The notes under the pieces were generated by a model. That model had not been told where the DNA came from. It ran no database searches and saw only the letters and a list, made by a program, of their open reading frames with translations. Below are positions 1 through 61,662 of a DNA stretch of 61,662 bases, one piece after another (position 1 is the first letter of the stretch; every line of letters starts with the position of its first letter). Origin of the DNA: a virus. The stretch is from the IMG/VR virus record IMGVR_UViG_3300035665_000034, positions 1-61,662 of that record; one strand, given 5' to 3'. The position numbers and the translations under genes are program-made.

Positions 1-415
1 GCGTGTTCGCGCCATCGATGGTCCAGCGCTCTTTGGAGAACGCGCGGCGATACCAATTCGACGACAGGATCTTGCGGCGGTCGATGCTCGCCTTGCGCGC
101 GAGGTTGTCGGAGTACGACGCGCACAAGTAGCGAAGTTGCGGGCGGCGAATCCACTCCCACACTGGCCAGACAATCGAGACGAGCGTGGTCTTCGAGTGA
201 CCGGGCGGCACGTTCACGATGAGCCGATGAATCTCGCCGCGCGTGATCGCTTCGAGGTGTTCGCAGATCGCGTCCATGTGCCAGTTCCACACGAGCGGGC
301 GCCCCGGGTTCACGATGGGCCACGCCATGCGCGCGAACGCCGAGAGCTTCCCTTCTGCGACTGCGTTCGCTGCCGAGAGCAGCGCGGCGAGCGCCTTTTC
401 GTCTCGTGTGATCAC
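1..415 (-). CDS. terL: Terminase large subunit, N-terminal part (cut by window edge)
   Basis: ATPase motor that packages phage DNA into the prohead. The first 138 residues are visible. A Walker A motif PPGHSKT is at about residues 70-76, followed by VSIVWPVWEW and the RYLCASYSDNLA segment typical of the TerL ATPase core (adenine-binding and arginine-finger region). The rest of the ATPase and the nuclease domain lie beyond the left edge. The GTG start at 415 overlaps the upstream TGA (GTGA), the coupling used throughout this phage. The gene is last in the portal/head operon of this window. Confidence 0.9.
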   Translation of the reverse strand, partial: MITRDEKALAALLSAANAVAEGKLSAFARMAWPIVNPGRPLVWNWHMDAICEHLEAITRGEIHRLIVNVPPGHSKTTLVSIVWPVWEWIRRPQLRYLCASYSDNLARKASIDRRKILSSNWYRRAFSKERWTIDGANT

Positions 416-1917
416 GCGCCGTCGAGCGTGATCAAAGACGCGGCGCACGTCCCGTCGAGCAAGGGCTCGACGCCTTCGAGCACGAAAAGCTCGCCCTCGA
501 AGTCGAGGTCTTCGTCGGTGACTGCGATGATCGCGCCGGGCGGCAAGTCGAAGAAGCTCTCGTCGACGCCCGCGTATTCGACGCGCGCCCGCAGGACGCC
601 GTTCTTCAACAGCGCGTCGGCGCCGAGCAGGTAGGCGGTCGCGGCGTCGTTGCAGTCGGGCGCGTCGAGCGAGAGCACCGCACTCGGACCCCAACGCGAG
701 AACGCACGCGCGCAAAGTCCGCTCGTCGTCTCGTCGAAGCGCACGATCTCGGTCTGCCCGCCGACGTTGCCGTCGAGCGCGTAGGCGACCTCGATGCGCG
801 AGACGATGTTGTCGACCGACTCCTCGTCGAAGTTCGTTCGCTCGAACGCGTTCACGCCCATGACGATTGACGCCGCAGGGCGCGCGTCGACTTCGTTCGG
901 GAACGTGATCGCGTCCCATCCGAAGCGCCCGTTTGGCGCCCCGAACGAGACGGGAAATTGACCGGCGATTCGCGACGTCGCGAACGACTCGACCGTCTCG
1001 CCCGGTGACTGCTCGTTCGCGAAGAACGACACGGCGAACGCGTTCAGGCGCGGGCGCGCGAACTCGATGCGGCGTCGGTCGAACGTCGTCCATCCCGTTT
1101 GGGCGTAGGTCTTGAACAAGTGCGCGAGCACGTCGCCGAGCAGCGTGATCGAACGCCCGTCGGGGAACGCGTAACCGCTGACGCTCGTGAAGTAGAGCGA
1201 CGAGCCTTCGGTGCCGAAGTCAGCCGCCGCGATCTCTACGTAGGCGTACAGATCGCCGAGCGCGTCGCGGTCGTAGAGCACGGGCGCGGCGGCGTCGATC
1301 ACGCCCGACGAGCCGACGAGTTCGAGCGTCGTCGACGCGACTTCGTGCGACGCGACGACGAGTCGAATCGGGTCGACGGTGACGTCGGTCACGGCGACTG
1401 CGGGAAGGCCCTTGGGCGCCCCGTAGACGACAGGCAGCGCGAAGGCGAGAGAATCAGAAGGGGCGTCGGGGAAACGCGCCTTGGTGAGTCGGCAGGGCGG
1501 GAAGGGCGCGTCTTGCTCGCGACGCGCTGCGCGCAGGACGAACGAGACCTCGCCGCCGTCGACGTCCCACGACACGTCGCGCGGCGAACCGACGAAGACC
1601 TCGTGCGAGTCGGTCAGGATCTCGTCTTCAGGCCACCAGAAGACGCGCCACGTCGACGCCTGCAACGGCGCCGAGATTCGCGCGGCGAACATCGCGCCGA
1701 CGTCGGCCGCGTTCGCCAAAACGACGCGCACTTCGCCTTGCCCTGCGTCGTCGCCGATGAGCGGGAACGTCCGCGCGGGCAGCGCGTCGACCTGCGCCAG
1801 CGGAACGAACGTGTGTCGCTCGCCGAACTCGTCGAGAACGTCGAACGCGCCGACGCTCGCCGAGTAGCGCGCGACGGTCTTCGCGCCCGAGTAGTGGACG
1901 AGAAGGACGCGCCTCAC
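412..1917 (-). CDS. Phage tail/baseplate-like structural protein
   Basis: A 501-residue protein without transmembrane segments, rich in beta-type sequence, ending SLITLDGA. The GTG start at 1917 is chosen because it overlaps the TGA of the preceding gene in a GTGA arrangement; the open frame extends further upstream but through another gene. Length, composition and position between head-completion genes and TerL suggest a virion component such as a baseplate or tail-hub protein. I do not recognise a specific family, so the role is inference from context. Confidence 0.6.
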   Translation of the reverse strand: MRRVLLVHYSGAKTVARYSASVGAFDVLDEFGERHTFVPLAQVDALPARTFPLIGDDAGQGEVRVVLANAADVGAMFAARISAPLQASTWRVFWWPEDEILTDSHEVFVGSPRDVSWDVDGGEVSFVLRAARREQDAPFPPCRLTKARFPDAPSDSLAFALPVVYGAPKGLPAVAVTDVTVDPIRLVVASHEVASTTLELVGSSGVIDAAAPVLYDRDALGDLYAYVEIAAADFGTEGSSLYFTSVSGYAFPDGRSITLLGDVLAHLFKTYAQTGWTTFDRRRIEFARPRLNAFAVSFFANEQSPGETVESFATSRIAGQFPVSFGAPNGRFGWDAITFPNEVDARPAASIVMGVNAFERTNFDEESVDNIVSRIEVAYALDGNVGGQTEIVRFDETTSGLCARAFSRWGPSAVLSLDAPDCNDAATAYLLGADALLKNGVLRARVEYAGVDESFFDLPPGAIIAVTDEDLDFEGELFVLEGVEPLLDGTCAASLITLDGA

Positions 1918-2360
1918 GTTCGCACGACCTCGATTGTCGTCGCGTGCTCGGGCTTCTTCCCGTCGAGCGACTTCAGCGTGACGCCCTGTCGCTCGAAGCC
2001 GACGGCGCGCGACGGGACGAGCATCCCGGCGCGGGCTTCGAGCAGCGTCCGCACGCCCGAGAGCGAGGTGAACACGCGACCCGAGAGGCACTGGACGGCG
2101 AGTTCGAGCGCTTCGTCGCGGAACGCGCAGCCTGACGCGTAGACGCTGACCCTATCGCCTTCGAGCTTGAGCACGTCCCACACGAGCGCGCCGCGCATCG
2201 TGAAGCGCCCGCGAACGAGGACGCGGTTCGCGCGCATCGTGTCGCGCTTCTTCTCGCTCGCCTCGTCGTGCGGTCGAGTCGTGACAGGTCGAGCGCGTGC
2301 GGCGTCGCGTGCGATGGCGACGGCGGTGCGCGGGTCGATCTCGTGCGCGTGCCGGATCAT
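1914..2360 (-). CDS. Hypothetical protein in head-tail operon
   Basis: A 148-residue protein with an arginine-rich N-terminus (about residues 1-40) and a compact remainder. The ATG at 2360 overlaps the upstream stop (ATGA) and its own stop overlaps the next GTG, so it is translationally coupled on both sides. An internal ATG at MRANRVLV, about residue 42, would give a protein of about 107 residues without the basic head and is a plausible alternative start. A head-tail connector or completion role is possible from position only. Confidence 0.6.
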   Translation of the reverse strand: MIRHAHEIDPRTAVAIARDAARARPVTTRPHDEASEKKRDTMRANRVLVRGRFTMRGALVWDVLKLEGDRVSVYASGCAFRDEALELAVQCLSGRVFTSLSGVRTLLEARAGMLVPSRAVGFERQGVTLKSLDGKKPEHATTIEVVRT

Positions 2361-2746
2361 CGTCGGGGTTCACGCCCGAGCGAGAGCGCGAGAATCCAGC
2401 GCATGACGACCTCGCGCGACTCGTCGTCGGGCGCACGCTTCACGGTGCGGTCGAGGACGGAGACACGGATGTCGGGATCGACGCCTGCCGAAGATGCGAT
2501 CACCCACGCGTGATCCTCGAACGTCGACGAGTCGTCTTCGCCTGCGTCGAGTCGTTCGGCATCGACGGACGCGAACGCTTCAATCGTCGCCGACACGATC
2601 TCGCCGTCTGACGTCGCCCACTTCATGCGCTCGCCGTCCGAGTCGAGAACGAACACGACGTCGGCGCCGTGTCGCCAGAACTCACCGGCCAGCGGGAGAA
2701 GCGCGCGCTGGCGCTCGACGGTCGCCTTCGCGATCTCGGTCTTCAT
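2357..2746 (-). CDS. Hypothetical protein, possible head-completion factor
   Basis: A 129-residue soluble protein starting MKTEIAKATVERQ. The ATG at 2746 overlaps the stop of the upstream gene (ATGA), and its stop overlaps the next ATG the same way. No family recognised. It belongs to a tight run of three small genes between the Mu F-like head protein and the tail-type gene at 412-1917, where tailed phages usually keep head-tail joining proteins. Confidence 0.6.
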   Translation of the reverse strand: MKTEIAKATVERQRALLPLAGEFWRHGADVVFVLDSDGERMKWATSDGEIVSATIEAFASVDAERLDAGEDDSSTFEDHAWVIASSAGVDPDIRVSVLDRTVKRAPDDESREVVMRWILALSLGREPRR

Positions 2747-3156
2747 CGTGTGCTCGCCTCCCACAAGCCGACGGGCGAACGCCCCTTGTCGAGTTCGAGC
2801 AGCGCGAGCGCGACGAGCGAGCGCCCGAGGTGGTCTTGCATCTCGCGCGTCTTCCCGATCTCGACGCGCCCGACGTCGAAGAAGCCGCCCGTCCATTCAG
2901 CGCGGCACGCGACTTCGGGTCCGTCTTTCGCGGGACGCTCGACGACCTCGACGACGATGCGCGCGAACAGGCGCCTCACGCTGGCCGGGTCGTATCCCGA
3001 CTCGCAGACGGCCGAGAACGCGCGGTCAATCGTGACGCACGTCGCGTCCTCGTCGAGCGTCGTCTTCGGGTGAAAGACTCGAACGCCGAGCCGTTCAAAC
3101 CCGACGTTGAGCGAGCGGCCGAAGACGTGGATGAAGATGGTTCGCACGCGGCCCAT
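2743..3156 (-). CDS. Hypothetical protein in head-tail operon
   Basis: A 137-residue protein beginning MGRVRTIFIHVFGRSL. The ATG at 3156 is preferred over an in-frame start at 3183 because the Mu F-like gene ends at 3193 and the longer N-terminus is basic and of low quality. No recognised domain. Its stop overlaps the next start (ATGA). Context suggests a head-completion or neck protein. Confidence 0.6.
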   Translation of the reverse strand: MGRVRTIFIHVFGRSLNVGFERLGVRVFHPKTTLDEDATCVTIDRAFSAVCESGYDPASVRRLFARIVVEVVERPAKDGPEVACRAEWTGGFFDVGRVEIGKTREMQDHLGRSLVALALLELDKGRSPVGLWEASTR

Positions 3157-3192
3157 TCTTGGGGGCGAGTGCGAAGAACGCAAGCGCTCGCG

Positions 3193-4710
3193 TTACGCCT
3201 GCCACGGCGCGGCTTCGACGCCGCGCCCGCCGACTGCGCGCGAGAGTTCGGCGATGAAGTCCTGAACGACCTTCGCCGGGCCTTCGATCACGAAGCCGTA
3301 CCCCAACGCGACTTCGAGCCAGTCGTCGCCGCCCAACGGCCCGATCCAGATCGCGCGCTCGGTCTTCCGCAGAAGCGCGATGGCCTTCTCGAAGACGCGC
3401 AACGTCGCCGCGCCGCCGAGCCCGACGAGCGAGAAGACGATGTGCTGACCGGGGTCGAGCGCGAGCGGTTCGACCTCGGCTTCGGTGATCGCGGCGTCGC
3501 CGAACTTCGCCGCGAACGATCCCGTATCGCCGCCCGCGAGCCGAACGAGTTCGTCGAAGTCGGGCACGACTGTCCCGCCGCTCGGCGGGAGTGAGTCGAG
3601 CAGCTTGTCGAGGTTCTTCTTCGCGGCCTTCGTCGCCTGCTCGATGGCGGCCTCTTGCGCCCGGTGAACCGTGAAGCCGTCGAGCCCGCGAATGTGGGTC
3701 ATCCAGTTGACGTCGTGCGCTCGCAGGTCGTCGCCGCGCACGACCTCGGACGTCGAGAACGTCGGGACGTGCCAGATTTTCCGCGAGTCCGCGAACTCTC
3801 GAATCTGCCCGCTCACGTCGCGTCGATGCCCGATCCAGCGGTCGACTTCGGCATCGTCGCCGCGTGCTCGCGCCCGGTCGATGCGGCGCACGGCGAACGC
3901 CTGTCGCGCTTCGAGATCGGCGAGAACGATCCGCTCTTTGTCGGTCGCGAGGCGCAGCCCGCGCGGCGGCTTCGGCTTCGGTCCCTCGACGCGCTGACGC
4001 ACGCCTCGCCCTCGCTCGCGCTGGATCGCGGTCAGCGGCTTGTCGCGAGCGTAGACGCCGGTCGCCGTCTTGAACTCCAAGAAACATTTGCAGTTCGTTC
4101 GGCACTGACACGAACCCGCGCGAGGCATCGTCGGCAAGGTCTCTTGCGTGTAGGGCGAGTTCGCTGCGAGGAGCGGGCAGTCGACACAATGGCGGGCTGA
4201 TCCGAGTCGCCACCAGATCGTGAAACCGGGCGGCGTCGCGTCGACGACGGCACGCTGGAACGCGCCTTCGAGCCCGCGCGAGAACATCGCGGTCCGCTGC
4301 GCGGGCGACATGTTGCCGGGCTTGAAAACGTGCCCGCTGAACACGTCGCCTGCGAACCGCGTCGCGAACTCTTTCTGCGTTGCGAGCGCCATCGCCGCGC
4401 GGTCGCTCAACGCGTTCGACGGGCGCGCTCCCCAAAAGTCCCGACCCTTCGCGTAAGCCTGCCGATACGACGCGTCGAGCGTCGTGTGGAACGACGTCAA
4501 CAGGTCGCCGCGCGCCTTCGCGACGGCCTCGCGCTTCTCGCCGCGCTTCAACGTGCGCGCAGCTTCGATTGCGGCGAAGTAGCCGTCGAGCGACCCGAGC
4601 CAGAGCGACAGGAACGAGCGCGAGACGTCGCGCACTTCGTTCGCCGCCTTGTTCGTCTTCAGCGCCTCGGTCAGTTGCTCGGCCGTCTTCGCGCGCCGCA
4701 CGTTGCTCAC
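3193..4710 (-). CDS. Head morphogenesis protein, Mu F / SPP1 gp7-like, with extended C-terminus
   Basis: Minor head protein that acts with the portal in phage capsids. Of 505 residues, the first 215 or so resemble the Mu F family: a helical N-terminus, then WWRLGSARHCVDCPLLA and a cysteine cluster PRAGSCQCRTNCKCFLEF at about 180-210. The remaining 290 or so residues, with the segment IWIGPLGGDDWLEVALGYGF near 460, do not belong to the core family and may be an effector or ejected domain. The ATG at 4710 overlaps the portal stop (ATGA); portal followed by Mu F-like protein is the usual order. Confidence 0.82.
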   Translation of the reverse strand: MSNVRRAKTAEQLTEALKTNKAANEVRDVSRSFLSLWLGSLDGYFAAIEAARTLKRGEKREAVAKARGDLLTSFHTTLDASYRQAYAKGRDFWGARPSNALSDRAAMALATQKEFATRFAGDVFSGHVFKPGNMSPAQRTAMFSRGLEGAFQRAVVDATPPGFTIWWRLGSARHCVDCPLLAANSPYTQETLPTMPRAGSCQCRTNCKCFLEFKTATGVYARDKPLTAIQRERGRGVRQRVEGPKPKPPRGLRLATDKERIVLADLEARQAFAVRRIDRARARGDDAEVDRWIGHRRDVSGQIREFADSRKIWHVPTFSTSEVVRGDDLRAHDVNWMTHIRGLDGFTVHRAQEAAIEQATKAAKKNLDKLLDSLPPSGGTVVPDFDELVRLAGGDTGSFAAKFGDAAITEAEVEPLALDPGQHIVFSLVGLGGAATLRVFEKAIALLRKTERAIWIGPLGGDDWLEVALGYGFVIEGPAKVVQDFIAELSRAVGGRGVEAAPWQA

Positions 4711-6227
4711 TCCTCGGTCTTCGGCGGCTGATTCTCTCGGGCGCGAACGCGGTCGCGCGGTTTCGCGACGATGCGAGTAGCCAGCGCCGACAGTCGTTCG
4801 GCCGCGCTGACGGCGAGGTCGATGTTCGATTGCCCCGCGTCGACGGCCGCCACGATGTCGGTGATCGTCGCTTCTTCGAGGTCGGGGAACCCGGTGGCGA
4901 GCGCGAAGCGGAGAGGCACGTTCGCCTCGGTCAACGTCTTCACGACGCGCGACTTGCGTTCGAGGATTTCAGCGCGCAGCGCCTCGTCGAAGACGCTCAC
5001 TTGCGACATCGTGATCGAGTATTCGTCGGGCTCGGGAACGATGCCTTGAACGAGGCACGCGCGGATGAAAACGTCGTTGAGGATCTTCGACGCGTCGCGT
5101 TGCTTGTTCGAGATCGACTTCGAGAAGTGGAGCGCCTGTTGCTCCAGCGTCGCGCGCGAGTTCACGTCGCGCTCGATGCCGACGAGCGCCTTCGGGACGC
5201 CGGTTGCGACGAAGAAACGATCCTGCATGTGGCGCAGAACGTCGACGAGTTGCTTCAGATCAGCGGGCTCCGTCTCGACGACGGTCGGCGTCATGTTGAC
5301 GTCCTTCATCGTGCGAAACGGGAGCACGCGCGGCACGGTGTCGAGCAGCGTCGCGACGCGTCGACGCAACGCGCCTGCCGAGTCGAAGAAGCTCTCGTGC
5401 TCGACGGACTGTCGCGCCTGTCGAATCCAGTTCTCGACCTCGACGTTCGACAGGCCCGAAGGGAACGGCCAGAGCATGAGCACGTCGCCTGCCGCCTTGC
5501 GCAAGGCGAGCATCGTCGTTACGTCGTCGACGCCTTCGTGACGGCGACGAATGCCGCGCGCCGAGTAGAGCAGCCCGCGCCCGTAGCTCGACCCGCGAAC
5601 GGCGCCGGGCGCGTAGTGGATCACCTGAAACGGGGCGAGTTGTCGCGGCTTGCTCGCGCCGTCGAAGACGTATCGGAAGTGGTCGACGTTGCCCCACTCG
5701 TCGACCATGACCGACGTCGCCTGCGGCAACGCGCGCTCGCCGACGAGGCGCGTCGGCGCGTCCGCGAAGACGAGTTCCGTGAACGAGTTGTCGAGCCACA
5801 CGCCCTCGTGAACGACGTCGCGGATGAGCTTGTGCGTGTTCAGTTCTTGCTCGGCCGCTTCGATGGTCCGCACGACTTCGGGGCGCGCGTTCTCGGAGAA
5901 CTTCAACGAGTATGCCTCGTCGGGGTTGCCGAACACGAAGTCGACGAAGACCTCGACGGCCTTCGCGAGTTCGGGAACTTCTTCGGCGATCTCGCGATAG
6001 TCGACGACGCGTTCGGCGCGCGATTGATCGAAGGGCAACGGCCCGAGAGACGCGACGGCTGCGCGCTGACGCGAGGCGCGCGCGACGTTCAGATCGTATG
6101 CCGACGTCTGCGTCATGTCCTGACGCGCCGACGGCCCGAGTTGAACCGCCGCGACGCGTGAGGGCTTCGCGGTGAAGGCGTTGCGCGCTGCCGTCAGCAC
6201 CGCGCCAATGATTCCCTGCTCCGCCAT
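4707..6227 (-). CDS. Portal protein (Mu gp29 / DUF935-like)
   Basis: Forms the dodecameric vertex through which DNA enters and leaves the capsid. The length, 506 residues, is typical. Portal-like segments include FVDFVFGNPDEAYSLKF, FQVIHYAPGAVRGSSYGRGL (residues about 210-230), FVATGVPKALVGIERDVNSR and SKSISNKQRDASKILNDVF, the last matching the conserved C-terminal half of this family. A GGAGG ribosome site precedes the ATG at 6227. It starts the operon portal, Mu F-like, three small genes, tail-type gene, TerL. Confidence 0.88.
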   Translation of the reverse strand: MAEQGIIGAVLTAARNAFTAKPSRVAAVQLGPSARQDMTQTSAYDLNVARASRQRAAVASLGPLPFDQSRAERVVDYREIAEEVPELAKAVEVFVDFVFGNPDEAYSLKFSENARPEVVRTIEAAEQELNTHKLIRDVVHEGVWLDNSFTELVFADAPTRLVGERALPQATSVMVDEWGNVDHFRYVFDGASKPRQLAPFQVIHYAPGAVRGSSYGRGLLYSARGIRRRHEGVDDVTTMLALRKAAGDVLMLWPFPSGLSNVEVENWIRQARQSVEHESFFDSAGALRRRVATLLDTVPRVLPFRTMKDVNMTPTVVETEPADLKQLVDVLRHMQDRFFVATGVPKALVGIERDVNSRATLEQQALHFSKSISNKQRDASKILNDVFIRACLVQGIVPEPDEYSITMSQVSVFDEALRAEILERKSRVVKTLTEANVPLRFALATGFPDLEEATITDIVAAVDAGQSNIDLAVSAAERLSALATRIVAKPRDRVRARENQPPKTEE

Positions 6228-6322
6228 CGCGTCGACCTCCGAGACCTGCGCCCGGCAGTCTATCTGCGCGAGAGCTTCAGGTCTACGCCACGAGGCCCAT
6301 GCTCAACCAGAGCGGCTGCCTG

Positions 6323-7027
6323 TCATGCTTCGTCGGGCGCGTCGCCTTCTGAAGTTTGGAGCCCGTCGGTCAGGTTGGAACTGCCATCTCTCGACTGGGT
6401 GCCGAGCGCATCTACAATGCTTGGCGGGCGTTTCGGGTATGGCATCGCGAGGTGCGCGACGTCAAGCCTCATGGCGGCGTCGAGCGGCATCAGGTATCTA
6501 TGCTTTCCCTCGCAACGGACCATCTTCGAGCCCGGGGGCATCGGCGTTTTCTTCGCGCCGAAGTTCTTCCCGACGTATGCGCGTCGGTGGATGGTGGACC
6601 CGTCAGCCGTAACGACGCGAGTGCTGTCGGCTGACCTGCCCGTATAGATCCACCCGCCCGCCTGATAGATGCCGCCGTGGTGGTCCTGCTCAGGGTCGGC
6701 GAACGAGACGACGAGACGCACGCCGGGCGACGACTTACGCAACAGGCGCAGCGACACCGCGACGATCCTGCTCACTTCGACAGTGTGTTCCTTGAGGGCG
6801 ACGCGCACGAGTTCGACGATCTCGCCCACGTTGAGCCCGTAAGGGCAGCCGATCTTTGGACTTGCGCCGTGCCCGTACACTACAACGCCGATGAAGACGC
6901 CGTCCTCCCAGACGCCGAAGTTCACGGTCTTCGGCATCGGGTATGTCCGCGAGTAGTGCCACGCTTCGCAGCACTTACGCGCGGTCGTCGAGGTCACAGG
7001 CTGGATGTTAAGGGAGCGCTTCGCCAC
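6323..7027 (-). CDS. mom: Mom-like DNA modification protein (GNAT-fold)
   Basis: Related to the Mu Mom family, which modifies adenines in phage DNA and protects it from host restriction. Conserved segments: CCEAWHYSRTYP near the start, FGVWEDGVFIGVVVYGHGA, VGEIVELVRVALKEH, and FADPEQDHHGGIYQAGGWIY around residues 110-130. The GTG at 7027 is chosen because SLNIQPVT then falls near the N-terminus, as I recall for relatives; an ATG at 7051 is possible. The gene overlaps the end of the ParB-like gene. The C-terminal 35 residues are low complexity. Confidence 0.8.
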   Translation of the reverse strand: MAKRSLNIQPVTSTTARKCCEAWHYSRTYPMPKTVNFGVWEDGVFIGVVVYGHGASPKIGCPYGLNVGEIVELVRVALKEHTVEVSRIVAVSLRLLRKSSPGVRLVVSFADPEQDHHGGIYQAGGWIYTGRSADSTRVVTADGSTIHRRAYVGKNFGAKKTPMPPGSKMVRCEGKHRYLMPLDAAMRLDVAHLAMPYPKRPPSIVDALGTQSRDGSSNLTDGLQTSEGDAPDEA

Positions 7028-7520
7028 AATGCGGGCACCTTTTCGCCTCATAGCTCAAGTCGGAAGGCGACGGCTCCAGTTCAGGCTCCACGTCGAGGAC
7101 TGCGAGGTCGCTGAAGTGCAACTCCTCGAACGCCGTAGGCATGTCTCGCTTCGCCTCTTCGAGCACGGCTCGCAGTAGGGCCTCGTCCCACTCGCCGCCG
7201 ATCAAGCTATTGTTCAGCGTGATGTTCGCTGCTTTCTCGCTCGCTTCGTCGAGGTCGACGACTCGAACGTCGACTTCTTCAACGCCGAGTTGAACGAGCA
7301 CCTTCACGCGCTGGTGCCCACCGACTAGCCTGTTCGTGCGCTCGTTCCAGACGATCCCGCCCATGTCGCCGAAGCGTGCCAAACTCGCTCGAAGACCTTC
7401 GAGTGCTCGCTCGGAAATCTTGCGCGGGTTGTAGTCGGCAGGCCGCAGCTCGGAGACCTTCATGCGTCGCGTCGTCCACGTCGGGATCTCGCGTTCGTTC
7501 GTCGTCTTTCGCTTCGTCAT
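7008..7520 (-). CDS. ParB/Srx-fold protein with C-terminal zinc ribbon
   Basis: A 170-residue protein with a ParB N-terminal (ParB/sulfiredoxin) domain: LRPADYNPRKISE at about 26-38, then GGIVWNERTNRLVGGHQRVK with the GGHQR motif at about 66-72. It ends RCPHCGEALP, half of a zinc ribbon. Such domains in phages often accompany DNA modification enzymes. Here it is translationally linked to the Mom-like gene, which it overlaps, so both probably act on phage DNA. A TTGACG-type promoter lies directly upstream. Confidence 0.82.
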   Translation of the reverse strand: MTKRKTTNEREIPTWTTRRMKVSELRPADYNPRKISERALEGLRASLARFGDMGGIVWNERTNRLVGGHQRVKVLVQLGVEEVDVRVVDLDEASEKAANITLNNSLIGGEWDEALLRAVLEEAKRDMPTAFEELHFSDLAVLDVEPELEPSPSDLSYEAKRCPHCGEALP

Positions 7521-7528
7521 GCGCCGAC

Positions 7529-7557
7529 CGTTAGCCGAACCGGCGCCGCCGCGTCAA
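7529..7557 (-). promoter_or_regulatory. Sigma70-like promoter for the ParB/Mom operon
   Basis: The minus strand reads TTGACG (7552-7557), a 17-nt spacer, then CTAACG (7529-7534), with only 8 nt between the -10 box and the ATG. The promoter at 16671-16699 has identical geometry, which suggests near-leaderless transcription by host RNA polymerase. The -10 box is weak. Confidence 0.45.
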
Positions 7558-7699
7558 GGTTCGCGTTTGAGGCACCATGCAGCCCCATAGAGACACGAGA
7601 CGCGTTATGGGCGCGTTGGGGTCGCGGTTCAGGGCGAGAGCGCCTTAAAAACGCCTTCTAGGCCCCTTTGTGGCGTTCGTGGTGGCAGGCGGGCGCGGT

Positions 7700-7942
7700 T
7701 CATCGACAGACGCAACGCCTCGGGTCGCACGAACCGGGGCGAACGCCCGGTCGACGCGTGATGATCGGCTTGCCGAAGTCGCCGTCGACGAACGACAGAA
7801 CCTCGAACTCGCACTCGGGGGCCAGCGTCTCGGCGCGCGGGCAGCCTGACGCGTGACGCGGACCGGGCGGCCCGATCACTTCCATGTCGCAGCCGCACCC
7901 GTCGCAGAACTGCCCGTCGTCGAAGTCGCCGAGGCCGGTCAC
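7700..7942 (-). CDS. Small cysteine-rich protein
   Basis: An 80-residue protein with a CDGCGCDM motif at about residues 15-22, further cysteines in CPRAETLAPEC, and a CDPRRCVCR C-terminus, suggesting one or two bound zinc ions. The GTG at 7942 overlaps the TGA of the upstream gene (GTGA). Stretch 7521-7699 between it and the ParB-like gene holds no gene I can support, only the promoter next to 7520. Function unknown. Confidence 0.6.
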   Translation of the reverse strand: MTGLGDFDDGQFCDGCGCDMEVIGPPGPRHASGCPRAETLAPECEFEVLSFVDGDFGKPIITRRPGVRPGSCDPRRCVCR

Positions 7943-8319
7943 GTCGACCTCGCCTTCTTCGCGGGCTCGTTCGGCAGGGCTTCGAGCGTCGCGGCGAAGT
8001 CCACGCGCCTGATCTGGCGAACCGCTTCGAGCGAAAACGGTCGAGAGACCGGCGAGGCCCAAACGCTCGCGAACTTGTAGGCGCGTTGCCCGTTCAGCGA
8101 TTCTCTCCAGAGACGCGAACGCTCGCGCATCGCGGAGAACGTGTCGTCGTGGACTTCTTCGCAAAGCGCCCGCGCGTCGTCGACGGCCTCGTTGTAGTCG
8201 GCTAGCACGGCGTTCAGCGCGTCGAGCGCGGCGTTCACGCCGGGTTCGAGTTCGCGCAGGCGCGCGACGAGCAGCGCCTTTCGGGCGACCTGCTCGGGCG
8301 TGAGCTTGATCGGTTTCAT
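7939..8319 (-). CDS. Hypothetical helical protein
   Basis: A 126-residue protein starting MKPIKLTPEQVARKALLVAR, predicted largely helical up to residue 75. A GGAG ribosome site 8 nt upstream of the ATG at 8319 fixes the start. It is coupled to the cysteine-rich gene downstream. No family recognised; one of a series of small orphan genes of the early-type region. Confidence 0.6.
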   Translation of the reverse strand: MKPIKLTPEQVARKALLVARLRELEPGVNAALDALNAVLADYNEAVDDARALCEEVHDDTFSAMRERSRLWRESLNGQRAYKFASVWASPVSRPFSLEAVRQIRRVDFAATLEALPNEPAKKARST

Positions 8320-8393
8320 GCTCGTTCTCCGTGCGCCGCGATGCGTGGGCGCATTCTTCGTTCGTTGTCTGTACGCCCGACCTCGCGATCCGT

Positions 8394-8792
8394 TTACGGG
8401 ATCGCGGTGACGGCGCAGACGCAAGCCGCGAGCGCCGCAGTCGCCGACCACCGACGCGGCACTTCGCGCTTGAGCGCGTCGGCGACGAGTCGCCGACGCT
8501 TGTCGTGGTTCGGCTCGCTCGCTGCCTTCTCCCATGCGCGAGCGGTGAGGCCCTGCTCGGTGAAGCCGAAGCCTTCATGGTTCACGACGGCGAGCAAGCT
8601 CGCAAGCTCTGCGGCAGCGTCGGCCGGGTCAACGCGAGCCGGGCCGACGTCGCCCCCGCCCTCGATCATGGGCAGGTCTTCCTGCGCGACGGCGCAGGCC
8701 GCGACCGCCTGCTCTCGCGTCGCGACTCTCCCGTGAGGGAACGTCGCGAAACATTCGTTGAAGTGGCTCCAATGCCCGACCTGATAGCTCAT
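8394..8792 (-). CDS. Hypothetical protein
   Basis: A 132-residue protein beginning MSYQVGHWSHFNECFATFPH, with an alanine-rich C-terminus ending VCAVTAIP. A GAGAAG sequence precedes the ATG at 8792. The 88 bp upstream (8793-8880) resemble the spacer at 12073-12153 and could have encoded a lost or very short peptide. No function assigned. Confidence 0.55.
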   Translation of the reverse strand: MSYQVGHWSHFNECFATFPHGRVATREQAVAACAVAQEDLPMIEGGGDVGPARVDPADAAAELASLLAVVNHEGFGFTEQGLTARAWEKAASEPNHDKRRRLVADALKREVPRRWSATAALAACVCAVTAIP

Positions 8793-8880
8793 GTTCTTCT
8801 CGTTTCGTTCGCGGTTTCTTCGAGGCGTTCGCGTTCTGCGGCGAACGTCTCGAACAAGGCGCGAAGCGCGCGGGCTTCGT

Positions 8881-9135
8881 TCAGGCGCGAAGGTCTCCGA
8901 GCTTCGCGCGAATCGCGCGGCACTCGGCGAGCACGAGTGCGGTGTCGATGAACCGACACGTCTTGTCGTCCCGAAAGAACGCAGTCACGAGCGCCATGTT
9001 CGCCTTTGAGTAGGGCGCGCCGGCCCGCTCGGGCAGGGCGAAGCACGCGGTCGCCGGGTTGCGGTCGTCGTTGGTGAGTTCAACGGCGACGTGGTAGGCG
9101 ACGTCAAAGTCTTGATTCGAGTATCGAGCCCACAT
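8881..9135 (-). CDS. Small hypothetical protein with repeat-cassette leader
   Basis: An 84-residue protein, MWARYSNQDFDVAYHVAVEL, ending IRAKLGDLRA. The start at 9135 is defined by GGAG within the cassette-type leader upstream. No family recognised. Its own cassette makes it an independently expressed member of the early-type set. Confidence 0.6.
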   Translation of the reverse strand: MWARYSNQDFDVAYHVAVELTNDDRNPATACFALPERAGAPYSKANMALVTAFFRDDKTCRFIDTALVLAECRAIRAKLGDLRA

Positions 9136-9217
9136 TTTCGTTTCTCCGTTCGTTCGTTTTCGTTTCGCTTCTGAAAATGAAGATAGACGAAGACGCTCTA
9201 GAAGAAAAGAAAAAAGC
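9136..9217 (-). promoter_or_regulatory. Repeat cassette 1 (promoter/RBS unit)
   Basis: Minus strand: TTTTTTCTTTTCTTC tract, 15-nt spacer, TATCTT, then a leader with CAGAAGCG and GGAG before the ATG at 9135. The tract reads GAAGAAAAGAAAAAAG on the plus strand (9201-9216). Confidence 0.7.
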
Positions 9218-9262
9218 GCACTAGGCCGGCACTTTGTTCGAGGGCGTTCTGCGCCAACGCCT

Positions 9263-9715
9263 TCAGGCGTCGCAGGGCGAGAAGACCTCGCCGACGTAGC
9301 CGAGGGCAGTTCGCAGGCTCGTCGCGGTGTGCCAGCGTGGGTCGCCCCACGGAAAGAGTTCGAGCATCTGGTCGGCCTGAATCGTCCCGCCTTCGTCGCT
9401 CGCCGCGTAGACCTCGCGGGCGAGGTCTGCCGCGCCGCCGTCGTCCACGCGAACGGCGAGACCCGGGTGAAACTCGACAACCTGCGGGCCTTCGGCCCGG
9501 GCGTCGGCTTCGGTGTCGAGCAGGAGCGCTTGCAACGCCTCGCCGTGGAGCCACGCCCCGGTCTCGTCGAGCGCCAGCGAGTCGTCGGGCTCGTCGAGCG
9601 TGACCTCGAACTCGCCGACGACGACCGCGACGAGGAGGGGTTGCATGTGCTCCAGCCACGCGGAGCACTGACGAGCCGTGCCCTCGAACTCACCCTTGCA
9701 CGTTGAAAGTTTCAT
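9263..9715 (-). CDS. Hypothetical acidic protein
   Basis: A 150-residue acidic protein starting MKLSTCKGEFEGTARQCSAW. Upstream 9716-9752 carries only the ribosome-site part of the cassette, with no tract or -10, so it is probably co-transcribed with 9753-9953. No recognised domain. Confidence 0.6.
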   Translation of the reverse strand: MKLSTCKGEFEGTARQCSAWLEHMQPLLVAVVVGEFEVTLDEPDDSLALDETGAWLHGEALQALLLDTEADARAEGPQVVEFHPGLAVRVDDGGAADLAREVYAASDEGGTIQADQMLELFPWGDPRWHTATSLRTALGYVGEVFSPCDA

Positions 9716-9752
9716 CTTCGTTCTCCGTTCTTTCGTTTCGTTCGTTTTCGTT

Positions 9753-9953
9753 TCAGGCGACGACGTAGCCGTTGGCGTTCATCGTGCGGATGTAGCCTTC
9801 GAGCGCGTTCAACTGAACCCGCGTCTTCAGCGTCGAATCTGCAATCGTCTGCGCGACCTGCGCCGTGTCCGTCGGGTCGCCGCCCGCCTTGAGCACCGCG
9901 CGGCGGGCTGCGAGGACTGAAAGCTGAATCGTGATCTTCGTCGTGCCGTTCAT
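9753..9953 (-). CDS. Small hypothetical protein
   Basis: A 66-residue protein, MNGTTKITIQLSVLAARRAV, ending MNANGYVVA. The ATG at 9953 follows a full repeat cassette. First gene of a two-gene unit with 9263-9715. No family recognised. Confidence 0.55.
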   Translation of the reverse strand: MNGTTKITIQLSVLAARRAVLKAGGDPTDTAQVAQTIADSTLKTRVQLNALEGYIRTMNANGYVVA

Positions 9954-10026
9954 TTCGTTTCTCCGTTTCGTTTCGCTTCTGAAAAAGAATGTAGCGCAGG
10001 ACGTTCTAGAAGAAAAGAAAAAAGTT
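9954..10026 (-). promoter_or_regulatory. Repeat cassette 2
   Basis: Polypyrimidine tract (10009-10026), exact 15-nt spacer, -10-like TACATT, shortened leader with GGAG before the ATG at 9953. Confidence 0.7.
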
Positions 10027-10070
10027 CACTCGTGACGCTCTTTGCTTCAGGTCGTTGCGAGCCAACGCCT

Positions 10071-10304
10071 TCAAGCGCGGCGCGCGTGCTCGGTCGCGTA
10101 GGTCCGGGCCATCGAGATCGCGAACTCTCGCGAGGCTGCGGGCAGGTCGCGGGCAGTGAAGATCAGGCCGTACTTGGTGCGAAGCTGAACGACGACGAGG
10201 CCCCCGATCTCCGTGGTTTCAAGCGCGTAGCTGCGACGACCGATCTTCACGATCTCGTGGGAGCTTTTCACGGTCTCGTTCGCGTTCTTCTCTGCGTTGC
10301 TCAT
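10071..10304 (-). CDS. Small hypothetical protein
   Basis: A 77-residue protein starting MSNAEKNANETVKSSHEIVK and ending TYATEHARRA. Beta-type segments YALETTEIGGLVVVQLRTKY are followed by a helix. It has its own cassette at 10305-10388 and a GCGTTG/CAACGC hairpin in the upstream intergenic stretch. No family recognised. Confidence 0.6.
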   Translation of the reverse strand: MSNAEKNANETVKSSHEIVKIGRRSYALETTEIGGLVVVQLRTKYGLIFTARDLPAASREFAISMARTYATEHARRA

Positions 10305-10388
10305 CTTCGTTCTCCGTTTCGTTTCGTTTTCGTTTCGCTTCTGAAAATGAAGATAGACGAAGACGTCGCAGAAGAAAAGAAAAAAGTT
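10305..10388 (-). promoter_or_regulatory. Repeat cassette 3
   Basis: Tract at 10371-10388, 15-nt spacer, TATCTT, leader and GGAG before the ATG at 10304. GTTAAC follows the tract on the upstream side, as in cassettes 6 and 9. Confidence 0.7.
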
Positions 10389-10475
10389 AACTGTCGTGCG
10401 CTTTTCCTGAACGCGTTGTCTCGCAACGCTTCGCGCCGACGACGTATCAGCTTCGCCCGTGCGGCGAAGTCTGGA

Positions 10476-10931
10476 TCACCACGCCTTGCCCTCGTCGGTC
10501 AGGCGCACGCCGCCGTTGAAGCTCGGGCGAAGAAGCGCCGCTCGCCAGTAGCCACGGTCGCCGAAGGTCGTCGTGTTCGTTCCGCGCCCCGGTCGGGCGC
10601 GCGACTCGACTCGGCCCGACGATGTTCCGACGTAGAAGAAGTTTGCACTCTCGCCGAGCAGCACTTCGCCCGGTGCGAGGTTCAGTTCGGGCAGCGGCGC
10701 CTCGCGCCCCAACGCGAGCGCGACGAGTCGCGCGCGGGGCATGTCGACGCGTTCGAGCCCGCCGTCGCCACCGTGCGCGCGGGCGAAGACGATGCCCCGC
10801 GCTTCGAGCGCGTCGAGCAGGGCGTCGACTGCGCGAAGCTCGACCTCGCCGAACGCGGGCTCGGCGGCAGGCTCGGGGCGCGGGAACACGATGCGGACGC
10901 TAGACGACTTTTTTCTTGCTCGTTCGGCCAC
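10476..10931 (-). CDS. Hypothetical protein
   Basis: A 151-residue protein with a GTG start (VAERARKKSSSVRIVF) preceded by GGGAG. The middle (LPELNLAPGEVLLGESANFF) and the end (SFNGGVRLTDEGKAW) look like a compact globular domain. A perfect 9-bp stem-loop lies directly upstream of its ribosome site. No function assigned. Confidence 0.6.
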   Translation of the reverse strand: MAERARKKSSSVRIVFPRPEPAAEPAFGEVELRAVDALLDALEARGIVFARAHGGDGGLERVDMPRARLVALALGREAPLPELNLAPGEVLLGESANFFYVGTSSGRVESRARPGRGTNTTTFGDRGYWRAALLRPSFNGGVRLTDEGKAW

Positions 10932-10945
10932 TTTTCGTTCTCCCT

Positions 10946-10966
10946 TTCAATCCCGAAGGGATTGAA
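10946..10966 (-). other. Stem-loop next to ribosome site
   Basis: TTCAATCCC and GGGATTGAA pair perfectly over 9 bp around a 3-nt loop. On the minus strand the GGGAG ribosome site of 10476-10931 follows immediately, so the structure could modulate translation or act as a weak terminator. It occurs once, so it is not a CRISPR repeat. Confidence 0.5.
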
Positions 10967-11047
10967 GCTCGTGTTTTTCGCGTCGACTTTGGCCGACTTC
11001 AGCGCTTCGGCTCTGCGCGACGAGTTCGGCGTTTCGTCACTCGTCGT

Positions 11048-11614
11048 TCAGTCGGGCTCGCCTTGTGCGCCCCACCACGCGCGCGGTTCGTTCTTGTTCA
11101 CACGCTTCAGGGCTTCGCTCGGCTCCCACAACGGTGCTGCGACGCCGAGCGCTGCGCTGAACCCGGGCGCGATCATGTCCTCGACCTCGCCGAGCCTCGT
11201 CAGCGGGAAGTCGTCGGCGTTGTAGTGCAGCGCCAACACGCCGACGAACATCATCAGCCGGTGGTAGTTGAGCGCGACGAACTGCGCCTGCGTCCACCAT
11301 CCGACTTCGTTGAACTCGGGCTCGTCGAAGACCTCGTCCGCGCGCACTTCGAGCGCCGAGCACTCAATCGCGAAGCGCCGCGCGATGCGTCGGAACTGCT
11401 CGTGGTCGAGCGTGAGGAGAGCAGCGTGCGCCGGCTCTAGAACGTTCTTCAGGAAGCCCTCGTCGTGCCCTCCGGTGAACAGCGCGATGGCCGACACCAG
11501 CGCGAGCGCCTTGTCTTCGATGTTCTTGCCCTTCGCGATCTCGGCGACGTGTTCAGCGAGCCAAGCATCACGTTCGCGAATCTTCGCAACGATTTCTTCG
11601 ATCTTCTCGTCCAT
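11048..11614 (-). CDS. Hypothetical protein
   Basis: A 188-residue helical protein starting MDEKIEEIVAKIRERDAWLA; GGGGAAG precedes the ATG at 11614. Central segments include SAIALFTGGHDEGFLKNV and YHRLMMFVGVLALHYNADDF. No signal peptide. Unknown function. The region 10932-11047 after it holds only the stem-loop. Confidence 0.6.
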   Translation of the reverse strand: MDEKIEEIVAKIRERDAWLAEHVAEIAKGKNIEDKALALVSAIALFTGGHDEGFLKNVLEPAHAALLTLDHEQFRRIARRFAIECSALEVRADEVFDEPEFNEVGWWTQAQFVALNYHRLMMFVGVLALHYNADDFPLTRLGEVEDMIAPGFSAALGVAAPLWEPSEALKRVNKNEPRAWWGAQGEPD

Positions 11615-11655
11615 TTTCTTCCCCGCTTTCGCGCCTCGTTTTTTGGCGCTTCGTT

Positions 11656-12072
11656 TCAGGTTTCTTCGCCGTCGGCGTTGATCCAGATCGTCGCGCCTGA
11701 CGGGCCGCGCCATCCGCCCGACCACGAGTGCGCGCCGCCTGTCGTTGAGCCTTCGCCTCGCATCCGGCGCGCGTAGCGTCGCGCTGCCTTCTTCGCGGCG
11801 TCCTCCGTCGCGTGCCGCGACCAGACGCAGAGTTCGCCCTCCGGGTCGCTGTTCTGCTCCCACACGCCTGCGACGTAGGGCAACGCGACCTCGCGCGCCT
11901 CGCGCTTCTCGCGGGCGACAAGGCACTTGAAGCGCGCGATGTCGGCCTTCGCGTTGCGAAGCCGCGCCCGAAGCTGCTCGACGGCCGCGTGGTCGCCGCG
12001 AGCCTTCGCGGCCTCCAGCGCGCCGCGCGCGTGTCGAGCGACTGACATGGCGTCCTGATACTTCGTCGGCAT
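11656..12072 (-). CDS. Hypothetical protein
   Basis: A 138-residue protein starting MPTKYQDAMSVARHARGALE. The first 65 residues are helical and charged; the C-terminus is glycine/serine-rich (GEGSTTGGAHSWSGGWRG) and ends IWINADGEET. Expected to be in one unit with 12154-12351 upstream. No family recognised. Confidence 0.6.
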   Translation of the reverse strand: MPTKYQDAMSVARHARGALEAAKARGDHAAVEQLRARLRNAKADIARFKCLVAREKREAREVALPYVAGVWEQNSDPEGELCVWSRHATEDAAKKAARRYARRMRGEGSTTGGAHSWSGGWRGPSGATIWINADGEET

Positions 12073-12153
12073 CGTTCTTCTCCTCGTTCGTTCTTCGAGG
12101 CGTTCGAGTTCACGCTCGGACGTCTCGAAGAAGGCGCGAAGCTCTCGGGCTGT

Positions 12154-12351
12154 TCAGACGCGGTTGGCGATCACGAACTCGCCCGTGGTCGCCTTGCGAT
12201 ACGCGAGAGCGACCGCGCCGCGCTTGCCGGTGAGCATGTAGGCGATGCCGTCCCACCCTCGCGCCTTGAGATCCTGCGCCAAGAAAGGCCCGGTCTCCGT
12301 CGCTTCGACCTCGTAAATGCGCCCGTTGATCGTCGTGTTCGTGATGCTCAT
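12154..12351 (-). CDS. Small hypothetical protein
   Basis: A 65-residue protein, MSITNTTINGRIYEVEATET, ending TTGEFVIANRV. The beta-rich sequence suggests a small compact fold. Own cassette upstream. No family recognised. Confidence 0.55.
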   Translation of the reverse strand: MSITNTTINGRIYEVEATETGPFLAQDLKARGWDGIAYMLTGKRGAVALAYRKATTGEFVIANRV

Positions 12352-12433
12352 TTTCGTTTCCTCGTTCGTTCCGTTTCGTTGCGCTTCTGAAAATGAAGAT
12401 AGCGCAGGGCGTCGCAGAAGAAAAGAAAAAAGT
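12352..12433 (-). promoter_or_regulatory. Repeat cassette 4
   Basis: Tract ends at 12433; -10-like TATCTT. The upstream edge departs from the GTTAAC seen elsewhere (GTCGTTAGC on the plus strand). Serves 12154-12351 and probably the genes after it. Confidence 0.7.
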
Positions 12434-12479
12434 CGTTAGCTCGTGCGCTTTGTTCTGCTCGCGTTCTGCGAGAGCGACT

Positions 12480-12716
12480 TCAGGCGTTGCAATCCTCGGA
12501 CGCCCACGCTGCGGCGAGCGCGTCGGCGTAGCACTGATCGACGAGCGCGAGAATCTCGGCGCCTACTTTCGCCGTCTGCGCCTGCTCCCACACCTTGAAC
12601 GCGGCCTCGGCGCGCTCGAAGGCGTCGGCGATGGCGTTCGCGTTCGCGATCTCGCCGAGGTAGTAGGCGGTGCGGGCGGCCATCAGGGCTTTGCGGTCGA
12701 TCTCGATGTAGCTCAT
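12480..12716 (-). CDS. Small alanine-rich helical protein
   Basis: A 78-residue protein starting MSYIEIDRKALMAARTAYYL, almost entirely alanine-rich helix (ANAIADAFERAEAAFKVWEQ). It resembles in style, but not clearly in sequence, the Ala/Tyr-rich proteins at 12845, 17920 and 23079. Own cassette upstream. Confidence 0.55.
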   Translation of the reverse strand: MSYIEIDRKALMAARTAYYLGEIANANAIADAFERAEAAFKVWEQAQTAKVGAEILALVDQCYADALAAAWASEDCNA

Positions 12717-12799
12717 TTTCGTTCTCCGTTTCGTTTTCGTTCGTTGCGCTTCTGAAAAACAAAGTAGCGCAGGACGTTCGAGAATGAAAGAAAAAAGTT
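12717..12799 (-). promoter_or_regulatory. Repeat cassette 5
   Basis: Variant tract (GAATGAAAGAAAAAAG on the plus strand) with the -10-like hexamer TACTTT. Spacer and leader match the other copies. Confidence 0.65.
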
Positions 12800-12844
12800 C
12801 ACTCGTGACGCGCTTTGTTCGCGTCGCGTTCTGCGAGAGCGTCT

Positions 12845-13171
12845 TCAGACGCTCACGGCCGCGACGTAGGCGGCGTTCGCGGCAACGTAAGCAGCGTCCC
12901 GGGCAGCGTCGGCGGCAGCGTAGGCGGCAGTGAAGTCCGCATGGGCCTTGTTGAGAATGCCTCGGAGCGCAACGTCGGACGCCTTCTCGAACGCAGTCGT
13001 CCCCGCCCGCTCGGTGAGGATCGCGAGGTTGTAGGCTGCGGAGATTGCGCCGGAACGAACGGCGTCCCAAGCCTTGAAGGCGTCGATTCGGGAGGCGACA
13101 TACTCGTCAGCGGCGACGGCGTAGGCAGCGACGAGTTCGGCGGTGGCGAGTTCAGTGTTCTTCGTGTTCAT
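12845..13171 (-). CDS. Ala/Tyr-rich repeat protein, paralogue A
   Basis: A 108-residue protein; the last 35 residues are near-periodic AAYxAADAAR / AAYVAANAAY repeats expected to form a long helix. Similar proteins lie at 17920-18240 and 23079-23312, each with its own cassette. No signal peptide. Function unknown; repetitive alanine helices may pack as bundles or bind a host protein, which is speculation. Confidence 0.6.
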   Translation of the reverse strand: MNTKNTELATAELVAAYAVAADEYVASRIDAFKAWDAVRSGAISAAYNLAILTERAGTTAFEKASDVALRGILNKAHADFTAAYAAADAARDAAYVAANAAYVAAVSV

Positions 13172-13254
13172 TTTCGTTCTCCGTTTCGTTTTCGTTCGTT
13201 GCGCTTCTGAAAATGAAGATAGACGAAGACGTTCGAGAAGAAAAGAAAAAAGTT
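13172..13254 (-). promoter_or_regulatory. Repeat cassette 6
   Basis: Close to the consensus: GTTAAC, tract 13237-13254, 15-nt spacer, TATCTT (13216-13221), leader, GGAG, ATG at 13171. Confidence 0.72.
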
Positions 13255-13299
13255 AACTCGCCGTGCGCTTTGTTCGCGTCGCGTTCTGTCGCAACGCGT

Positions 13300-13644
13300 T
13301 CAGTTCGTTTCGAGCGGCTTCGTTGCGCGACGAACTGCGCGGCCGAACGCGATGCCCATGCCCATCTGCGCGCCGCGCCCGCTGAACCTCGCCGCGAACT
13401 TGCGGCCCGCCCTGTCGCGCACCTTGTCGGCCTCGACGGTTACGATCCCGTTGTGCGCGTTGACCCGTGCCACGACGCCCGTCCACTTCACTTCGCCCGT
13501 CGCCTCGTCGAAGACCTCGACGGGCTCGCCCGTCTTCAGCCCGAGCCCGGCGAAGCTCTTGGGCGTCAAGCCCGGGTGCGTGTGTGGCTCGGGCTTCGCG
13601 CCGTCGATCTCGGCCGACGCGTAAGCGCGTGACCTGTTACCCAT
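13300..13644 (-). CDS. Hypothetical protein, possible SH3-like beta-barrel
   Basis: A 114-residue protein. The middle, LKTGEPVEVFDEATGEVKWT followed by GVVARVNAHNGIVTVEADKV, looks like a small beta-barrel of the KOW/SH3 type, and the C-terminus is basic. It has no cassette and overlaps the upstream gene by 8 bp, so it is the last gene of the operon that begins at 15165. Confidence 0.55.
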   Translation of the reverse strand: MGNRSRAYASAEIDGAKPEPHTHPGLTPKSFAGLGLKTGEPVEVFDEATGEVKWTGVVARVNAHNGIVTVEADKVRDRAGRKFAARFSGRGAQMGMGIAFGRAVRRATKPLETN

Positions 13645-14443
13645 TGTCGGTCTCCTCGACGTCGAGTTCGCCTTCGAGTTCAGCGCCGCGTTCGTCGACG
13701 CCGCACGCGAGAGCGATCACGCCTTCGGCCGTCGCCGTGTCCTTCGTGGGATGCATGAGCCGCGTGCGCCCCTGCGCTTTGCGCTCGCGCATGATCCCGG
13801 CAATCGCTTCGAGGTGCCCGAGTTGTTGCGCCTTCATGGCCTCGCCGAGCGGCGTGCGCCACACGGCGTCGCCCTTCGGGTGCGCCTTGTCGACGGCCAG
13901 CACCTCGCGCCTGCGCTCGACGAGTTCGGCGTCCCGGTGCGGCGACGGGAGCACGGCGCAGGGCGCGAACGTCAAGCGACCCTCCCCGAAGCCGTACAAG
14001 GGCGCTTGCAGGGCGCCTGCGCCGTCGGGCGCGCTCATCGTCTGGACGATCACGATGTCGCCCTCTACGAGCCCGCTACGGCCCGGGAAAGCGACCTCCG
14101 CGAAGTGACTGCCGCCGATGCGTGCGCCGTCGATGGCGAGCGGCGAGAAGTTGCGGACGGTCATCTTCGGCAGACTGCGGAGAACGACGAGATCGCGGAG
14201 CGGCCGAAGAACGTCGAGCGCGTTCAGGTCGCGCAAGTATCGCCGCACTTCGCGCAGAGCGCTGGCGGCGCTCGGGTAGGCAATCGTCGACATCGACGTC
14301 CGAACGCCGAGGTCGACGAACTTCGCGAACGCGAAGAAGCCGAGATCGACCTCGAAGACCTCGACCGTGTGTCGCTCGACGCGAACGCGGGCGACGCGTC
14401 GCGCCTTGCCCCATCCGGCGAGTGCTCGTTCGCGCGCGCTCAT
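13637..14443 (-). CDS. Hypothetical protein
   Basis: A 268-residue protein with N-terminal basic residues, a middle part ending SGLVEGDIVIVQTMSAPDGA that is beta-rich, and an acidic tail ELEGELDVEETDNG. The ATG at 14443 overlaps the upstream stop (ATGA). No family recognised. Co-expressed with 14440-15165 under the CGTAAAG/CGTATCA promoter upstream. Confidence 0.6.
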   Translation of the reverse strand: MSARERALAGWGKARRVARVRVERHTVEVFEVDLGFFAFAKFVDLGVRTSMSTIAYPSAASALREVRRYLRDLNALDVLRPLRDLVVLRSLPKMTVRNFSPLAIDGARIGGSHFAEVAFPGRSGLVEGDIVIVQTMSAPDGAGALQAPLYGFGEGRLTFAPCAVLPSPHRDAELVERRREVLAVDKAHPKGDAVWRTPLGEAMKAQQLGHLEAIAGIMRERKAQGRTRLMHPTKDTATAEGVIALACGVDERGAELEGELDVEETDNG

Positions 14444-15165
14444 CGTCGAGCCAACGCGCCGAGGGCGCGCTCGATGGGGGCGAGGGCGCGCGACAGGCCC
14501 GCGCGTTCGAGGTCGAGCGCTTCGATCTGCGACGTCAACGTCGCGCGCCTGCGGTCGAGTTCGGACTTCACGCGCTGGACGTTCGAGACCTCAGACGCGC
14601 CGATGCGCCCGTCGAGCAGCTTCTCAAGGTCGCCGTGCGTCTCGCGCCACGCGTCGATCATGGCGAGCACGCGATCACGCCGCGCGCTCCAACGCTTCAT
14701 CGCATCGGCGTCGCCGACGAAGTATTTCATGCCCGGTTGCGCGAGCCCGAACAGGCTGTCGGCGCGCGTGAGAACGCGCGTCGTCTCGTCGCTCGCGGTC
14801 GTGCTCTCGTCCCACGACTTCATCGCCGCCGCGATCTGCCGCGCCTCGTCGCGAAGGTGCGGCGGGAGTTGCGTCGAGACCTTCAGCGCCTTCGGGCCGT
14901 CGGCCATCTTGAACTCGTCGGCGAGCCGTTCGAGTTGCCGCGCGACGTAGTGCGCTCGCGCGAGCTTGTGCGTCGGGATGCGTTCGCCGACGGGCTGAAC
15001 ACCGAAGCGAACGACGTCGCCCTCGACGGTCATGTCGCCGAGCAGCGTCTCGAAGGCGAGAAAGGTCGTGTCGGCGTGGAGCGTCTTCTCGCTCTCGATG
15101 GCGGTCGCGATTGCGTTCGCAATCGTCTCCATCGTGAGCCCGTCTTCATCGTCGATGCGCGGCAT
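14440..15165 (-). CDS. Hypothetical coiled-coil protein
   Basis: A 241-residue protein, largely helical; residues about 185-241 (RVKSELDRRRATLTSQIEAL onward) form a probable coiled coil. First gene of the operon 15165-13300. A leader of about 33 nt separates the -10 box from the ATG. No function assigned. Confidence 0.6.
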   Translation of the reverse strand: MPRIDDEDGLTMETIANAIATAIESEKTLHADTTFLAFETLLGDMTVEGDVVRFGVQPVGERIPTHKLARAHYVARQLERLADEFKMADGPKALKVSTQLPPHLRDEARQIAAAMKSWDESTTASDETTRVLTRADSLFGLAQPGMKYFVGDADAMKRWSARRDRVLAMIDAWRETHGDLEKLLDGRIGASEVSNVQRVKSELDRRRATLTSQIEALDLERAGLSRALAPIERALGALARR

Positions 15166-15198
15166 CGTTGCGGCCCTTTCGTTCTGCGTTCGTGTCTC

Positions 15199-15228
15199 TG
15201 ATACGTCGCAGGCGTCGGGAGCTTTACG
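15199..15228 (-). promoter_or_regulatory. CGTAAAG-N16-CGTATCA promoter, copy 1
   Basis: CGTAAAG (15222-15228), 16-nt spacer, CGTATCA (15199-15205). The TAA in CGTAAAG is the stop codon of 15224-16174. Drives 15165-13300. Confidence 0.65.
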
Positions 15229-16174
15229 TCGCGGCCCAAAAAACCTGCCCGTCGCGCTTCGCGCGCGTGGCGAGCCCGAGCTTGGCGAGTCGGAACAGGA
15301 CAGAAGGCGTGCCGCGATGCCGCCCGACGTCGCCCCACAATGCGCGTGCGAACGCCTGCGCGGTCATCGGCCCGCGTTCGCGGAGGAGCGCGAGTCCGCG
15401 CGCCTCGTCGCGCTCGACGTGTTCGAGCTTCAACGCGACCGCCCCGCCGAGGATGAGCGCGCGGACTGATTCGCTGACCGACTCGCCGTAACGCTTCGCG
15501 CGTTCGTCGACGATGCTCCAGCCGTTCGCGCTCATGCGGAGCGTCGTCGACTTCGAGTTTCGGATCGTCTCGTCGGAGTAGCGGTCCTCGCGCAGCGGCG
15601 GGCCGACGGGCGTCTTGCTCGCTGCAACGATCAACGACTCGCACTCGACGCCGCGAGACGTTCCGTTGACGAGCACGAGCGCGTCTACGAAGCGCAGGAT
15701 CGAAGGTCCGATGGCGACGCCTCGGTCGAGTCTCGGTTCGGCGTCGCGTGCCCGCATGTCGGCCTCGACGCGGCGCACTTCGCGCGCAAACTTCGCGGGC
15801 GTGATCCCGAGCGACTTCAGAACCTCGGAACGCCTGACCGACGCCTCGCGCGCGGCGACCTCGCGGTCGACTTCAGGACGCGCCTTCGCGACGGCTGCGC
15901 CGCGCGCGATGAGCGCGCGAAGAAGCGCGGCGTCTTCGATCTCAGGCGCGACGAACTGCCGCCAGCGTCGAGCAACGTCTTCGACGCGGAGCGCGTCAAT
16001 CGTGAGCGAAGCGCGGCCCTCGACGCGATCAACGGCAGGGATCGGGAGCGGCGGCGAAGTCATGCCGTCCGCGAGGCGCACAAGCGCGATGCACTCGTCT
16101 GCGTTCGTTCGCGTTGCGACGCGCGCAAGCTCGGAGACGCGCGCGTGGAGCCACTTCGGCGCGCTGATTTTCAC
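15224..16174 (-). CDS. Hypothetical protein with C-terminal winged-helix-like domain
   Basis: A 316-residue protein. The first two thirds are unrecognised. Residues about 255-316 (ALLRERGPMTAQAFARALWG, then PSVLFRLAKLGLATRAKRDG) read as a winged helix of the DNA-binding type. The ATG at 16174 overlaps the upstream TerS-like gene (ATGA), so the pair is co-translated. Confidence 0.6.
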   Translation of the reverse strand: MKISAPKWLHARVSELARVATRTNADECIALVRLADGMTSPPLPIPAVDRVEGRASLTIDALRVEDVARRWRQFVAPEIEDAALLRALIARGAAVAKARPEVDREVAAREASVRRSEVLKSLGITPAKFAREVRRVEADMRARDAEPRLDRGVAIGPSILRFVDALVLVNGTSRGVECESLIVAASKTPVGPPLREDRYSDETIRNSKSTTLRMSANGWSIVDERAKRYGESVSESVRALILGGAVALKLEHVERDEARGLALLRERGPMTAQAFARALWGDVGRHRGTPSVLFRLAKLGLATRAKRDGQVFWAAT

Positions 16175-16662
16175 GAGTCGCCCGACGCGAACTGTCGTCG
16201 CAGGTCGTCGGGCACGACGACGCCGACCGACTCAAGAACCGCGATGGCCTGCGTTGCGATCTCGGGGTCGAGCGCGACGCCGGAAGGGTTCGGCGCGGTC
16301 GTGATCGCCTCGGCAGTCGAGCCGAATGCGGCGCGTCTTCGCTTCGCGAGAAGCCATTGATGGGCGCCGACTTGAACGCTGCTCTCGGCGTCGTGGACGA
16401 GCTTCAGCGAACGAATCACGCCGCGCGAATCAGCGCGACGGACTGCCGTTCGGAAGTCTTCGATCTCGTGTTCGGCCTTCGTGACTGCGGGCCGCTCGGG
16501 CTCGCGCAGCCAAGCGCGGAACGTCGCGACGGGCACGCCCGCCGCATAACAGGCGTCGTCGACAGGGGCGCCGAGGCCGATGAAGGCGAGCAGTTCCGCG
16601 CGCTGCGTCTCGCCCAACTTCGTTGGCGACTCGACGTCCTTCTTCGCGCGCTTGGCTCCCAT
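16171..16662 (-). CDS. Terminase small subunit-like DNA-binding protein
   Basis: A 163-residue protein with an N-terminal helix-turn-helix (APVDDACYAAGVPVATFRAW, residues about 32-51), then EDFRTAVRRADS and HQWLLAKRRRAAFG at about 100-113. This layout is that of phage small terminases, which recognise packaging sites. It lies far from TerL, which is unusual; another helix-turn-helix regulator remains possible. Confidence 0.5.
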   Translation of the reverse strand: MGAKRAKKDVESPTKLGETQRAELLAFIGLGAPVDDACYAAGVPVATFRAWLREPERPAVTKAEHEIEDFRTAVRRADSRGVIRSLKLVHDAESSVQVGAHQWLLAKRRRAAFGSTAEAITTAPNPSGVALDPEIATQAIAVLESVGVVVPDDLRRQFASGDS

Positions 16663-16670
16663 CGGCAGGA

Positions 16671-16699
16671 GCCTAAGCGGCGAACGGTCGGCGCGTCAA
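16671..16699 (-). promoter_or_regulatory. Sigma70-like promoter for TerS-like operon
   Basis: TTGACG (16694-16699), 17-nt spacer, TTAGGC (16671-16676), and 8 nt to the ATG at 16662: the same geometry as the promoter of the ParB-like gene. Confidence 0.45.
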
Positions 16700-16715
16700 T
16701 CGCGCCCGGTCGAGG

Positions 16716-17381
16716 TCAGACCTCGACGATCTTCCTGCCGCGACGCGGCGTCGCGCTGACTACGACGGCGGCCTCGCCGCTCGGCGTGGTCTCGACGTGC
16801 TCGGCGCCGAGCGCCTTGAGCTTCGATGCGTCGAGCGACGTGGCTTCAGCGCGGGCGCGAGCGTGTTCGCGCCCTCGCCGCACGGCGGCCTCGACCTCGC
16901 GGTTGACGGGCTCGGGCGCGGGCTCGGGCGCGCTGGCGAGCGAGGCCTCGAAACTCGCCACGTCTTCGGCGAAGGTCTCCGTCGTCGGCTGGCGCTCGAT
17001 CACCAGCGACGTCGAGATCGAAGCGTCGACGGCGCGCTCGACGGCGGGCTCGTCGCTCGCGGGCGCGGCCTCGGCCTTCGCGAGCGCCTTCGCGAGCCGT
17101 CGCTCCAGCTTCGCGATCTCGGCGGCAGGTCGGCCCTTCTCGCGGGCGACCTCGATTGAGCGCCGGTACCACTTCATCGTCCTGTCGCTCGGCAGCCCAC
17201 GAGGGATGTGCTCGGTGCTCGTCGCGCTGCCCGCGACGCGGGGCGCGCGCCCCGATGCGCCCGCCTCCGCGCTCGCGGCGCGGAGTTCCGCTTCGAGTCG
17301 CCCCATGGCTGCGCGCACGTCGCGCAGCGCGGCGATCTGAATCTCGATGGCGGCGATGAACTCTTTGGCCTGCTCGATCAT
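16716..17381 (-). CDS. Hypothetical coiled-coil protein
   Basis: A 221-residue protein beginning MIEQAKEFIAAIEIQIAALR; helices at 1-40 and 75-105 are followed by a long Ala/Glu/Pro-rich linker and a basic tail TPRRGRKIVEV. Located after the HNH gene and probably in the same unit. No family recognised. Confidence 0.6.
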   Translation of the reverse strand: MIEQAKEFIAAIEIQIAALRDVRAAMGRLEAELRAASAEAGASGRAPRVAGSATSTEHIPRGLPSDRTMKWYRRSIEVAREKGRPAAEIAKLERRLAKALAKAEAAPASDEPAVERAVDASISTSLVIERQPTTETFAEDVASFEASLASAPEPAPEPVNREVEAAVRRGREHARARAEATSLDASKLKALGAEHVETTPSGEAAVVVSATPRRGRKIVEV

Positions 17382-17439
17382 GTTCTCTCTCCGTGCCGCA
17401 CGTTTCGGCGGCGTTCATGCCCGGCGTTCGGGCGTTTGT

Positions 17440-17790
17440 TCAGTTCGACGCGCTGCCGGTTTCCCCGGCGATGATGGCCTTCGCAAGCTCGACGTTGAGC
17501 TTGCGGCGGACGAGGTTCTTGATTCGGGCGACCGCGCCGCCCGTCGCGAACTCGCGCCAAGGCTGAACGCCCCGGCTTGAGTTGCACTTGCGGCAGGCCG
17601 TCACGAGGTTGCTCGGCTCGTTCGAGCCGCCTTCGCTTGAGCAGACGAGGTGGTCGAGCCCGATTTCCTCGGGCTTCGCGTTCTTCAACGAGGTGCCGCA
17701 GTAGGCGCAGCAGAAGTCGTCCCGCATGTAGATTGCGAGCCGCTTCTCAACTCGAATCCACTTGCTGCCCTGTCCTGCTTTGCGTGCCAT
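17440..17790 (-). CDS. HNH endonuclease
   Basis: A 116-residue protein with a complete HNH/zinc motif: CAYCG (about 29-33), GLDHLVCSSEGGSNEPSNLV with the catalytic His near 47, and CRKCNSSRG (about 67-75). Small HNH enzymes occur in phages as packaging nucleases or homing-type nucleases; here it lies near the TerS-like gene, compatible with packaging. It is expressed from its own cassette. Confidence 0.85.
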   Translation of the reverse strand: MARKAGQGSKWIRVEKRLAIYMRDDFCCAYCGTSLKNAKPEEIGLDHLVCSSEGGSNEPSNLVTACRKCNSSRGVQPWREFATGGAVARIKNLVRRKLNVELAKAIIAGETGSASN

Positions 17791-17874
17791 CTTCGTTCTC
17801 CGTTTCGTTCGTTGTGTCGTTCGCTTCTGAAAACGAATGTAGACGAAGGCGTTCGAGAAGAAAAGAAAAAAGTT
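17791..17874 (-). promoter_or_regulatory. Repeat cassette 7
   Basis: Tract 17857-17874, 15-nt spacer, TACATT, leader and GGAG before the HNH gene at 17790. Confidence 0.7.
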
Positions 17875-17919
17875 ACCTAGCCGTGCTTTTTGTTCTGCGC
17901 CCGTTCTGTCGCAACGCGT

Positions 17920-18240
17920 TCAGGCGCTCATCGCGGCAGCATAAACGGCGTTCGCCTCGTCGATGGCAGCGGCGTAGGCAGCGGCGTAGGCTTCGCAGGC
18001 GGCAGCGAAAACGGCGTGGGCTTCATCGCACGCGGCGTACATCGCTGCGGCGTACTCTCTCTCGAAGGCGACGGTGCCGGGAGCGGCGGCGCGGAACGCG
18101 GCAGCGTAACCGGCACCGGGAGCAGCAGCGCGAGCCGCGACGTAAGCAGCGTGGGCTTCGTCTGCCGAACGGGCGCGAACGTCGGCAGCAAATTCGTAGG
18201 CGGCCCCGAGGTCATTCGCGATCTGCTTTGCGTTCTTCAT
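17920..18240 (-). CDS. Ala/Tyr-rich repeat protein, paralogue B
   Basis: A 106-residue protein starting MKNAKQIANDLGAAYEFAAD. More than half of it consists of AAYxAA, AVFAAACEAYAAAYAAA and similar repeats, two cysteines included. Shares style and length with the protein at 12845-13171. Own cassette upstream and a GCGTT/AACGC hairpin after the stop. Function unknown. Confidence 0.6.
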   Translation of the reverse strand: MKNAKQIANDLGAAYEFAADVRARSADEAHAAYVAARAAAPGAGYAAAFRAAAPGTVAFEREYAAAMYAACDEAHAVFAAACEAYAAAYAAAIDEANAVYAAAMSA

Positions 18241-18319
18241 TTTCGTTCTCCGTTTCGTTTTCGTTTCGCTTCTGAAAATGAATGTAGACGAAGACGTTCG
18301 AGAAGAAAAGAAAAAAGTT
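18241..18319 (-). promoter_or_regulatory. Repeat cassette 8
   Basis: Tract 18302-18319, TACATT at the usual spacing, leader with GGAG before the ATG at 18240. Lies just downstream of the sigma-factor gene. Confidence 0.7.
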
Positions 18320-18364
18320 CACTGTCGGCGCTTTTTGTTCTGCGCCCGTTCTGTCGCAACGCGT

Positions 18365-18913
18365 TCAGGCGTTTCCGAACCGCTCGGCGAGCGCGACGTT
18401 CGCGCGGTGTGCGTTGAACAGGTCGCCTTGACCTGCGTCGCGCATCGCGGCGAGCACCTTCGCGCGGGCCCGCCCGATGAGAACTGCGCGGGTCGACGTG
18501 CCGTTGCCTGTCGTCGAGAAGGCCCGACGCTCGCCGTCGGTCAGGCGAGCGAAGGCGTCTTCGAGCGCGTGCTCGATCTCGCTCGCGCACTCTCGGGCGC
18601 GAAGCTCGACGTCGGGCGCGAACGTCTCGTCGGCGAAGCGCGCGTCGTCGGCCGCGCTGAAGTCGCCGTCGTCGAGCGTCGACGCGTCCAAGCTCGACTC
18701 GCGCGTGGCCCTTCGCGAGCGACCTCGCAGGTACGAGAGCGCGACGCTTCGAGTCGCCGCCCGAACGTAACCTACGTGCTCGGCGGTCGTGCGGTTCGGG
18801 TCGAGTCGGCCGAGGCACTTGATCAGCGCGTCTTGCGCGACGTCCTGCGCCGCGTCGTCCCGAAGATACTGCCGAGCGGTGCCCTGCGCCGCCTTCACGA
18901 GTTCAGCGTGCAT
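18365..18913 (-). CDS. Sigma-70 family (ECF-like) RNA polymerase sigma factor
   Basis: A 182-residue protein. Residues about 15-65 match sigma region 2: DDAAQDVAQDALIKCLGRLD, then EHVGYVRAATRSVALSYLRG and a basic RSRR. Residues about 130-165 resemble region 4 (ARLTDGERRAFS then TRAVLIGRARAKVLAAMRD), but the usual first helix of the helix-turn-helix seems shortened by about 15 residues. It would redirect host RNA polymerase to phage promoters. Third gene of the CobT-like operon; it overlaps the preceding gene by 11 bp. Confidence 0.72.
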   Translation of the reverse strand: MHAELVKAAQGTARQYLRDDAAQDVAQDALIKCLGRLDPNRTTAEHVGYVRAATRSVALSYLRGRSRRATRESSLDASTLDDGDFSAADDARFADETFAPDVELRARECASEIEHALEDAFARLTDGERRAFSTTGNGTSTRAVLIGRARAKVLAAMRDAGQGDLFNAHRANVALAERFGNA

Positions 18914-19328
18914 AGGAATGAAGCTCCTGCTTGACGGCCTCGATCACGGTCGCGTCAAAGTCCTGTTTCAGAATCCAGCGCAGATAGTCGCTCGGAACGT
19001 CGCGGAGCAGCTTGCCCTTGTGCGCGCCGAACCCGATCACGGGGCCGTCTGGCGTCATGTGAATCTTCCCGCCCTTGCCCGGCCTCGGCGCAGTCGTCGG
19101 GCTCGGCGCGGCGGTCGCCGCTGCCTTGCGTTCTTCGGCGATGCGCTTCGCCATGCCGCTGACCGACACGGGCGACGACTCGCGCTCGACGCGTTCTGCT
19201 GCGCCGCCGAACTCCTCGGCGAACGTCGTCGGACGCGGCTCGTCCGCTTGCTTGTAGGTCGCCGTCACCGCGCCCGGTTCGGGCTTCGCGTCGACGCTGA
19301 ACGCCTTAAGGAAGTCCTCGCGCTTCAT
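18903..19328 (-). CDS. DUF3820-like protein
   Basis: A 141-residue protein. The C-terminal 45 residues, with GFGAHKGKLLRDVPSDYLRW at about 98-117, match the DUF3820 / exonuclease-associated fold found in phages and in exodeoxyribonuclease tails. The first 95 residues are a low-complexity linker. Coupled to the CobT-like gene by ATGA and to the sigma gene by an 11-bp overlap. Biochemical role unknown. Confidence 0.7.
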   Translation of the reverse strand: MKREDFLKAFSVDAKPEPGAVTATYKQADEPRPTTFAEEFGGAAERVERESSPVSVSGMAKRIAEERKAAATAAPSPTTAPRPGKGGKIHMTPDGPVIGFGAHKGKLLRDVPSDYLRWILKQDFDATVIEAVKQELHSYAR

Positions 19329-21232
19329 CGGGTGCCTCGCTTCTTCAGCAGTTCGCGCAGGATGTGAGTCACCTGCGGGATGATGTCGGCGTCGGTCATG
19401 CAGACGCCGTGGATCGGGTAGAGGTCTTTCACGCCGTTGTGGACGACGCCGAGCCCGGCGACCTCGATCCCGGCCTTGTTCACGAAGTCGACCGCTTCGC
19501 GAAGATGCGGCAGGCCGTTCCGCGAGTCGATGCGCGTCCCGTAGTGCTCGGGGATTCCGTCGCTGACGGTGATCACGATCTTGCGGTTCTCGGGGCGCGC
19601 TGCGACGCGTCGCGCAGCGTGAATCAGCGCGCCGCCGTCGTCATTGTTCGCGCTCCCGGCGAAGCCGTTGAAGTTCGCGGCGCACTTCTCGACGCGCTCG
19701 CCGAACCGGATCATCCGCTTCTCGACCAAGCTCTCGGTGCGCGTCGCGCCGATCAAGTCGCGCGCGTCGACGTGCGTCCTCAAGATGTTCGTGAAGCTGA
19801 CGACCTCGTAAGGCACGCCGCACGCCTCGAAGACGCGACCCATGACGAAGACCGCGCGGAGCGCCATCTCGACGCGCCCGCAAGGACCCATCGAGCCCGA
19901 GTCGTCGAGAAGAATCGTGACGGCCGTCGAGGTCGCCGGGCGCTTCAAGTCGCGCGTAAAGACGCGGCGCTCGCCGCACGAGACGCCTGCAAGCGCGCGC
20001 GAATCGAGCCGCCCCGACTCCTGCTCGCCAACCCGAACTGCGCCTTGAGCGACGAGTAACGAGATCAAGCGCGACGTCGCGCCCTGCGCCGTCGTCTTCG
20101 AGAACGCGAGGGCCCGCGCGACGTGCTCTTTCGGCGCGCTGGACGACTTGATCTCCTCGAACGTGTCGAGCGCCTTCACGCGAGCAGGCGCGACGTCTCC
20201 GCGCCAGCCCGCTCGTCCCGAACGCGCCTTGTCTGCGGCGTCGCCGAGGGCTTCGAGCGCGGCCTCGACCGCACCCTCGAACGTGGGCGCGGAGAGCGCT
20301 TCGTCGAGGGCGATCTTCACCGACTCGCCGTCGGTGCCCGAGTCGCCCTTGACCTTGCCGCCCTTGGCATCTTCGGCCTCTTCGCCCTCTTCGCCGTCGC
20401 TCTCGGCGTCGCCGTCGGCAGCGCCGCCGCCGTCGGCAGCGCCGCCGCCTTCTTCGCCGCCTTCTTCGCCTTCCTCGCCCGAGTCGCCTTCGCTCTCGCC
20501 GTCGGCAGGCTCGCCTTCGCTTTCGCCCTCGCCGGGCTCGGCGGCGTCTTCGGCGTCTTCGCCTTCTTCGCCGTCGTCGCCGGGCTCGCCGTCGTCGCCG
20601 GGCTCGCCGTCGTCGCCCTCGCCTTCAGGGCTGCCGGTCGCGCCCGACAGGGCGAGGATGATGCGTTCGGTGATCTCGACTGCGCCGCGCGGCGTGTCGA
20701 CGGTCGCGACCTCGGCGACGAAGCCGTCGAGCACGCGGTCGATGGCGGCTTGATCCGCCTGCGCCCACGCGGCAGGCACCGCGCGCTTCTGCGCGCGGCT
20801 CATCATGCGGCAGATCGCACGGTGGAGCAGCGGGGCACCGGGCTCGGCTTGCTTGACGGCCCACGCGTGAATGCCGAGAAGGTTCGCGCGCGCCCCGGGC
20901 ATCCGAGCGCAGGCGCGGCGCTCAATACGAACGTCCTCAACCGCGTTCCAGATCGAACGGGCAATCGGCCCGAGCTTGCCGGCGACGTCGCTCGGGCGCT
21001 GGCCCTCGGGCCACATGCGCTCCTCTGCCACATGCGCGCACTCGTGGTCGAGCGCACCCTCGAAGGCGGCCCGCAGTTCGGGCTTGCCCTCGATGTTCCG
21101 CATCGAGGCCGGGATGTAAACCACACCTTGCTTCACGTCAGCGCAGAGTCGCTGCCCGCCGACGACAACCTTCACGCCGCTGTTCAGCGAGAAGGTCTTC
21201 GCGATCCGTTCTGCGTAAGTGTCGAGGTTCAT
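19325..21232 (-). CDS. CobT-like VWA protein with HExxH metallopeptidase motif
   Basis: A 635-residue protein. An N-terminal putative zinc-peptidase motif DHECAHV (about 82-88) is followed by a very acidic low-complexity linker of about 120 residues (210-330) and a C-terminal von Willebrand A domain with MIDAS motif LLDDSGSMG near residue 432. This is the layout of CobT-like partners of MoxR/CobS AAA+ ATPases; the ATPase is next door at 21366. Such pairs remodel or insert metals into protein targets; the phage target is unknown. Own cassette upstream. Confidence 0.8.
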   Translation of the reverse strand: MNLDTYAERIAKTFSLNSGVKVVVGGQRLCADVKQGVVYIPASMRNIEGKPELRAAFEGALDHECAHVAEERMWPEGQRPSDVAGKLGPIARSIWNAVEDVRIERRACARMPGARANLLGIHAWAVKQAEPGAPLLHRAICRMMSRAQKRAVPAAWAQADQAAIDRVLDGFVAEVATVDTPRGAVEITERIILALSGATGSPEGEGDDGEPGDDGEPGDDGEEGEDAEDAAEPGEGESEGEPADGESEGDSGEEGEEGGEEGGGAADGGGAADGDAESDGEEGEEAEDAKGGKVKGDSGTDGESVKIALDEALSAPTFEGAVEAALEALGDAADKARSGRAGWRGDVAPARVKALDTFEEIKSSSAPKEHVARALAFSKTTAQGATSRLISLLVAQGAVRVGEQESGRLDSRALAGVSCGERRVFTRDLKRPATSTAVTILLDDSGSMGPCGRVEMALRAVFVMGRVFEACGVPYEVVSFTNILRTHVDARDLIGATRTESLVEKRMIRFGERVEKCAANFNGFAGSANNDDGGALIHAARRVAARPENRKIVITVSDGIPEHYGTRIDSRNGLPHLREAVDFVNKAGIEVAGLGVVHNGVKDLYPIHGVCMTDADIIPQVTHILRELLKKRGTR

Positions 21233-21315
21233 TTCGTTTCCCTGTTTTCGTTTCGTCTCGTTCGCTTCTGAAAAACAAAGTAGCGCAGGGCGTTCGAGAA
21301 GAAAAGAAAAAAGTT
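21233..21315 (-). promoter_or_regulatory. Repeat cassette 9
   Basis: Tract 21298-21315 next to GTTAAC, TACTTT hexamer. Drives the operon CobT-like, DUF3820-like, sigma factor. Confidence 0.7.
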
Positions 21316-21365
21316 AACTTTCGTGCGCTTTTCCTGAACGCGTTGTCTCGCAACGCTTCGCGCGT

Positions 21366-22271
21366 TCAGCGCTTGACGTTCCAGCCCGTTACGCGCTGCG
21401 CGACGCCGCCCACATAGGCCCGCTCGGTCTTCCCGAGCTTGTCAGCGACCGCGTAGGCGTAGGCGAGTTCGACGCTGCCCATCGTCTGCGCGAGCGAGGC
21501 CCACGCGAGCAGGCGGCGCGTCGAGAACGTCGCCGAGGTCAGCGGCGATGGCGCGTTGAACGCCTCGCGGATTTCCCCTGCGACCTCGACCATCAGCTTT
21601 GCGCTCTCGGCGGCGATGCCCGTCTTCTCGACGAGCACGTTCGCCTCGACCCGCTTCGTCGGGTAGTCGCACTCCACCGCGACGAAGCGGTCGAGCGTCG
21701 CTTCGTTGAGACGGTTCGTTCCGGCGTAGAGGCCGGACTCGTCGCCCGATCCGATTGTGTTCGCCGTCGCGAAGACGCGGAAGTCGGGATGCGGGCGCAC
21801 GACCTCGCCTCCGTTCGCGGAGAGGGTCAGAACGTGCCCCTTTTCGAGAATCGCCTGAATCGTCAGGGCCAGCGAAGCGGGCGCCGCGTCGAATTCGTCC
21901 AAGATGAGCCACGAGCCCTCACGCATGGCAGCCGTGACTACGCCGTCGCGCCAAGCGACCACGGCGCCCGACTCGCCCTCGATCAAGGTCTGCTCGCCGA
22001 GGAAGTCGGACGACCGGACGTCGCCGTTCAGGTTCATGCGCCGCACGGGGCGGTTCAGAGCGCTCGCAAGCAACATGACGCTCGACGTCTTCCCGCAGCC
22101 CGTCGGGCCGTGGAGCAAGACGGGCAGGTCGAGCTTCACCGCCGCCGCGAGCGCGGCGAGCGTGCCTTTGTCGGGCGCGAAGCCGTCGTCCCACGCGGGG
22201 ACGAGGTGTTCGGTGTCGGCGTTCGTGTCGTGGATGGGCAGCACCACGCTGCCAAACTTGAGGTTCTTCAT
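21366..22271 (-). CDS. CobS/MoxR-like AAA+ ATPase
   Basis: A 301-residue AAA+ ATPase. Walker A GPTGCGKTSS at about 54-63, Walker B SWLILDEFDAAP at about 119-130, sensor-1 type VFATANTIGSGDES at about 164-177, and an arginine-rich C-terminal lid STRRLLAWA. The MoxR/CobS clade fits because the VWA partner is the adjacent gene. ATP hydrolysis would power remodelling through the VWA protein. Its separate cassette allows different expression from the partner. Confidence 0.85.
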   Translation of the reverse strand: MKNLKFGSVVLPIHDTNADTEHLVPAWDDGFAPDKGTLAALAAAVKLDLPVLLHGPTGCGKTSSVMLLASALNRPVRRMNLNGDVRSSDFLGEQTLIEGESGAVVAWRDGVVTAAMREGSWLILDEFDAAPASLALTIQAILEKGHVLTLSANGGEVVRPHPDFRVFATANTIGSGDESGLYAGTNRLNEATLDRFVAVECDYPTKRVEANVLVEKTGIAAESAKLMVEVAGEIREAFNAPSPLTSATFSTRRLLAWASLAQTMGSVELAYAYAVADKLGKTERAYVGGVAQRVTGWNVKR

Positions 22272-22350
22272 CGTGCGTTCCTTCGTTCGTTCGTCGTCGC
22301 GCTTCTGAAAACGAATGTAGCGCGTGGCGTTTGAGAAGAAAAGAAAAAAG
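22272..22350 (-). promoter_or_regulatory. Repeat cassette 10
   Basis: Divergent copy: tract 22335-22350 and TACATT are kept, but the leader is shorter and GGAG is replaced by AAGGAA before the ATG at 22271. Confidence 0.62.
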
Positions 22351-22370
22351 CAACCTACGAACGCGCTTTT

Positions 22371-22601
22371 TCAGCGGCGGGGAATCGCGTCGAGGACGTT
22401 CGCCTCGTCGCTCCACGCGGCCTGCGTCTTGACGACGTTCGCGCCGTCGAAGAAGCCGACCGTGGCGGGCTTCGAGCCCTTAACGAAGCGGACGACGTAT
22501 CCGCCGTCCCGGCCTGCCGCCTTGCCCGCCATGTAGATCGAGTCGGTCTCAAGAACCGTTCCGACGCCATCGACACAAGCTGCATAGGAGTAGTGGGCCA
22601 T
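22371..22601 (-). CDS. Small hypothetical protein
   Basis: A 76-residue protein starting MAHYSYAACVDGVGTVLETD and ending VLDAIPRR. No recognised family. Own cassette upstream. Confidence 0.55.
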   Translation of the reverse strand: MAHYSYAACVDGVGTVLETDSIYMAGKAAGRDGGYVVRFVKGSKPATVGFFDGANVVKTQAAWSDEANVLDAIPRR

Positions 22602-22687
22602 CTTCGTTCTCCGTTTCGTTTTCTGTTTCGGTTCGCTTCTGAAAACGAATGTAGCGCAGGGCGTTTGAGAAGAAAAGAAAAAAGTTT
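22602..22687 (-). promoter_or_regulatory. Repeat cassette 11
   Basis: Tract 22669-22686, TACATT, full leader with GGAG before the ATG at 22601. Confidence 0.7.
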
Positions 22688-22743
22688 ACTCGTCGTGCGT
22701 TTTGTTCGCGGTCGTTCTGCGCCAACGCTTTCAAGCGCTCGAA

Positions 22744-22953
22744 TCAGTAGCCCGACCCGATCCAGCGCCCGTCGACCTTGACGTCGAGGGACGAACGGTA
22801 GCCGGGGAAGCACCAGAAATCCCGGCGCCGCCACATGCGCCCGTCCTGCCCGACATACGCCGCGCCGACCCGCGTCGGATACTTGCTCGGCGCACCCGTG
22901 TTGAAGTCGGTCGACTCGATCTCGTGGGCGTCGTCGCGGGTCGTGCTGTTCAT
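22744..22953 (-). CDS. Small hypothetical protein
   Basis: A 69-residue aromatic- and arginine-rich protein (MWRRRDFWCFPGYRSSLDVK) ending VDGRWIGSGY. No family recognised. Own cassette upstream. Confidence 0.55.
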   Translation of the reverse strand: MNSTTRDDAHEIESTDFNTGAPSKYPTRVGAAYVGQDGRMWRRRDFWCFPGYRSSLDVKVDGRWIGSGY

Positions 22954-23033
22954 CTTCGTTTCTCCGTTTCGTTTTCGTTTCGCTTCTGAAAACGAATGTA
23001 GCGCAGGTCGGTTTAGAAGAAAAGAAAAAAGTT
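22954..23033 (-). promoter_or_regulatory. Repeat cassette 12
   Basis: Tract 23016-23033, TACATT, leader with GGAG before the ATG at 22953. The 15-nt spacer differs in sequence (GTCGGTTT). Confidence 0.7.
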
Positions 23034-23078
23034 TACTCGTCGTGCGTTTTGTTCGCGTCGCGTTCTGCGAGAGCGCCT

Positions 23079-23312
23079 TTAGGCGCGGCGAGCCTCGTCG
23101 GCAGCGGCGACGGCGGCGTCGAGAGCGGCATAGGCCGCGTCGAGCGCGTCGTTCAGTGCGCGTCGTGCGCCTGCGAAGTTGCGGGTCTGGGCAAGTTCAG
23201 CGGCCGAAGTCGCGCGGTCGTATTCGCGGTGGGCTGCGCGGCAGGCAGCGCCGTGGGCCATGTTCGCGGTTGCGAGTGCGTCGGCGTAGCTGGCGTTCTT
23301 CTCGGTGTTCAT
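23079..23312 (-). CDS. Ala-rich repeat protein, paralogue C
   Basis: A 77-residue alanine-rich helical protein, MNTEKNASYADALATANMAH, ending ALDAAYAALDAAVAAADEAR. Like the proteins at 12845 and 17920 it starts with a short polar head and continues as an A/Y repeat helix. Own cassette. Confidence 0.58.
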   Translation of the reverse strand: MNTEKNASYADALATANMAHGAACRAAHREYDRATSAAELAQTRNFAGARRALNDALDAAYAALDAAVAAADEARRA

Positions 23313-23391
23313 TTCGTTTCTCCGTTTCGTTTTCGTTTCGCTTCTGAAAACGAATGTAGCGCAGGGCGTTTGAGAAGAAAAGAAAAAAGTT
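23313..23391 (-). promoter_or_regulatory. Repeat cassette 13
   Basis: Tract 23374-23391, TACATT, leader and GGAG before the ATG at 23312. Last copy before the replication region. Confidence 0.7.
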
Positions 23392-23412
23392 TACTCGTCG
23401 CGTGCTTTTCTT

Positions 23413-23437
23413 GAAGTCGTTGAGCGCCAACGACTTC
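23413..23437 (-). terminator. Hairpin overlapping the end of the nuclease gene
   Basis: GAAGTCGTTG and CAACGACTTC form a perfect 10-bp stem with a 5-nt loop, at the stop codon of 23436-24107. No U-run follows directly; the nearest pyrimidine tract is the one in cassette 13, 22 nt later. Similar but imperfect hairpins follow most genes of the cassette region. Confidence 0.5.
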
Positions 23438-24107
23438 AGGCCGCGCGCAGCGCGTCGAACGCCTTCAGGCGCTCTCGCCACCCCGCCCATGCGCGAGCGA
23501 TCCCGCCCGAGTTCATCGTGAACTCGGTGCCGCGCTCGTTCGCGTGCGCGAACGTGATCCGCACTTCGTCGACCACGACGCCCGTCAGGTCGAAGATCGC
23601 GCCGACGTATGCAGCGCCCTGAAGTCGGTAGTCTTCGATCCAGTCGGAGCGCTTCGGCCGCGTCGAGGTCTTCCAGTCGTAGAGAACGACGCGCCCCGCG
23701 TCGTCGACGAGCGCATCGAGCGCGCCCGCGTAGTTCCGCTTTCGATGGGCGACGAACTTCTCGACGGCGATCACGTTGTTCGGGCTCGGGAGCAGCGGCC
23801 GAATCGAGCGCCACCACGCGCCTGCCAAGCGTTCGGACGCGGCTTCGTCGCCGGTCTCGAAGTAGGCTTCGATGGCCTCGTGAAGCGTGCGCCCACGGTC
23901 GGCCGCAGCTTCGCCGACTTCGGCGTTGCCGGGCTTCGCGAGCCAGCCGTTCAACGCTTCGCGCTTGTCTGCGGGCATCGTCGCGCGAAGGACCGTCGTT
24001 ACCGAAGGGTGCGCGATGCCTTCAGGCCAGACGTAGGCGCGACCGCCCGGAGAGTCGACGCGTTCGAGCGTCGGCCAGTCGAACGCGCGAAGCGCTGCAA
24101 CGCTCAT
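23436..24107 (-). CDS. PD-(D/E)XK nuclease, RecB/Cas4-like
   Basis: A 223-residue nuclease. The core motif is GALDALVDDAGRVVLYDWKTS (about 130-150), with the active-site aspartate in ALDALVDD and D-W-K as the (D/E)XK triad; GRTLHEAIEAYFETGD (about 68-83) carries the conserved histidine, and DYRLQGAAYVGAI the downstream QxxxY motif. Such enzymes process DNA ends in recombination. The ATG at 24107 overlaps the upstream stop (ATGA), placing it last in the operon from 25558. Confidence 0.82.
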   Translation of the reverse strand: MSVAALRAFDWPTLERVDSPGGRAYVWPEGIAHPSVTTVLRATMPADKREALNGWLAKPGNAEVGEAAADRGRTLHEAIEAYFETGDEAASERLAGAWWRSIRPLLPSPNNVIAVEKFVAHRKRNYAGALDALVDDAGRVVLYDWKTSTRPKRSDWIEDYRLQGAAYVGAIFDLTGVVVDEVRITFAHANERGTEFTMNSGGIARAWAGWRERLKAFDALRAA

Positions 24108-24517
24108 CGGAGACGCCCTGCCTCGCGAGGCTCCGGTCTCGTGACGAGTTCGCCCGCGAGCGTCGCGTTCGTGCGCGACGCGAACCGAACGACGGCGACC
24201 TCGGGCGCACCGACGATGAAGGCGAGCCGCTCCAGCCACTCGAACCCGACGGGCAGAACGAACTCGGGCACGTTCTTCGCGCTGTCTCGCGGCAGCTTGC
24301 GCGCGACCACGAACACGTCGACCCCTGTCCCGATGAGATAGGCCACCTTCGCGACCTCGGCCGGGTCGCTCGACTCGTCGACGCACGCGAACACGGCGCC
24401 CGCGCGCGAGCCGTCTTCGATCACTTCGCCATGAACGACGCGGTGGCCTGTCGCTTCGAGGCATTCGAGGAGCGTCTCGTCGCGAAGCGATCCCGTGCGA
24501 ACGAAGAACAGGTTCAC
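24104..24517 (-). CDS. Hypothetical Rossmann-like protein
   Basis: A 137-residue protein with alternating strands and helices (GAVFACVDESSDPAEVAKVA, then GTGVDVFVVARKLPRD) that loosely recalls nucleoside deoxyribosyltransferase-like folds; catalytic residues cannot be assigned. The GTG at 24517 overlaps the methyltransferase stop (GTGA). Confidence 0.55.
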   Translation of the reverse strand: MNLFFVRTGSLRDETLLECLEATGHRVVHGEVIEDGSRAGAVFACVDESSDPAEVAKVAYLIGTGVDVFVVARKLPRDSAKNVPEFVLPVGFEWLERLAFIVGAPEVAVVRFASRTNATLAGELVTRPEPREAGRLR

Positions 24518-25098
24518 GGCGACACGTCGAGCAGCGTGAACTTCCCGACCTCGTTTCGCTCGCACGCGTCCCACACGAACCACGCGTAGGTGCTCGCGTC
24601 AGTCTTGCCGTTGCCCGTGAAGCTCGGACGCTTCGTCAGGACGTAGACGTCGGGCGTTCCGATTCGCCGCATGAGCGCGTGCCGCCCGTGGCGCCTCCCG
24701 CCGTCCGCGATCCAGTTCATGCGGAGCAGCGCGACGACGACGCCGTCAGGGCCGCACCACTCGAACGCGTGCTCGACGAAGCGCTGCGCGAGGTTCGCCG
24801 AACCGCCGTAGGGCGGGTTCATCACGATGATGCGCGACGTCCCGTCGTTGGGCGCCTTCGCGGCGAGGAAGTCGCCTCGAACGACGTTCAGTTTCTCGTC
24901 GGCGCCGAAGTCGCCGATCTCCATGCCCGAGACGCGTGTCTTCCCGACGAACGGGAGCAGAAGCGCGCCGCCTCCTGCGGCCGGATCGAAGACCTCGAAC
25001 TCGTCGCCGCTCTCAGCGATGTATCGGTCGACGACGGGGACGACGGCGTTCACGGCCCACCCCGGCGTCGGGTAGTGGTCGTTCTCGGCGCGGCTCAC
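24514..25098 (-). CDS. N6-adenine DNA methyltransferase
   Basis: A 194-residue methyltransferase. Motif I is FDPAAGGGALLLPF (about 38-51, SAM binding) and catalytic motif IV is NPPYGG (about 94-99), as in adenine methyltransferases. No separate target-recognition domain is obvious, so it is a small orphan enzyme. It starts VSRAENDHYPTPGWAV; the YPTP segment is typical of the group. The GTG at 25098 overlaps the preceding stop. With the Mom-like protein it gives the phage two potential DNA-modification activities. Confidence 0.85.
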   Translation of the reverse strand: MSRAENDHYPTPGWAVNAVVPVVDRYIAESGDEFEVFDPAAGGGALLLPFVGKTRVSGMEIGDFGADEKLNVVRGDFLAAKAPNDGTSRIIVMNPPYGGSANLAQRFVEHAFEWCGPDGVVVALLRMNWIADGGRRHGRHALMRRIGTPDVYVLTKRPSFTGNGKTDASTYAWFVWDACERNEVGKFTLLDVSP

Positions 25099-25274
25099 TT
25101 GCAGACCTCGCGCGCACCTTGACGGCACGCCTCGACGAGAAACGAAACGTCGCGTCGGGCGCGTTCTTCGTTGCCCTCGCTCGTCGTTCTGCCGAGCGCG
25201 AAGCCAATCGCGCTGCCGAACGTGAAGAACCCGAACAGCACGATCAATGCTCGAACGCTGCTGAACTCGTTCAC
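25095..25274 (-). CDS. Small membrane protein
   Basis: A 59-residue protein with a GTG start overlapping the upstream stop. One transmembrane segment (ALIVLFGFFTFGSAIGFALG, about 9-28) is followed by a charged tail with two cysteines (LVEACRQGAREVCK). Placed between a regulator and the methyltransferase. Function unknown. Confidence 0.6.
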   Translation of the reverse strand: MNEFSSVRALIVLFGFFTFGSAIGFALGRTTSEGNEERARRDVSFLVEACRQGAREVCK

Positions 25275-25558
25275 TGGAACATCCACAACGTCGGTCCTCC
25301 GACGGTCAGCGTGTCGACAGGCACGCGCAGCGCCTTCGCGAAGCGCTCGGTCGTGACCGCGTTCCCGATCATCGGCTCGCGAAGCGTGTCGTCGCCGCGC
25401 TCGATCCACTTCCGAACCGAGCCCGACGAGACGCGCTCGGCGACGCAGAACTCGATCATCGACATCCGCCTGAACCGCAGCGCGTCGCGCAGGCGCTCGC
25501 AGCGCTCCTCCGCTTCCTTCGACGCGTGCTCGCGTTGCTTTCCTCGTTTGCCGCCCAT
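25271..25558 (-). CDS. Helix-turn-helix regulator
   Basis: A 95-residue protein. SMIEFCVAERVSSGSVRKWI (about 33-52) has the form of a helix-turn-helix of the Cro/XRE type, followed by a short domain that ends TVGGPTLWMFQ. GGAGG lies upstream of the ATG. First gene of the operon regulator, membrane protein, methyltransferase, 24104 gene, nuclease; it may autoregulate. Confidence 0.65.
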   Translation of the reverse strand: MGGKRGKQREHASKEAEERCERLRDALRFRRMSMIEFCVAERVSSGSVRKWIERGDDTLREPMIGNAVTTERFAKALRVPVDTLTVGGPTLWMFQ

Positions 25559-25582
25559 CTTGAACCTCCGTCCGTTCTTCCC

Positions 25583-25612
25583 GTGTACGTTCAGCGCGCC
25601 GTGAGCTTTACG
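25583..25612 (-). promoter_or_regulatory. CGTAAAG-N16-CGTACAC promoter, copy 2
   Basis: CGTAAAG (25606-25612), 16-nt spacer, variant -10 CGTACAC (25583-25589). It overlaps the last codons of the SbcC-like gene. Drives the operon from 25558. Confidence 0.6.
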
Positions 25613-27594
25613 TCGCCGCTCGCAGAAACTTCGATTGTGGCGACGGCGACGTCTTCGACTGCAACCGAGCCGACGACGAAGACTCGATGAAACCCCGCGA
25701 GGCTCACGGCGCGGACGAGCATCGACGCGTAGCGACCGACGTTCTCGCCGTACAGCGCTGCAGGCGTTTCGTCACGCCAAAGCGTCTCGATTCGCGAGCC
25801 TCGCCCGCGTTCGAGGGCGAAGCAGGCGAGTGCGATGCGCAACGCCTCGTCGACGATCACCTGCTCGCCGCCCGACAACGAACTCAAGTCGCCCGAGCGC
25901 CCGCGCAGCGAATCGTTCACGACTATCGCGAAGTCGTCGGCCTCGCCCTTGCCCGACTTCAGCGCGCGCGTCGTTCGCACGTCGACGCTGAATCGGTCGC
26001 CGTAGCAGGCCGAGAGCAGGTCGTTCGCGAGGTCGGCGACGCGTGGCCCTGCGCTCTCGATTTCGAGCGCCGGGATTCCTGTAGGCGAGAACGCCTTCAC
26101 GATCTTGTCGAGCGACCGAGCGCGCGCGAACGTCGGCCCGAGCAGAGCGCGCTTCTTCGCGATCTCGACGAGTTGCCGGTCGCAGTTCTGAAGGCGCTCG
26201 ATGCACTCCCCGATCCTGCGCGACACGGCACCGGCCGCCCTCGCGTTGTCCGCGAGCAGATCGCGAAGCGTCTCGACGGACTCGCCGCCCTCGGCGGCCT
26301 TCGACGCGTCGACGTCGGCTTGCGCGATGGCGAGTTCTTCGCGCAGCGTGGCGGCGACTTCGAGTTGTCGAGTCTGGACCTCGTAAGCCTTCCCGATCCT
26401 GTCCGCGAGCGCGTCGATCTTCCGCGACGCGACGAGACGATCTTCGGCCGCCTTCAAGTCGGCCTCGGACGAAACGACGATTCGCTCGTAGCTCGCGAGC
26501 TTTTCGATCTGCTCGTCGAGCATTCGCTGAATCTCGACAGTCGTTCGCGCCTGCTCGATTGCGTCGCCGAGCAGCGCGCAGCCCGAGAACTTGCCTTCGC
26601 CTTTGCATGGCACCGATTCGAGCAGACGTTCGGCCTTCTTCGCGCGTTCGAGACTGGACTTCAAACCTTCGATCTCGCGCCGCGCATCCCTCGCCTTGAG
26701 CTTCCACTCGGCGAGGCTTTCGCGCGCCCTCTCGACTTCTCCCTCGTCGGTGTCGGGCGCGATGCCGATGCCGCGCATGTCGTGGCGCGCGGTCTTGATC
26801 TCCGACTTGGCCCACGCGAGGTCTTCTTCGGTCGCGTCGAGCTTCTTCGCGAGCGCGTCGCGCTTCGCGATCCGTGCGTCGAACTCCCGTCGCGCCCTGT
26901 CGCGTTCGTGTGCCGCAGGCGCGCGGGCTTCGAGCTTCACGCGCTCGGCGACGCGCTCGTCGTCCGCGTCGTTGGCCTCGCGCAGTTCGCGAGCGAGCAC
27001 GTCGCGCGACGCCTTCATCGTCGCCTCGGTTGTCTCGATGCCCTCGAACGCGGCGAGGTCGAGCGCTTCGCGCTTCGCTTTCGCTGCGCGGGCGATGTCG
27101 TTCATCCGTCCAAGGTCGAGGTAGTACGCGAACAATTCGCGGCGCTCGGCGACGGGCAGAACGGCGAAGCGCCCCGCGCCGCCCTGCGACGCGAACGCCG
27201 TCGCGTAGAACGACGACGACTCGCCGAAGACGCGAACGACTTCCTCGTCGAACGACTTCAGCTTGCCGTCGGTCTTCACGCCTGCGCGCGACATGACCGC
27301 GCCCTTCAGCGTGGTCGTCCCGTTCTCGACGCGGAGCGTGGTCTTCTCGCCGTCGATCTCGTAGGCGTTCTCGATGAACGCGCCCGGCGCCATCCACGAC
27401 TGGATGTTCGACGGCGTGCGCGTCGGGAGTTCGCGGTACATGACGCCCGGGGCGAGGCATTCGAGCAGCGTGGTCTTCCCCGCGCCGTTCGGTCCCGTGA
27501 TCGCGATCACGCCGGGAGGCAGGGCAGAGAAGTCGAGTTCGACCGTGCGGTCGTACCGCGTCACGCCGCAGAATTTCGAGCGAAGAACCTTCAA
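25591..27594 (-). CDS. SbcC/Rad50-like ATPase (gp46-type recombination nuclease subunit)
   Basis: A 667-residue SMC-type ATPase. Walker A GPNGAGKTTLLE at about 34-45, long coiled coil, and a central cysteine pair VPCKGEGKFSGCALL (about 325-340) in place of a zinc hook. The C-terminal half carries LSSLSGGEQVIVDEALRIAL (ABC signature) and the Walker B-like stretch ALACFALERGRG. With the SbcD-like nuclease (28792-29901) it processes DNA ends in recombination-dependent replication. The start is TTG at 27594, placed by GGAGG 7 nt upstream. Confidence 0.88.
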   Translation of the reverse strand: MKVLRSKFCGVTRYDRTVELDFSALPPGVIAITGPNGAGKTTLLECLAPGVMYRELPTRTPSNIQSWMAPGAFIENAYEIDGEKTTLRVENGTTTLKGAVMSRAGVKTDGKLKSFDEEVVRVFGESSSFYATAFASQGGAGRFAVLPVAERRELFAYYLDLGRMNDIARAAKAKREALDLAAFEGIETTEATMKASRDVLARELREANDADDERVAERVKLEARAPAAHERDRARREFDARIAKRDALAKKLDATEEDLAWAKSEIKTARHDMRGIGIAPDTDEGEVERARESLAEWKLKARDARREIEGLKSSLERAKKAERLLESVPCKGEGKFSGCALLGDAIEQARTTVEIQRMLDEQIEKLASYERIVVSSEADLKAAEDRLVASRKIDALADRIGKAYEVQTRQLEVAATLREELAIAQADVDASKAAEGGESVETLRDLLADNARAAGAVSRRIGECIERLQNCDRQLVEIAKKRALLGPTFARARSLDKIVKAFSPTGIPALEIESAGPRVADLANDLLSACYGDRFSVDVRTTRALKSGKGEADDFAIVVNDSLRGRSGDLSSLSGGEQVIVDEALRIALACFALERGRGSRIETLWRDETPAALYGENVGRYASMLVRAVSLAGFHRVFVVGSVAVEDVAVATIEVSASGDVKLTAR

Positions 27595-27621
27595 GACGCA
27601 ACCTCCGTCCGTTCGCGGACC

Positions 27622-27651
27622 TGATACGCGGAACGGCGTCGGGTCTTTACG
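27622..27651 (-). promoter_or_regulatory. CGTAAAG-N16-CGTATCA promoter, copy 3
   Basis: CGTAAAG (27645-27651), 16 nt, CGTATCA (27622-27628), and a leader of 27 nt with GGAGG before the TTG start of the SbcC-like gene. TAA in the -35 box is the stop of 27647-28084. Confidence 0.68.
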
Positions 27652-28084
27652 CTGGAGACGGCTTTTTCAGGTCGCGACGCGCTGCTTCGAGTTGCGCCCG
27701 CAGCATGTCGACTTCGGCTTGAAGCGCATCGCACTTCACGTCGAACGCGTGCGCCTTCTTCAGCGCGGTGTCGGTTTCGACATCGGCGTCTTCGATCTCG
27801 TCTAACGCAGCAGCGAGTTTTTCGCGGGCTTCTTCGAGGTCCGCTCGCGCTTCCTCAAGCTCGTCCGTCAGTTCGGCGTTCTTCTCGTCGAGTTCGGTCT
27901 CGTTCTGCTCCGACCTCTTGCGCGCTTCGAGCGCGTCGAGCAGCGGACGAACGTGCTCGGGAGGGATCGCGATCCCGAGCCCGTCGAACTGCGCGTCCTT
28001 CAGCTTCAGAACGAAGTCGTCGAAGTTGTCGTCGAGCGCGATGTCGCCAGCCAGAAAGAGCGGTTCGTATTCGATGCACTTCAT
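27647..28084 (-). CDS. Hypothetical coiled-coil protein
   Basis: A 145-residue protein. The first 55 residues form a small domain; the remainder, rich in Glu, Ala and Leu (LTDELEEARADLEEAREKLA and onward), is a coiled coil. The start overlaps the stop of the 58-residue gene upstream (ATGA). It lies in the SbcD operon and may assist the SbcCD-like complex, which is inference. Confidence 0.62.
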   Translation of the reverse strand: MKCIEYEPLFLAGDIALDDNFDDFVLKLKDAQFDGLGIAIPPEHVRPLLDALEARKRSEQNETELDEKNAELTDELEEARADLEEAREKLAAALDEIEDADVETDTALKKAHAFDVKCDALQAEVDMLRAQLEAARRDLKKPSPA

Positions 28085-28257
28085 CGCGGGCGCTCCACGA
28101 GCCGGACCTTCTCGGGCTTGTCTTCGGCTTCGGGCGCGAGTTGCGCCCGTCGCAACTCCTCGCGCGCCGCGCCGAGTTCGTCGCGCGCCTTGTCGAACGC
28201 GACGTGCGCCGCTTCGAGTCGCCGGATCGCCTTCTGAAGTTGCGCCTCGGCGTTCAC
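28081..28257 (-). CDS. Very small helical protein
   Basis: A 58-residue protein with a GTG start: VNAEAQLQKAIRRLEAAHVA, ending RLVERPR. Both ends are coupled: GTGA with the upstream gene and ATGA with the downstream one, which supports real translation. Predicted single helix with a charged tail. Function unknown. Confidence 0.6.
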   Translation of the reverse strand: MNAEAQLQKAIRRLEAAHVAFDKARDELGAAREELRRAQLAPEAEDKPEKVRLVERPR

Positions 28258-28580
28258 TTCGACGCCTCGGCCGCTTCCTTCGCGAGACGTTCGGCGACGA
28301 ACTCGCGCACGAAGTCGAACGTCTCGTCGATCATCGTCGGCGGGCAGGGCATCGAGAGCGACACGTCGACGCGCGCCGACGTGAAGTTGCCGAGGTTGAT
28401 CGTCACGCCCTGCGCGTAACCGACGACGGCCTTCGGCGCGGGCGTCTTCGACGCAGGCCCGAGAGCTTCGACGGTCGCCGTCTCGGCCTTCGTCGTCTCG
28501 GTGCGGCGACCGGACTTCGCGCCCGACGCCTTCTCGACGGTGACTTCGAGGGTTCCAGATTCGCGATCTTTCGTCGTCAT
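28254..28580 (-). CDS. Hypothetical protein
   Basis: A 108-residue protein. After a low-complexity first half it has VGYAQGVTINLGNFTSARVD (about 53-72), a conserved-looking beta segment that I recall from phage proteins near replication genes, and a helical C-terminus (FVREFVAERLAKEAAEA). ATGA overlaps on both sides. Confidence 0.6.
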   Translation of the reverse strand: MTTKDRESGTLEVTVEKASGAKSGRRTETTKAETATVEALGPASKTPAPKAVVGYAQGVTINLGNFTSARVDVSLSMPCPPTMIDETFDFVREFVAERLAKEAAEASK

Positions 28581-28795
28581 TTTCCGATCCCTTCTTCGAG
28601 TTTCTTCGCGCAGTTCGGGCAGAGGATTTCGTTCACGAAACCGCGCGTCTTCGGTGTCTTGCTCGCGAGCGATCCAAGCTCGGTCGCGTGGATGAAAACG
28701 CGGCACCATCCGGCGACCGAGTGACCGGGGCGAAGCCCTCGGCCGCACTCGGCGCATTCGACGACAGGCGGCGCGCGTGTCTGCGTTGCGCTCAT
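28577..28795 (-). CDS. Small zinc-ribbon protein
   Basis: A 72-residue protein with CAECG (about 14-18) and CPNC (about 58-61), a four-cysteine site typical of a zinc ribbon. The ATG at 28795 overlaps the SbcD-like stop (ATGA). Such proteins can bind nucleic acid or a partner; no specific role is assigned. Confidence 0.62.
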   Translation of the reverse strand: MSATQTRAPPVVECAECGRGLRPGHSVAGWCRVFIHATELGSLASKTPKTRGFVNEILCPNCAKKLEEGIGK

Positions 28796-29901
28796 CGAGA
28801 GCATGACGTCGCGATCTCCGAGAAGACGTTCACGTCGCCGTCGTCGACTGCGATGTCTGAAGCGTTGCACCACGCCTCGAACTTCTCCGCGAGCGAGGTC
28901 GACTTCGCGATCTCGCTCGATCCCTTGCGCTCGGTGACGACTCGCGCCCGGTTCACCTTCGCGGCGAATGCCGTGTAGCCCGCTGCCATGAGTCGCGTTC
29001 GGGCCTTGCCGATTGCATTCTTGATCTCGGTCTCGTTCTCGTTCGTGACGTCGAGCACGATCTTCGCCGACGAGTGCGGCACGACCTTCGTCGGTTCGCG
29101 GTCGAGCGAGCCCTTCGCGTCGATCACGAACACGTCCTTGCGCGGAGAGTTCAGCGCGTAGAACGTCACTTCGCCCGTCTCCGTGTCGCCGATGCTAAAC
29201 CCGCGCCCGCCCGCCTCGCCGTGTTCGTTGAAGAACAGAGCGCCGCCGTAAGCGACGAGCGCGCCGTGCGACACGTCCAAGTCCTGCGGCTCGTGGTAGT
29301 GCCCGAGCAACGTCACCGGGGCGCGCTGCGCGAAGAAGTCGGCCTCGAAAAGCGGGTCGCTCGTGAGCGTCGCGGGCTGTCCCGAACCGACCTTCGCAGA
29401 CGAGACCGCCGCGTGGGCGAAGATCACGTCGAAGCCCGGGCCGCGCTCGTTGAGCACGCGTTCGTACTCTGCGCGGACGTGCCGCGTGTACGCCGCATCG
29501 TCGAGGGCCTCGCCTGCCGACCTATCGATCCACGGCAGGAGCGCGATGCGCGCCGGGCGAATCGCGCCGACGCCGAGTCGAAGCGGGCTCTCGATGAACG
29601 AGACGTCGCCGAGGAAGTTCAGGAACGCGAACTCCTCGGGCTGGTCGTGATTCCCGCGAAGAACGAAGACCTCGCCGTCTTCTGGCAAGGTGGAGCGCAG
29701 GTCGCTGACGAACGAGCACAAGGCGTTCCGCTCTTTCGCGCTCGGGCGGTGCGGCACTTCGCGCCCGCACAAGTCGCCGCCGATCACCACGAAGTCGACG
29801 CCCGCTTCCTTCACGATTCGCACGACCTCGTCGAGCCCTTCGCGCTGCCATTCGAGGTCGCGTTCGATGAGGTGAAGGTCGGTGACGAATGCATATTTCA
29901 T
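28792..29901 (-). CDS. SbcD/Mre11-like nuclease (metallophosphatase)
   Basis: A 369-residue phosphoesterase: TDLHLIE (about 7-13), VIGGDLCG (about 39-46), RGNHDQP (about 82-88) and the histidine motif LLGHYHEPQDLDV. This is the Mre11/gp47 partner of the SbcC-like gene. The ATG at 29901 lies 5 nt from the -10 box, so its mRNA is probably leaderless. The C-terminus after residue 265 is less conserved. Confidence 0.88.
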   Translation of the reverse strand: MKYAFVTDLHLIERDLEWQREGLDEVVRIVKEAGVDFVVIGGDLCGREVPHRPSAKERNALCSFVSDLRSTLPEDGEVFVLRGNHDQPEEFAFLNFLGDVSFIESPLRLGVGAIRPARIALLPWIDRSAGEALDDAAYTRHVRAEYERVLNERGPGFDVIFAHAAVSSAKVGSGQPATLTSDPLFEADFFAQRAPVTLLGHYHEPQDLDVSHGALVAYGGALFFNEHGEAGGRGFSIGDTETGEVTFYALNSPRKDVFVIDAKGSLDREPTKVVPHSSAKIVLDVTNENETEIKNAIGKARTRLMAAGYTAFAAKVNRARVVTERKGSSEIAKSTSLAEKFEAWCNASDIAVDDGDVNVFSEIATSCSR

Positions 29902-29906
29902 GGTCT

Positions 29907-29936
29907 TGATACGCCTCTCGCCGTCGAGTCTTTACG
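29907..29936 (-). promoter_or_regulatory. CGTAAAG-N16-CGTATCA promoter, copy 4
   Basis: CGTAAAG (29930-29936), 16-nt spacer, CGTATCA (29907-29913), and 5 nt to the ATG at 29901. Predicted leaderless transcript. TAA in the -35 box ends the gene 29932-30108. Confidence 0.7.
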
Positions 29937-30108
29937 GCCGCAGGATCAACGCACAACGATTGCAGATCGCGAGCGCCGAGATTCGCCCGGCAGACGAGAC
30001 GACGTGGCCGCCTGCGTCGTTCCGTTCGTGCTCGCATTCGAGCAGCTTGCGCGCGTGCAACTTCTCGCGCGCGGACTCGGAGAGCTTCGGCATTCGATCA
30101 CGAGCCAT
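29932..30108 (-). CDS. Very small cysteine-containing protein
   Basis: A 58-residue protein, MARDRMPKLSESAREKLHAR, with cysteines in LLECEHERNDAGG and ICNRCALILRP that could form a zinc ribbon. It overlaps the RuvC-like gene by 11 bp. No recognised family. Confidence 0.58.
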   Translation of the reverse strand: MARDRMPKLSESAREKLHARKLLECEHERNDAGGHVVSSAGRISALAICNRCALILRP

Positions 30109-30616
30109 GACGTGCGCCCCACCACGCGATCAACGCCGCGTCCGCAACGCCGACGTCCGCGACCCGCTTGCCGGGCATGACGAGCGGCAGGTTCGGAATC
30201 AGGCGCGAGCACGCGATCAAGGCGCGCTCTTTGCCCTCGCCGGTCACGCCGACGAACGCCTTCGCCTGCCAGCGTTGCGGCGTCACGACGACGAACGGGA
30301 TCTCCATCGCCGTGAGCAGCCCGATCCAAAGCCCGAACCCGTAGCCCGTCTTCCACGTCGACGACACGCCCTGTCGCGGCATCGCCTGAGAGTGCTCGAT
30401 GAACACCGTCGAGCGCCCGAGTCGGACGCCCTTCAGCGCGTCGCGCATCCCTGCGACGTCGTACTCTCGCCGCGAGCCCGTCGCCTTCGCCGACTTGAAC
30501 GTCGGCGTCTTCATCGCGGTCTCGTCGATGAGCGAGTCGGCGTCGGTCGTGAAGCCGACGACCGCGCCGTCGAGCCCGGGATCGATCCCGAACACGCGGC
30601 GGGACTGCGCGCTCAC
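30098..30616 (-). CDS. RuvC-like Holliday junction resolvase
   Basis: A 172-residue RNase H-fold nuclease. Motif 1 GIDPGLDGAVVGF (about 10-22, catalytic Asp), FIEHSQAMP (about 71-79, Glu), VTPQRWQAKAF, and the C-terminal ADVGVADAALIAWWGAR with the last acidic residues. This matches phage RuvC-like proteins with the G-x-D-P-G signature, for junction resolution before packaging or in recombination. GTGA start overlap with the upstream gene. Confidence 0.8.
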   Translation of the reverse strand: MSAQSRRVFGIDPGLDGAVVGFTTDADSLIDETAMKTPTFKSAKATGSRREYDVAGMRDALKGVRLGRSTVFIEHSQAMPRQGVSSTWKTGYGFGLWIGLLTAMEIPFVVVTPQRWQAKAFVGVTGEGKERALIACSRLIPNLPLVMPGKRVADVGVADAALIAWWGARHGS

Positions 30617-30801
30617 TTTTCGCCTCGCGCTTCGTGCGCTGCCTGCTTCTCCCAAAACCGGGCGAACAGTTCGTCGAGGTTGGCGCGCAAGTTGTCGATC
30701 TCCCTGCCCGACGCCTCGGCCCGAAGACGCGACGCTTCAGCGTGCGCGCGTTCTTCTGCCGCGACCTCGGCGGCCGTGAGTTCTTTGCGGGCCGCGTTCA
30801 T
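30613..30801 (-). CDS. Small coiled-coil protein
   Basis: A 62-residue charged helix (MNAARKELTAAEVAAEERAH, ending HEARGEK). Coupled by ATGA and GTGA overlaps to the MazG-like gene upstream and the RuvC-like gene downstream. Function unknown. Confidence 0.6.
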   Translation of the reverse strand: MNAARKELTAAEVAAEERAHAEASRLRAEASGREIDNLRANLDELFARFWEKQAAHEARGEK

Positions 30802-31226
30802 TCGCGTTTCCCGCCGTGCTTGTGCGGGCGCGTCGCGTTGAAAGCCATCTTCGCCTCGACCGCTGCCTCGATGTCGATGCCGAGATCGCACGCCATGTCG
30901 AGAACGCGAATGATCACGTCGGCGAGTTCCATCGGGATGCCCTCGAACTTCACGCCGTTGGCAGCGTCGTTGATCGTCCGCTCGTTCGACTCGACGTCGA
31001 GCGGCCCGAGCCGACGCGCGATCTCGACGCCGAAACTGACGAAGTAGATCACGCCGGGATCTCGGCCCGCGCGATGCTCCTCGTACATTTCGGAGACCTC
31101 GGAGTGAATCAGCGCGGCGTATTGAGCGACAGGCACGGGCTTGTCGTGCCAGCCCTTCGAGCACGCGATCTCGCACGCGTCGTTCGCCAGTTCGTTCAGC
31201 GTTCGGCCTCGGGGTTTGTCGCTCAT
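30798..31226 (-). CDS. MazG-like nucleotide pyrophosphohydrolase
   Basis: A 142-residue enzyme with IHSEVSEMYEEHRAG (about 40-54), the metal-binding ExxE of all-alpha NTP pyrophosphatases, and the second ELADVIIRVLDMA (about 101-113, ExxD). Such phage enzymes hydrolyse nucleotide triphosphates or alarmones and influence host metabolism. It lies between RecA and the RuvC-like gene; coupled on both sides. Confidence 0.82.
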   Translation of the reverse strand: MSDKPRGRTLNELANDACEIACSKGWHDKPVPVAQYAALIHSEVSEMYEEHRAGRDPGVIYFVSFGVEIARRLGPLDVESNERTINDAANGVKFEGIPMELADVIIRVLDMACDLGIDIEAAVEAKMAFNATRPHKHGGKRE

Positions 31227-32347
31227 TCGTCCTCGCCTTCTTCGAGTTCTTCGCCCTCGGCGAAGCCCTCGGCCTCGTGTTTCTCCAGCGTCTCGACGCT
31301 CACCTTGCCGATGCGCTCGCGGATGTTGCGGCGGATCTTCTCGAAGTCGTCGGGGCGCGTCTCGGCGATCTTGCGCATCCCCGAGACGCCCTGAATCGCG
31401 AAGACGGTCTCCTCGTCGAGCGCGACTTCGTACCAGCCCTTTTTGGTCGAGTGCGCGAGGCCGACGGCGAGCGCTGCGTTCAGCGTGTCGCCGCCCGGGT
31501 CGAAGCCCTTGCCGAACAGGATCGGCACACGCGCTACGGTGAACGGGCGTCCGACCTGATTCTTCGCCGTCAGGATCTCGACGTCGTTACCCTCGCGATC
31601 TTCGCCTTCGCGCGCCGACGACTTGCCGACCCTGCCGCGAGGCTTCGACGAACGAAAAAGGAAGATGATCGACGCGTAGAAACTGGCTGACTTGCCGACG
31701 CCGATCTTGCGCTTGCCCTGCCCGGGCCCAGCGCCTCCGACCGTCGCTCGAACCTGCGAGATCCCGAACAGGATCGCCCGCGAGTCCGAGAGCGTCGGAT
31801 TGAACTTCGCCATGCCGCGCGAGTAGGCGCGGGCCTCGGGCGGATAGCCTTCGTCGTCCCACTCCTGCTCACTCGTGCGACGCGCGATGGCACCTTGAAG
31901 CGAGTCCCACACGAAGATCAACGGCGCGTCCTTCGACTGCTCGCGAACGACGGCGCAAGTTCGCTCCATGATCGTGAAGCCCTGCTCGATGTATTTCGGG
32001 TGAACGACGCAGAGTTCGTCAGTGTTCACTCCGATGGCGCGGGCGTAGACGAGATCGAGCTTGCGCTCGAAGTCGAGAAGCACACCGACGCCGCCGAGCT
32101 TCTGAACTTCGGCGATGGCGTGAAGGCCCTGCGTCGTCTTGCCGCCCGCTTCGTCACCGTGCGCGACGATGAACCGGCCCTCGGGGTAGCCGCCGATGCC
32201 CGTCGCGACGTCGATGCCGAGGATGCCCGAAGGGATCACACGCGGCATCGAGCCCGAGCCCGTGTCGCGCAGCGCGCCCTTGAACTCGTCGCCGAGCGTC
32301 GCCTTCACGCCGCGCGCGATTGCGGCCTTGACCGAGCGTTTCGCCAT
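31223..32347 (-). CDS. RecA-like recombinase
   Basis: A 374-residue RecA/UvsX-type ATPase. RecA-like order: IPSGILGIDVATGIGGYPEG (about 40-60), Walker A HGDEAGGKTTQ (about 67-77), Walker B LIFVWDSLQGAI (about 146-157) with the serine-containing loop after it, and AILFGISQVRATVGG. The C-terminal tail is very acidic (EGEELEEGEDE). Forms strand-exchange filaments with the ssDNA-binding protein encoded just before it. Confidence 0.88.
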   Translation of the reverse strand: MAKRSVKAAIARGVKATLGDEFKGALRDTGSGSMPRVIPSGILGIDVATGIGGYPEGRFIVAHGDEAGGKTTQGLHAIAEVQKLGGVGVLLDFERKLDLVYARAIGVNTDELCVVHPKYIEQGFTIMERTCAVVREQSKDAPLIFVWDSLQGAIARRTSEQEWDDEGYPPEARAYSRGMAKFNPTLSDSRAILFGISQVRATVGGAGPGQGKRKIGVGKSASFYASIIFLFRSSKPRGRVGKSSAREGEDREGNDVEILTAKNQVGRPFTVARVPILFGKGFDPGGDTLNAALAVGLAHSTKKGWYEVALDEETVFAIQGVSGMRKIAETRPDDFEKIRRNIRERIGKVSVETLEKHEAEGFAEGEELEEGEDE

Positions 32348-32348
32348 G

Positions 32349-33530
32349 TCACTTGCCCGCCTTCTTCTTCGCGCGAGCGAGGAGCATCTTCTGGAGTTCG
32401 TCGATCTCGGCCTCGTCCTCGTCGTCGACCTTCTCGGCATCGGCCTCGAACGGCGGGTCGTCCTCGACGACGGGCTCGGGCTTCTTCTCGGGGGCGGCCG
32501 TGCGACCGACGACACGCGAAGGCCCGACGACACGCGAAGGCCCGACGACACGCGACGCGGGCGTGGGGGCGCGCGTCGCGGTCTTCGTCTCGGGCTCCGT
32601 CTTCGCCCTCGGCGCGGGCTTCATCTCGGCCATCGTTGACGACTTGTCGCAGGCGGTCGCGCACGGACCCTTGAACGGGCACTTGACGCACGTCGGGTCC
32701 TTCGCGTCGTGTTCATTCTCGAAGCACGAGGGCGGCGTCGCCGAGGTCGATTCTTCGGCCTCGCTGCTCGTTCCTCCCACCATGTCGGCGAGCGTGTCGA
32801 ACGAACGAACGAACGCGGTCGCGAGCCCGAGAAGGTCGTTCTCGCCCGACTCGATGGCGCGAACTGCGGCGCGCATCGGCTTCGGGATCCTCACGGGCGT
32901 TCGCAGCGTTTCGACGTCGGGGCCGCCCGAGTAACGCGTCGACTTGAAGTCGGTGCCGACGCGAGTGATCCGAACGTAGGTCGCCGCGTCGGGATCGGTG
33001 ATGTCGCCCGCGTCGGAGATCGCGTCGAACACGATCTCGCGCTGCTTGAAGCTGGCGAACCACGGACGGATCACGCGCTCGTGCTCGGCGACCTCGGTGC
33101 GTCGGCCCTTCGGGTCGATGAAGGCAATCGGGATCACGTTGAACAGCCACGATTGCTTGCGGCGCTCGTCGTCGCCTTCCTCGAACGCCGCGCAGACGGG
33201 GCACCCCTCGTCGACGTCGAGTTCGACCGCCCACTCGGGCTTGCCGTTCTCGATGTTGCGTTCGTTGCGCGCGGCGAGCGCGTTCTGCGCGGCGTCGGTG
33301 AAGACGAACGAGTCGCGAGCGATGCACGCGACCATCTTCCGCTCGGGACCGATCCCGTAGTGAAGATCGACCTCGACGCAGGGGTAGTCGCCCATCGCCG
33401 CACTCGGCGGGCAGATGTAGACGATCCACGTCCCCGGCGCGGAGACCTTGAACATGTCGGGTCGCGCGGGTCGTTCGCGCGACGAGGACTCCTCGACGCG
33501 TCGTTCGCGGAACTTGGAGACGTCCATCAC
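32349..33530 (-). CDS. Candidate ssDNA-binding protein (gp32-like)
   Basis: A 393-residue protein. The first 220 residues are a beta-rich domain with CPVCAAFEEGDDERRK (a possible zinc site, about 111-114); a second cysteine cluster CVKCPFKGPCATAC is near 280-295. The tail carries three RVVGPS repeats (18-bp DNA repeats about 32510-32560) and ends in an acidic segment and AKKKAGK. Acidic linkers and the place just before RecA suggest an SSB. The start is GTG at 33530 (GTGA overlap) or ATG at 33527, which has better GGAGG spacing. Confidence 0.6.
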   Translation of the reverse strand: MMDVSKFRERRVEESSSRERPARPDMFKVSAPGTWIVYICPPSAAMGDYPCVEVDLHYGIGPERKMVACIARDSFVFTDAAQNALAARNERNIENGKPEWAVELDVDEGCPVCAAFEEGDDERRKQSWLFNVIPIAFIDPKGRRTEVAEHERVIRPWFASFKQREIVFDAISDAGDITDPDAATYVRITRVGTDFKSTRYSGGPDVETLRTPVRIPKPMRAAVRAIESGENDLLGLATAFVRSFDTLADMVGGTSSEAEESTSATPPSCFENEHDAKDPTCVKCPFKGPCATACDKSSTMAEMKPAPRAKTEPETKTATRAPTPASRVVGPSRVVGPSRVVGRTAAPEKKPEPVVEDDPPFEADAEKVDDEDEAEIDELQKMLLARAKKKAGK

Positions 33531-34051
33531 TCACCCCTCCCGAGCCGCCCTCGGCGGCTGTCGTTGTCGCTGTTGATCTTGCCCGTCGGGCGCGGTGCGC
33601 GCGTGTCGACGGCGACGGCCTCCGTGTCGAGCTTCGCGCGCGACGCGTCGACGCGGATGCGAAGAAGCTGCGCCTTCAGACGCAGCGCCTCGCGATACTG
33701 CGCGACGAACTCGGCGCGCTCGACGTTCGCCGCGATGTAGTCCTTGAACTCGGCGAACTTGACGTCGGCCTCGACGATGTTCTTCACGCGCCACTCGGGC
33801 AGCTTGTCGCCCGACGTGACGGCGATCTCGGACGCGCGCGCGCGCCACGCGCGGTACTCGGCGTCGAGTCGGTCGCCCTCGGCGGCGAACATCGCCGACA
33901 GTTCGACGACCTGCGAGAACGCGTTGGCGACTTGCTCGGTGTCGGCGTCCAGATCGCCCGTGAGCTTGAGGTCGTCCGTGCCGAGCGTGACCGCACACTC
34001 GACCTCCTCATCGAGCCCTCGGTCCGCAAAATACTTGAAAGTCCGATACAT
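33527..34051 (-). CDS. Hypothetical helical protein
   Basis: A 174-residue mostly helical protein, starting MYRTFKYFADRGLDEEVECA. It opens the operon of SSB candidate, RecA, MazG-like and RuvC-like genes. The leader after the promoter holds AGGACGGAA before the ATG. No family recognised. Confidence 0.62.
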   Translation of the reverse strand: MYRTFKYFADRGLDEEVECAVTLGTDDLKLTGDLDADTEQVANAFSQVVELSAMFAAEGDRLDAEYRAWRARASEIAVTSGDKLPEWRVKNIVEADVKFAEFKDYIAANVERAEFVAQYREALRLKAQLLRIRVDASRAKLDTEAVAVDTRAPRPTGKINSDNDSRRGRLGRGE

Positions 34052-34090
34052 GTTTCCGTCCTGTCCCTTCGTTCTTCTCGTTCGTGATCC

Positions 34091-34120
34091 TGATACGCCC
34101 TGCGCCGTCGAGCCTTTACG
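34091..34120 (-). promoter_or_regulatory. CGTAAAG-N16-CGTATCA promoter, copy 5
   Basis: CGTAAAG (34114-34120), 16-nt spacer, CGTATCA (34091-34097), then a leader of 39 nt to the ATG at 34051. TAA is the DnaE stop codon. Confidence 0.68.
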
Positions 34121-37100
34121 AGCCCGCGCGCTTTTCACCCGAAATCGTGACGGGCACGTCGGCCACGCAGCACGCTTCACCGTCGAGCTTCTTCAAGCGC
34201 ATCGTGAGCCGCGCGCCGGGCTCGAACAGGCGTGCATCTCGCTTCGACAGGCGCGACGCGAAGCACAACGCCTTCGCGAACGAGCGCCCGCTGGCGAGCG
34301 TGATCGTCGCCATCTTCCCGCCCGAGCGGTCGACGTGCGTTCGCACGCGGACGACGAGTGCGTCGACGAGCGTGGACTGCCCTTCTTCGAGTCGTGAGAT
34401 CGTCTTCGCGAGGTCGCGCGGTTTGAGGTCGCCGGTCTCGAACGAGAGCGCAGCGCCTTCGCAGATCGGCCAGAAGTGTTCGAGCGAACACGCGCCGCGC
34501 TCCGTCGCGCTGACAAGCGCAAGACCGAGCGTGTTCTCTTTCTTCAGCACGTCGCCGAACTCGGCGAGAAGTTCAGCGTCGACACGCGTCTCGACGACGT
34601 TGCCGTCGCCCGAGCAGAGCGACGCGCGGCCCGTCTTCGCCTCGCCGCGTTTGCCCGCGAAGACCTTCAGCTTCGACGTCCTGACAAGTGCGACGCGAAC
34701 GCCCGGCCGAATCAGGTCGTGGTCGCCCGGCGTGAGCACGTCGAACGCGCTCGCCTCCCGGATCTCTTTCAGGCGTGCGTCGAAGTCGGTCAAGCCCTTG
34801 GCGTCGGCGATGAGCGGCCACACGACCGACGCGCGCTTCAGGAACTCGGCGGGCTCGAAGTCTCGGATCTCTGGCGCGATCACGATGCGCGCGCCCTTGC
34901 GATACGCCTCCCACACGAGCGGCGCGTTGACCGCGACGACGCGCGAGTTGACGTGGAGCGATCTGAACGCGCTGACCTGCGCGAGCGCGTCGAACGCTCG
35001 CACGGTGAACGAGCGCCCCGACTTCCGAACGCGCTCGATGAAGTCGCCGAGGTCGTCGTAGGGCGCGCCGTCGATCACCTGTCGCGCAGCCTTGTCGCCG
35101 ACGCCCTTCACGTCGGCGAGCGAGCCGACGATCTGCGACTTGCCGTCGACCTCGCGAAGCGAGAAACCGTGGTGCTTCACGTTCACGTCGGGAGCGACGA
35201 TCTCGATCCCGCGCTTGCGGGCTTCGGCTGCGAGGCGCAGTCGGCCGTCCTGCCTCGGCTCGGTGTCGAGCGCTGCCGCGAAGAACGCGCTCGGGTGATG
35301 TGTCTTCAGCCACGCGCACCAAAACGCGATGGCGGCGTAGGAGTACGAGTGCGCCTTGTTGAAGCCGTATTGGGCGAACCCGGTCAGGTCGGCGAACAGC
35401 TTCTCGGCGCGTTCTTCGGGCATCCCGCGCGCGATTGCGCCCTCGACGAACCGCTCCTGCTCGTCCGAGAGGCCGAGCTTCTTCGAGACCTTCTTTCGGA
35501 ACTTGTCGGCGCTCTCGTCGTCGTATCCGCAGAGGTCTTTGACGAGCGCGACAACCTGTTCTTGGTAGATCGGAACGCCGAACGTCTCGGCGAACACGCG
35601 GTCGTAAATCGGGTGAACGGCGACGACGCTCGTCGGGTCTTTCGCGCGTTCGAGGAACTTCTCGACGAGGCCGGACTTCATCGGGCCGGGGCGGTTGAGC
35701 GCAGTAATCACGGCGACGTCGGCGAACGTCGCGAAGTCGTGCCCGGCGCAGATACGCCGCGCCGACGGCGTGTCGAACTGAAACACGCCCGCGAGGTCGT
35801 TCCGCGTGAAACACGCGAGCGTGTCGACGTCCTCGAAGTCGATGTCGTTCGGCGAACTGCCCGACAGGGCGAACGCTTTCTTGAGCGTCGTCAGCGTGCG
35901 CAGCCCGAGGACGTCGAGCTTCACCAACCCCGAGCCCTCAACGCCGATCATCTCGTAGGCCGTGACTGCGACGCGCCCATGACCGTCCGTTCTCGGGCGC
36001 GATTCGAGCGGCACGATCTCGTCGAGTCGCACGCTCGACATGACGACGCCCGCCGCGTGGATTCCGATGTCGCGGATCTGCCCTTCAAGGCGCGCAGCGA
36101 CCGAGGCGACGTCTGGATAGCGGTCGGCGAACGCGCGCCCCGTAGCGGTCGTTTTCAGCGCTCGTGAGAGCGAGTCGCCGTCGCCTTCTTCGTCGGCGTC
36201 GGGGTTGGTCTCAATCGTCGCGGCGACTGCGGCGACCTCGGCCTCGGGGATCTCGAAGATGCGCCCGAGGTCTCGGATCGCGCGCTTGCCGCCGAGCGTA
36301 TTGTGCGTCGCGATTCGCGACACGCAGTCGGCGCCGTAGGCTTCGCGCAGGTAGTCGATCACGTCCTCGCGCCGGTCGCTCTCGAAGTCCGCGTCGATGT
36401 CGGGAAGGTCGATGCGGCCGGGCGCGAGGAAGCGCTCGAACGAAAGGTCGAAACGGATCGGGTCGATGTCCGTGATCCCGAGGACGTAGCAGACGAGCGA
36501 GCCCGCTGCCGAGCCTCGCCCCGGCCCGCAGAAGATTCCCTCGCGTCGCGCCCACGCGCGAACGTCCGCGACCGCGAGAAAGTACCGCTCGAAGTTCAGC
36601 GCGAAGATCGTCGCGAGTTCGTGCTTCAGGCGCGCGATGTATCGCGCGTCGAGCTTGCCTTCGAGTCGGTCGCAGCCTTCGACGACGAGCGCGCGAAGCC
36701 ACTCGCGGTCGTTCGCGAACTCGCCCGGCCTCGGCGGCGAGACGAGATAGGCGCCCGGCATCGAGGTCGCGACCTTCGCCGAGCAGCGTTCGGCGAACTC
36801 GACTGAGCCGTCGAGGGCGCGCTCGACGATGCGCGTCGGCAACGTCGGGATGTTCTTCGCGAACGCCTCGCGCATCTCGTCGCGCGACTTGAGCCAGTAG
36901 TCCCGCGCGTCGAAGACGAAGCGGTCGGGCGCGCTCATCGTCGAGCGCGTGTGAATGCAGAGCAAAGACTCCTGCGGCGCGGCGTCGCCCTTCTCGGGAT
37001 AGTGCGCGTCCTGCGTTGCGACGAACGAGGCGCCGAACGAGTCGGACAGGCGGACGAGCTTCGACGCGAGCCCGACCATGCTGGCGTCGGCGATGTGCGG

Positions 37101-37703
37101 CATGATCTCGACGAGCAGTCGGTCGCCGAACGTCTCGGCGAGCTTCGTCATTCGTTCAATCGCCGTCGCGTTCTTCCCGCTTCGGAGCGGCGAACTGATT
37201 ACGCCGCCCGGACACCCTGTCGAGACCGCGAGCCCTTCAGCGTGCTCGGCGAGCACGTCGAGGTCGATGCGCGGCTTGAAGTAGAAGCCGTCACGCCACG
37301 ACCACGACGTCAGGCGGTACAGGTTCCGCAGCCCTGCGGCGTTCGTCGCCCAAACGGTGATGTGATCGCGTTCGCGTCGCACTCTTTCGGCTTCGCGCTT
37401 CGCCTCTTTCTGCGCCGCCTTCTCGGGGAACCTGCGAACGATCTCGGCCTTCTCGTCGTCAGTGAGGCCCTGCTTTTTCGCGTCGTCCGCGAGGTACATT
37501 TCGCAACCCGGGATGAGCTTGATCCCGTTCTTCTCGGCCGACTTCGCCGCCGCGTAGAGCGAGCGCATCGTGCCGTGTTCAGTGAACGCGATGGCGGGTT
37601 GCCCGAGCCGCGCTGCCTTCTCGACGAACTCCTCGACCTTGCCGAGCCCGTCGAAGGCCGACGCGTCGGTGTGCGTGTGGAGATTCACGAAGTCGTCTTG
37701 CAT
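34116..37703 (-). CDS. dnaE: DNA polymerase III alpha subunit (DnaE-type replicative polymerase)
   Basis: A 1195-residue family C polymerase. The PHP domain starts with LHTHTDAS at about 7-14; the palm has GPGRGSAAGSL (about 390-400) and PDIDADFESDRR (about 430-441) with the two catalytic aspartates; LNRPGPMKSGLVEKF (about 665-680) and the fingers follow; the C-terminus is an OB-like region. The start at 37703 (MQDDFVNL) is chosen because an ATG at 37712 lies inside the -10 element. With the adjacent primase and helicase it forms a phage replisome of bacterial type. Confidence 0.92.
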   Translation of the reverse strand: MQDDFVNLHTHTDASAFDGLGKVEEFVEKAARLGQPAIAFTEHGTMRSLYAAAKSAEKNGIKLIPGCEMYLADDAKKQGLTDDEKAEIVRRFPEKAAQKEAKREAERVRRERDHITVWATNAAGLRNLYRLTSWSWRDGFYFKPRIDLDVLAEHAEGLAVSTGCPGGVISSPLRSGKNATAIERMTKLAETFGDRLLVEIMPHIADASMVGLASKLVRLSDSFGASFVATQDAHYPEKGDAAPQESLLCIHTRSTMSAPDRFVFDARDYWLKSRDEMREAFAKNIPTLPTRIVERALDGSVEFAERCSAKVATSMPGAYLVSPPRPGEFANDREWLRALVVEGCDRLEGKLDARYIARLKHELATIFALNFERYFLAVADVRAWARREGIFCGPGRGSAAGSLVCYVLGITDIDPIRFDLSFERFLAPGRIDLPDIDADFESDRREDVIDYLREAYGADCVSRIATHNTLGGKRAIRDLGRIFEIPEAEVAAVAATIETNPDADEEGDGDSLSRALKTTATGRAFADRYPDVASVAARLEGQIRDIGIHAAGVVMSSVRLDEIVPLESRPRTDGHGRVAVTAYEMIGVEGSGLVKLDVLGLRTLTTLKKAFALSGSSPNDIDFEDVDTLACFTRNDLAGVFQFDTPSARRICAGHDFATFADVAVITALNRPGPMKSGLVEKFLERAKDPTSVVAVHPIYDRVFAETFGVPIYQEQVVALVKDLCGYDDESADKFRKKVSKKLGLSDEQERFVEGAIARGMPEERAEKLFADLTGFAQYGFNKAHSYSYAAIAFWCAWLKTHHPSAFFAAALDTEPRQDGRLRLAAEARKRGIEIVAPDVNVKHHGFSLREVDGKSQIVGSLADVKGVGDKAARQVIDGAPYDDLGDFIERVRKSGRSFTVRAFDALAQVSAFRSLHVNSRVVAVNAPLVWEAYRKGARIVIAPEIRDFEPAEFLKRASVVWPLIADAKGLTDFDARLKEIREASAFDVLTPGDHDLIRPGVRVALVRTSKLKVFAGKRGEAKTGRASLCSGDGNVVETRVDAELLAEFGDVLKKENTLGLALVSATERGACSLEHFWPICEGAALSFETGDLKPRDLAKTISRLEEGQSTLVDALVVRVRTHVDRSGGKMATITLASGRSFAKALCFASRLSKRDARLFEPGARLTMRLKKLDGEACCVADVPVTISGEKRAGS

Positions 37704-37708
37704 GGTCC

Positions 37709-37738
37709 CCATACGCTGAACGTCGCCCTGCCTTTACG
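37709..37738 (-). promoter_or_regulatory. CGTAAAG-N16-CGTATGG promoter, copy 6
   Basis: CGTAAAG (37732-37738), 16-nt spacer, CGTATGG (37709-37715), then 5 nt to the ATG at 37703, the same spacing as copy 4. Leaderless transcription of the polymerase gene is predicted. TAA is the primase stop. Confidence 0.66.
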
Positions 37739-38636
37739 AGCCCGTGCGCTTCAGCGCGTGCGCGATCTGCTCGGGCGTCGCGCTGCCCGGGTCGACGCCC
37801 GGGTCGAGCTTCGCGACGGACGACGAGATCCCGATCTCTTTCAGCGCAACGCAGAGCGTTCTCGCTTCGCGCGGCGCCTCGGGGTCGAGCATCACGTCGA
37901 CGTGCGAAGGGTCGAGCTTGGCGATTGCGAGGATCTGCCCTGCGTCTGCGACCTTCCCGAACAGGCCGACCGCGAGGACGCCCGCGCGGGCGCAGCCGAG
38001 GACGTCGAAGGCGCCCTCGACGACGGCGAGCCTTCGCCCTGTCCCGATGAGATCGTGACCGAACAGAAGCCCGAAGCGCGAGCCTGAAGGCCCGAGGTAG
38101 CGCGGCTCGCGGTCGTCGACTGCGCGCGCCTGAAAGAACCGAAGCTCGCCGGTCATGTAGCACGGCAAGATCACGCGCTTCGCGTAGCGTCCCGAGTTCG
38201 CGAACCCGAGCCCGAAGCGAGCAGCGATCTTCGGCGACACGTCGCGGCGCGTCAGGTAGGCAGGCACTCGCCAGCGCAGGCCGTCGAAGACGGGCTCGAA
38301 CTCGTCGGGCAGCGTGATCGACCTCGGCTCGACGAACGGTTTGCGGACGCCCTTCTCGATGCGCCCGCGCGCGGTTCGCGCGTCGAACAAGTCGGCCTCT
38401 TGGACGCGCTTCTTCGCCTCGGCAAACGGCACTTCGTCGACTGCCGCGATGAGCGTCGCGAGCGAACCGCGTTCGTCGCAGCGGTAGCAGATCCAGCGCC
38501 CGTTGACCGCCGAGACGTAGAGCTTGCGCTCGGCGTCGCAGAACGGGCAGTCGCACACAATCTGCTCGCCGCTCGAACCTGCGCTCTTGCCGCGAACGTC
38601 GAGACGTTCGGAAACGATCTGCTCGACGTCGATCAT
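37734..38636 (-). CDS. DnaG-type primase
   Basis: A 300-residue primase of reduced length. N-terminal zinc finger CDCPFCDAERKLY (about 28-40) and WICYRCDERGS (about 48-58) as in DnaG/T7-type primases; TOPRIM motif VVEGAFDVLG (about 210-219) followed by VDVMLDPEAP (about 251), where the second acidic residue is Glu in place of the more usual Asp. It has no helicase domain; the helicase is the separate gene at 38883. Confidence 0.85.
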   Translation of the reverse strand: MIDVEQIVSERLDVRGKSAGSSGEQIVCDCPFCDAERKLYVSAVNGRWICYRCDERGSLATLIAAVDEVPFAEAKKRVQEADLFDARTARGRIEKGVRKPFVEPRSITLPDEFEPVFDGLRWRVPAYLTRRDVSPKIAARFGLGFANSGRYAKRVILPCYMTGELRFFQARAVDDREPRYLGPSGSRFGLLFGHDLIGTGRRLAVVEGAFDVLGCARAGVLAVGLFGKVADAGQILAIAKLDPSHVDVMLDPEAPREARTLCVALKEIGISSSVAKLDPGVDPGSATPEQIAHALKRTGS

Positions 38637-38890
38637 GCGTGTTCGCTCTCGTGAACAGGCACCGCGCAGCGCGACGCTTTGCGGATCGCCTCGACCTTCG
38701 GGTCGCCCACGCGAACGACGTGGAGCCCGAAGCGCTCGCCGTGGATCGCGATCAACGCGCCGAGCGCCCATTCAGGCGTCGGCGAGCGCATCTTGTAGGG
38801 CGTGCCGAGGACTGACGCGACGAACCTGCTCCCGTCGCGTTCGACGACGACGAGGTGATGCGCGCGGCGGTGCGGTGCCCACTCACTCAT
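38633..38890 (-). CDS. Small hypothetical protein between helicase and primase
   Basis: An 85-residue basic protein (MSEWAPHRRAHHLVVVERDG, ending VHESEHA). ATGA coupling with the primase; its start overlaps the helicase end by 8 bp. Position suggests a replication accessory factor; no family recognised. Confidence 0.6.
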   Translation of the reverse strand: MSEWAPHRRAHHLVVVERDGSRFVASVLGTPYKMRSPTPEWALGALIAIHGERFGLHVVRVGDPKVEAIRKASRCAVPVHESEHA

Positions 38891-40211
38891 CGCCCGACGA
38901 CGCCTCCGAAGCCGTCTCGTGGAACTCGCCGGTCGCGAGGTGCGCGTCGACGTAGATCGTGAAGTGCTTCACGCTCCCGAGTCGGTTCTTCATCACGACG
39001 AAGCGAAGCGACTTCGTGCCCGCTTCTTCGTCCGCGTCGCCTTCCATCATGCCGAGCATCGTGTCGGCGATGCGTGCCTTGTCGTAGCTCTCGGCGACGG
39101 CCGCAGACGTCAACGACTTGCCCTCGAACGCCTTCGGCGCCTGCGTCGTCGACCAGACGGTGACAGGCGCCAAGCGCGAATCGACCGCGATGGCCTTGAG
39201 GCCCCAATACACCGCCGACGCGCCGAGCCGGTGCGACTCGACCTTGCCGGGCGGCGAGAGATGATCCGCAGAGTCGACGACGAGAACGATCTCGGCCTTC
39301 GGGTTCGCCTCGCGGATGCGCTGAACGTAGACGCGGAGCGCGCTCGCCTTCGACTGCGGCGGCAGTTCGCGGATGTGCAAGCGCTCGACGATGTGCCCCA
39401 TTTTCTTGAAGCGAGAGCGGAACGTGTCGGCGTCTGCGGCGGTCATGCCCGGCCCGATGCGTTCGCGAGAGATCCCGGTCAGGCGCGCGTCGTAACGCGT
39501 CGACAGTTCGCCGATGGTCTCCTCGGTCGCGACGTGGATCACGATTGCGCCGGGCGACTTCGTGAGCGCGTTCCAGCCGATGTCTACGGCGAACGTGCTC
39601 TTGCCGACGTTCGTCAACGCGACGACGAGATTCACAGTTCCCGAGTTCACGCCGCCGTTTGTGATCCTGTCGAACGTCGGGAGCGGCGTCCGAATCTTGA
39701 CCTTCTTCGCGCCGGGCGACGTGAACTTCGCGAGTCGTTCTTCCCACGCTGACCAATCGACTTCTTCTTCGAGGATCGACGCAGCGCGGGCAGCTTCGAG
39801 CCCTTCGTGAAGCGCGGCGTCGGCTGCTTCGAGGTCGCCGTCTTCGATGCCTTCGAGCGCTGCGCCTGCGGCGCGTCGCATCGCGGCGGTCCTGACGAGA
39901 TCGCGCAGACGCTCCAGACTCGACTTCGGCGACGGCACCTTGCGTCTGCGAAGCTCGACGAGCGAGCGCGCGGCAAGCTCGAAGTCCTCGGCGCGCTTGA
40001 AGTGCGCTTCGAGTTCTTCAGCCCAATGCAGAGGCGACGGAAGCTCGCCCGTGCGCGCGTGATTCTCCGAGAGGATCTTCCAGATCGTCGCGCTCGTCTT
40101 CGACGAGAACGAACGCCCCGCCAGAACGACGGTCGCGCTCGAAGTGAACGACGCGTCGCGCAGCGCTTGAGCGAGGACGTCGCGCTCAAGTTCGACGTCG
40201 TAGTCTTTCAC
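38883..40211 (-). CDS. DnaB-like replicative helicase
   Basis: A 442-residue RecA-fold hexameric helicase. N-terminal domain of about 140 residues, then Walker A LVVALTNVGKSTFAVD (about 195-210), HVATEETIGEL, Walker B EIVLVVDSADHLSP (about 300-313) and STTQAPKAFEG. The proteins before and after (40208, 38633) are probable replication partners. Its stop overlaps the small gene downstream; the start at 40211 overlaps the upstream stop. Confidence 0.85.
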   Translation of the reverse strand: MKDYDVELERDVLAQALRDASFTSSATVVLAGRSFSSKTSATIWKILSENHARTGELPSPLHWAEELEAHFKRAEDFELAARSLVELRRRKVPSPKSSLERLRDLVRTAAMRRAAGAALEGIEDGDLEAADAALHEGLEAARAASILEEEVDWSAWEERLAKFTSPGAKKVKIRTPLPTFDRITNGGVNSGTVNLVVALTNVGKSTFAVDIGWNALTKSPGAIVIHVATEETIGELSTRYDARLTGISRERIGPGMTAADADTFRSRFKKMGHIVERLHIRELPPQSKASALRVYVQRIREANPKAEIVLVVDSADHLSPPGKVESHRLGASAVYWGLKAIAVDSRLAPVTVWSTTQAPKAFEGKSLTSAAVAESYDKARIADTMLGMMEGDADEEAGTKSLRFVVMKNRLGSVKHFTIYVDAHLATGEFHETASEASSGDE

Positions 40212-41077
40212 GGCTTCGACTCGACGAACCCGATCTCGCGGGCGTGCTCGACGACGAGCGCGACCGCTTCGACGACCTCTTTCGGAACGTCGGGCGGCAG
40301 CGCGCGGCCCTCGTTCACGCGGGCGAAGTTCGCGAGCACTTGATCAACCGATCCCGAGAACCCGCGTTCGCGCAGGAACCGGCGCAGCGACTTCGAGTCG
40401 ATCACCTTCTTCGGGCGCGCGGCGAGGAACGTCGCGACGAAAGTCTCGGACTTCAGGAGCGAGTATGGGGGGAACGTCCCGCCACCGGACATGCGTGCGA
40501 AGGCGTCGGCGACGTGTTCGACGTAGGCGCGAAACGTGTCGGGCTTCACGCCCTGCGACTCGATGAACGCTTGCGTCTTCGCGAGTTCGTTCGACGCGCG
40601 CCGGGTGAGTTCGTACTCGGGTTGCGGGCGGCGTCTGCGCCCGCGATACGCGAGAGCCAGCGCGCACGGTTCGTCGTCGCCTTCAGGTGCACGAGAGCGC
40701 GGCTTCTTCCTGCGCTTGTCGGCCTCGAACACGACGCGCGCAACCTCGCGAACCGACTTCGCGATCATGCTGAACGCGATCACGTCGACCGCGCCCTCGG
40801 GCGAGGCGAAGAAGCAGCCGCTCGGCGGTTGCCCCCGCGTGCTCTCGAAACACGACTCACCTTCAGCGTGTCGGTGGACTTCGGTCGCGAGCACTTCGAC
40901 GCGGTGCCCGCGTCGCTCGACGAGACCCTTCGCTTCGAGCGCGTCGACGAGCGTCTTCGCTCGTTGGACGGACACGCCGAGGCGCGCGGCGACCGTCGTG
41001 ATCGGGCCGCGTGCGCTTTGGACGTGCGAAAGATGCGCGAGAGCATCGCCCTCGCGACGTGTGATCTTGTTCTCCAT
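40208..41077 (-). CDS. Winged-helix DNA-binding protein, possible replication initiator or helicase loader
   Basis: A 289-residue protein. Residues about 8-70 (HLSHVQSARGPITTVAARLG, then VQRAKTLVDALEAKGLVERR) form a MarR-like winged helix. The middle is basic and the C-terminus helical. Its place directly before DnaB, about 1.5 kb from the candidate origin, makes an initiation or loading role plausible. GGGGAG upstream of the ATG at 41077. Confidence 0.62.
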   Translation of the reverse strand: MENKITRREGDALAHLSHVQSARGPITTVAARLGVSVQRAKTLVDALEAKGLVERRGHRVEVLATEVHRHAEGESCFESTRGQPPSGCFFASPEGAVDVIAFSMIAKSVREVARVVFEADKRRKKPRSRAPEGDDEPCALALAYRGRRRRPQPEYELTRRASNELAKTQAFIESQGVKPDTFRAYVEHVADAFARMSGGGTFPPYSLLKSETFVATFLAARPKKVIDSKSLRRFLRERGFSGSVDQVLANFARVNEGRALPPDVPKEVVEAVALVVEHAREIGFVESKP

Positions 41078-41100
41078 GTTCTCCCCTTCATCGGCCCGCA

Positions 41101-41152
41101 CTCCCCGTAAAGGGGAGCCCCGGGCGACGCCGTTCCAAAGCGTCGCCCGGGG
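41101..41152. terminator. Two hairpins between the SF2 helicase and winged-helix genes
   Basis: A small stem CTCCCC/GGGGAG (41101-41117) abuts a 13-bp GC-rich perfect stem (41118-41130 with 41140-41152, 9-nt loop). Neither has a long U-run, so they may be factor-dependent terminators or an attenuator ahead of the gene at 41077. Confidence 0.55.
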
Positions 41153-41190
41153 TTGGAACACGGGCCTGCCGTCAGGCGGCGAGTTGCGAA

Positions 41191-42570
41191 TTACCCAATG
41201 GCCCCCGCGATTGCAATCGGGAACTTGAACGACCGATACAGCCGAAGCCGCTCCTCGGTTTGGCGAGCGAAAGCGGGATGATGAACGTCCACGAAGTCGA
41301 CGATCCGCGCTTCGCGTTTCCCTTCGTGCGGCGTCATACAGCGGAGGCGTTGTGTCGCGCTCGCGCTCGCGCCGCCGCCCTCGGCGTTCACGACCGCGCC
41401 GAGTTCGGGGATGTCGACGCCCTCGCCGAGAACCGTCCCGACGACGACTTTCACGACGCCTGCTCGAAGCCCTGCGACGGCGCGGTCTCGATCTTCGACC
41501 GACGTCGAGCCCGTCAGAAGTGCGATCTCTTTCGGCTTCAGTTCGGCACGCAGTTCAGAGACGAGCATCCGAGCGTGCCCGACGCGCGACGTGTCGACGA
41601 GAACCGAGAAGCCGTCGCGCACGAGGCCGAACGTTGCCGAGGCAATCGCCTTGTTCCGCGCGTCGCACTTCACGATCCCGTCCGAGTAGGTCGTCTTTTG
41701 CCAGCGCTCGGGCATCGACGGCGCGTCGTACTTCACGAACGTCACCGACGGCCGAACGAGAACGCCGCGCGCGATAAGGTCGACGAGCCCGACGCGATAG
41801 ACGACCGGGCCGATGGCGCGTTCGAGTAGCAGCGTCGAGCGCAGGTCGTCGGGAACGGTGCCGCTCAACCCGATCTTGAACGCGCACTCAAGCTGACGCA
41901 CGACGTCGGCCCACGCGTCGCCGAAGCCGACAACGTGGTGCGCCTCGTCGACGAAGCACGTCCCGAACGAACTTCGGAACGTCTTCCACCACGCCGTCTC
42001 CGAGCGTGCCGCGAGCGCCTGAATCGACGCGATCACGACGTCGCCCGTGTCGTCGTTCTCGCCTGAGCCGACGACGGTCACGCGAGCGCCCGAGAGCGAA
42101 CGCTCGAACGTCTCGCGAGCCTGCGCGACGAGGAAGTCCGAAGGCGCAACGAACAGGGTGCGAAGACCTGCGCTCCGCGCGATGCGTGCGGCGCACGTCG
42201 TCTTGCCCGAACGAATCGGGAGCGCGAGCACGGCGCGACCGAACGGGGCCTTGAGCGCTTCGAGCACGGCCTGAAGCTGATAGTCGCGAGGCTCGTGCCC
42301 CGTCCAGACCGTATCGATGCCGCGCACCCTTGGCGGGCCGTCCTCGGAGTAGGTGTACGACAACCCGTCGAGCAGCTTCGCGACCCGGGGCATGAGGCCC
42401 CGCTCGAAGTCGAACGCGCCACGGTTGCGCCGGAAGACCTTCGAGCGCCCGTCCCACGTTCCGTTCCGAAACGTAGGCGCGAACTCCGCGCCGGGCACCG
42501 CGAACGAGAGACCCGCCGTGAGGCGCTTCTCGATCTCCGCGAAGTCGTCGTTCGATGGGGTCAGCTTCAT
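41191..42570 (-). CDS. SF2 DNA helicase (UvsW/XPB-like)
   Basis: A 459-residue helicase. Walker A ALPIRSGKTTCAAR (about 115-128), DEAH box CFVDEAHHVVGF (about 205-216), motif III FKIGLSGTVPDDL, C-terminal domain with VLVDTSRVGHARML, GVVKVVVGTVLGEGVDIPEL, and motif VI SATQRLRCM. UvsW-type helicases unwind R-loops and branched DNA at phage origins; it adjoins the candidate origin at 42607. Predicted leaderless mRNA. Confidence 0.85.
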   Translation of the reverse strand: MKLTPSNDDFAEIEKRLTAGLSFAVPGAEFAPTFRNGTWDGRSKVFRRNRGAFDFERGLMPRVAKLLDGLSYTYSEDGPPRVRGIDTVWTGHEPRDYQLQAVLEALKAPFGRAVLALPIRSGKTTCAARIARSAGLRTLFVAPSDFLVAQARETFERSLSGARVTVVGSGENDDTGDVVIASIQALAARSETAWWKTFRSSFGTCFVDEAHHVVGFGDAWADVVRQLECAFKIGLSGTVPDDLRSTLLLERAIGPVVYRVGLVDLIARGVLVRPSVTFVKYDAPSMPERWQKTTYSDGIVKCDARNKAIASATFGLVRDGFSVLVDTSRVGHARMLVSELRAELKPKEIALLTGSTSVEDRDRAVAGLRAGVVKVVVGTVLGEGVDIPELGAVVNAEGGGASASATQRLRCMTPHEGKREARIVDFVDVHHPAFARQTEERLRLYRSFKFPIAIAGAIG

Positions 42571-42576
42571 GGACCC

Positions 42577-42606
42577 TGATACGCGAACCGAGGGCGACTC
42601 TTTACG
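42577..42606 (-). promoter_or_regulatory. CGTAAAG-N16-CGTATCA promoter, copy 7
   Basis: CGTAAAG (42600-42606), 16 nt, CGTATCA (42577-42583), and 6 nt to the ATG at 42570. Unlike most copies it lies in non-coding DNA, so its sequence is not constrained by coding. Confidence 0.72.
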
Positions 42607-42877
42607 CCTGATGCCTCGATAAATTTCAACGAATGCACGTCGCCCTGTAGTTCAACAAAAAAGACATATATGAGAGCATTCGTTTAGATTCGCGTAAGCC
42701 CTCGGAATCATTGAGCATTACTGTAAACTAGCGCGAAAATCCGCTTCGCATTCGTTTAGATTTCTGCAAGCCCTCGGAATCACTAGGGATTTCAGCAAAA
42801 ATGACGCACCTTTGACGCGGTGCATTCGTTTAGATTTCGCTGATGTGTGTCGGTGTAATCGTTGAAATTTGGAGACG
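42607..42877. other. AT-rich intergenic repeat region, candidate origin or control region
   Basis: The longest stretch without a gene (271 bp) and clearly AT-richer than its surroundings. A GCATTCGTTTAGATT unit occurs three times in the same direction (42676, 42748, 42822; 72 and 74 bp apart). AAGCCCTCGGAATCA occurs twice at the same offset (42696, 42768). A degenerate inverted copy lies near 42619-42637. Iterons plus AT-rich DNA beside a UvsW-like helicase suit a replication origin. Confidence 0.55.
42676..42840 (+). repeat. Three direct repeats GCATTCGTTTAGATT
   Basis: Copies start at 42676, 42748 and 42822. After the first two, AAGCCCTCGGAATCA follows (42696-42710 and 42768-42782). Spacing close to seven helical turns would place bound proteins on one face of the DNA. 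Confidence 0.75.
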
Positions 42878-43174
42878 TCAGCGCGGCTTGATCTTGGCCT
42901 GCGCCTTCTCGATCTCGACGGCCTGCGCTTGAAGGTCGACGGCGGCAGATTCGAGCGCCTTCACGTCGGGCTCCATGCGCGACGACTGCGCGGCGACAAG
43001 TCGCGCGGCGCTCGGAGCGGGCGCAGGCTCGCGAACTGCTTTCGGCACCGACGCCACGAGTCCGAGCACAACGATCACGAGGAACAGCCCGAGAAGAACA
43101 CCCGCGAAAATGTTCTTCGCGCCGTCGCGATCATCTGCGGCGTTGCGTGCTCCTGAGTTGCTCCAAGAGGTCAT
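42878..43174 (-). CDS. Small membrane protein of the lysis region
   Basis: A 98-residue protein with one transmembrane segment (AGVLLGLFLVIVVLGLVASV, about 24-43) and a long helical C-terminal part (VKALESAAVDLQAQAVEIEK). Its start lies inside the end of the preceding gene. One of several small membrane proteins after the endolysin; holin or inner-membrane spanin roles are possible. Confidence 0.6.
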   Translation of the reverse strand: MTSWSNSGARNAADDRDGAKNIFAGVLLGLFLVIVVLGLVASVPKAVREPAPAPSAARLVAAQSSRMEPDVKALESAAVDLQAQAVEIEKAQAKIKPR

Positions 43175-43427
43175 TGAGTCGTTCCTTCACGGTTGAGATC
43201 GCTTCGTTCACTCGAATCAGCGCCTCGTTCGACGCCTCGTGTTTCTCGGCCAGCTTGTCGACGCGCGCGTGGTCGGTTTCGATGTGCGCGGCGAGCGTCT
43301 GACGCGACGCTTTGATCTCGGCGCCTTGAAGCGCGACCGTCTGCCGCAGATCGACGATCATGATCCCTGCCGGGATCACGGCGACCGACAAGATCCAGCG
43401 AACCCACTCGGCGAGCGGCGTGTTCAC
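43131..43427 (-). CDS. XhlA-like small membrane protein
   Basis: A 98-residue protein with a GTG start overlapping the upstream stop. One transmembrane segment (VRWILSVAVIPAGIMIVDLR, about 8-27) is followed by an amphipathic coiled coil (EKHEASNEALIRVNEAISTV). Length and layout suit an XhlA/holin-accessory type, with topology opposite to classical XhlA. Confidence 0.6.
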   Translation of the reverse strand: MNTPLAEWVRWILSVAVIPAGIMIVDLRQTVALQGAEIKASRQTLAAHIETDHARVDKLAEKHEASNEALIRVNEAISTVKERLNDLLEQLRSTQRRR

Positions 43428-43693
43428 TCGGCAGCCTTCGCCGCTGCGAAGGCGACCACGGCGCCGAGCGCGACGCCTGCCGCGAACCAGACAGTTCGCG
43501 TCGGCGGGCCGTCGTTGTCTTCGATCACCTTCACGAGTCGTCGTGTTGTCGCAATCGACGCGTCGAGGTCGCGTTCGCACTCGTCGAGGTCGGCGAGCTT
43601 CGCGACGTTCTCGAATGGGCGCGCGGACTCATCGGCCCACGACGGGACGGGCGAGCAGTTCAGGAGCAGAACGACGAACGTGATCCGTTTCAT
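43424..43693 (-). CDS. Small secreted/membrane protein, spanin-like candidate
   Basis: An 89-residue protein: signal-like N-terminus MKRITFVVLLLNCSPVPSWA, a helical periplasmic part with a cysteine in DLDECERDLDAS, and a C-terminal hydrophobic segment TVWFAAGVALGAVVAFAAA. With the neighbouring proteins it could belong to a spanin complex; the assignment is from position and topology only. Confidence 0.6.
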   Translation of the reverse strand: MKRITFVVLLLNCSPVPSWADESARPFENVAKLADLDECERDLDASIATTRRLVKVIEDNDGPPTRTVWFAAGVALGAVVAFAAAKAAE

Positions 43694-43863
43694 CGGTCTT
43701 CTCTCCGTCGCATCGCGCGGGCTTCGATCTCGTCGGCTTCACGTTTCGCGCGCGCGGCCTCGCGTTCTTCCTGCGCTCGCTCGTCGCGGTCGCGCTGGTC
43801 GAGCTTGTGCGCCCCGAGAACACGCGCGAGAAGGCGCCCCACTGCCTCGTACAGCCACGTCAC
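43690..43863 (-). CDS. Very small basic helical protein
   Basis: A 57-residue protein with GTG start, VTWLYEAVGRLLARVLGAHK, then a highly charged helix ending RRREDR. GTGA and ATGA overlaps on both sides support translation. A short amphipathic head plus charged tail would suit a membrane-associated lysis accessory. Confidence 0.58.
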   Translation of the reverse strand: MTWLYEAVGRLLARVLGAHKLDQRDRDERAQEEREAARAKREADEIEARAMRRREDR

Positions 43864-44243
43864 GACTTGACCCCTTGTGCCCGACTGAGTTCGACGATGC
43901 GACGCCGCAAAGAGGCGACCTCGGCGCGCAGCTTGAGCGCCTCGTCGGGCTCGGGCGTCGTCTCGATACTCGTGTCGGCCGTCGCGTCGAAGTCGTTCGT
44001 CGGACCCTTCGACAGCGCCGGTCGCGCCTTCGCCTTCGCGGTCATGTCGTTGAGCGCGGAGAATGCGCCGTTCACGATCTGCGTCCCGAACGTGCGCGCC
44101 TCGATTGCGTTGCCCGTCACGAAAGCGGCGTAGACGCTCCCGAGGAAGATCGCGACCGACTCGGAGAACGAGCCGAGAGCCTGAAGCACGGTCGCGCAGA
44201 CGGCAACGACGAGCAGCCCGAGGAGCTTGCGATAGCCCTTCAC
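43860..44243 (-). CDS. Probable holin
   Basis: A 127-residue protein with a GTG start. Two hydrophobic segments (KLLGLLVVAVCATVLQALGS and VAIFLGSVYAAFVTGNAI) followed by a hydrophilic linker and a coiled-coil tail. Located directly after the endolysin, so a pore-forming holin that releases it is likely. No family match is claimed. Confidence 0.62.
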   Translation of the reverse strand: MKGYRKLLGLLVVAVCATVLQALGSFSESVAIFLGSVYAAFVTGNAIEARTFGTQIVNGAFSALNDMTAKAKARPALSKGPTNDFDATADTSIETTPEPDEALKLRAEVASLRRRIVELSRAQGVKS

Positions 44244-44244
44244 G

Positions 44245-44970
44245 TCAGACGCCGAGGTCGATGTCGAGGAAGCGCACGCCGAACATGATGCGGTAGGACT
44301 TCGGCGAAGGCGCGTCGAACGGGCGCGTCCGCGAGATCACGCCCTCGCGCGTGTCGCCATTCGGTCCGCGCCCCTTCGCGTTGCCCTCGATGGTCGGCAC
44401 GACGGCGCCGCCCTTCTCGGCTGCGATGCGCCCCACGACCACGGTGATGTGCGAGCCGTGCGAAGGCGAGCCCGTGCCGACGATGGCGAGGTCGCCCGGG
44501 AGAAGTTGCGACGGCGTGAGGCGTCGCGGCGTGCCGCGCGAGAATTGGTCGAGCCGGTAGCACGACGCGAGGTGCTTACGCCGGATCTCGGGCTTCAGCG
44601 CGCCCCAACAGAACGACGCGAACGCGCCGCACCACTGGAATTGGCCGTTGCGTTTGTAGTCTCGCGCGTCGCCGCTTCCCGCGAGGGCAGCGCTCGGCCA
44701 GCCGAGACCTTCGGCGCTCCGAATGTAGTGGTCGATCCGCTGCCAGTTCTTACCGGGCGGCTCGGCGATGTCCTTCTCGTACTCGTCGAAGGCACGCGCG
44801 ACGGCGAGCGCTCGGACTTGCGTCGAGACGTGTTCGCCGGAAACGACGTCAGCCAGCACTTCGGCGGGCGGTGCGCCCTCGGGCGTCGTCAGGTCGACGA
44901 GTGCGCCGAGAAGATCGCGGCGCAGTCGTCGGACGAGATCGTCGAAGGCGGGGTCGAGCGGGGCGGGCAT
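44245..44970 (-). CDS. Endolysin, CHAP-type peptidase/amidase
   Basis: A 241-residue protein; residues about 115-225 resemble a CHAP/NlpC-type fold: FQWCGAFASFCWGALK with the catalytic cysteine, LLPGDLAIVG, and HGSHITVVVGRI with the histidine, then VPTIEGNAKG. The N-terminal 90 residues may bind cell wall. AGGAG lies 6 nt before the ATG at 44970. It degrades peptidoglycan for release; the genes after it encode small membrane proteins. Confidence 0.75.
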   Translation of the reverse strand: MPAPLDPAFDDLVRRLRRDLLGALVDLTTPEGAPPAEVLADVVSGEHVSTQVRALAVARAFDEYEKDIAEPPGKNWQRIDHYIRSAEGLGWPSAALAGSGDARDYKRNGQFQWCGAFASFCWGALKPEIRRKHLASCYRLDQFSRGTPRRLTPSQLLPGDLAIVGTGSPSHGSHITVVVGRIAAEKGGAVVPTIEGNAKGRGPNGDTREGVISRTRPFDAPSPKSYRIMFGVRFLDIDLGV

Positions 44971-45012
44971 GTTGGCTCCTCGTCGCGATGTCGAGGCCAT
45001 GCGCGCAGCGCG

Positions 45013-46299
45013 TCAGGCCCCGATGTTGATCCGGCGAATCCGCTTGGGGCGAATCGCGGCCTTGCCGTAGAGGGTCATCGCGCCGAGCTTGGTCTGCGCG
45101 GTCTCCGGGTTGGTCCACATGCCGAGATTCGTGATCGGAATCCACGGCGCGTAGACGTAGGTCGGATCGCGGTCGTTGCGGGCGGTCACGATGAGCGTGT
45201 CGTCGGGCATCCCTTCGAGGAAGCGGTAGACCGAGTACCGGCCCTGCTTCGTGGTGCCGAAGAACGCGGTCATCTCGTCGCCGCGCGCGCTCGACACGTC
45301 GCCGGGCTGCTCGTCGGCGAGTTGCATCGGCACCGCGTCTTCGAGAACGCCGATGCCGTCGACGTCGCCGAGCACGAGGTCGGCCGAGACGCGCCCGCCG
45401 TCGGTCGCCTTCAGGATCTCGCGGTTGGCCTCGCGGATCGTGTTCCAGAGTTCGCGCTTCCACTCGTTCGGGTTCGCCGTCTCGAAGTACGAGTCGACGG
45501 CCGGCGTGCGGTTCCATGTGTGCGTGCCGCCCGCGTTCGCGAGCATGTCCGTGATCACGTCCGCCTGCGTCGCGCGCCGAAGCTCCAGCGTCATGCCCTC
45601 CATGAGCACGTTGCCGAGGTCGCCGCCGTACTGCGACGAGAAGTGGTAGTTCGCGGGCGAGCAGTAGGTGCCCGCGAGACGCCGACAGTCGGCCTCGACG
45701 AGTTCCGCCGTGATCTCGATGTCGATGCCGTTCGCGGCGCCGCACTCGGTCGGGCACTCGGAGTAGCCGGGGTCGAGGCCGTCGGTGAGCGCGCTGTTGG
45801 CGCCGTAGGCGAAGTCGCCCGCGTTGTCCTCGCGCGTGAAGCGCTGACGGTGGATGTACGCGGTCGGCCCGGTCATCACGGCCGTCGTAACGACGTCCTG
45901 CATGATGAACGGCGCGAACACGTCGACCACGAACGCGATCTGCTGCGTGGTGAACGTCGCGATGTCGGCCGAGACCACGGTCTCGGACAGGCCACGGAAC
46001 GCGTTGCGCGCCTCGGCGTTGAGGTTGAGCAGCGCGCCCCGGTTGCCGCTCGCGACGGCCGTCCGGTGATGGGCGACCACGTTCTCGACCATGCCCGCGA
46101 GCAGACGCTGGCGGTTGCGCGGCAGCTTCGTGAGGTCGAAGTCGACGCCCGTGGCTTCGAGGTACGCGGCGCGCGCGACGTCGAGGATCTTCTCGATCTT
46201 CGCCTCGGCCGTGCGGTTGAACGCGAGGCCGGTCGGCTTGAGATTGTCGCCCGAATCCGCGAAGACGGCGGGGGTCGGGCAAAGTGCGGCGAGGTTCAT
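45013..46299 (-). CDS. Major capsid protein
   Basis: A 428-residue protein with GGAAGGG before the ATG at 46299. An N-terminal arm (MNLAALCPTPAVFADSGDNL) is followed by helix-rich and beta-rich segments such as VNAFRG-type assembly helices (LNAEARNAFRGLSETVVSAD) and the C-terminal YVYAPWIPITNLGMW. Its position straight after the protease/scaffold gene and its size point to the shell protein. HK97-fold assignment is inference. Confidence 0.75.
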   Translation of the reverse strand: MNLAALCPTPAVFADSGDNLKPTGLAFNRTAEAKIEKILDVARAAYLEATGVDFDLTKLPRNRQRLLAGMVENVVAHHRTAVASGNRGALLNLNAEARNAFRGLSETVVSADIATFTTQQIAFVVDVFAPFIMQDVVTTAVMTGPTAYIHRQRFTREDNAGDFAYGANSALTDGLDPGYSECPTECGAANGIDIEITAELVEADCRRLAGTYCSPANYHFSSQYGGDLGNVLMEGMTLELRRATQADVITDMLANAGGTHTWNRTPAVDSYFETANPNEWKRELWNTIREANREILKATDGGRVSADLVLGDVDGIGVLEDAVPMQLADEQPGDVSSARGDEMTAFFGTTKQGRYSVYRFLEGMPDDTLIVTARNDRDPTYVYAPWIPITNLGMWTNPETAQTKLGAMTLYGKAAIRPKRIRRINIGA

Positions 46300-46331
46300 G
46301 TTCTGACCCTTCCTTCGTTCGCTGTCGCGGT

Positions 46332-46808
46332 TCAGATTTCGGAGAGCCGCGTCGCGGCGCTCGAAGTGGTGGGCTTGCTGCCGTTGGGGTCGGTGCTCTC
46401 GACGACCTTCGACGGATCGACGGGCAGCACCTTGGCCGCCTCGACGAGTTCGACGTAGCGCTTCGCGTTCGCGTTCGCCTCGTCGACGTTCTTCACCGAG
46501 CCGCCGTCGAAGTCGGCGAGGACCATCTCGCAGACCTTCGCGCCGCCCGGTCGACCGACGACGAACGCCCTCACGGCGCTCTCGACGGCGACGCGCGTCT
46601 CGGCGCGGTTCTTCTCGGCGCGCATCGTCTCGACGGTCGCGTTGAGTTCGACGATCTTCTCGGCCTGTCCGGCGACGGTGGCCTCGGCGACGCGGAACTT
46701 CTCGCGCAGCGCCGAGCACTCCTCGACCACGGGCTTCGACTCGCCGCGAATCTCGGCGACGAGCGCGGGGAACTTCTCGGCGAGTTCGGCGACGGTCTTC
46801 GGGTCCAT
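46332..46808 (-). CDS. Nested scaffold protein (internal start)
   Basis: An in-frame ATG at 46808 (MDPKTVAELAEKFPALVAEI) is preceded by AGGAG at 9 nt, inside the protease gene, right at the protease/scaffold junction. A separate 158-residue scaffold, as with lambda C/Nu3, is expected. Not proven from sequence. Confidence 0.5.
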   Translation of the reverse strand: MDPKTVAELAEKFPALVAEIRGESKPVVEECSALREKFRVAEATVAGQAEKIVELNATVETMRAEKNRAETRVAVESAVRAFVVGRPGGAKVCEMVLADFDGGSVKNVDEANANAKRYVELVEAAKVLPVDPSKVVESTDPNGSKPTTSSAATRLSEI

Positions 46809-47462
46809 GATCTTTCGCTCCTGATTTTCGGCCGCTTCGCGCACCTTTCGGAGCGCTTCTCCGACTTCGCGTTGCGGCGGTTCGATGAATGTTCCAGCAC
46901 TCGGCGTCCGAACCCAATCGTAGCCTTCGAGTTCGTACTCTTGGATCAAGCTGACGCGCTCGCCCGCGCGGTCGGGGTTCATCTTCGCGTAGGGCGACTT
47001 CTCGTCGAGGACGTGCTCGACGACGCGCCCGTAACCGCGCGAACTGACGCCGACGGGTACGCCCGCCTGCCAGCACACGAGCAGATCGCGACCGATGGTC
47101 GTGTTCAGGATCGCGAAGCGCGCCGAAGTCTTGATCGAGCCGTCTTTGAGAACGGCGACCGAACCGTCGACGAGGCGCGTGACGACGTCCCACGTCGGAC
47201 CCGCGTCGGGATGATCGCGCTCGCCGTCGACGAAACGCGAACGCGCCTCGTCGCACAAACGGGCGTGCTCGTTCGCGACTTCCTCGGGGACGTAGATGCG
47301 ATTGTTCCCGTTCGCACGTCCCGCGACGCCGCACTCCCCGGGCACGACGGCAAGAAAGAGGGCGGGGTCGAGCCCGGCCTCTTTGACAGCATCGCCCATG
47401 AGAACGCCGGACGTTCCGGCCTTCGCGAGTTCGACGCTTTCGACGAGGAGTTTGCGATTCAC
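46332..47462 (-). CDS. Prohead protease fused to scaffold domain
   Basis: A 376-residue protein with a GTG start. The protease part (about 1-190) has GRANGNNRIYVPEEV, GERDHPDAGPTWDVV (histidine) and GVPVGVSSRGYGRVV (serine), as in T4 gp21-type prohead proteases. After residue 215 follows a long coiled-coil scaffold (VAEATVAGQAEKIVELNATV). It directs assembly and is cleaved on maturation. A nested scaffold start lies at 46808. Confidence 0.8.
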   Translation of the reverse strand: MNRKLLVESVELAKAGTSGVLMGDAVKEAGLDPALFLAVVPGECGVAGRANGNNRIYVPEEVANEHARLCDEARSRFVDGERDHPDAGPTWDVVTRLVDGSVAVLKDGSIKTSARFAILNTTIGRDLLVCWQAGVPVGVSSRGYGRVVEHVLDEKSPYAKMNPDRAGERVSLIQEYELEGYDWVRTPSAGTFIEPPQREVGEALRKVREAAENQERKIMDPKTVAELAEKFPALVAEIRGESKPVVEECSALREKFRVAEATVAGQAEKIVELNATVETMRAEKNRAETRVAVESAVRAFVVGRPGGAKVCEMVLADFDGGSVKNVDEANANAKRYVELVEAAKVLPVDPSKVVESTDPNGSKPTTSSAATRLSEI

Positions 47463-47512
47463 GTCGCAAGGTGTACCGCGAACGCGTTTCGTGCGTGAGA
47501 GTCCGACGGGCG

Positions 47513-47534
47513 CGTTCGTCGCTACGGCGCCGAC
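47513..47534. repeat. 22-bp repeat, copy 1
   Basis: Identical to 61113-61134. It covers the end of 47522-47776 (its stop codon is within) and precedes the protease gene. Possibly a late-gene regulatory element. Confidence 0.55.
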
Positions 47535-47776
47535 GGCACGAGCCGAAGAAACGGACCCGCCCCCGAGTTCAGCGCGTAGGTCGGAACGAGTCGGCGCTTG
47601 TTCTTCACGACGCGCGATGCGCCCTTGAGAGCCCGTGTCGCGAGCGCGAGCACTTCACCTTCGGGCCTGCCGATGTCGTCCTGAAACACGACGTCGATGA
47701 GCTTCCCGAACATGGCGAACGCGTCGTCGTCGAGTGCGATCCCGTCGACGCGCGAAGGTGTCGCGGGCTTCGGCAC
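47522..47776 (-). CDS. Small hypothetical protein in capsid operon
   Basis: An 84-residue protein with GTG start, VPKPATPSRVDGIALDDDAF, ending FLRLVPSAP. Two nt from the preceding stop. No family recognised; capsid decoration or assembly are possible but unsupported. Confidence 0.55.
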   Translation of the reverse strand: MPKPATPSRVDGIALDDDAFAMFGKLIDVVFQDDIGRPEGEVLALATRALKGASRVVKNKRRLVPTYALNSGAGPFLRLVPSAP

Positions 47777-47778
47777 GT

Positions 47779-48912
47779 TCAGCCGATCCCGTCGATCTTG
47801 TGGCGGCGCTTCAGCCCTTCGAGATCGTTCGCGCGCAGAAGCGAAACGTCGATGGCGAAGGCGACGCCTTCACGCGAGGACGTGTCGACGCCTTCGGCGA
47901 AGGCTTCGAGGTCGTCGAACGTCGCGTCGCCCTTCACGATCTTCGCGACGAGCGCGCGGCCTTCGCGTGCCGAGAACGTCTTCGACTCGTCGACGCGCGA
48001 GAGCAGCGCGGAGAGTTCGTTCGCGAGCGTATCGAGCCCTTCGGTCGTGAGCGCCGCGACGAGCACGCGCGCCGCAGACTTCAGAGCGCCCGCCGCGTCG
48101 TTGTCGCGCTCGATCTTCTTCTGCGCGAGCACCGCTCGCGCGGTTTCTTCCACGTCGCCCGACGCGACGACGAGCGCGTCGGACGCCTTCTCGTCGAGGG
48201 CGTCTTCGTTCTTCTCGATCCACGCTTGGGCGAAGCGCGCGAAGATCGCGATCTTCGAGGCGACGCCCGTGTCGGCGTCCTCGAACACGACGCGACGCGT
48301 CTTCTCGGTCAGCGTGCCGAGCGTGAACATGCCCGACGAGTCGCGCACGAAAGGCGCGTAGAAGAACCACGAAGAACTCGGGCCGTCGTTGTGATGCTCG
48401 TAGGCGCAGAACGTCAACGCACCCTCGAACACGTCGTCGAGATACGAGTAGGCGGTGCCTTCGGGGAAGATCGTGCCCATCTTCGCCGTGATCGACTTGC
48501 GCAGGAGTTCGAGCGCGGCGTCGAGCGTTTCGCCCGGCATGAGCAGCGCTTCGTTCGTGTTCGTCTTCATCGTTTCGTCCTTCCGGTCGGCGCGGTTCAT
48601 TTGCGCGACGAGTGAGATTGCCCAAGACCGACCGGCGTCGCCGCCCCATCCGTTCCACGCTTGGCGGCCCTTGCCCCAATCGCTCCACGTCGAGCCCTTT
48701 TTGTCGATCTCGTGTCGCGAGAAGTAGCGCACCATTCGACGCGCCGTCGACGGCGAAACCTCACGCCCCGACGACAGGTCGCGAGCGCGAGCGATCCCGA
48801 CTGCCGTCATGCCCCGTTGCGACTCGGGCTTTGTCGCGCGCATCGCGAGAGCGCGCCGCGCGTTCTGCCGCACCTTCGCGGGCGGCGTGAAGTCGATCCC
48901 GTCGTAGGCCAT
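47779..48912 (-). CDS. Conserved phage protein of the capsid region
   Basis: A 377-residue protein. The N-terminus (MAYDGIDFTPPAKVRQNARR, then SPSTARRMVRYFSRHEIDKK and WGGDAGRSWAISLVAQMNRA, about 85-105) matches a short domain that I recall repeatedly next to phage protease and capsid genes. The C-terminal 260 residues are unrelated to anything I recognise. A role in capsid assembly is inferred from position. Confidence 0.65.
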   Translation of the reverse strand: MAYDGIDFTPPAKVRQNARRALAMRATKPESQRGMTAVGIARARDLSSGREVSPSTARRMVRYFSRHEIDKKGSTWSDWGKGRQAWNGWGGDAGRSWAISLVAQMNRADRKDETMKTNTNEALLMPGETLDAALELLRKSITAKMGTIFPEGTAYSYLDDVFEGALTFCAYEHHNDGPSSSWFFYAPFVRDSSGMFTLGTLTEKTRRVVFEDADTGVASKIAIFARFAQAWIEKNEDALDEKASDALVVASGDVEETARAVLAQKKIERDNDAAGALKSAARVLVAALTTEGLDTLANELSALLSRVDESKTFSAREGRALVAKIVKGDATFDDLEAFAEGVDTSSREGVAFAIDVSLLRANDLEGLKRRHKIDGIG

Positions 48913-48915
48913 GAT

Positions 48916-49302
48916 TCAGGGCGCCGACGGCGGAGCGACCGAGGCTGGCGCCGCAGTCGGGGCGCTTGAGACGGGCAGCGGGGCGGCGTCCGGCGCCTGA
49001 ACGACGACCTCGACCTTCGGCGCAGTCGAAGGCGTGCTCGGCGCGACGGACACGCCTTCGGCCGGGAGCGATGCGGCGACGATCTGCTCGACGCACACGG
49101 CCTCGGCCTCGACGCCGTTGAGCGAGATCGTCGCGCTGATTTTCACGACGCGGACAGGCAGACCCTTCAGTGCGGGCAGCGTGATCGGGATCGACGCGAA
49201 CGGGGTCGCGCACTGATAGACGCTCGGCTCGATTGTCGGCTTCGCGGCGCCTCCGCAGGCCGACACGAACAGCGCGAAACAGAACAGGAAAACGGTCTTC
49301 AT
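48916..49302 (-). CDS. Phage-encoded lipoprotein
   Basis: A 128-residue protein with a signal peptide and lipobox: MKTVFLFCFALFVSACGGAA, cleavage before Cys16. A small domain with a few cysteines is followed by a Pro/Ala/Ser-rich tail. GGAG precedes the ATG at 49302. It lies away from the lysis cassette, so an outer-membrane spanin or a superinfection-exclusion lipoprotein are both possible. The lipobox argues for a host with lipoprotein processing. Confidence 0.7.
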   Translation of the reverse strand: MKTVFLFCFALFVSACGGAAKPTIEPSVYQCATPFASIPITLPALKGLPVRVVKISATISLNGVEAEAVCVEQIVAASLPAEGVSVAPSTPSTAPKVEVVVQAPDAAPLPVSSAPTAAPASVAPPSAP

Positions 49303-49340
49303 CGTCGAACTCCTCGCGCCACTTTCCGGCGCCCTTGTTT

Positions 49341-51143
49341 TTACGGCGAGCCGCGAAGAAGCCCGCGCAGCGTGTGACTCGGAGGCGCGGCGTTGATCGC
49401 GCCGAACTTGATCTTGAACGACCGAATCTCCGTCACGATGGACGAGCCTGCCGACGCAGTGCCGATGCGGATCTGCCCGGGGTTGTTCGTGTCGGCGACC
49501 GACGTCGAGTAAACATGCGTGTCGATGAGTTGGTCGTTGCACCAGAAACGAACGTAGCCCTGCGTTCGCTGGATCGTCAGGATGTAATACGCACCTGACG
49601 CGATGGCGCGAGCTTCGTCTGCCGTCGTCGTTTCGATCACATGCCCCGACGAACTGGGATAAACGCCGATGCGCTTCGTCCCGTCGCGGATCACGATGTA
49701 GTTCTGGCCGTTCACGCCGAGCGTGCTGGCAAGCATCTCGACGCGCGCCTCCCACTCGGTCTCCGTCGTGAGTTCGGAGAACGTGCGCGACAGATAGCCC
49801 GTGCTCGACGTGCCGGTGACGATGCGGATCGACGTGCCAGTGCCGACCGTCGGGTAGGTTACGGTCGCGGCGTTCGGCGACTCCGTGAGCGCCCATCCCG
49901 AGGGCAACGCGCCGCTCGGGTTCGCCCACTCGTAGGTCCACGAGTCGGCAGCGAACCCCGACAGGAAGTCGGTCGACGCGGCGACAGCCGCAGTCCCGAG
50001 CCCGAGAGTCGTTCGCATCGCTGCCGCGTCGGCGTCGTCGATGAGGTCGCGCCCGGCCTGAGTCAGCGTCGTCACGGCGGCCGTGTTGGTCGCGACGAAA
50101 TAGGGCAGCTTGTTCGTCGAGGACGACACGCCGCCGAGGGCGACGAGATTCGCGTTGAGGACGTTCGTCAACTGCGAGCCGTCGACGGCTGGCAGACGCG
50201 CGGAGCCGTCGAGCACGGGCACGTTGCCTGCGCTCGTGCCCGTGTTCGCAGTCGCCGCAGTTCCAAGGCCGAGCGTCGTGCGGGCAGCGCTCGCGTCGGC
50301 ATCGTCGATGAGACTGCGACCGAACGCCGTGAGCGGCGTCATCGCCGCAGCGCTCGCGGATGTGTAGTACGCGACTCGATCAGCCGCAGCCGTCAAGCTG
50401 TTGACCGCCGAAACCGGCGACTTGAGCAGGAGCGCGCCGTCCGCGTAGTAGAGCGTGGCGCCGCTGGCGAGTTGAAATCGGCCGTTCAGGAACGCCGACG
50501 AAGACGGCGCGCTCGACAGACCGGCGCAGTCAGACATGAGCACGCGTGTCGAGATCGTGCCGTTCGTGAACGTCGCGCCCGCGTTGAACTGGCAACGTTC
50601 GATGAGCAGCAAGCCGGTGAAGCCAGCATTGATGCTGACGTTGCCGAGCGTGCAGCCGACAACGTAGATCGTCGCCGAAATGGCGCCGACGGTCAGGCCG
50701 CCCTCAAGCTGGCAGCGCTCGATGCGATGCACGCCAGCGCCCGAGGTCGACACGGTCGTCAGACCCTCGATTTGCAAGCTCACGACACGAACGCGCGTCG
50801 CGTTGTTGCCGATGGTCAAACCGCGCCCAGACGAGAGCGTCACCACCGTCCCGCCAAAGTCGCCCGCCGTGGGGCCGATGATGGCGACGTTGCTCAAGTT
50901 GCTCGGGATCGTGACCGTCGCGCCAGCGTAGGAGCCCGGGCCGACGAGCACCTGATGAGCCGCCCCGCTCGGGATGGAATCGAGCGCTGTCTGAATGTCG
51001 CGTGTGGGGCTTGCCGCGTTCGTGCCCGCATGGGCGAACACGCTGAAAGTCTGCGCGGGAAGCTCCTCGTAACGGTCCGTGAGGCCGACGACTGTCCCGT
51101 CGCCGCCACCGTTCCCGTTTCCGTTTCCGGGCGTGAAGGTCAT
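49341..51143 (-). CDS. Tail fibre with beta-helix and lectin-like C-terminus
   Basis: A 600-residue protein. N-terminal glycine-rich stretch; residues about 60-230 are short repeating strands of the parallel beta-helix type (NVAIIGPTAGDFGGTVVTLS); two repeats of the form DDADAAAMRTTLGLGTAA (about 285-400) are typical of fibre shafts; residues after 400 resemble a concanavalin-like lectin domain (YYILTIQRTQGYVRFWCNDQ). Probably binds host surface glycans. ATGA overlap with the upstream gene fixes the start. Confidence 0.78.
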   Translation of the reverse strand: MTFTPGNGNGNGGGDGTVVGLTDRYEELPAQTFSVFAHAGTNAASPTRDIQTALDSIPSGAAHQVLVGPGSYAGATVTIPSNLSNVAIIGPTAGDFGGTVVTLSSGRGLTIGNNATRVRVVSLQIEGLTTVSTSGAGVHRIERCQLEGGLTVGAISATIYVVGCTLGNVSINAGFTGLLLIERCQFNAGATFTNGTISTRVLMSDCAGLSSAPSSSAFLNGRFQLASGATLYYADGALLLKSPVSAVNSLTAAADRVAYYTSASAAAMTPLTAFGRSLIDDADASAARTTLGLGTAATANTGTSAGNVPVLDGSARLPAVDGSQLTNVLNANLVALGGVSSSTNKLPYFVATNTAAVTTLTQAGRDLIDDADAAAMRTTLGLGTAAVAASTDFLSGFAADSWTYEWANPSGALPSGWALTESPNAATVTYPTVGTGTSIRIVTGTSSTGYLSRTFSELTTETEWEARVEMLASTLGVNGQNYIVIRDGTKRIGVYPSSSGHVIETTTADEARAIASGAYYILTIQRTQGYVRFWCNDQLIDTHVYSTSVADTNNPGQIRIGTASAGSSIVTEIRSFKIKFGAINAAPPSHTLRGLLRGSP

Positions 51144-51595
51144 GTCGAAGTCCGCAGAGGTCGGGGAACGGCGAAGAAGATCCGCACGTTCGCGTTGCCG
51201 GTGTTCGTCGAGGTTCGGATCTGGAACTTGGTGATCTCGGCGCGCGTGTGGAAGTCCCACTCGACGCCGCCGCCGTTGACCATCGCGACGTTGTAGGCGT
51301 CGGCGGGCGACGGCGCAGAGGTCGTGCCGACCGTCGCGCGTCGACTCAATTCGACGCCATCGTCGGCGTCTCGGTTCTGGACGGCGACACGCTTCAGAAC
51401 GGCGCTCGCGATCACGTCGGCCGAGGTCAAGCCGTTGCGCGTCACGAGTTCGTTCACGTCGTCGCGCAGCGCGAACGCCGAAGTCCGAAGGTCGTACTCT
51501 TTCCACGTCGTCGTCAGCGCGGTATTGATCTCGACGCTGAAGATCGCGGGCGGTTCGCTTGCGGGGTTCGTGGTGAAGTTCGCCGGAAGTGCCAT
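51140..51595 (-). CDS. Tail-region structural protein
   Basis: A 151-residue protein, MALPANFTTNPASEPPAIFS, with beta-rich sequence (EWDFHTRAEITKFQIRTSTN). Tight linkage with the fibre gene downstream (ATGA) and with the large protein upstream (stop 51598). Possibly a fibre adaptor. No family recognised. Confidence 0.6.
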   Translation of the reverse strand: MALPANFTTNPASEPPAIFSVEINTALTTTWKEYDLRTSAFALRDDVNELVTRNGLTSADVIASAVLKRVAVQNRDADDGVELSRRATVGTTSAPSPADAYNVAMVNGGGVEWDFHTRAEITKFQIRTSTNTGNANVRIFFAVPRPLRTST

Positions 51596-51597
51596 CG

Positions 51598-54500
51598 TCA
51601 AAGCTCCTCGCGCAGCTTCACGCCGCGAATTTTGCAGTAGGGGACAGGGATCTCGGCGTCGCCCGACGACAGGTTCAGCGTCGCGCTTTTGAACGCGACG
51701 TGCTCGACCGAACCCGCGTCGACGACACGGGCGAGGAAGACTTCTTCGACGTCGCTGGCGACAGGCTCGACCGTCTCGGACGCTTCGGCGTAGGCGCGAT
51801 CTCCAGCCCACACGAACGCGACCTCGGACCCGTCGACTTCAAGACGCCGAACAGCGTCGAGCCAGTGCGCCCACGACGCCGCGTTCGAGTAGCCCTTCTC
51901 GGGCGACAGGTAGTTCTCGACGACCTCGGCAGGCGGGTCGAGCACGCCGAGGTCGAGAGACACTTCACGACGCGTCGCGTGAAGGCGTCGACGCTTCGTC
52001 GCGCCGGTCGAGTAGTCGCTGATCTCGAAGCCGCTCGCCCGCGCACTCGTGAAGCCCCACTCGATCTGCGACTCGCCGAGGTCGATTGCTTGCCCGACGA
52101 TCACGCGCCCGAGACGGTAGAAGTTCTCGTCGGCGTCGCGCATCGTGACCTGACGGATCAAGATCCGCATGTAGCGGTAGCCGTGGACGTTGGCGAGTTC
52201 GTGAAACGACGTCGGGCCGCTCGGGTATTGAGTCGTGCCGAAGTTGTGCTCGAACAAAACGGCGAAGCGGTCAGAGTAGATCGCGAAGTCGAACGGGAAG
52301 ACGTAGGGCGAAGACGGCGTGCCGCCCCCTGTCGCTACGTCGGCCATGCTCGGAGGCGTCTCGAAGATCAACGTCGACTCGTCGTTGTCCTTCACGCGGT
52401 AGACGAACGAGTCGCCGTCGGTCTGCGTAAATACGACGTAGTGGCGCGGGCCTGAAGGTCGGCTCGCGAATTGGTGCGGGCGCCACGGCCCGCGCCCCAT
52501 CGACGCGGGGCCGAATACGGTCAAGCGCGTGCCGTCGATCCAGTAGCTCCACTCGGAGTGACTGACGTCCATCGCCCAGAGGTGCGTGAAGCGATCTTCG
52601 GCCATCGGCGAACCGAAGTAGCCGAGCACATAGGTCGGCACGTCGCCCGGCGTCCAGACCGTCGGACTATCGCTGAACGAGACGGTCGCCCCGGGGAAGT
52701 TGCGCCCGAAGAACGCGATGGCGTCGGGGCGAAACACGCGACCTTGATCGAACTCGTCGGAGTCGAAGATCAACTCGACGCTCACGCCTGCCGAGTCGCT
52801 GCGCCACTCGCGCGCGATGGGCAGGAGCGCGACGTTCTCGGCCTCGAAGTCGTGGCGAACCTCGAAGTCGTAGAGACCGCGCGTCGTCGCTTCGCCGCGC
52901 CACTGGACGAAGACGTCGCGCGACAGGAATTGAGCGGGCTGCGCGAGCAGGTACGGGGCGCGCGGGAAGTTGTCGACGCCGTTGTCGATCTCCGATTCGC
53001 CGCGACCCTGCGTCGCCCAGTCCGTCGAGGTGTCCTCGTCGGGATCGTCGAGCCCGAGTTGAGTGAAGCCGCACTCGATCATCTCGCCGAGCGCGGAGTT
53101 CTGCGTGCGACGGTGAAGATGAACACCCTTCCAGCGCGAAGTCCGCGTCGAAGAAGTCGTCGCCGTGAAGTGCCCGAACGAGACGAACTCAACGGACAGG
53201 CTCGAAGGCGAAGCGCCCGAGACCGTGCCGAGCGAAGTGTAAGGGGCGTCCCAATCGGGATCGTCGTCGCGAACGTACTCCCGCGCGAAGCCCTCGCCGC
53301 TCCACGAGGTCGCCACGCCGTCGGTCGGGAAGGCGAGCAGGACTTCGATCCAACTCGTCGACGTGAACACGACTGCCGCGCCGGCCGCCGCGCCCGAGAC
53401 CGCGTTGAACATGCGCACGTTGACCGAGCCGCCGACCTTCTCGAAGCGAACCGTGATCTCGCCTGCTGCCGAGCCCGTTCGGTTCAGCGCGAACTTGATC
53501 GCGATGTCGTCGGCGAGAAGCGAGCCGCCCGCCGTGACCTGAACGACGACGCGCAGCGCGCCCCAAAACCCGGTTTCGGAGTCGGGCAACGTCTCGTCGG
53601 TGTAATACTTCGACGCGGTGCCAGTGAGTTCGAGATACCCACCTTCATCGCCGCCCGCCGTGATCGACGCAGCGCCCGCGCCTGCGACCGTGAAGCCCCA
53701 CGCGTCGGGCAGCCCGTAGGCGTCCCACGTCCGGTTGTAGACGCGCCCGGCGACGAGCGCGCCGAGACTCGAACTTCGCACGTCGAGCAGCGCATCGCGG
53801 ATCGGCTGCCAGTGGTTGACGCGGTAGACGACGAGCGCGCTTGAGACCTTCGAGCCGGGGCGCTCGGTGTCGGTCGCGAGGTCTTTGTGCGCGACGACGG
53901 CGAGCACGACCTGTCCGCGATGCGTGATCGAATCGACGCCGACGAACCCGTGATAGATGGTCGGCGGCGACTCGCTCGGGACCGCTGCGACCTCGTAGGT
54001 TCCCGACGGCACGCCTTCGTGCGTGTGGAACGCGTAGCTCGTCGCGGTCGTCGTGCCGCCCGGAAACAGGTCAGCGAGTGCGTCGCCGGGGCGCGGGTCG
54101 CGCGTCTTGAAGCGGCGCCCCCAAAGCCAGTCCTTGAACGTCGGCGACGCCTCAATCGTCGCGTGGACGGTCCCGTACAAGTGCGGGAAGCCGTCGGGCG
54201 AAATGCAGATCGAAACGTCGACCGTCGCGTATGCGGGAACGAGCCCGAGCGACGTGAAGTCCTCGCCGTTCGCCGTCATGTAGAGGTTCACGTTCTGCGC
54301 CGGGATCGTGTCGTTGACGCCGTTCCGTTTCGCGACGACGAACAGGGCCGTCCCGTTGCGTGCGAGCGCGCTTGAAACCCCGTGCCCGCAGAACTGATTC
54401 GCCGCCGCGTGCGACAGGATCTCCGTCGCCGTGAACGACGCGCCTCGGTCGTCGCTGACGAGCGAGTAAGTGAACTTCGACGTCGCCATCACGACGACGA

Positions 54501-55296
54501 GTCGGCCGCTCGGGAGCACTTCGGCAGCGAGACCTTCCACGAACGACGTGTCCGAGCCGACGTTGACGTCGGGCACCGCGCCGTCGAGGAACAGGCGCCG
54601 CCGCTCGTCCCACGTCGAGCCGTAGTTCGGCGACGAGAGCACGGTCAGGCGTCGGTCGCCCGTCCCGACGTGCCACCCGATCACGACGACGACTTCGCCC
54701 GTGTCGGGATACGAGACCGCATCCCACGCGTTGACGCGCGCCTCCTGAAAAATCGAGGTTGCAGCGCTCCACTCGTCGTTCGTTTTGTCGAGCTTGCGCC
54801 ACGACAAAACGTAATCGTTGGTCGGCGCTTCGTAGTCGCGATCAATGGGCCAGACGCCGCCCGTCGCGCGAATCATCCCGAGGTCGCCCGACTTGAGCGA
54901 GACGAGCTTCGGTCGCAAGTAACGCGTGTCGTTCGTGTTCGCGTCGTAGTCGAGAACATCGGGGCGGCGCCCGACGATGTGCGGCGACTGTCGGACCTGC
55001 CGGTCGGTGTCTTCGTTGTCCTGCGCGCGCATCCAGCCGTATCGTCCGCGCTCGATCACGCCGACCTTGTTCACCGATAGAGCGCCGTCGAACTCGACCT
55101 CGGGCACGCCTGCGAGGGCGGGGCGCACGTCGCCGCGAACGGGCGAAATCTGGTCGAGCGTGGGCTGCGCGATCTTGCGCCCGGCCTCCTGCGCCTCGCC
55201 CGTCGTAAGCGTTCGGGCCGCGTAGATGGTCGCCCCTTCGAGCACTTCGTCGGGCACGATCATGTAGCGCCGGGCGCGTGTTCGACAGGTCGCCAT
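51598..55296 (-). CDS. Large tail protein with sialidase-like (BNR/Asp-box) propeller
   Basis: A 1232-residue protein. Two Asp-box motifs of the SxDxGxTW type (SSPNYGSTWDE near 230 and VSDDRGASFTA near 290) indicate a beta-propeller like those of bacterial sialidases and BNR-repeat fibres. The C-terminal 300 residues are beta-rich. Such proteins bind or cleave host surface glycans at the tail tip; catalytic activity cannot be judged. The start is ATG 55296 or, less likely, 55263. It diverges from the tape measure gene, with 73 bp between. Confidence 0.68.
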   Translation of the reverse strand: MATCRTRARRYMIVPDEVLEGATIYAARTLTTGEAQEAGRKIAQPTLDQISPVRGDVRPALAGVPEVEFDGALSVNKVGVIERGRYGWMRAQDNEDTDRQVRQSPHIVGRRPDVLDYDANTNDTRYLRPKLVSLKSGDLGMIRATGGVWPIDRDYEAPTNDYVLSWRKLDKTNDEWSAATSIFQEARVNAWDAVSYPDTGEVVVVIGWHVGTGDRRLTVLSSPNYGSTWDERRRLFLDGAVPDVNVGSDTSFVEGLAAEVLPSGRLVVVMATSKFTYSLVSDDRGASFTATEILSHAAANQFCGHGVSSALARNGTALFVVAKRNGVNDTIPAQNVNLYMTANGEDFTSLGLVPAYATVDVSICISPDGFPHLYGTVHATIEASPTFKDWLWGRRFKTRDPRPGDALADLFPGGTTTATSYAFHTHEGVPSGTYEVAAVPSESPPTIYHGFVGVDSITHRGQVVLAVVAHKDLATDTERPGSKVSSALVVYRVNHWQPIRDALLDVRSSSLGALVAGRVYNRTWDAYGLPDAWGFTVAGAGAASITAGGDEGGYLELTGTASKYYTDETLPDSETGFWGALRVVVQVTAGGSLLADDIAIKFALNRTGSAAGEITVRFEKVGGSVNVRMFNAVSGAAAGAAVVFTSTSWIEVLLAFPTDGVATSWSGEGFAREYVRDDDPDWDAPYTSLGTVSGASPSSLSVEFVSFGHFTATTSSTRTSRWKGVHLHRRTQNSALGEMIECGFTQLGLDDPDEDTSTDWATQGRGESEIDNGVDNFPRAPYLLAQPAQFLSRDVFVQWRGEATTRGLYDFEVRHDFEAENVALLPIAREWRSDSAGVSVELIFDSDEFDQGRVFRPDAIAFFGRNFPGATVSFSDSPTVWTPGDVPTYVLGYFGSPMAEDRFTHLWAMDVSHSEWSYWIDGTRLTVFGPASMGRGPWRPHQFASRPSGPRHYVVFTQTDGDSFVYRVKDNDESTLIFETPPSMADVATGGGTPSSPYVFPFDFAIYSDRFAVLFEHNFGTTQYPSGPTSFHELANVHGYRYMRILIRQVTMRDADENFYRLGRVIVGQAIDLGESQIEWGFTSARASGFEISDYSTGATKRRRLHATRREVSLDLGVLDPPAEVVENYLSPEKGYSNAASWAHWLDAVRRLEVDGSEVAFVWAGDRAYAEASETVEPVASDVEEVFLARVVDAGSVEHVAFKSATLNLSSGDAEIPVPYCKIRGVKLREEL

Positions 55297-55369
55297 GCGG
55301 CGAGTATCGGGTCGGGGCTCCATGTGCGCAAGGCGGCGCGTGTGTGTACCCTCGCGGTCGGAGGTCCGC

Positions 55370-58300
55370 ATGGCCGACGAAAAAGTTTCGCTCTCTCTCT
55401 CCGCGCGCGTTCAGTCCTTCGTCGATGGGATGCAGCGCGCCGCCATCGCCGCCGAGTCGTTGCGCGCGAAGGTCGCCGAGATTCAAGTCGCCATCGACGC
55501 GTCTCTGAAGCGCCTGAACGAGTCGACGCTTGCGACGCAACGCAAGGTCTCGGCGAACTTCAGGAACATCGGCTTCTCGGCCGAGCGCGCAGCCGCCAGC
55601 ATCGAGGAGAGCGCGAAGCGCGCGACGAAGGCGCGCGAGAGCTTCGACGTTACGCCTCGGCGCGTTCAGCGCATCGGCGGAGCACGGTCTGTCGGGCCGT
55701 CAGCGCCGAGCGGGCCGTCGGGAGGTTCGATCAACATCCCGACCTCGAACGTGCTCGAAGCTGGCAAGACCATCGAGCAGGGGTTGAACGGCGTTCGTCA
55801 GCGCGTGACCGACTTCGTATTCGGCACGAACGCGATCCTCGCGACGCTCGGCGCGGGCGCGCTCGCGAAGTCTGCCGTCTCGTTCGCGACCGACTACGAG
55901 TCAGCGCTGGCGCAACTCAACATCGTCTCGGCCGACTCGGGCGCGTCGATCCAGTCGCTTCAGGCGAAGATCGAATCGCTCGCGTCGAAGTCGTCGGTCG
56001 GGATTCTCGACCTGACCGGGGCGTTGACGACCGCCATCGGCACGCTGCCCAAGGGCGCAGATCAAGCGCGGCTCGCGTTCGAGGCGACCGAGGCAGCGTC
56101 GCAGGCCGCCGTCGCGTCGGGCTCGACGACCGAGCAGGCGTTGAAGGGCGTGATCGCGGTCCTGAACACCTACGGGAAGACCGGGATCACGGCAGGCGAG
56201 ATCACCGACAAGCTGTTCGCGACGTTCGACCAAGGCGGCGCGACCGTGCCGCAGTTGAGCCAAGCCCTCGGCGACGTCGTTTCGATCTCGTCGCAGTTCG
56301 GAATCAGCATCGACGAAATCCTCGGGTCGGTCGCCGTGCTGACGCGTTCGGGCCAGACGGCCGAGACCGCGATCACGAACATCCGACAGGCCATCTTGAC
56401 CACGGCGCGAACGCAGGCGACGCCGGAAGGGAAGAAGCTCGCCAAAGACCTCGGGATTCAGTTCGACGACGTGGCGCTGAAGTCGAAGGGTCTCATCGGC
56501 GTTCTCGAAGAAATCGAGGCGAAGGGCGGCGCGGGCGTCCTCAAGGAATTGTTCTCGGACATTCAGGGCTTTGCCGCTGCCGCTGCGCTGACGACGGCCG
56601 GGCTCGGGCAGGTTCGCGAAGACATTCGGCTCATCGGCGAAGCGAACGGGAAGACCGAAGAAGCGCTCGCGAAGACGACGACCACGTTCGCGTCATTCGC
56701 GGGCGTCGTGAAGAACCGCCTGTCGCTCGTGCTGAACGACGTCGGTCGCGAAATCTTCCCGCTTCTCACCGAGCAGTTCGGCAAGTTCGCCACGTTCGTC
56801 GAGGCGAACAAAGAACAGATCGTCAGCTTCGTTCGCGACCTGACGGCCGCAATCGGAACGCTCGCGAACTTCCTCGCGGAGAACGGGCGCGAGTTGATCG
56901 CGTTCTTCGTCACGTTCAAGGCGGCGTCGTTCATCGCCGAGGCCGGTGTCGCCGTCTCAGGCTTCACGGCCTCGCTGAAGGCGCTCGGGTCGACTGCCGC
57001 GACCGCAGGCGCGACGGCCTCGGCGGGCTTCGCGGGGGCGTTCGGCGGCGGGCTGAAGGGCCTCGGCGGGATCGTGTCGTCGCTTCTTCGCTCGCCGACT
57101 GCCGTCGGTTTGATCATCGGCGCTGGCGTGTTTCTCGGAACGCAGTTGGGCGAGGCCATCGGCGAGAGCTTGACGTCGGGCATCCGCGCAGCGGGCGAGG
57201 AAGCGAAGTCGGAGACCGAGCGCCTCGCGATTGCGACGCGCGCTCGCCTGAAGCAGCTCGGCGCAGACTCGATTGCCGACCTCGAAGAAATCAAGGACCG
57301 CGTTCGCAAGGGGCAAGCGGTCGACCTCGGCGGGCAGGGTGCGCCGAAGGACGTCGTTACGCTCGCCGACGCGTTCCGCGAGGGCGGCGTGCGTCAGGGC
57401 GCGACGGTCCTGAACACGGGCCTCGTGAACCTCGCGAACGCGCAGACCGCTGCCGAGAAGCGCCGCGCGACCGCGCTCACGGACTCGGCACGCGCGCAAA
57501 CAGAACTCGACGAAGCGAAGCGCCGCCAACTGTCCGACAAAGAGGTCGCCCGCTATCAGCGCGCGGCAGATGCGGCGCGCGACGCTGCGACGTTCGAGTC
57601 GCTTGAGGTCGTGAAGATCCAGCAAGGGCGCGTCGCGCTCATTCAAGAGTTCGGCAAGGCGTCCGAAGAACTGCGGAAGCAGGAGGCGCAACGAAAGAAG
57701 GCCGACGAGATCGCGAACTCGAAGGGCAAGGGCAGCAGCAGGTCGAGGAGCGCCTCGGAGAAGTCGCCCGAGATCATCTCGCTCGAACAGGAGAACGCGG
57801 CGATCCGCGCGCTGCAAGCCGTCGAGCTTGAAGAACTCGAAGCGATTCAGGCGCAGCGCGTGAAGTTCGCAGACGCGGCGCGCGACGCGATTCTCGGTGC
57901 CGAGCAGAGCGCGTTCGTCGCGCGCTCGAACGCCTACGACGAGGAGACGGCGCGGCTCGTCGAACTGCTCGCGGAGAACAACGCGTCGAGTTCGACGATC
58001 CTCGCTTTGCAGATCGAGCGCTTCGAGAAGCGCGCGGGCCTCGTCGAGCAGGAGATCGGACTCATCCGCAAGCGCGCGGACGTCGAGATCGAACAAGCGA
58101 AGCGCGCCGAGGCCGAACAGCTTGCGGCGTTCGAGGGCCGCTTCATCGAACAGGAGTTGATCGAGAAGGCCGCCGCTGCGCGGCTCGCGCAGATCAAGAT
58201 CGAGGCTGACGCCGATGTCGCGAAGGTCACGCGAAAGAACGCGGAGGAGAGCGCGGCACTCGAACGCGCGCTCTCGAAGGCGACGAACTCCGACAGGCTC

Positions 58301-59434
58301 AAGTTTCTGCGCGACTTGAAAAGCAGCCCGCTCGACCTCATCGCCGACTTGGACATCCCGGGCGTTTCCGAGATCGCGAAGCTGGTTCAGATCGTCGCGG
58401 AGCTACCTGCGATCCTGAACTCGCTCGCGGACTTCCTCACGAACGGGATCGCCGATTTCGTCGACTCGCTCGCGCTCGCTGCCGAGCGCTTCGTCGTCGC
58501 GTTGATCGACGGACTGCCCGACCAGATCGAGCGCCTGTTGAGCGAGACGATCCCGCGCGTGATCGAACGTCTCGTCTCGAATCTCCCGACGATTGTCGCC
58601 GGGCTGACGGCGCTTCTGCCGCGCATCGTGTTCGCGCTCGTGAAGTCGATCCCGTTCATCGTCGCCGGGTTCGTGCGCGGGCTCATCGGCGCTGGCGGGC
58701 AGATCGTCGAAGCGCTCACGACGAAGGCCGTTCAGAACTTCCTCGGTCTCGTCGGCCGCGCGTTCGCCGGCATCTTCTCCGCGATCAAGAACTTCGCGAG
58801 TTTCTTGATCGACAAGATCAAAGAACTCCTCGGCGCAGTCAGCGACGGGATCTCGTCGCTCTTTGCGGGCGGCGACGACGTGGGCGGCGTGATCGGACGC
58901 ACGCTCGGCTTGAGTCTCGTCGGCGACATCGTGACGGGCGACTTCGGCGACATCGGCGCCGAGGACATCCCGATCATCGGCGGCTTCTTCCATCGCGGCG
59001 GCATGATTCGACAGGCGGGCGCGAACGCGAATGCGGCTCTCGCTCTCGCGGGCGCGGGCGCGCAGGCGTTCGCGTCGGGCGGCATGGTCAAGGGCGGCGC
59101 TCGGGCGCGTATCGCTCGGGCGTTGGGCGGCGACGACGTGCCCGCGATTCTTCAGGCGGGCGAAGCGGTGCTCTCGCGTGCGGGCGTTCGCGCTGTCGGC
59201 GGCGAGGCGAACGTCGCCGCGCTGAACCGGGGGCAGTCGTCGTCGGCGGCTGCGGGCGTCGGGTCGTTGTCAGTGTCGCTCGCGGCGTCGGGCTTCGCTC
59301 GGACGATGCTCTCAGCGTTGATCGGGTCGGTCGCAGTCGACATCGGATCGCCCTCGGGCGTGACACGTCGAGCAGTGCAAAGGGCGAGCGCGCGGCCTCC
59401 GATTTCGACGCGCTTCGTTCGTCGGGGCGGTTGA
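55370..59434 (+). CDS. Tape measure protein (TP901 family)
   Basis: A 1354-residue protein that sets tail length. The N-terminal coiled coil is followed by SFATDYESALAQLNIVSADS (about 165-185), VASGSTTEQALKGVIAVLNT, SQALGDVVSISSQFGISIDE and similar segments diagnostic for TP901 tape measures; hydrophobic segments occur around 500-580 and 1040-1110. GGAGG lies 5 nt before the ATG at 55370. It is on the plus strand, unlike the other tail structural genes, and precedes the chaperone genes, the reverse of the usual order. By length, the tail may be about 200 nm. Confidence 0.9.
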   Translation: MADEKVSLSLSARVQSFVDGMQRAAIAAESLRAKVAEIQVAIDASLKRLNESTLATQRKVSANFRNIGFSAERAAASIEESAKRATKARESFDVTPRRVQRIGGARSVGPSAPSGPSGGSINIPTSNVLEAGKTIEQGLNGVRQRVTDFVFGTNAILATLGAGALAKSAVSFATDYESALAQLNIVSADSGASIQSLQAKIESLASKSSVGILDLTGALTTAIGTLPKGADQARLAFEATEAASQAAVASGSTTEQALKGVIAVLNTYGKTGITAGEITDKLFATFDQGGATVPQLSQALGDVVSISSQFGISIDEILGSVAVLTRSGQTAETAITNIRQAILTTARTQATPEGKKLAKDLGIQFDDVALKSKGLIGVLEEIEAKGGAGVLKELFSDIQGFAAAAALTTAGLGQVREDIRLIGEANGKTEEALAKTTTTFASFAGVVKNRLSLVLNDVGREIFPLLTEQFGKFATFVEANKEQIVSFVRDLTAAIGTLANFLAENGRELIAFFVTFKAASFIAEAGVAVSGFTASLKALGSTAATAGATASAGFAGAFGGGLKGLGGIVSSLLRSPTAVGLIIGAGVFLGTQLGEAIGESLTSGIRAAGEEAKSETERLAIATRARLKQLGADSIADLEEIKDRVRKGQAVDLGGQGAPKDVVTLADAFREGGVRQGATVLNTGLVNLANAQTAAEKRRATALTDSARAQTELDEAKRRQLSDKEVARYQRAADAARDAATFESLEVVKIQQGRVALIQEFGKASEELRKQEAQRKKADEIANSKGKGSSRSRSASEKSPEIISLEQENAAIRALQAVELEELEAIQAQRVKFADAARDAILGAEQSAFVARSNAYDEETARLVELLAENNASSSTILALQIERFEKRAGLVEQEIGLIRKRADVEIEQAKRAEAEQLAAFEGRFIEQELIEKAAAARLAQIKIEADADVAKVTRKNAEESAALERALSKATNSDRLKFLRDLKSSPLDLIADLDIPGVSEIAKLVQIVAELPAILNSLADFLTNGIADFVDSLALAAERFVVALIDGLPDQIERLLSETIPRVIERLVSNLPTIVAGLTALLPRIVFALVKSIPFIVAGFVRGLIGAGGQIVEALTTKAVQNFLGLVGRAFAGIFSAIKNFASFLIDKIKELLGAVSDGISSLFAGGDDVGGVIGRTLGLSLVGDIVTGDFGDIGAEDIPIIGGFFHRGGMIRQAGANANAALALAGAGAQAFASGGMVKGGARARIARALGGDDVPAILQAGEAVLSRAGVRAVGGEANVAALNRGQSSSAAAGVGSLSVSLAASGFARTMLSALIGSVAVDIGSPSGVTRRAVQRASARPPISTRFVRRGG

Positions 59435-59476
59435 CGCGCTCACCTTTGAGGCGCCATCTTGCGCCTCGGAGGTTCC

Positions 59477-60016
59477 ATGAACACAAGCGCTCTCACGATC
59501 ATGTCCGAGCAAGTCGTCGTCGGCGAAGCTCGACTCACGCTGAAGACCTCGACGCTCGCGCAACAGGCGCGGCTCGGCGAGGCGCTGAAGGCGGTCCAGA
59601 TCGACCGCGTGGTCTCCGCGCTTCGGCCGTTTCTCGTCGGCATCGAGCCCGGCGAGTTCTGGAACCACCTGTCGAGCAACGCGGAGAGTCTGTACGCGCT
59701 CGCCATCGACGTGCTCACGACGAACGGCGCGGCCGGTCTCGCGAAGGCGTGCGGCGCGCTGCTCGACAATCGGGAGAACTTCGTCGCGCTGAAGAACGCC
59801 GCGCTCGTGTCGGAGACCGACGCGGAGTTCGCCGGGTCGCGGTTCATTCGCTGCCCTGCGGTCTCGGCGTTCGTCGAGGCCGAGGTCACGTTCGAGCAGG
59901 CGGTCGAGATCGTGCGGGCTGCGTTCCGCCTGAACCGCTACGGCGAAATGGGAAAAGCCCTGTTCGCGGGACTGAACCCCGCGAAGGCGAACGAGACGGC
60001 GCCGCTGCCGAACTGA
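59477..60016 (+). CDS. Tail assembly chaperone G-like
   Basis: A 179-residue helical protein with CGGAGG before the ATG at 59477. It lies between the tape measure and major tail genes and contains a GGGAAAA heptamer near its end, the hallmark of the lambda G / GT pair. The protein would bind tape measure with the fused product. It is 43 bp after the tape measure stop. Confidence 0.72.
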   Translation: MNTSALTIMSEQVVVGEARLTLKTSTLAQQARLGEALKAVQIDRVVSALRPFLVGIEPGEFWNHLSSNAESLYALAIDVLTTNGAAGLAKACGALLDNRENFVALKNAALVSETDAEFAGSRFIRCPAVSAFVEAEVTFEQAVEIVRAAFRLNRYGEMGKALFAGLNPAKANETAPLPN

Positions 60017-60471
60017 CGCCCGAGCCCGATTGGCTCCCCGACGTCGAAGTGCTCGCGGCCTTGTGCGCGCAGCGGTGCGGCATGCTGGTCTACGACTACG
60101 CGCACACCGTCACCGAGGCGCAGTTCGCGCTCGACGTTCGGGCGTGGGCGTCTTCGTGGACGGTGCCTGCGCTCGCGCTTCTGTCGGGAGGCAAGGGCTC
60201 GGGCTCGAAGGGCTCGGGCTCGACGCGTTCGTCGTCGGGGCCTGCGATCACGGATCGGATTCCCGATCACTACTCGTGGGTTCGAGAGTCGCGCGCCGAC
60301 GCCATGCGGTTCGTCGACCTCGACCGACTCGACAAGCCCGAGACTGTCGCGCAGATCGCTTCACTCGTCGGCGCTTCGACGAAGCCCGTGAAGCGCGAAG
60401 CGGTCGAGCGCTTTCGCGAGCGCGTGCTGTCCCGCGCTCGCAAGGTCGACGCGACGAAGGCCCGGCCTTAG
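59477..60471 (+). CDS. Tail assembly chaperone GT, by -1 frameshift
   Basis: At the slippery site (59950-59956) ribosomes can slip from frame G into the overlapping -1 frame, which stays open to TAG at 60471. The fusion is G 1-160 plus 171 residues (331 aa), with the second part starting SPVRGTEPREGERDG and containing DVEVLAALCAQRCG. Its C-terminus is Ser/Gly-rich, then basic. The stop overlaps the major tail protein end on the other strand. Confidence 0.66.
59950..59956 (+). other. Programmed -1 frameshift site GGGAAAA
   Basis: The heptamer is in the zero frame as G GGA AAA, a canonical X XXY YYZ slippery sequence, 60 nt before the G stop codon. The -1 frame has no stop between the site and 60469. 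No obvious pseudoknot was identified. Confidence 0.72.
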
Positions 60472-61031
60472 CTCGGGTTGCTCGCCCAAATCCAGCCGAG
60501 CGGGCTGGAGGCCGAGCCGCCGAAGTCGCCGTTCTCGTCGTTCAGCGCGTTGATCTCGATGGGCGTGCCGATCATGTCGTTCGCCGCGCTCCCGATCTCC
60601 ATAGCGCCCGAGGCCCGCGCGCGGTGAATCTGGAACGTGATCATGTTGCCGTCGCAGTTGACACGCTCGCCCCGGAACGTGACGTCGATGTCGCCGAACG
60701 CGCAGCCCGCGCCGGGATAGACGTACTGCGACGCGTCGTCGATACGCGCGTCGCCGACGAGGAAGTGGAGCAGGCCGAAGGTGAGTTCGTGCGCGGTGCC
60801 GGTGAACTGCATCTCGACTGACACGGGCGCGGAGACTTCGAGCTTCTGCGGGAAGGTCGTGCCGAAGAAGCGAAGCTCCTCGCGGGTCGTGCGCAGAACG
60901 CCGCCCTTGACCGCGCCGAGATAGACCTCGGTCGGCGAGGTCGTCGGGTCGGTGATCGCGTAGAGCCGAGGCCATTCGCCCGCGAACAGATCCTCTTTCG
61001 AGGCGACGGAGCGCGTTCCAGAAAGTCCCAT
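60468..61031 (-). CDS. Major tail protein (probable)
   Basis: A 187-residue protein with AGGAG before the ATG at 61031. Beta-rich sequence (TTFPQKLEVSAPVSVEMQFT) and aspartate/glycine-rich turns fit a tail tube subunit. It is next to the chaperone genes but in opposite orientation, ending with a 4-bp convergent overlap (60468-60471). Its neighbour 61137-61658 has the size of a tail completion protein. Confidence 0.65.
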   Translation of the reverse strand: MGLSGTRSVASKEDLFAGEWPRLYAITDPTTSPTEVYLGAVKGGVLRTTREELRFFGTTFPQKLEVSAPVSVEMQFTGTAHELTFGLLHFLVGDARIDDASQYVYPGAGCAFGDIDVTFRGERVNCDGNMITFQIHRARASGAMEIGSAANDMIGTPIEINALNDENGDFGGSASSPLGWIWASNPS

Positions 61032-61112
61032 GGGTTTCTCCTGTCGTTCGGGGAACGAAGTTCGACCCGAGACTATCAGCGCGCCCGTCGGCGTCGCGCT
61101 TCACGCGCCCGC

Positions 61113-61134
61113 CGTTCGTCGCTACGGCGCCGAC
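61113..61134. repeat. 22-bp repeat, copy 2
   Basis: Identical to 47513-47534. Lies 3' of the gene ending at 61137 and upstream of the major tail gene. The rest of 61032-61136 holds no gene. Confidence 0.55.
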
Positions 61135-61136
61135 CG

Positions 61137-61658
61137 TCAGTCCATGTACGCGAGCCCGCCCGGGATCGCGTCGGTGTCGAGGCGCATCGAGAACGTGAGC
61201 GCGATGCGCTGGAACCCGTCGTCGGAGACGATGCGCCTGCGCTCAATCGGGCAGCCCCATCCGCTCGGCGTGCCCGGGTCTTGAACGAACAGGCACGCCT
61301 CGGCGTCGACGGGCGATGCCGGGATCGAGTAGTCGAGGATCGGGATCCACGCGCGAAGCGTCCCGTCGGGGCGAGCGCCCGCGAAGCACGCCTCGATTGC
61401 GTCGGCGATGTCGTCGACGACGACGCCGAACGCGTCGCCGGTCGAGCCGCCCTTCGGCCCGACGCGGTTCCACACGTCGATCTGGACGACGGACAGGCCG
61501 TTGCGCCCCGCCTTCTCGTCGATCCACGTCAACGTGACGAAGGCGTCGGGCGGCTCGGCCTTCGGGTCGGCCATGAGGTCACCGTCACCCCACGCATAGT
61601 CGTAGACCACGGGCACGTTGATCGCGCGCGCTGCGCCGGTCGCCGTGACGGTGTTCAC
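61137..61658 (-). CDS. Tail terminator/completion-like protein (start near window edge)
   Basis: A 173-residue protein: GTG start at 61658, overlapping a TGA in the GTGA style. Alpha/beta sequence such as LSVVQIDVWNRVGPKGGSTG and ADAIEACFAG, then a beta-rich part, like phage tail completion (gpU-like) proteins. It precedes the major tail gene. The upstream gene lies beyond the right edge, so the start is not fully certain. Confidence 0.6.
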   Translation of the reverse strand: MNTVTATGAARAINVPVVYDYAWGDGDLMADPKAEPPDAFVTLTWIDEKAGRNGLSVVQIDVWNRVGPKGGSTGDAFGVVVDDIADAIEACFAGARPDGTLRAWIPILDYSIPASPVDAEACLFVQDPGTPSGWGCPIERRRIVSDDGFQRIALTFSMRLDTDAIPGGLAYMD

Positions 61659-61662
61659 CGGA

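Follow-up and report, generated by a model that had tools for sequence, protein, structure and literature searches.

A probable two-box promoter class before replication and recombination operons of a T4-like phage record and a candidate ECF-type sigma factor that may read it

Phage sigma factors with promoters of their own are already known. In Salmonella phage 7-11 the sigma factor SaPh711_gp47 recognizes late promoters of the form GTAAtg-N16-aCTA, which have been mapped and reconstituted in vitro with transcription starts 6-9 nt away, and the authors of that study predicted that more phage sigma/promoter pairs would be found (PMC8948821). The ECF sigma factor gp36 of phage phiEco32 replaces host sigma70 for middle/late genes, has no region 4 and uses a single-box promoter, tAATGTAtA (PMC8948821). 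Phage T4 keeps sigma70 and directs it, by means of MotA/AsiA, to a replication and recombination regulon whose promoters carry a TAtaaT -10 and a MotA box (PMC2988021). In SPO1 the middle genes are served by a sigma factor of the phage itself, gp28 (PMC9429907). Among bacterial ECF systems, whose promoters typically have CGT in the -10 (PMC8103513), the PvdS iron-starvation box, TAAAT-N16-CGT, has boxes closely similar to those described below, with equal spacing and register (PMC2235872). PvdS belongs to a bacterial iron-response system that is unconnected with phage genes. The promoters of SPO1 gp28 differ from the two-box motif described here. In the present case a candidate sigma gene, an early promoter before it and the putative regulon all lie within one 62-kb record.

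The window analysed was the whole of virus record IMGVR_UViG_3300035665_000034 (61,662 bases, 66% G+C, 8% intergenic). Judging from its gp23-type major capsid protein and gp20-type portal protein, which are accompanied by a maturation protease, the record is that of a T4-like phage. Replication is represented by a DNA polymerase III alpha, a DnaB-like helicase, a primase and a UvsW-like helicase, and recombination by UvsX/RecA, gp46/gp47 (SbcC/SbcD-like) proteins and a RuvC-like resolvase; CobS/CobT-like proteins are also encoded. A terminal repeat and tRNAs were looked for throughout the 61,662 bases and none were found. A Mom-like DNA modification protein (6323-7051; PHROG 1384, 2.7e-50) adjoins a ParB-like gene. 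Neither IMG/VR nor the phage collection contained a close relative of the phage, and for the polymerase the best matches had 29-34% identity. Similarly, searches of IMG/VR, the phage collection and genome contigs with the polymerase, UvsX, capsid and sigma proteins gave relatives at about 30% identity or none, and no relative carrying the motif or the sigma gene was found in these three sources.

The first-pass annotation of this DNA had listed seven copies of CGTAAAG-N16-CGTATCA and proposed that they form a second promoter class. All seven were recovered at the positions it had given, each with exactly 16 nt between the boxes, an identical CGTAAAG, and all on the minus strand (Table 1). Its description of the -10 boxes as near-identical holds for the five copies with CGTATCA and was overstated for CGTATGG (37709) and CGTACAC (25583). 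In agreement with the annotation, neither box matches the sigma70 consensus (TTGACA/TATAAT, 16-18 bp). A scan of the whole window with the fixed spacer, which the annotation had suggested as a check, gave five exact matches, every one at a gene junction. As also stated there, six of the sites precede replication or recombination operons, the exception being 15199, which is followed by genes without known function. The UvsW-like helicase (UvsW_N/ResIII) behind the 42577 copy is followed by 40208-41101, the DnaB-like helicase and the primase, and the HTH-like gene behind 25583 is followed by a methyltransferase-like gene and a PD-(D/E)XK exonuclease gene.

Table 1. Predicted promoters and the candidate sigma operon in the 61,662-base window
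Feature	Position	Strand	Description
Middle promoter copy (predicted)	42577..42606	minus	exact CGTAAAG-N16-CGTATCA; 6 nt before ATG of UvsW-like helicase 41191-42570
Middle promoter copy (predicted)	37709..37738	minus	CGTAAAG-N16-CGTATGG, 2 mismatches; before DNA polymerase III alpha
Middle promoter copy (predicted)	34091..34120	minus	exact match; before operon 33527-34051, 32349-33530, UvsX/RecA, MazG-like, RuvC-like
Middle promoter copy (predicted)	29907..29936	minus	exact match; 5 nt before ATG of SbcD/gp47-like nuclease 28792-29901
Middle promoter copy (predicted)	27622..27651	minus	exact match; before SbcC/gp46-like gene 25591-27594
Weaker middle promoter copy (predicted)	25583..25612	minus	CGTAAAG-N16-CGTACAC, 3 mismatches; before 25271-25558 (HTH-like)
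Middle promoter copy (predicted)	15199..15228	minus	exact match; before 14440-15165, 13637-14443, 13300-13644 (function unassigned)
Tentative eighth copy	8369..8398	minus	CGTAAAC-N16-CGTACAG (matrix scan); before 7939-8319
Candidate ECF-type sigma factor, 182 aa	18365..18913	minus	TIGR02937, PHROG 1740, Sigma70_r2; region 2 clear, region 4 shortened
Overlapping genes upstream of sigma gene	18903..21232	minus	CobT-like VWA 19325-21232 (CobT_C) and 18903-19328; gene overlaps
Early-class promoter	21275..21319	minus	T-tract, then CTACTTT; before CobT-like gene and sigma operon; one of 13 (pattern scan)

The five exact 14-base matches compare with about 0.0001 expected by chance. Of the nine CGTAAAG in the whole window, seven belong to these sites, as do five of the six CGTATCA; even the shorter TAAAG is found only ten times. 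Since the motif had been picked by eye, the early-promoter repeats were masked and every 6+6 dyad with a spacer of 10-24 nt was scored in an unbiased scan; dyads were ranked by enrichment scores and raw counts were dropped, as the GC bias made them useless. The motif was the top dyad, with a log10 score of 18.9, whereas ten order-3 Markov simulations reached no more than 8.9, and it is the strongest two-box motif of the window, early promoters aside. When each of the seven sites was left out of the matrix in turn, it still came out at rank 7 or better among 123,234 positions (rank 7 for both 37709 and 25583). Spacers of 14, 15 and 17-19 nt were scanned in the window as well and gave no gene-junction sites. 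The copy at 8369 is slightly outscored in the matrix scan by a chance intragenic antisense site and is for this reason only tentative. With it the window would probably have eight copies and, without it, seven. Scanning IMG/VR for the exact motif gave at least 80 loci, and given that no contig piece with several good copies was present among the matches listed, these were taken to be chance matches. A search of Rfam returned no match.

All eight copies, the tentative one included, are on the minus strand, and although intergenic DNA makes up just 8% of the window, seven of them have their -10 box there. The -10 box of the remaining one (37709) overlaps nothing but an alternative ATG upstream in the polymerase gene. 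The first-pass annotation had further noted that five copies take the TAA of their -35 box from the gene before, and the gene boundaries bear this out, the TAA being that gene's stop codon each time. The TAA ends 15224-16174 at 15199, 27647-28084 at 27622, a 53-aa ORF (29932-30093) at 29907, the polymerase gene at 34091 and the primase gene (37734-38636) at 37709. The same is true of the tentative copy, where it ends 8394-8792. We propose that the stop codon doubles as the -35 TAA because the promoters are packed into gene ends.

A purine is found 6 nt downstream of the -10 box in seven of the eight copies, and at 42577 the seventh nucleotide is the A of the ATG. Judged by this geometry, transcription would start 6-7 nt past the -10 box. 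At 29907, 37709 and 42577 the purine at the predicted +1 is the A of the start codon, the predicted positions being 42570/42571 for the 42577 copy and the A of the ATG at 37703 for the 37709 copy. If the boxes are indeed -35 and -10 elements, the mRNAs of the gp47-like nuclease, the polymerase and the UvsW-like helicase would then be leaderless. The gp47-like protein has no alternative start, since its reading frame is closed upstream by the -35 TAA and its match to the phosphoesterase domain already includes residue 1. For the polymerase gene, in-frame ATGs are present at 37703 and 37712; the first (37712) sits inside the -10 box, which makes 37703 the likelier start. For the other copies leaders of 19-44 nt are predicted, with purine-rich ribosome sites, several of them of GGAGG or GGAC type.

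The first promoter class of the window comprises 13 near-identical early promoters on the minus strand between 9135 and 23400. They consist of CTTTTTTCTTTTCTTCT, then CTAYNTT, then TTTTCAGAAGCG, with TAYNTT as the -10, and they precede small early genes and the CobS/CobT genes. The pattern was searched for in IMG/VR and none was found. Unlike these 13, the two-box sites have no TAnnnT -10, which together with the fixed geometry, the placement at operon starts and the downstream purine supports the proposal of a second, non-sigma70 promoter class. The CobT-like VWA protein and the CobS-like AAA+ ATPase (19325-22271) each lie behind early promoters. The small early proteins at 12845-13171, 17920-18240 and 23079-23312 consist mostly of alanine-rich repeats of the AAYAAA/ADEA type.

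The last gene of the overlapping run opened by the CobT-like gene encodes the candidate sigma factor. The 182-aa protein matched TIGR02937 (sigma70-ECF) over residues 11-134 (9.7e-7, below the curated cut-off), PHROG 1740, 'RNA polymerase sigma factor' (2.7e-6), and Pfam Sigma70_r2 (7.5e-4, again below the curated cut-off), and its pairwise score against E. coli RpoE was 5.3 standard deviations above shuffled sequences. With its 182 aa and no region 1 or 3 it has the layout of ECF (group IV) sigma factors, which are about 180 aa long and have domains 2 and 4 only. Region 2 (aa 1-87) was modelled at pLDDT 84, and when these residues were searched with Foldseek the top ten hits had probabilities of 0.89-0.99, most of them being region 2 of ECF-type sigma factors or the sigma chain of a transcription complex. 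The best neighbours were sigma-E region 2 structures, some bound to -10 DNA, at probability 0.99 and an E of 0.3, which is not significant for this short helical domain. According to the model, the N-terminal domain folds like sigma region 2. Region 4 is about 10 residues short in the HTH compared to SaPh711_gp47 and RpoE. The full-length model has a pLDDT of only ~45 in this part and is too poor for a fold search. A frame error as the cause of the short region 4 was rejected, as the other frames show no HTH. No family match to an anti-sigma factor was obtained for the operon partners of the sigma gene, of which one is the CobT-like VWA protein and the other is small and has a tail resembling DNA pol III epsilon. 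A linked anti-sigma gene is not universal among ECF (group IV) sigma factors.

The closest parallel is phage 7-11. SaPh711_gp47 also belongs to PHROG 1740 (1.1e-38), is 25% identical to the 182-aa protein over 116 aa (E 0.003), and GTAAGG/T-N16-ACTA sites are present in the 7-11 genome. Like SaPh711_gp47, the candidate is of the small two-domain kind, and the promoters proposed for it match those of 7-11 in their GTAA-type -35, in a spacer of 16 nt and in their number, eight per genome if the tentative copy is counted; GTAAAG-N16-CGTA in the present window is in the same register as GTAAtg-N16-aCTA. However, the 7-11 regulon consists of late (structural) genes and not of replication and recombination genes, its -10 is aCTA as opposed to CGTATCA, region 4 of SaPh711_gp47 is intact and the two phage types are unrelated. 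With phiEco32 gp36 the candidate would share the replacement of host sigma70 by a phage ECF sigma, whereas two boxes are found here in place of one. T4 resembles the present phage in the replication/recombination regulon and in the capsid genes; it differs in retaining sigma70, and no conserved TAnnnT, such as the T4-style sigma70 -10 located 12 bp from the MotA box, was found near the two-box sites.

Taken together, we consider it probable, at roughly 70%, that the two-box sites are middle promoters read by the phage ECF-type sigma factor encoded at 18365-18913. At the onset of infection, host polymerase carrying its main sigma would read the 13 T-rich early promoters, one of which would drive the CobT-like operon with the sigma gene at its end. 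The ECF-type sigma would then bind the host core polymerase and direct it to CGTAAAG-N16-CGTATCA, with the -10 recognized by region 2 and the -35 by the C-terminal part. In this way the polymerase, the primase, the helicases, UvsX and the gp46/47-like nuclease would be switched on in concert, with transcription beginning 6-7 nt past the -10 box and thus at the start codon itself for the gp47-like, polymerase and UvsW-like genes. The pairing of sigma and motif is suggested by their coexistence in one genome and by the parallel with 7-11, and the middle timing is similarly a prediction. ECF-type promoters have a narrow spacer, a CGT in the -10 and an AAC-like -35. All eight copies have CGT in the -10 and the fixed 16-nt spacer; the -35 of the motif is TAAAG and not AAC. 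The main reason for doubt over the pairing is the short region 4; the strict -35 box would have to be read by this shortened region after all, or else by a partner.

The same doubt bears on the alternative that the sites are promoters read by a borrowed host ECF sigma while the phage protein acts otherwise, for example by blocking the core. Features such as TAAA..N16..CGT are common to many bacterial ECF sigma factors, and a phage sigma with a shortened region 4 would fit such a division of labour. Nevertheless, the phage has its own ECF-type sigma gene in an early operon, and a PHROG 1740 member reads a nearly matching motif in phage 7-11, which makes a host sigma an unlikely reader. We regard it as similarly improbable that the sites are tandem operators, in which a MotA-like activator or repressor would bind a direct repeat of CGTA half-sites spaced by 23 bp, or about two helical turns. 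CGTA begins both boxes (CGTAaag, CGTAtca) and HTH-type genes are present within the regulated operons, where the winged-helix protein 40208-41101 or the HTH-like protein 25271-25558 could be the binder. However, both of these genes are in middle and not early operons, MotA-type activation requires a good sigma70 -10 (PMC2988021) while no conserved TAnnnT lies beside the sites, and, counted from the start codons of the predicted leaderless genes, the two boxes fall at about -35 to -29 and -12 to -6.

An element acting on RNA, as a translational operator or a processing site between cistrons, would account for the placement at gene junctions and for the three copies touching a start codon. Yet no common secondary structure was found, folding energies were near those of shuffled sequences, and the sites lie anywhere between 5 and about 49 nt from the start codon with the 16-nt spacer constant, so that we consider this reading very improbable. 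Both the direct-repeat operator and the RNA element were ranked below a switch to the phage sigma.

The motif and the sigma gene are a candidate for a further pair of the kind predicted by the 7-11 authors. The chances are about even that the phage performs a true sigma swap, with a shortened ECF sigma on a two-box promoter in place of MotA/AsiA, and with leaderless polymerase, gp47-like and UvsW-like genes. This would suggest that phages with T4-type cores can run a middle regulon via sigma replacement and not sigma appropriation. A sigma with a shortened region 4 that is paired with a strict -35 box would also be relevant to DNA recognition by ECF sigma factors.

Directly upstream of the promoter of the UvsW-like gene is an AT-rich 300-bp gap (42621-42871) which contains about five copies of AAATYTMAACGAATGC. 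Three of them have the same orientation at 72-74 nt spacing, and inverted and degenerate copies are also present. The repeats are iteron-like and mark the gap as a candidate replication origin or operator.
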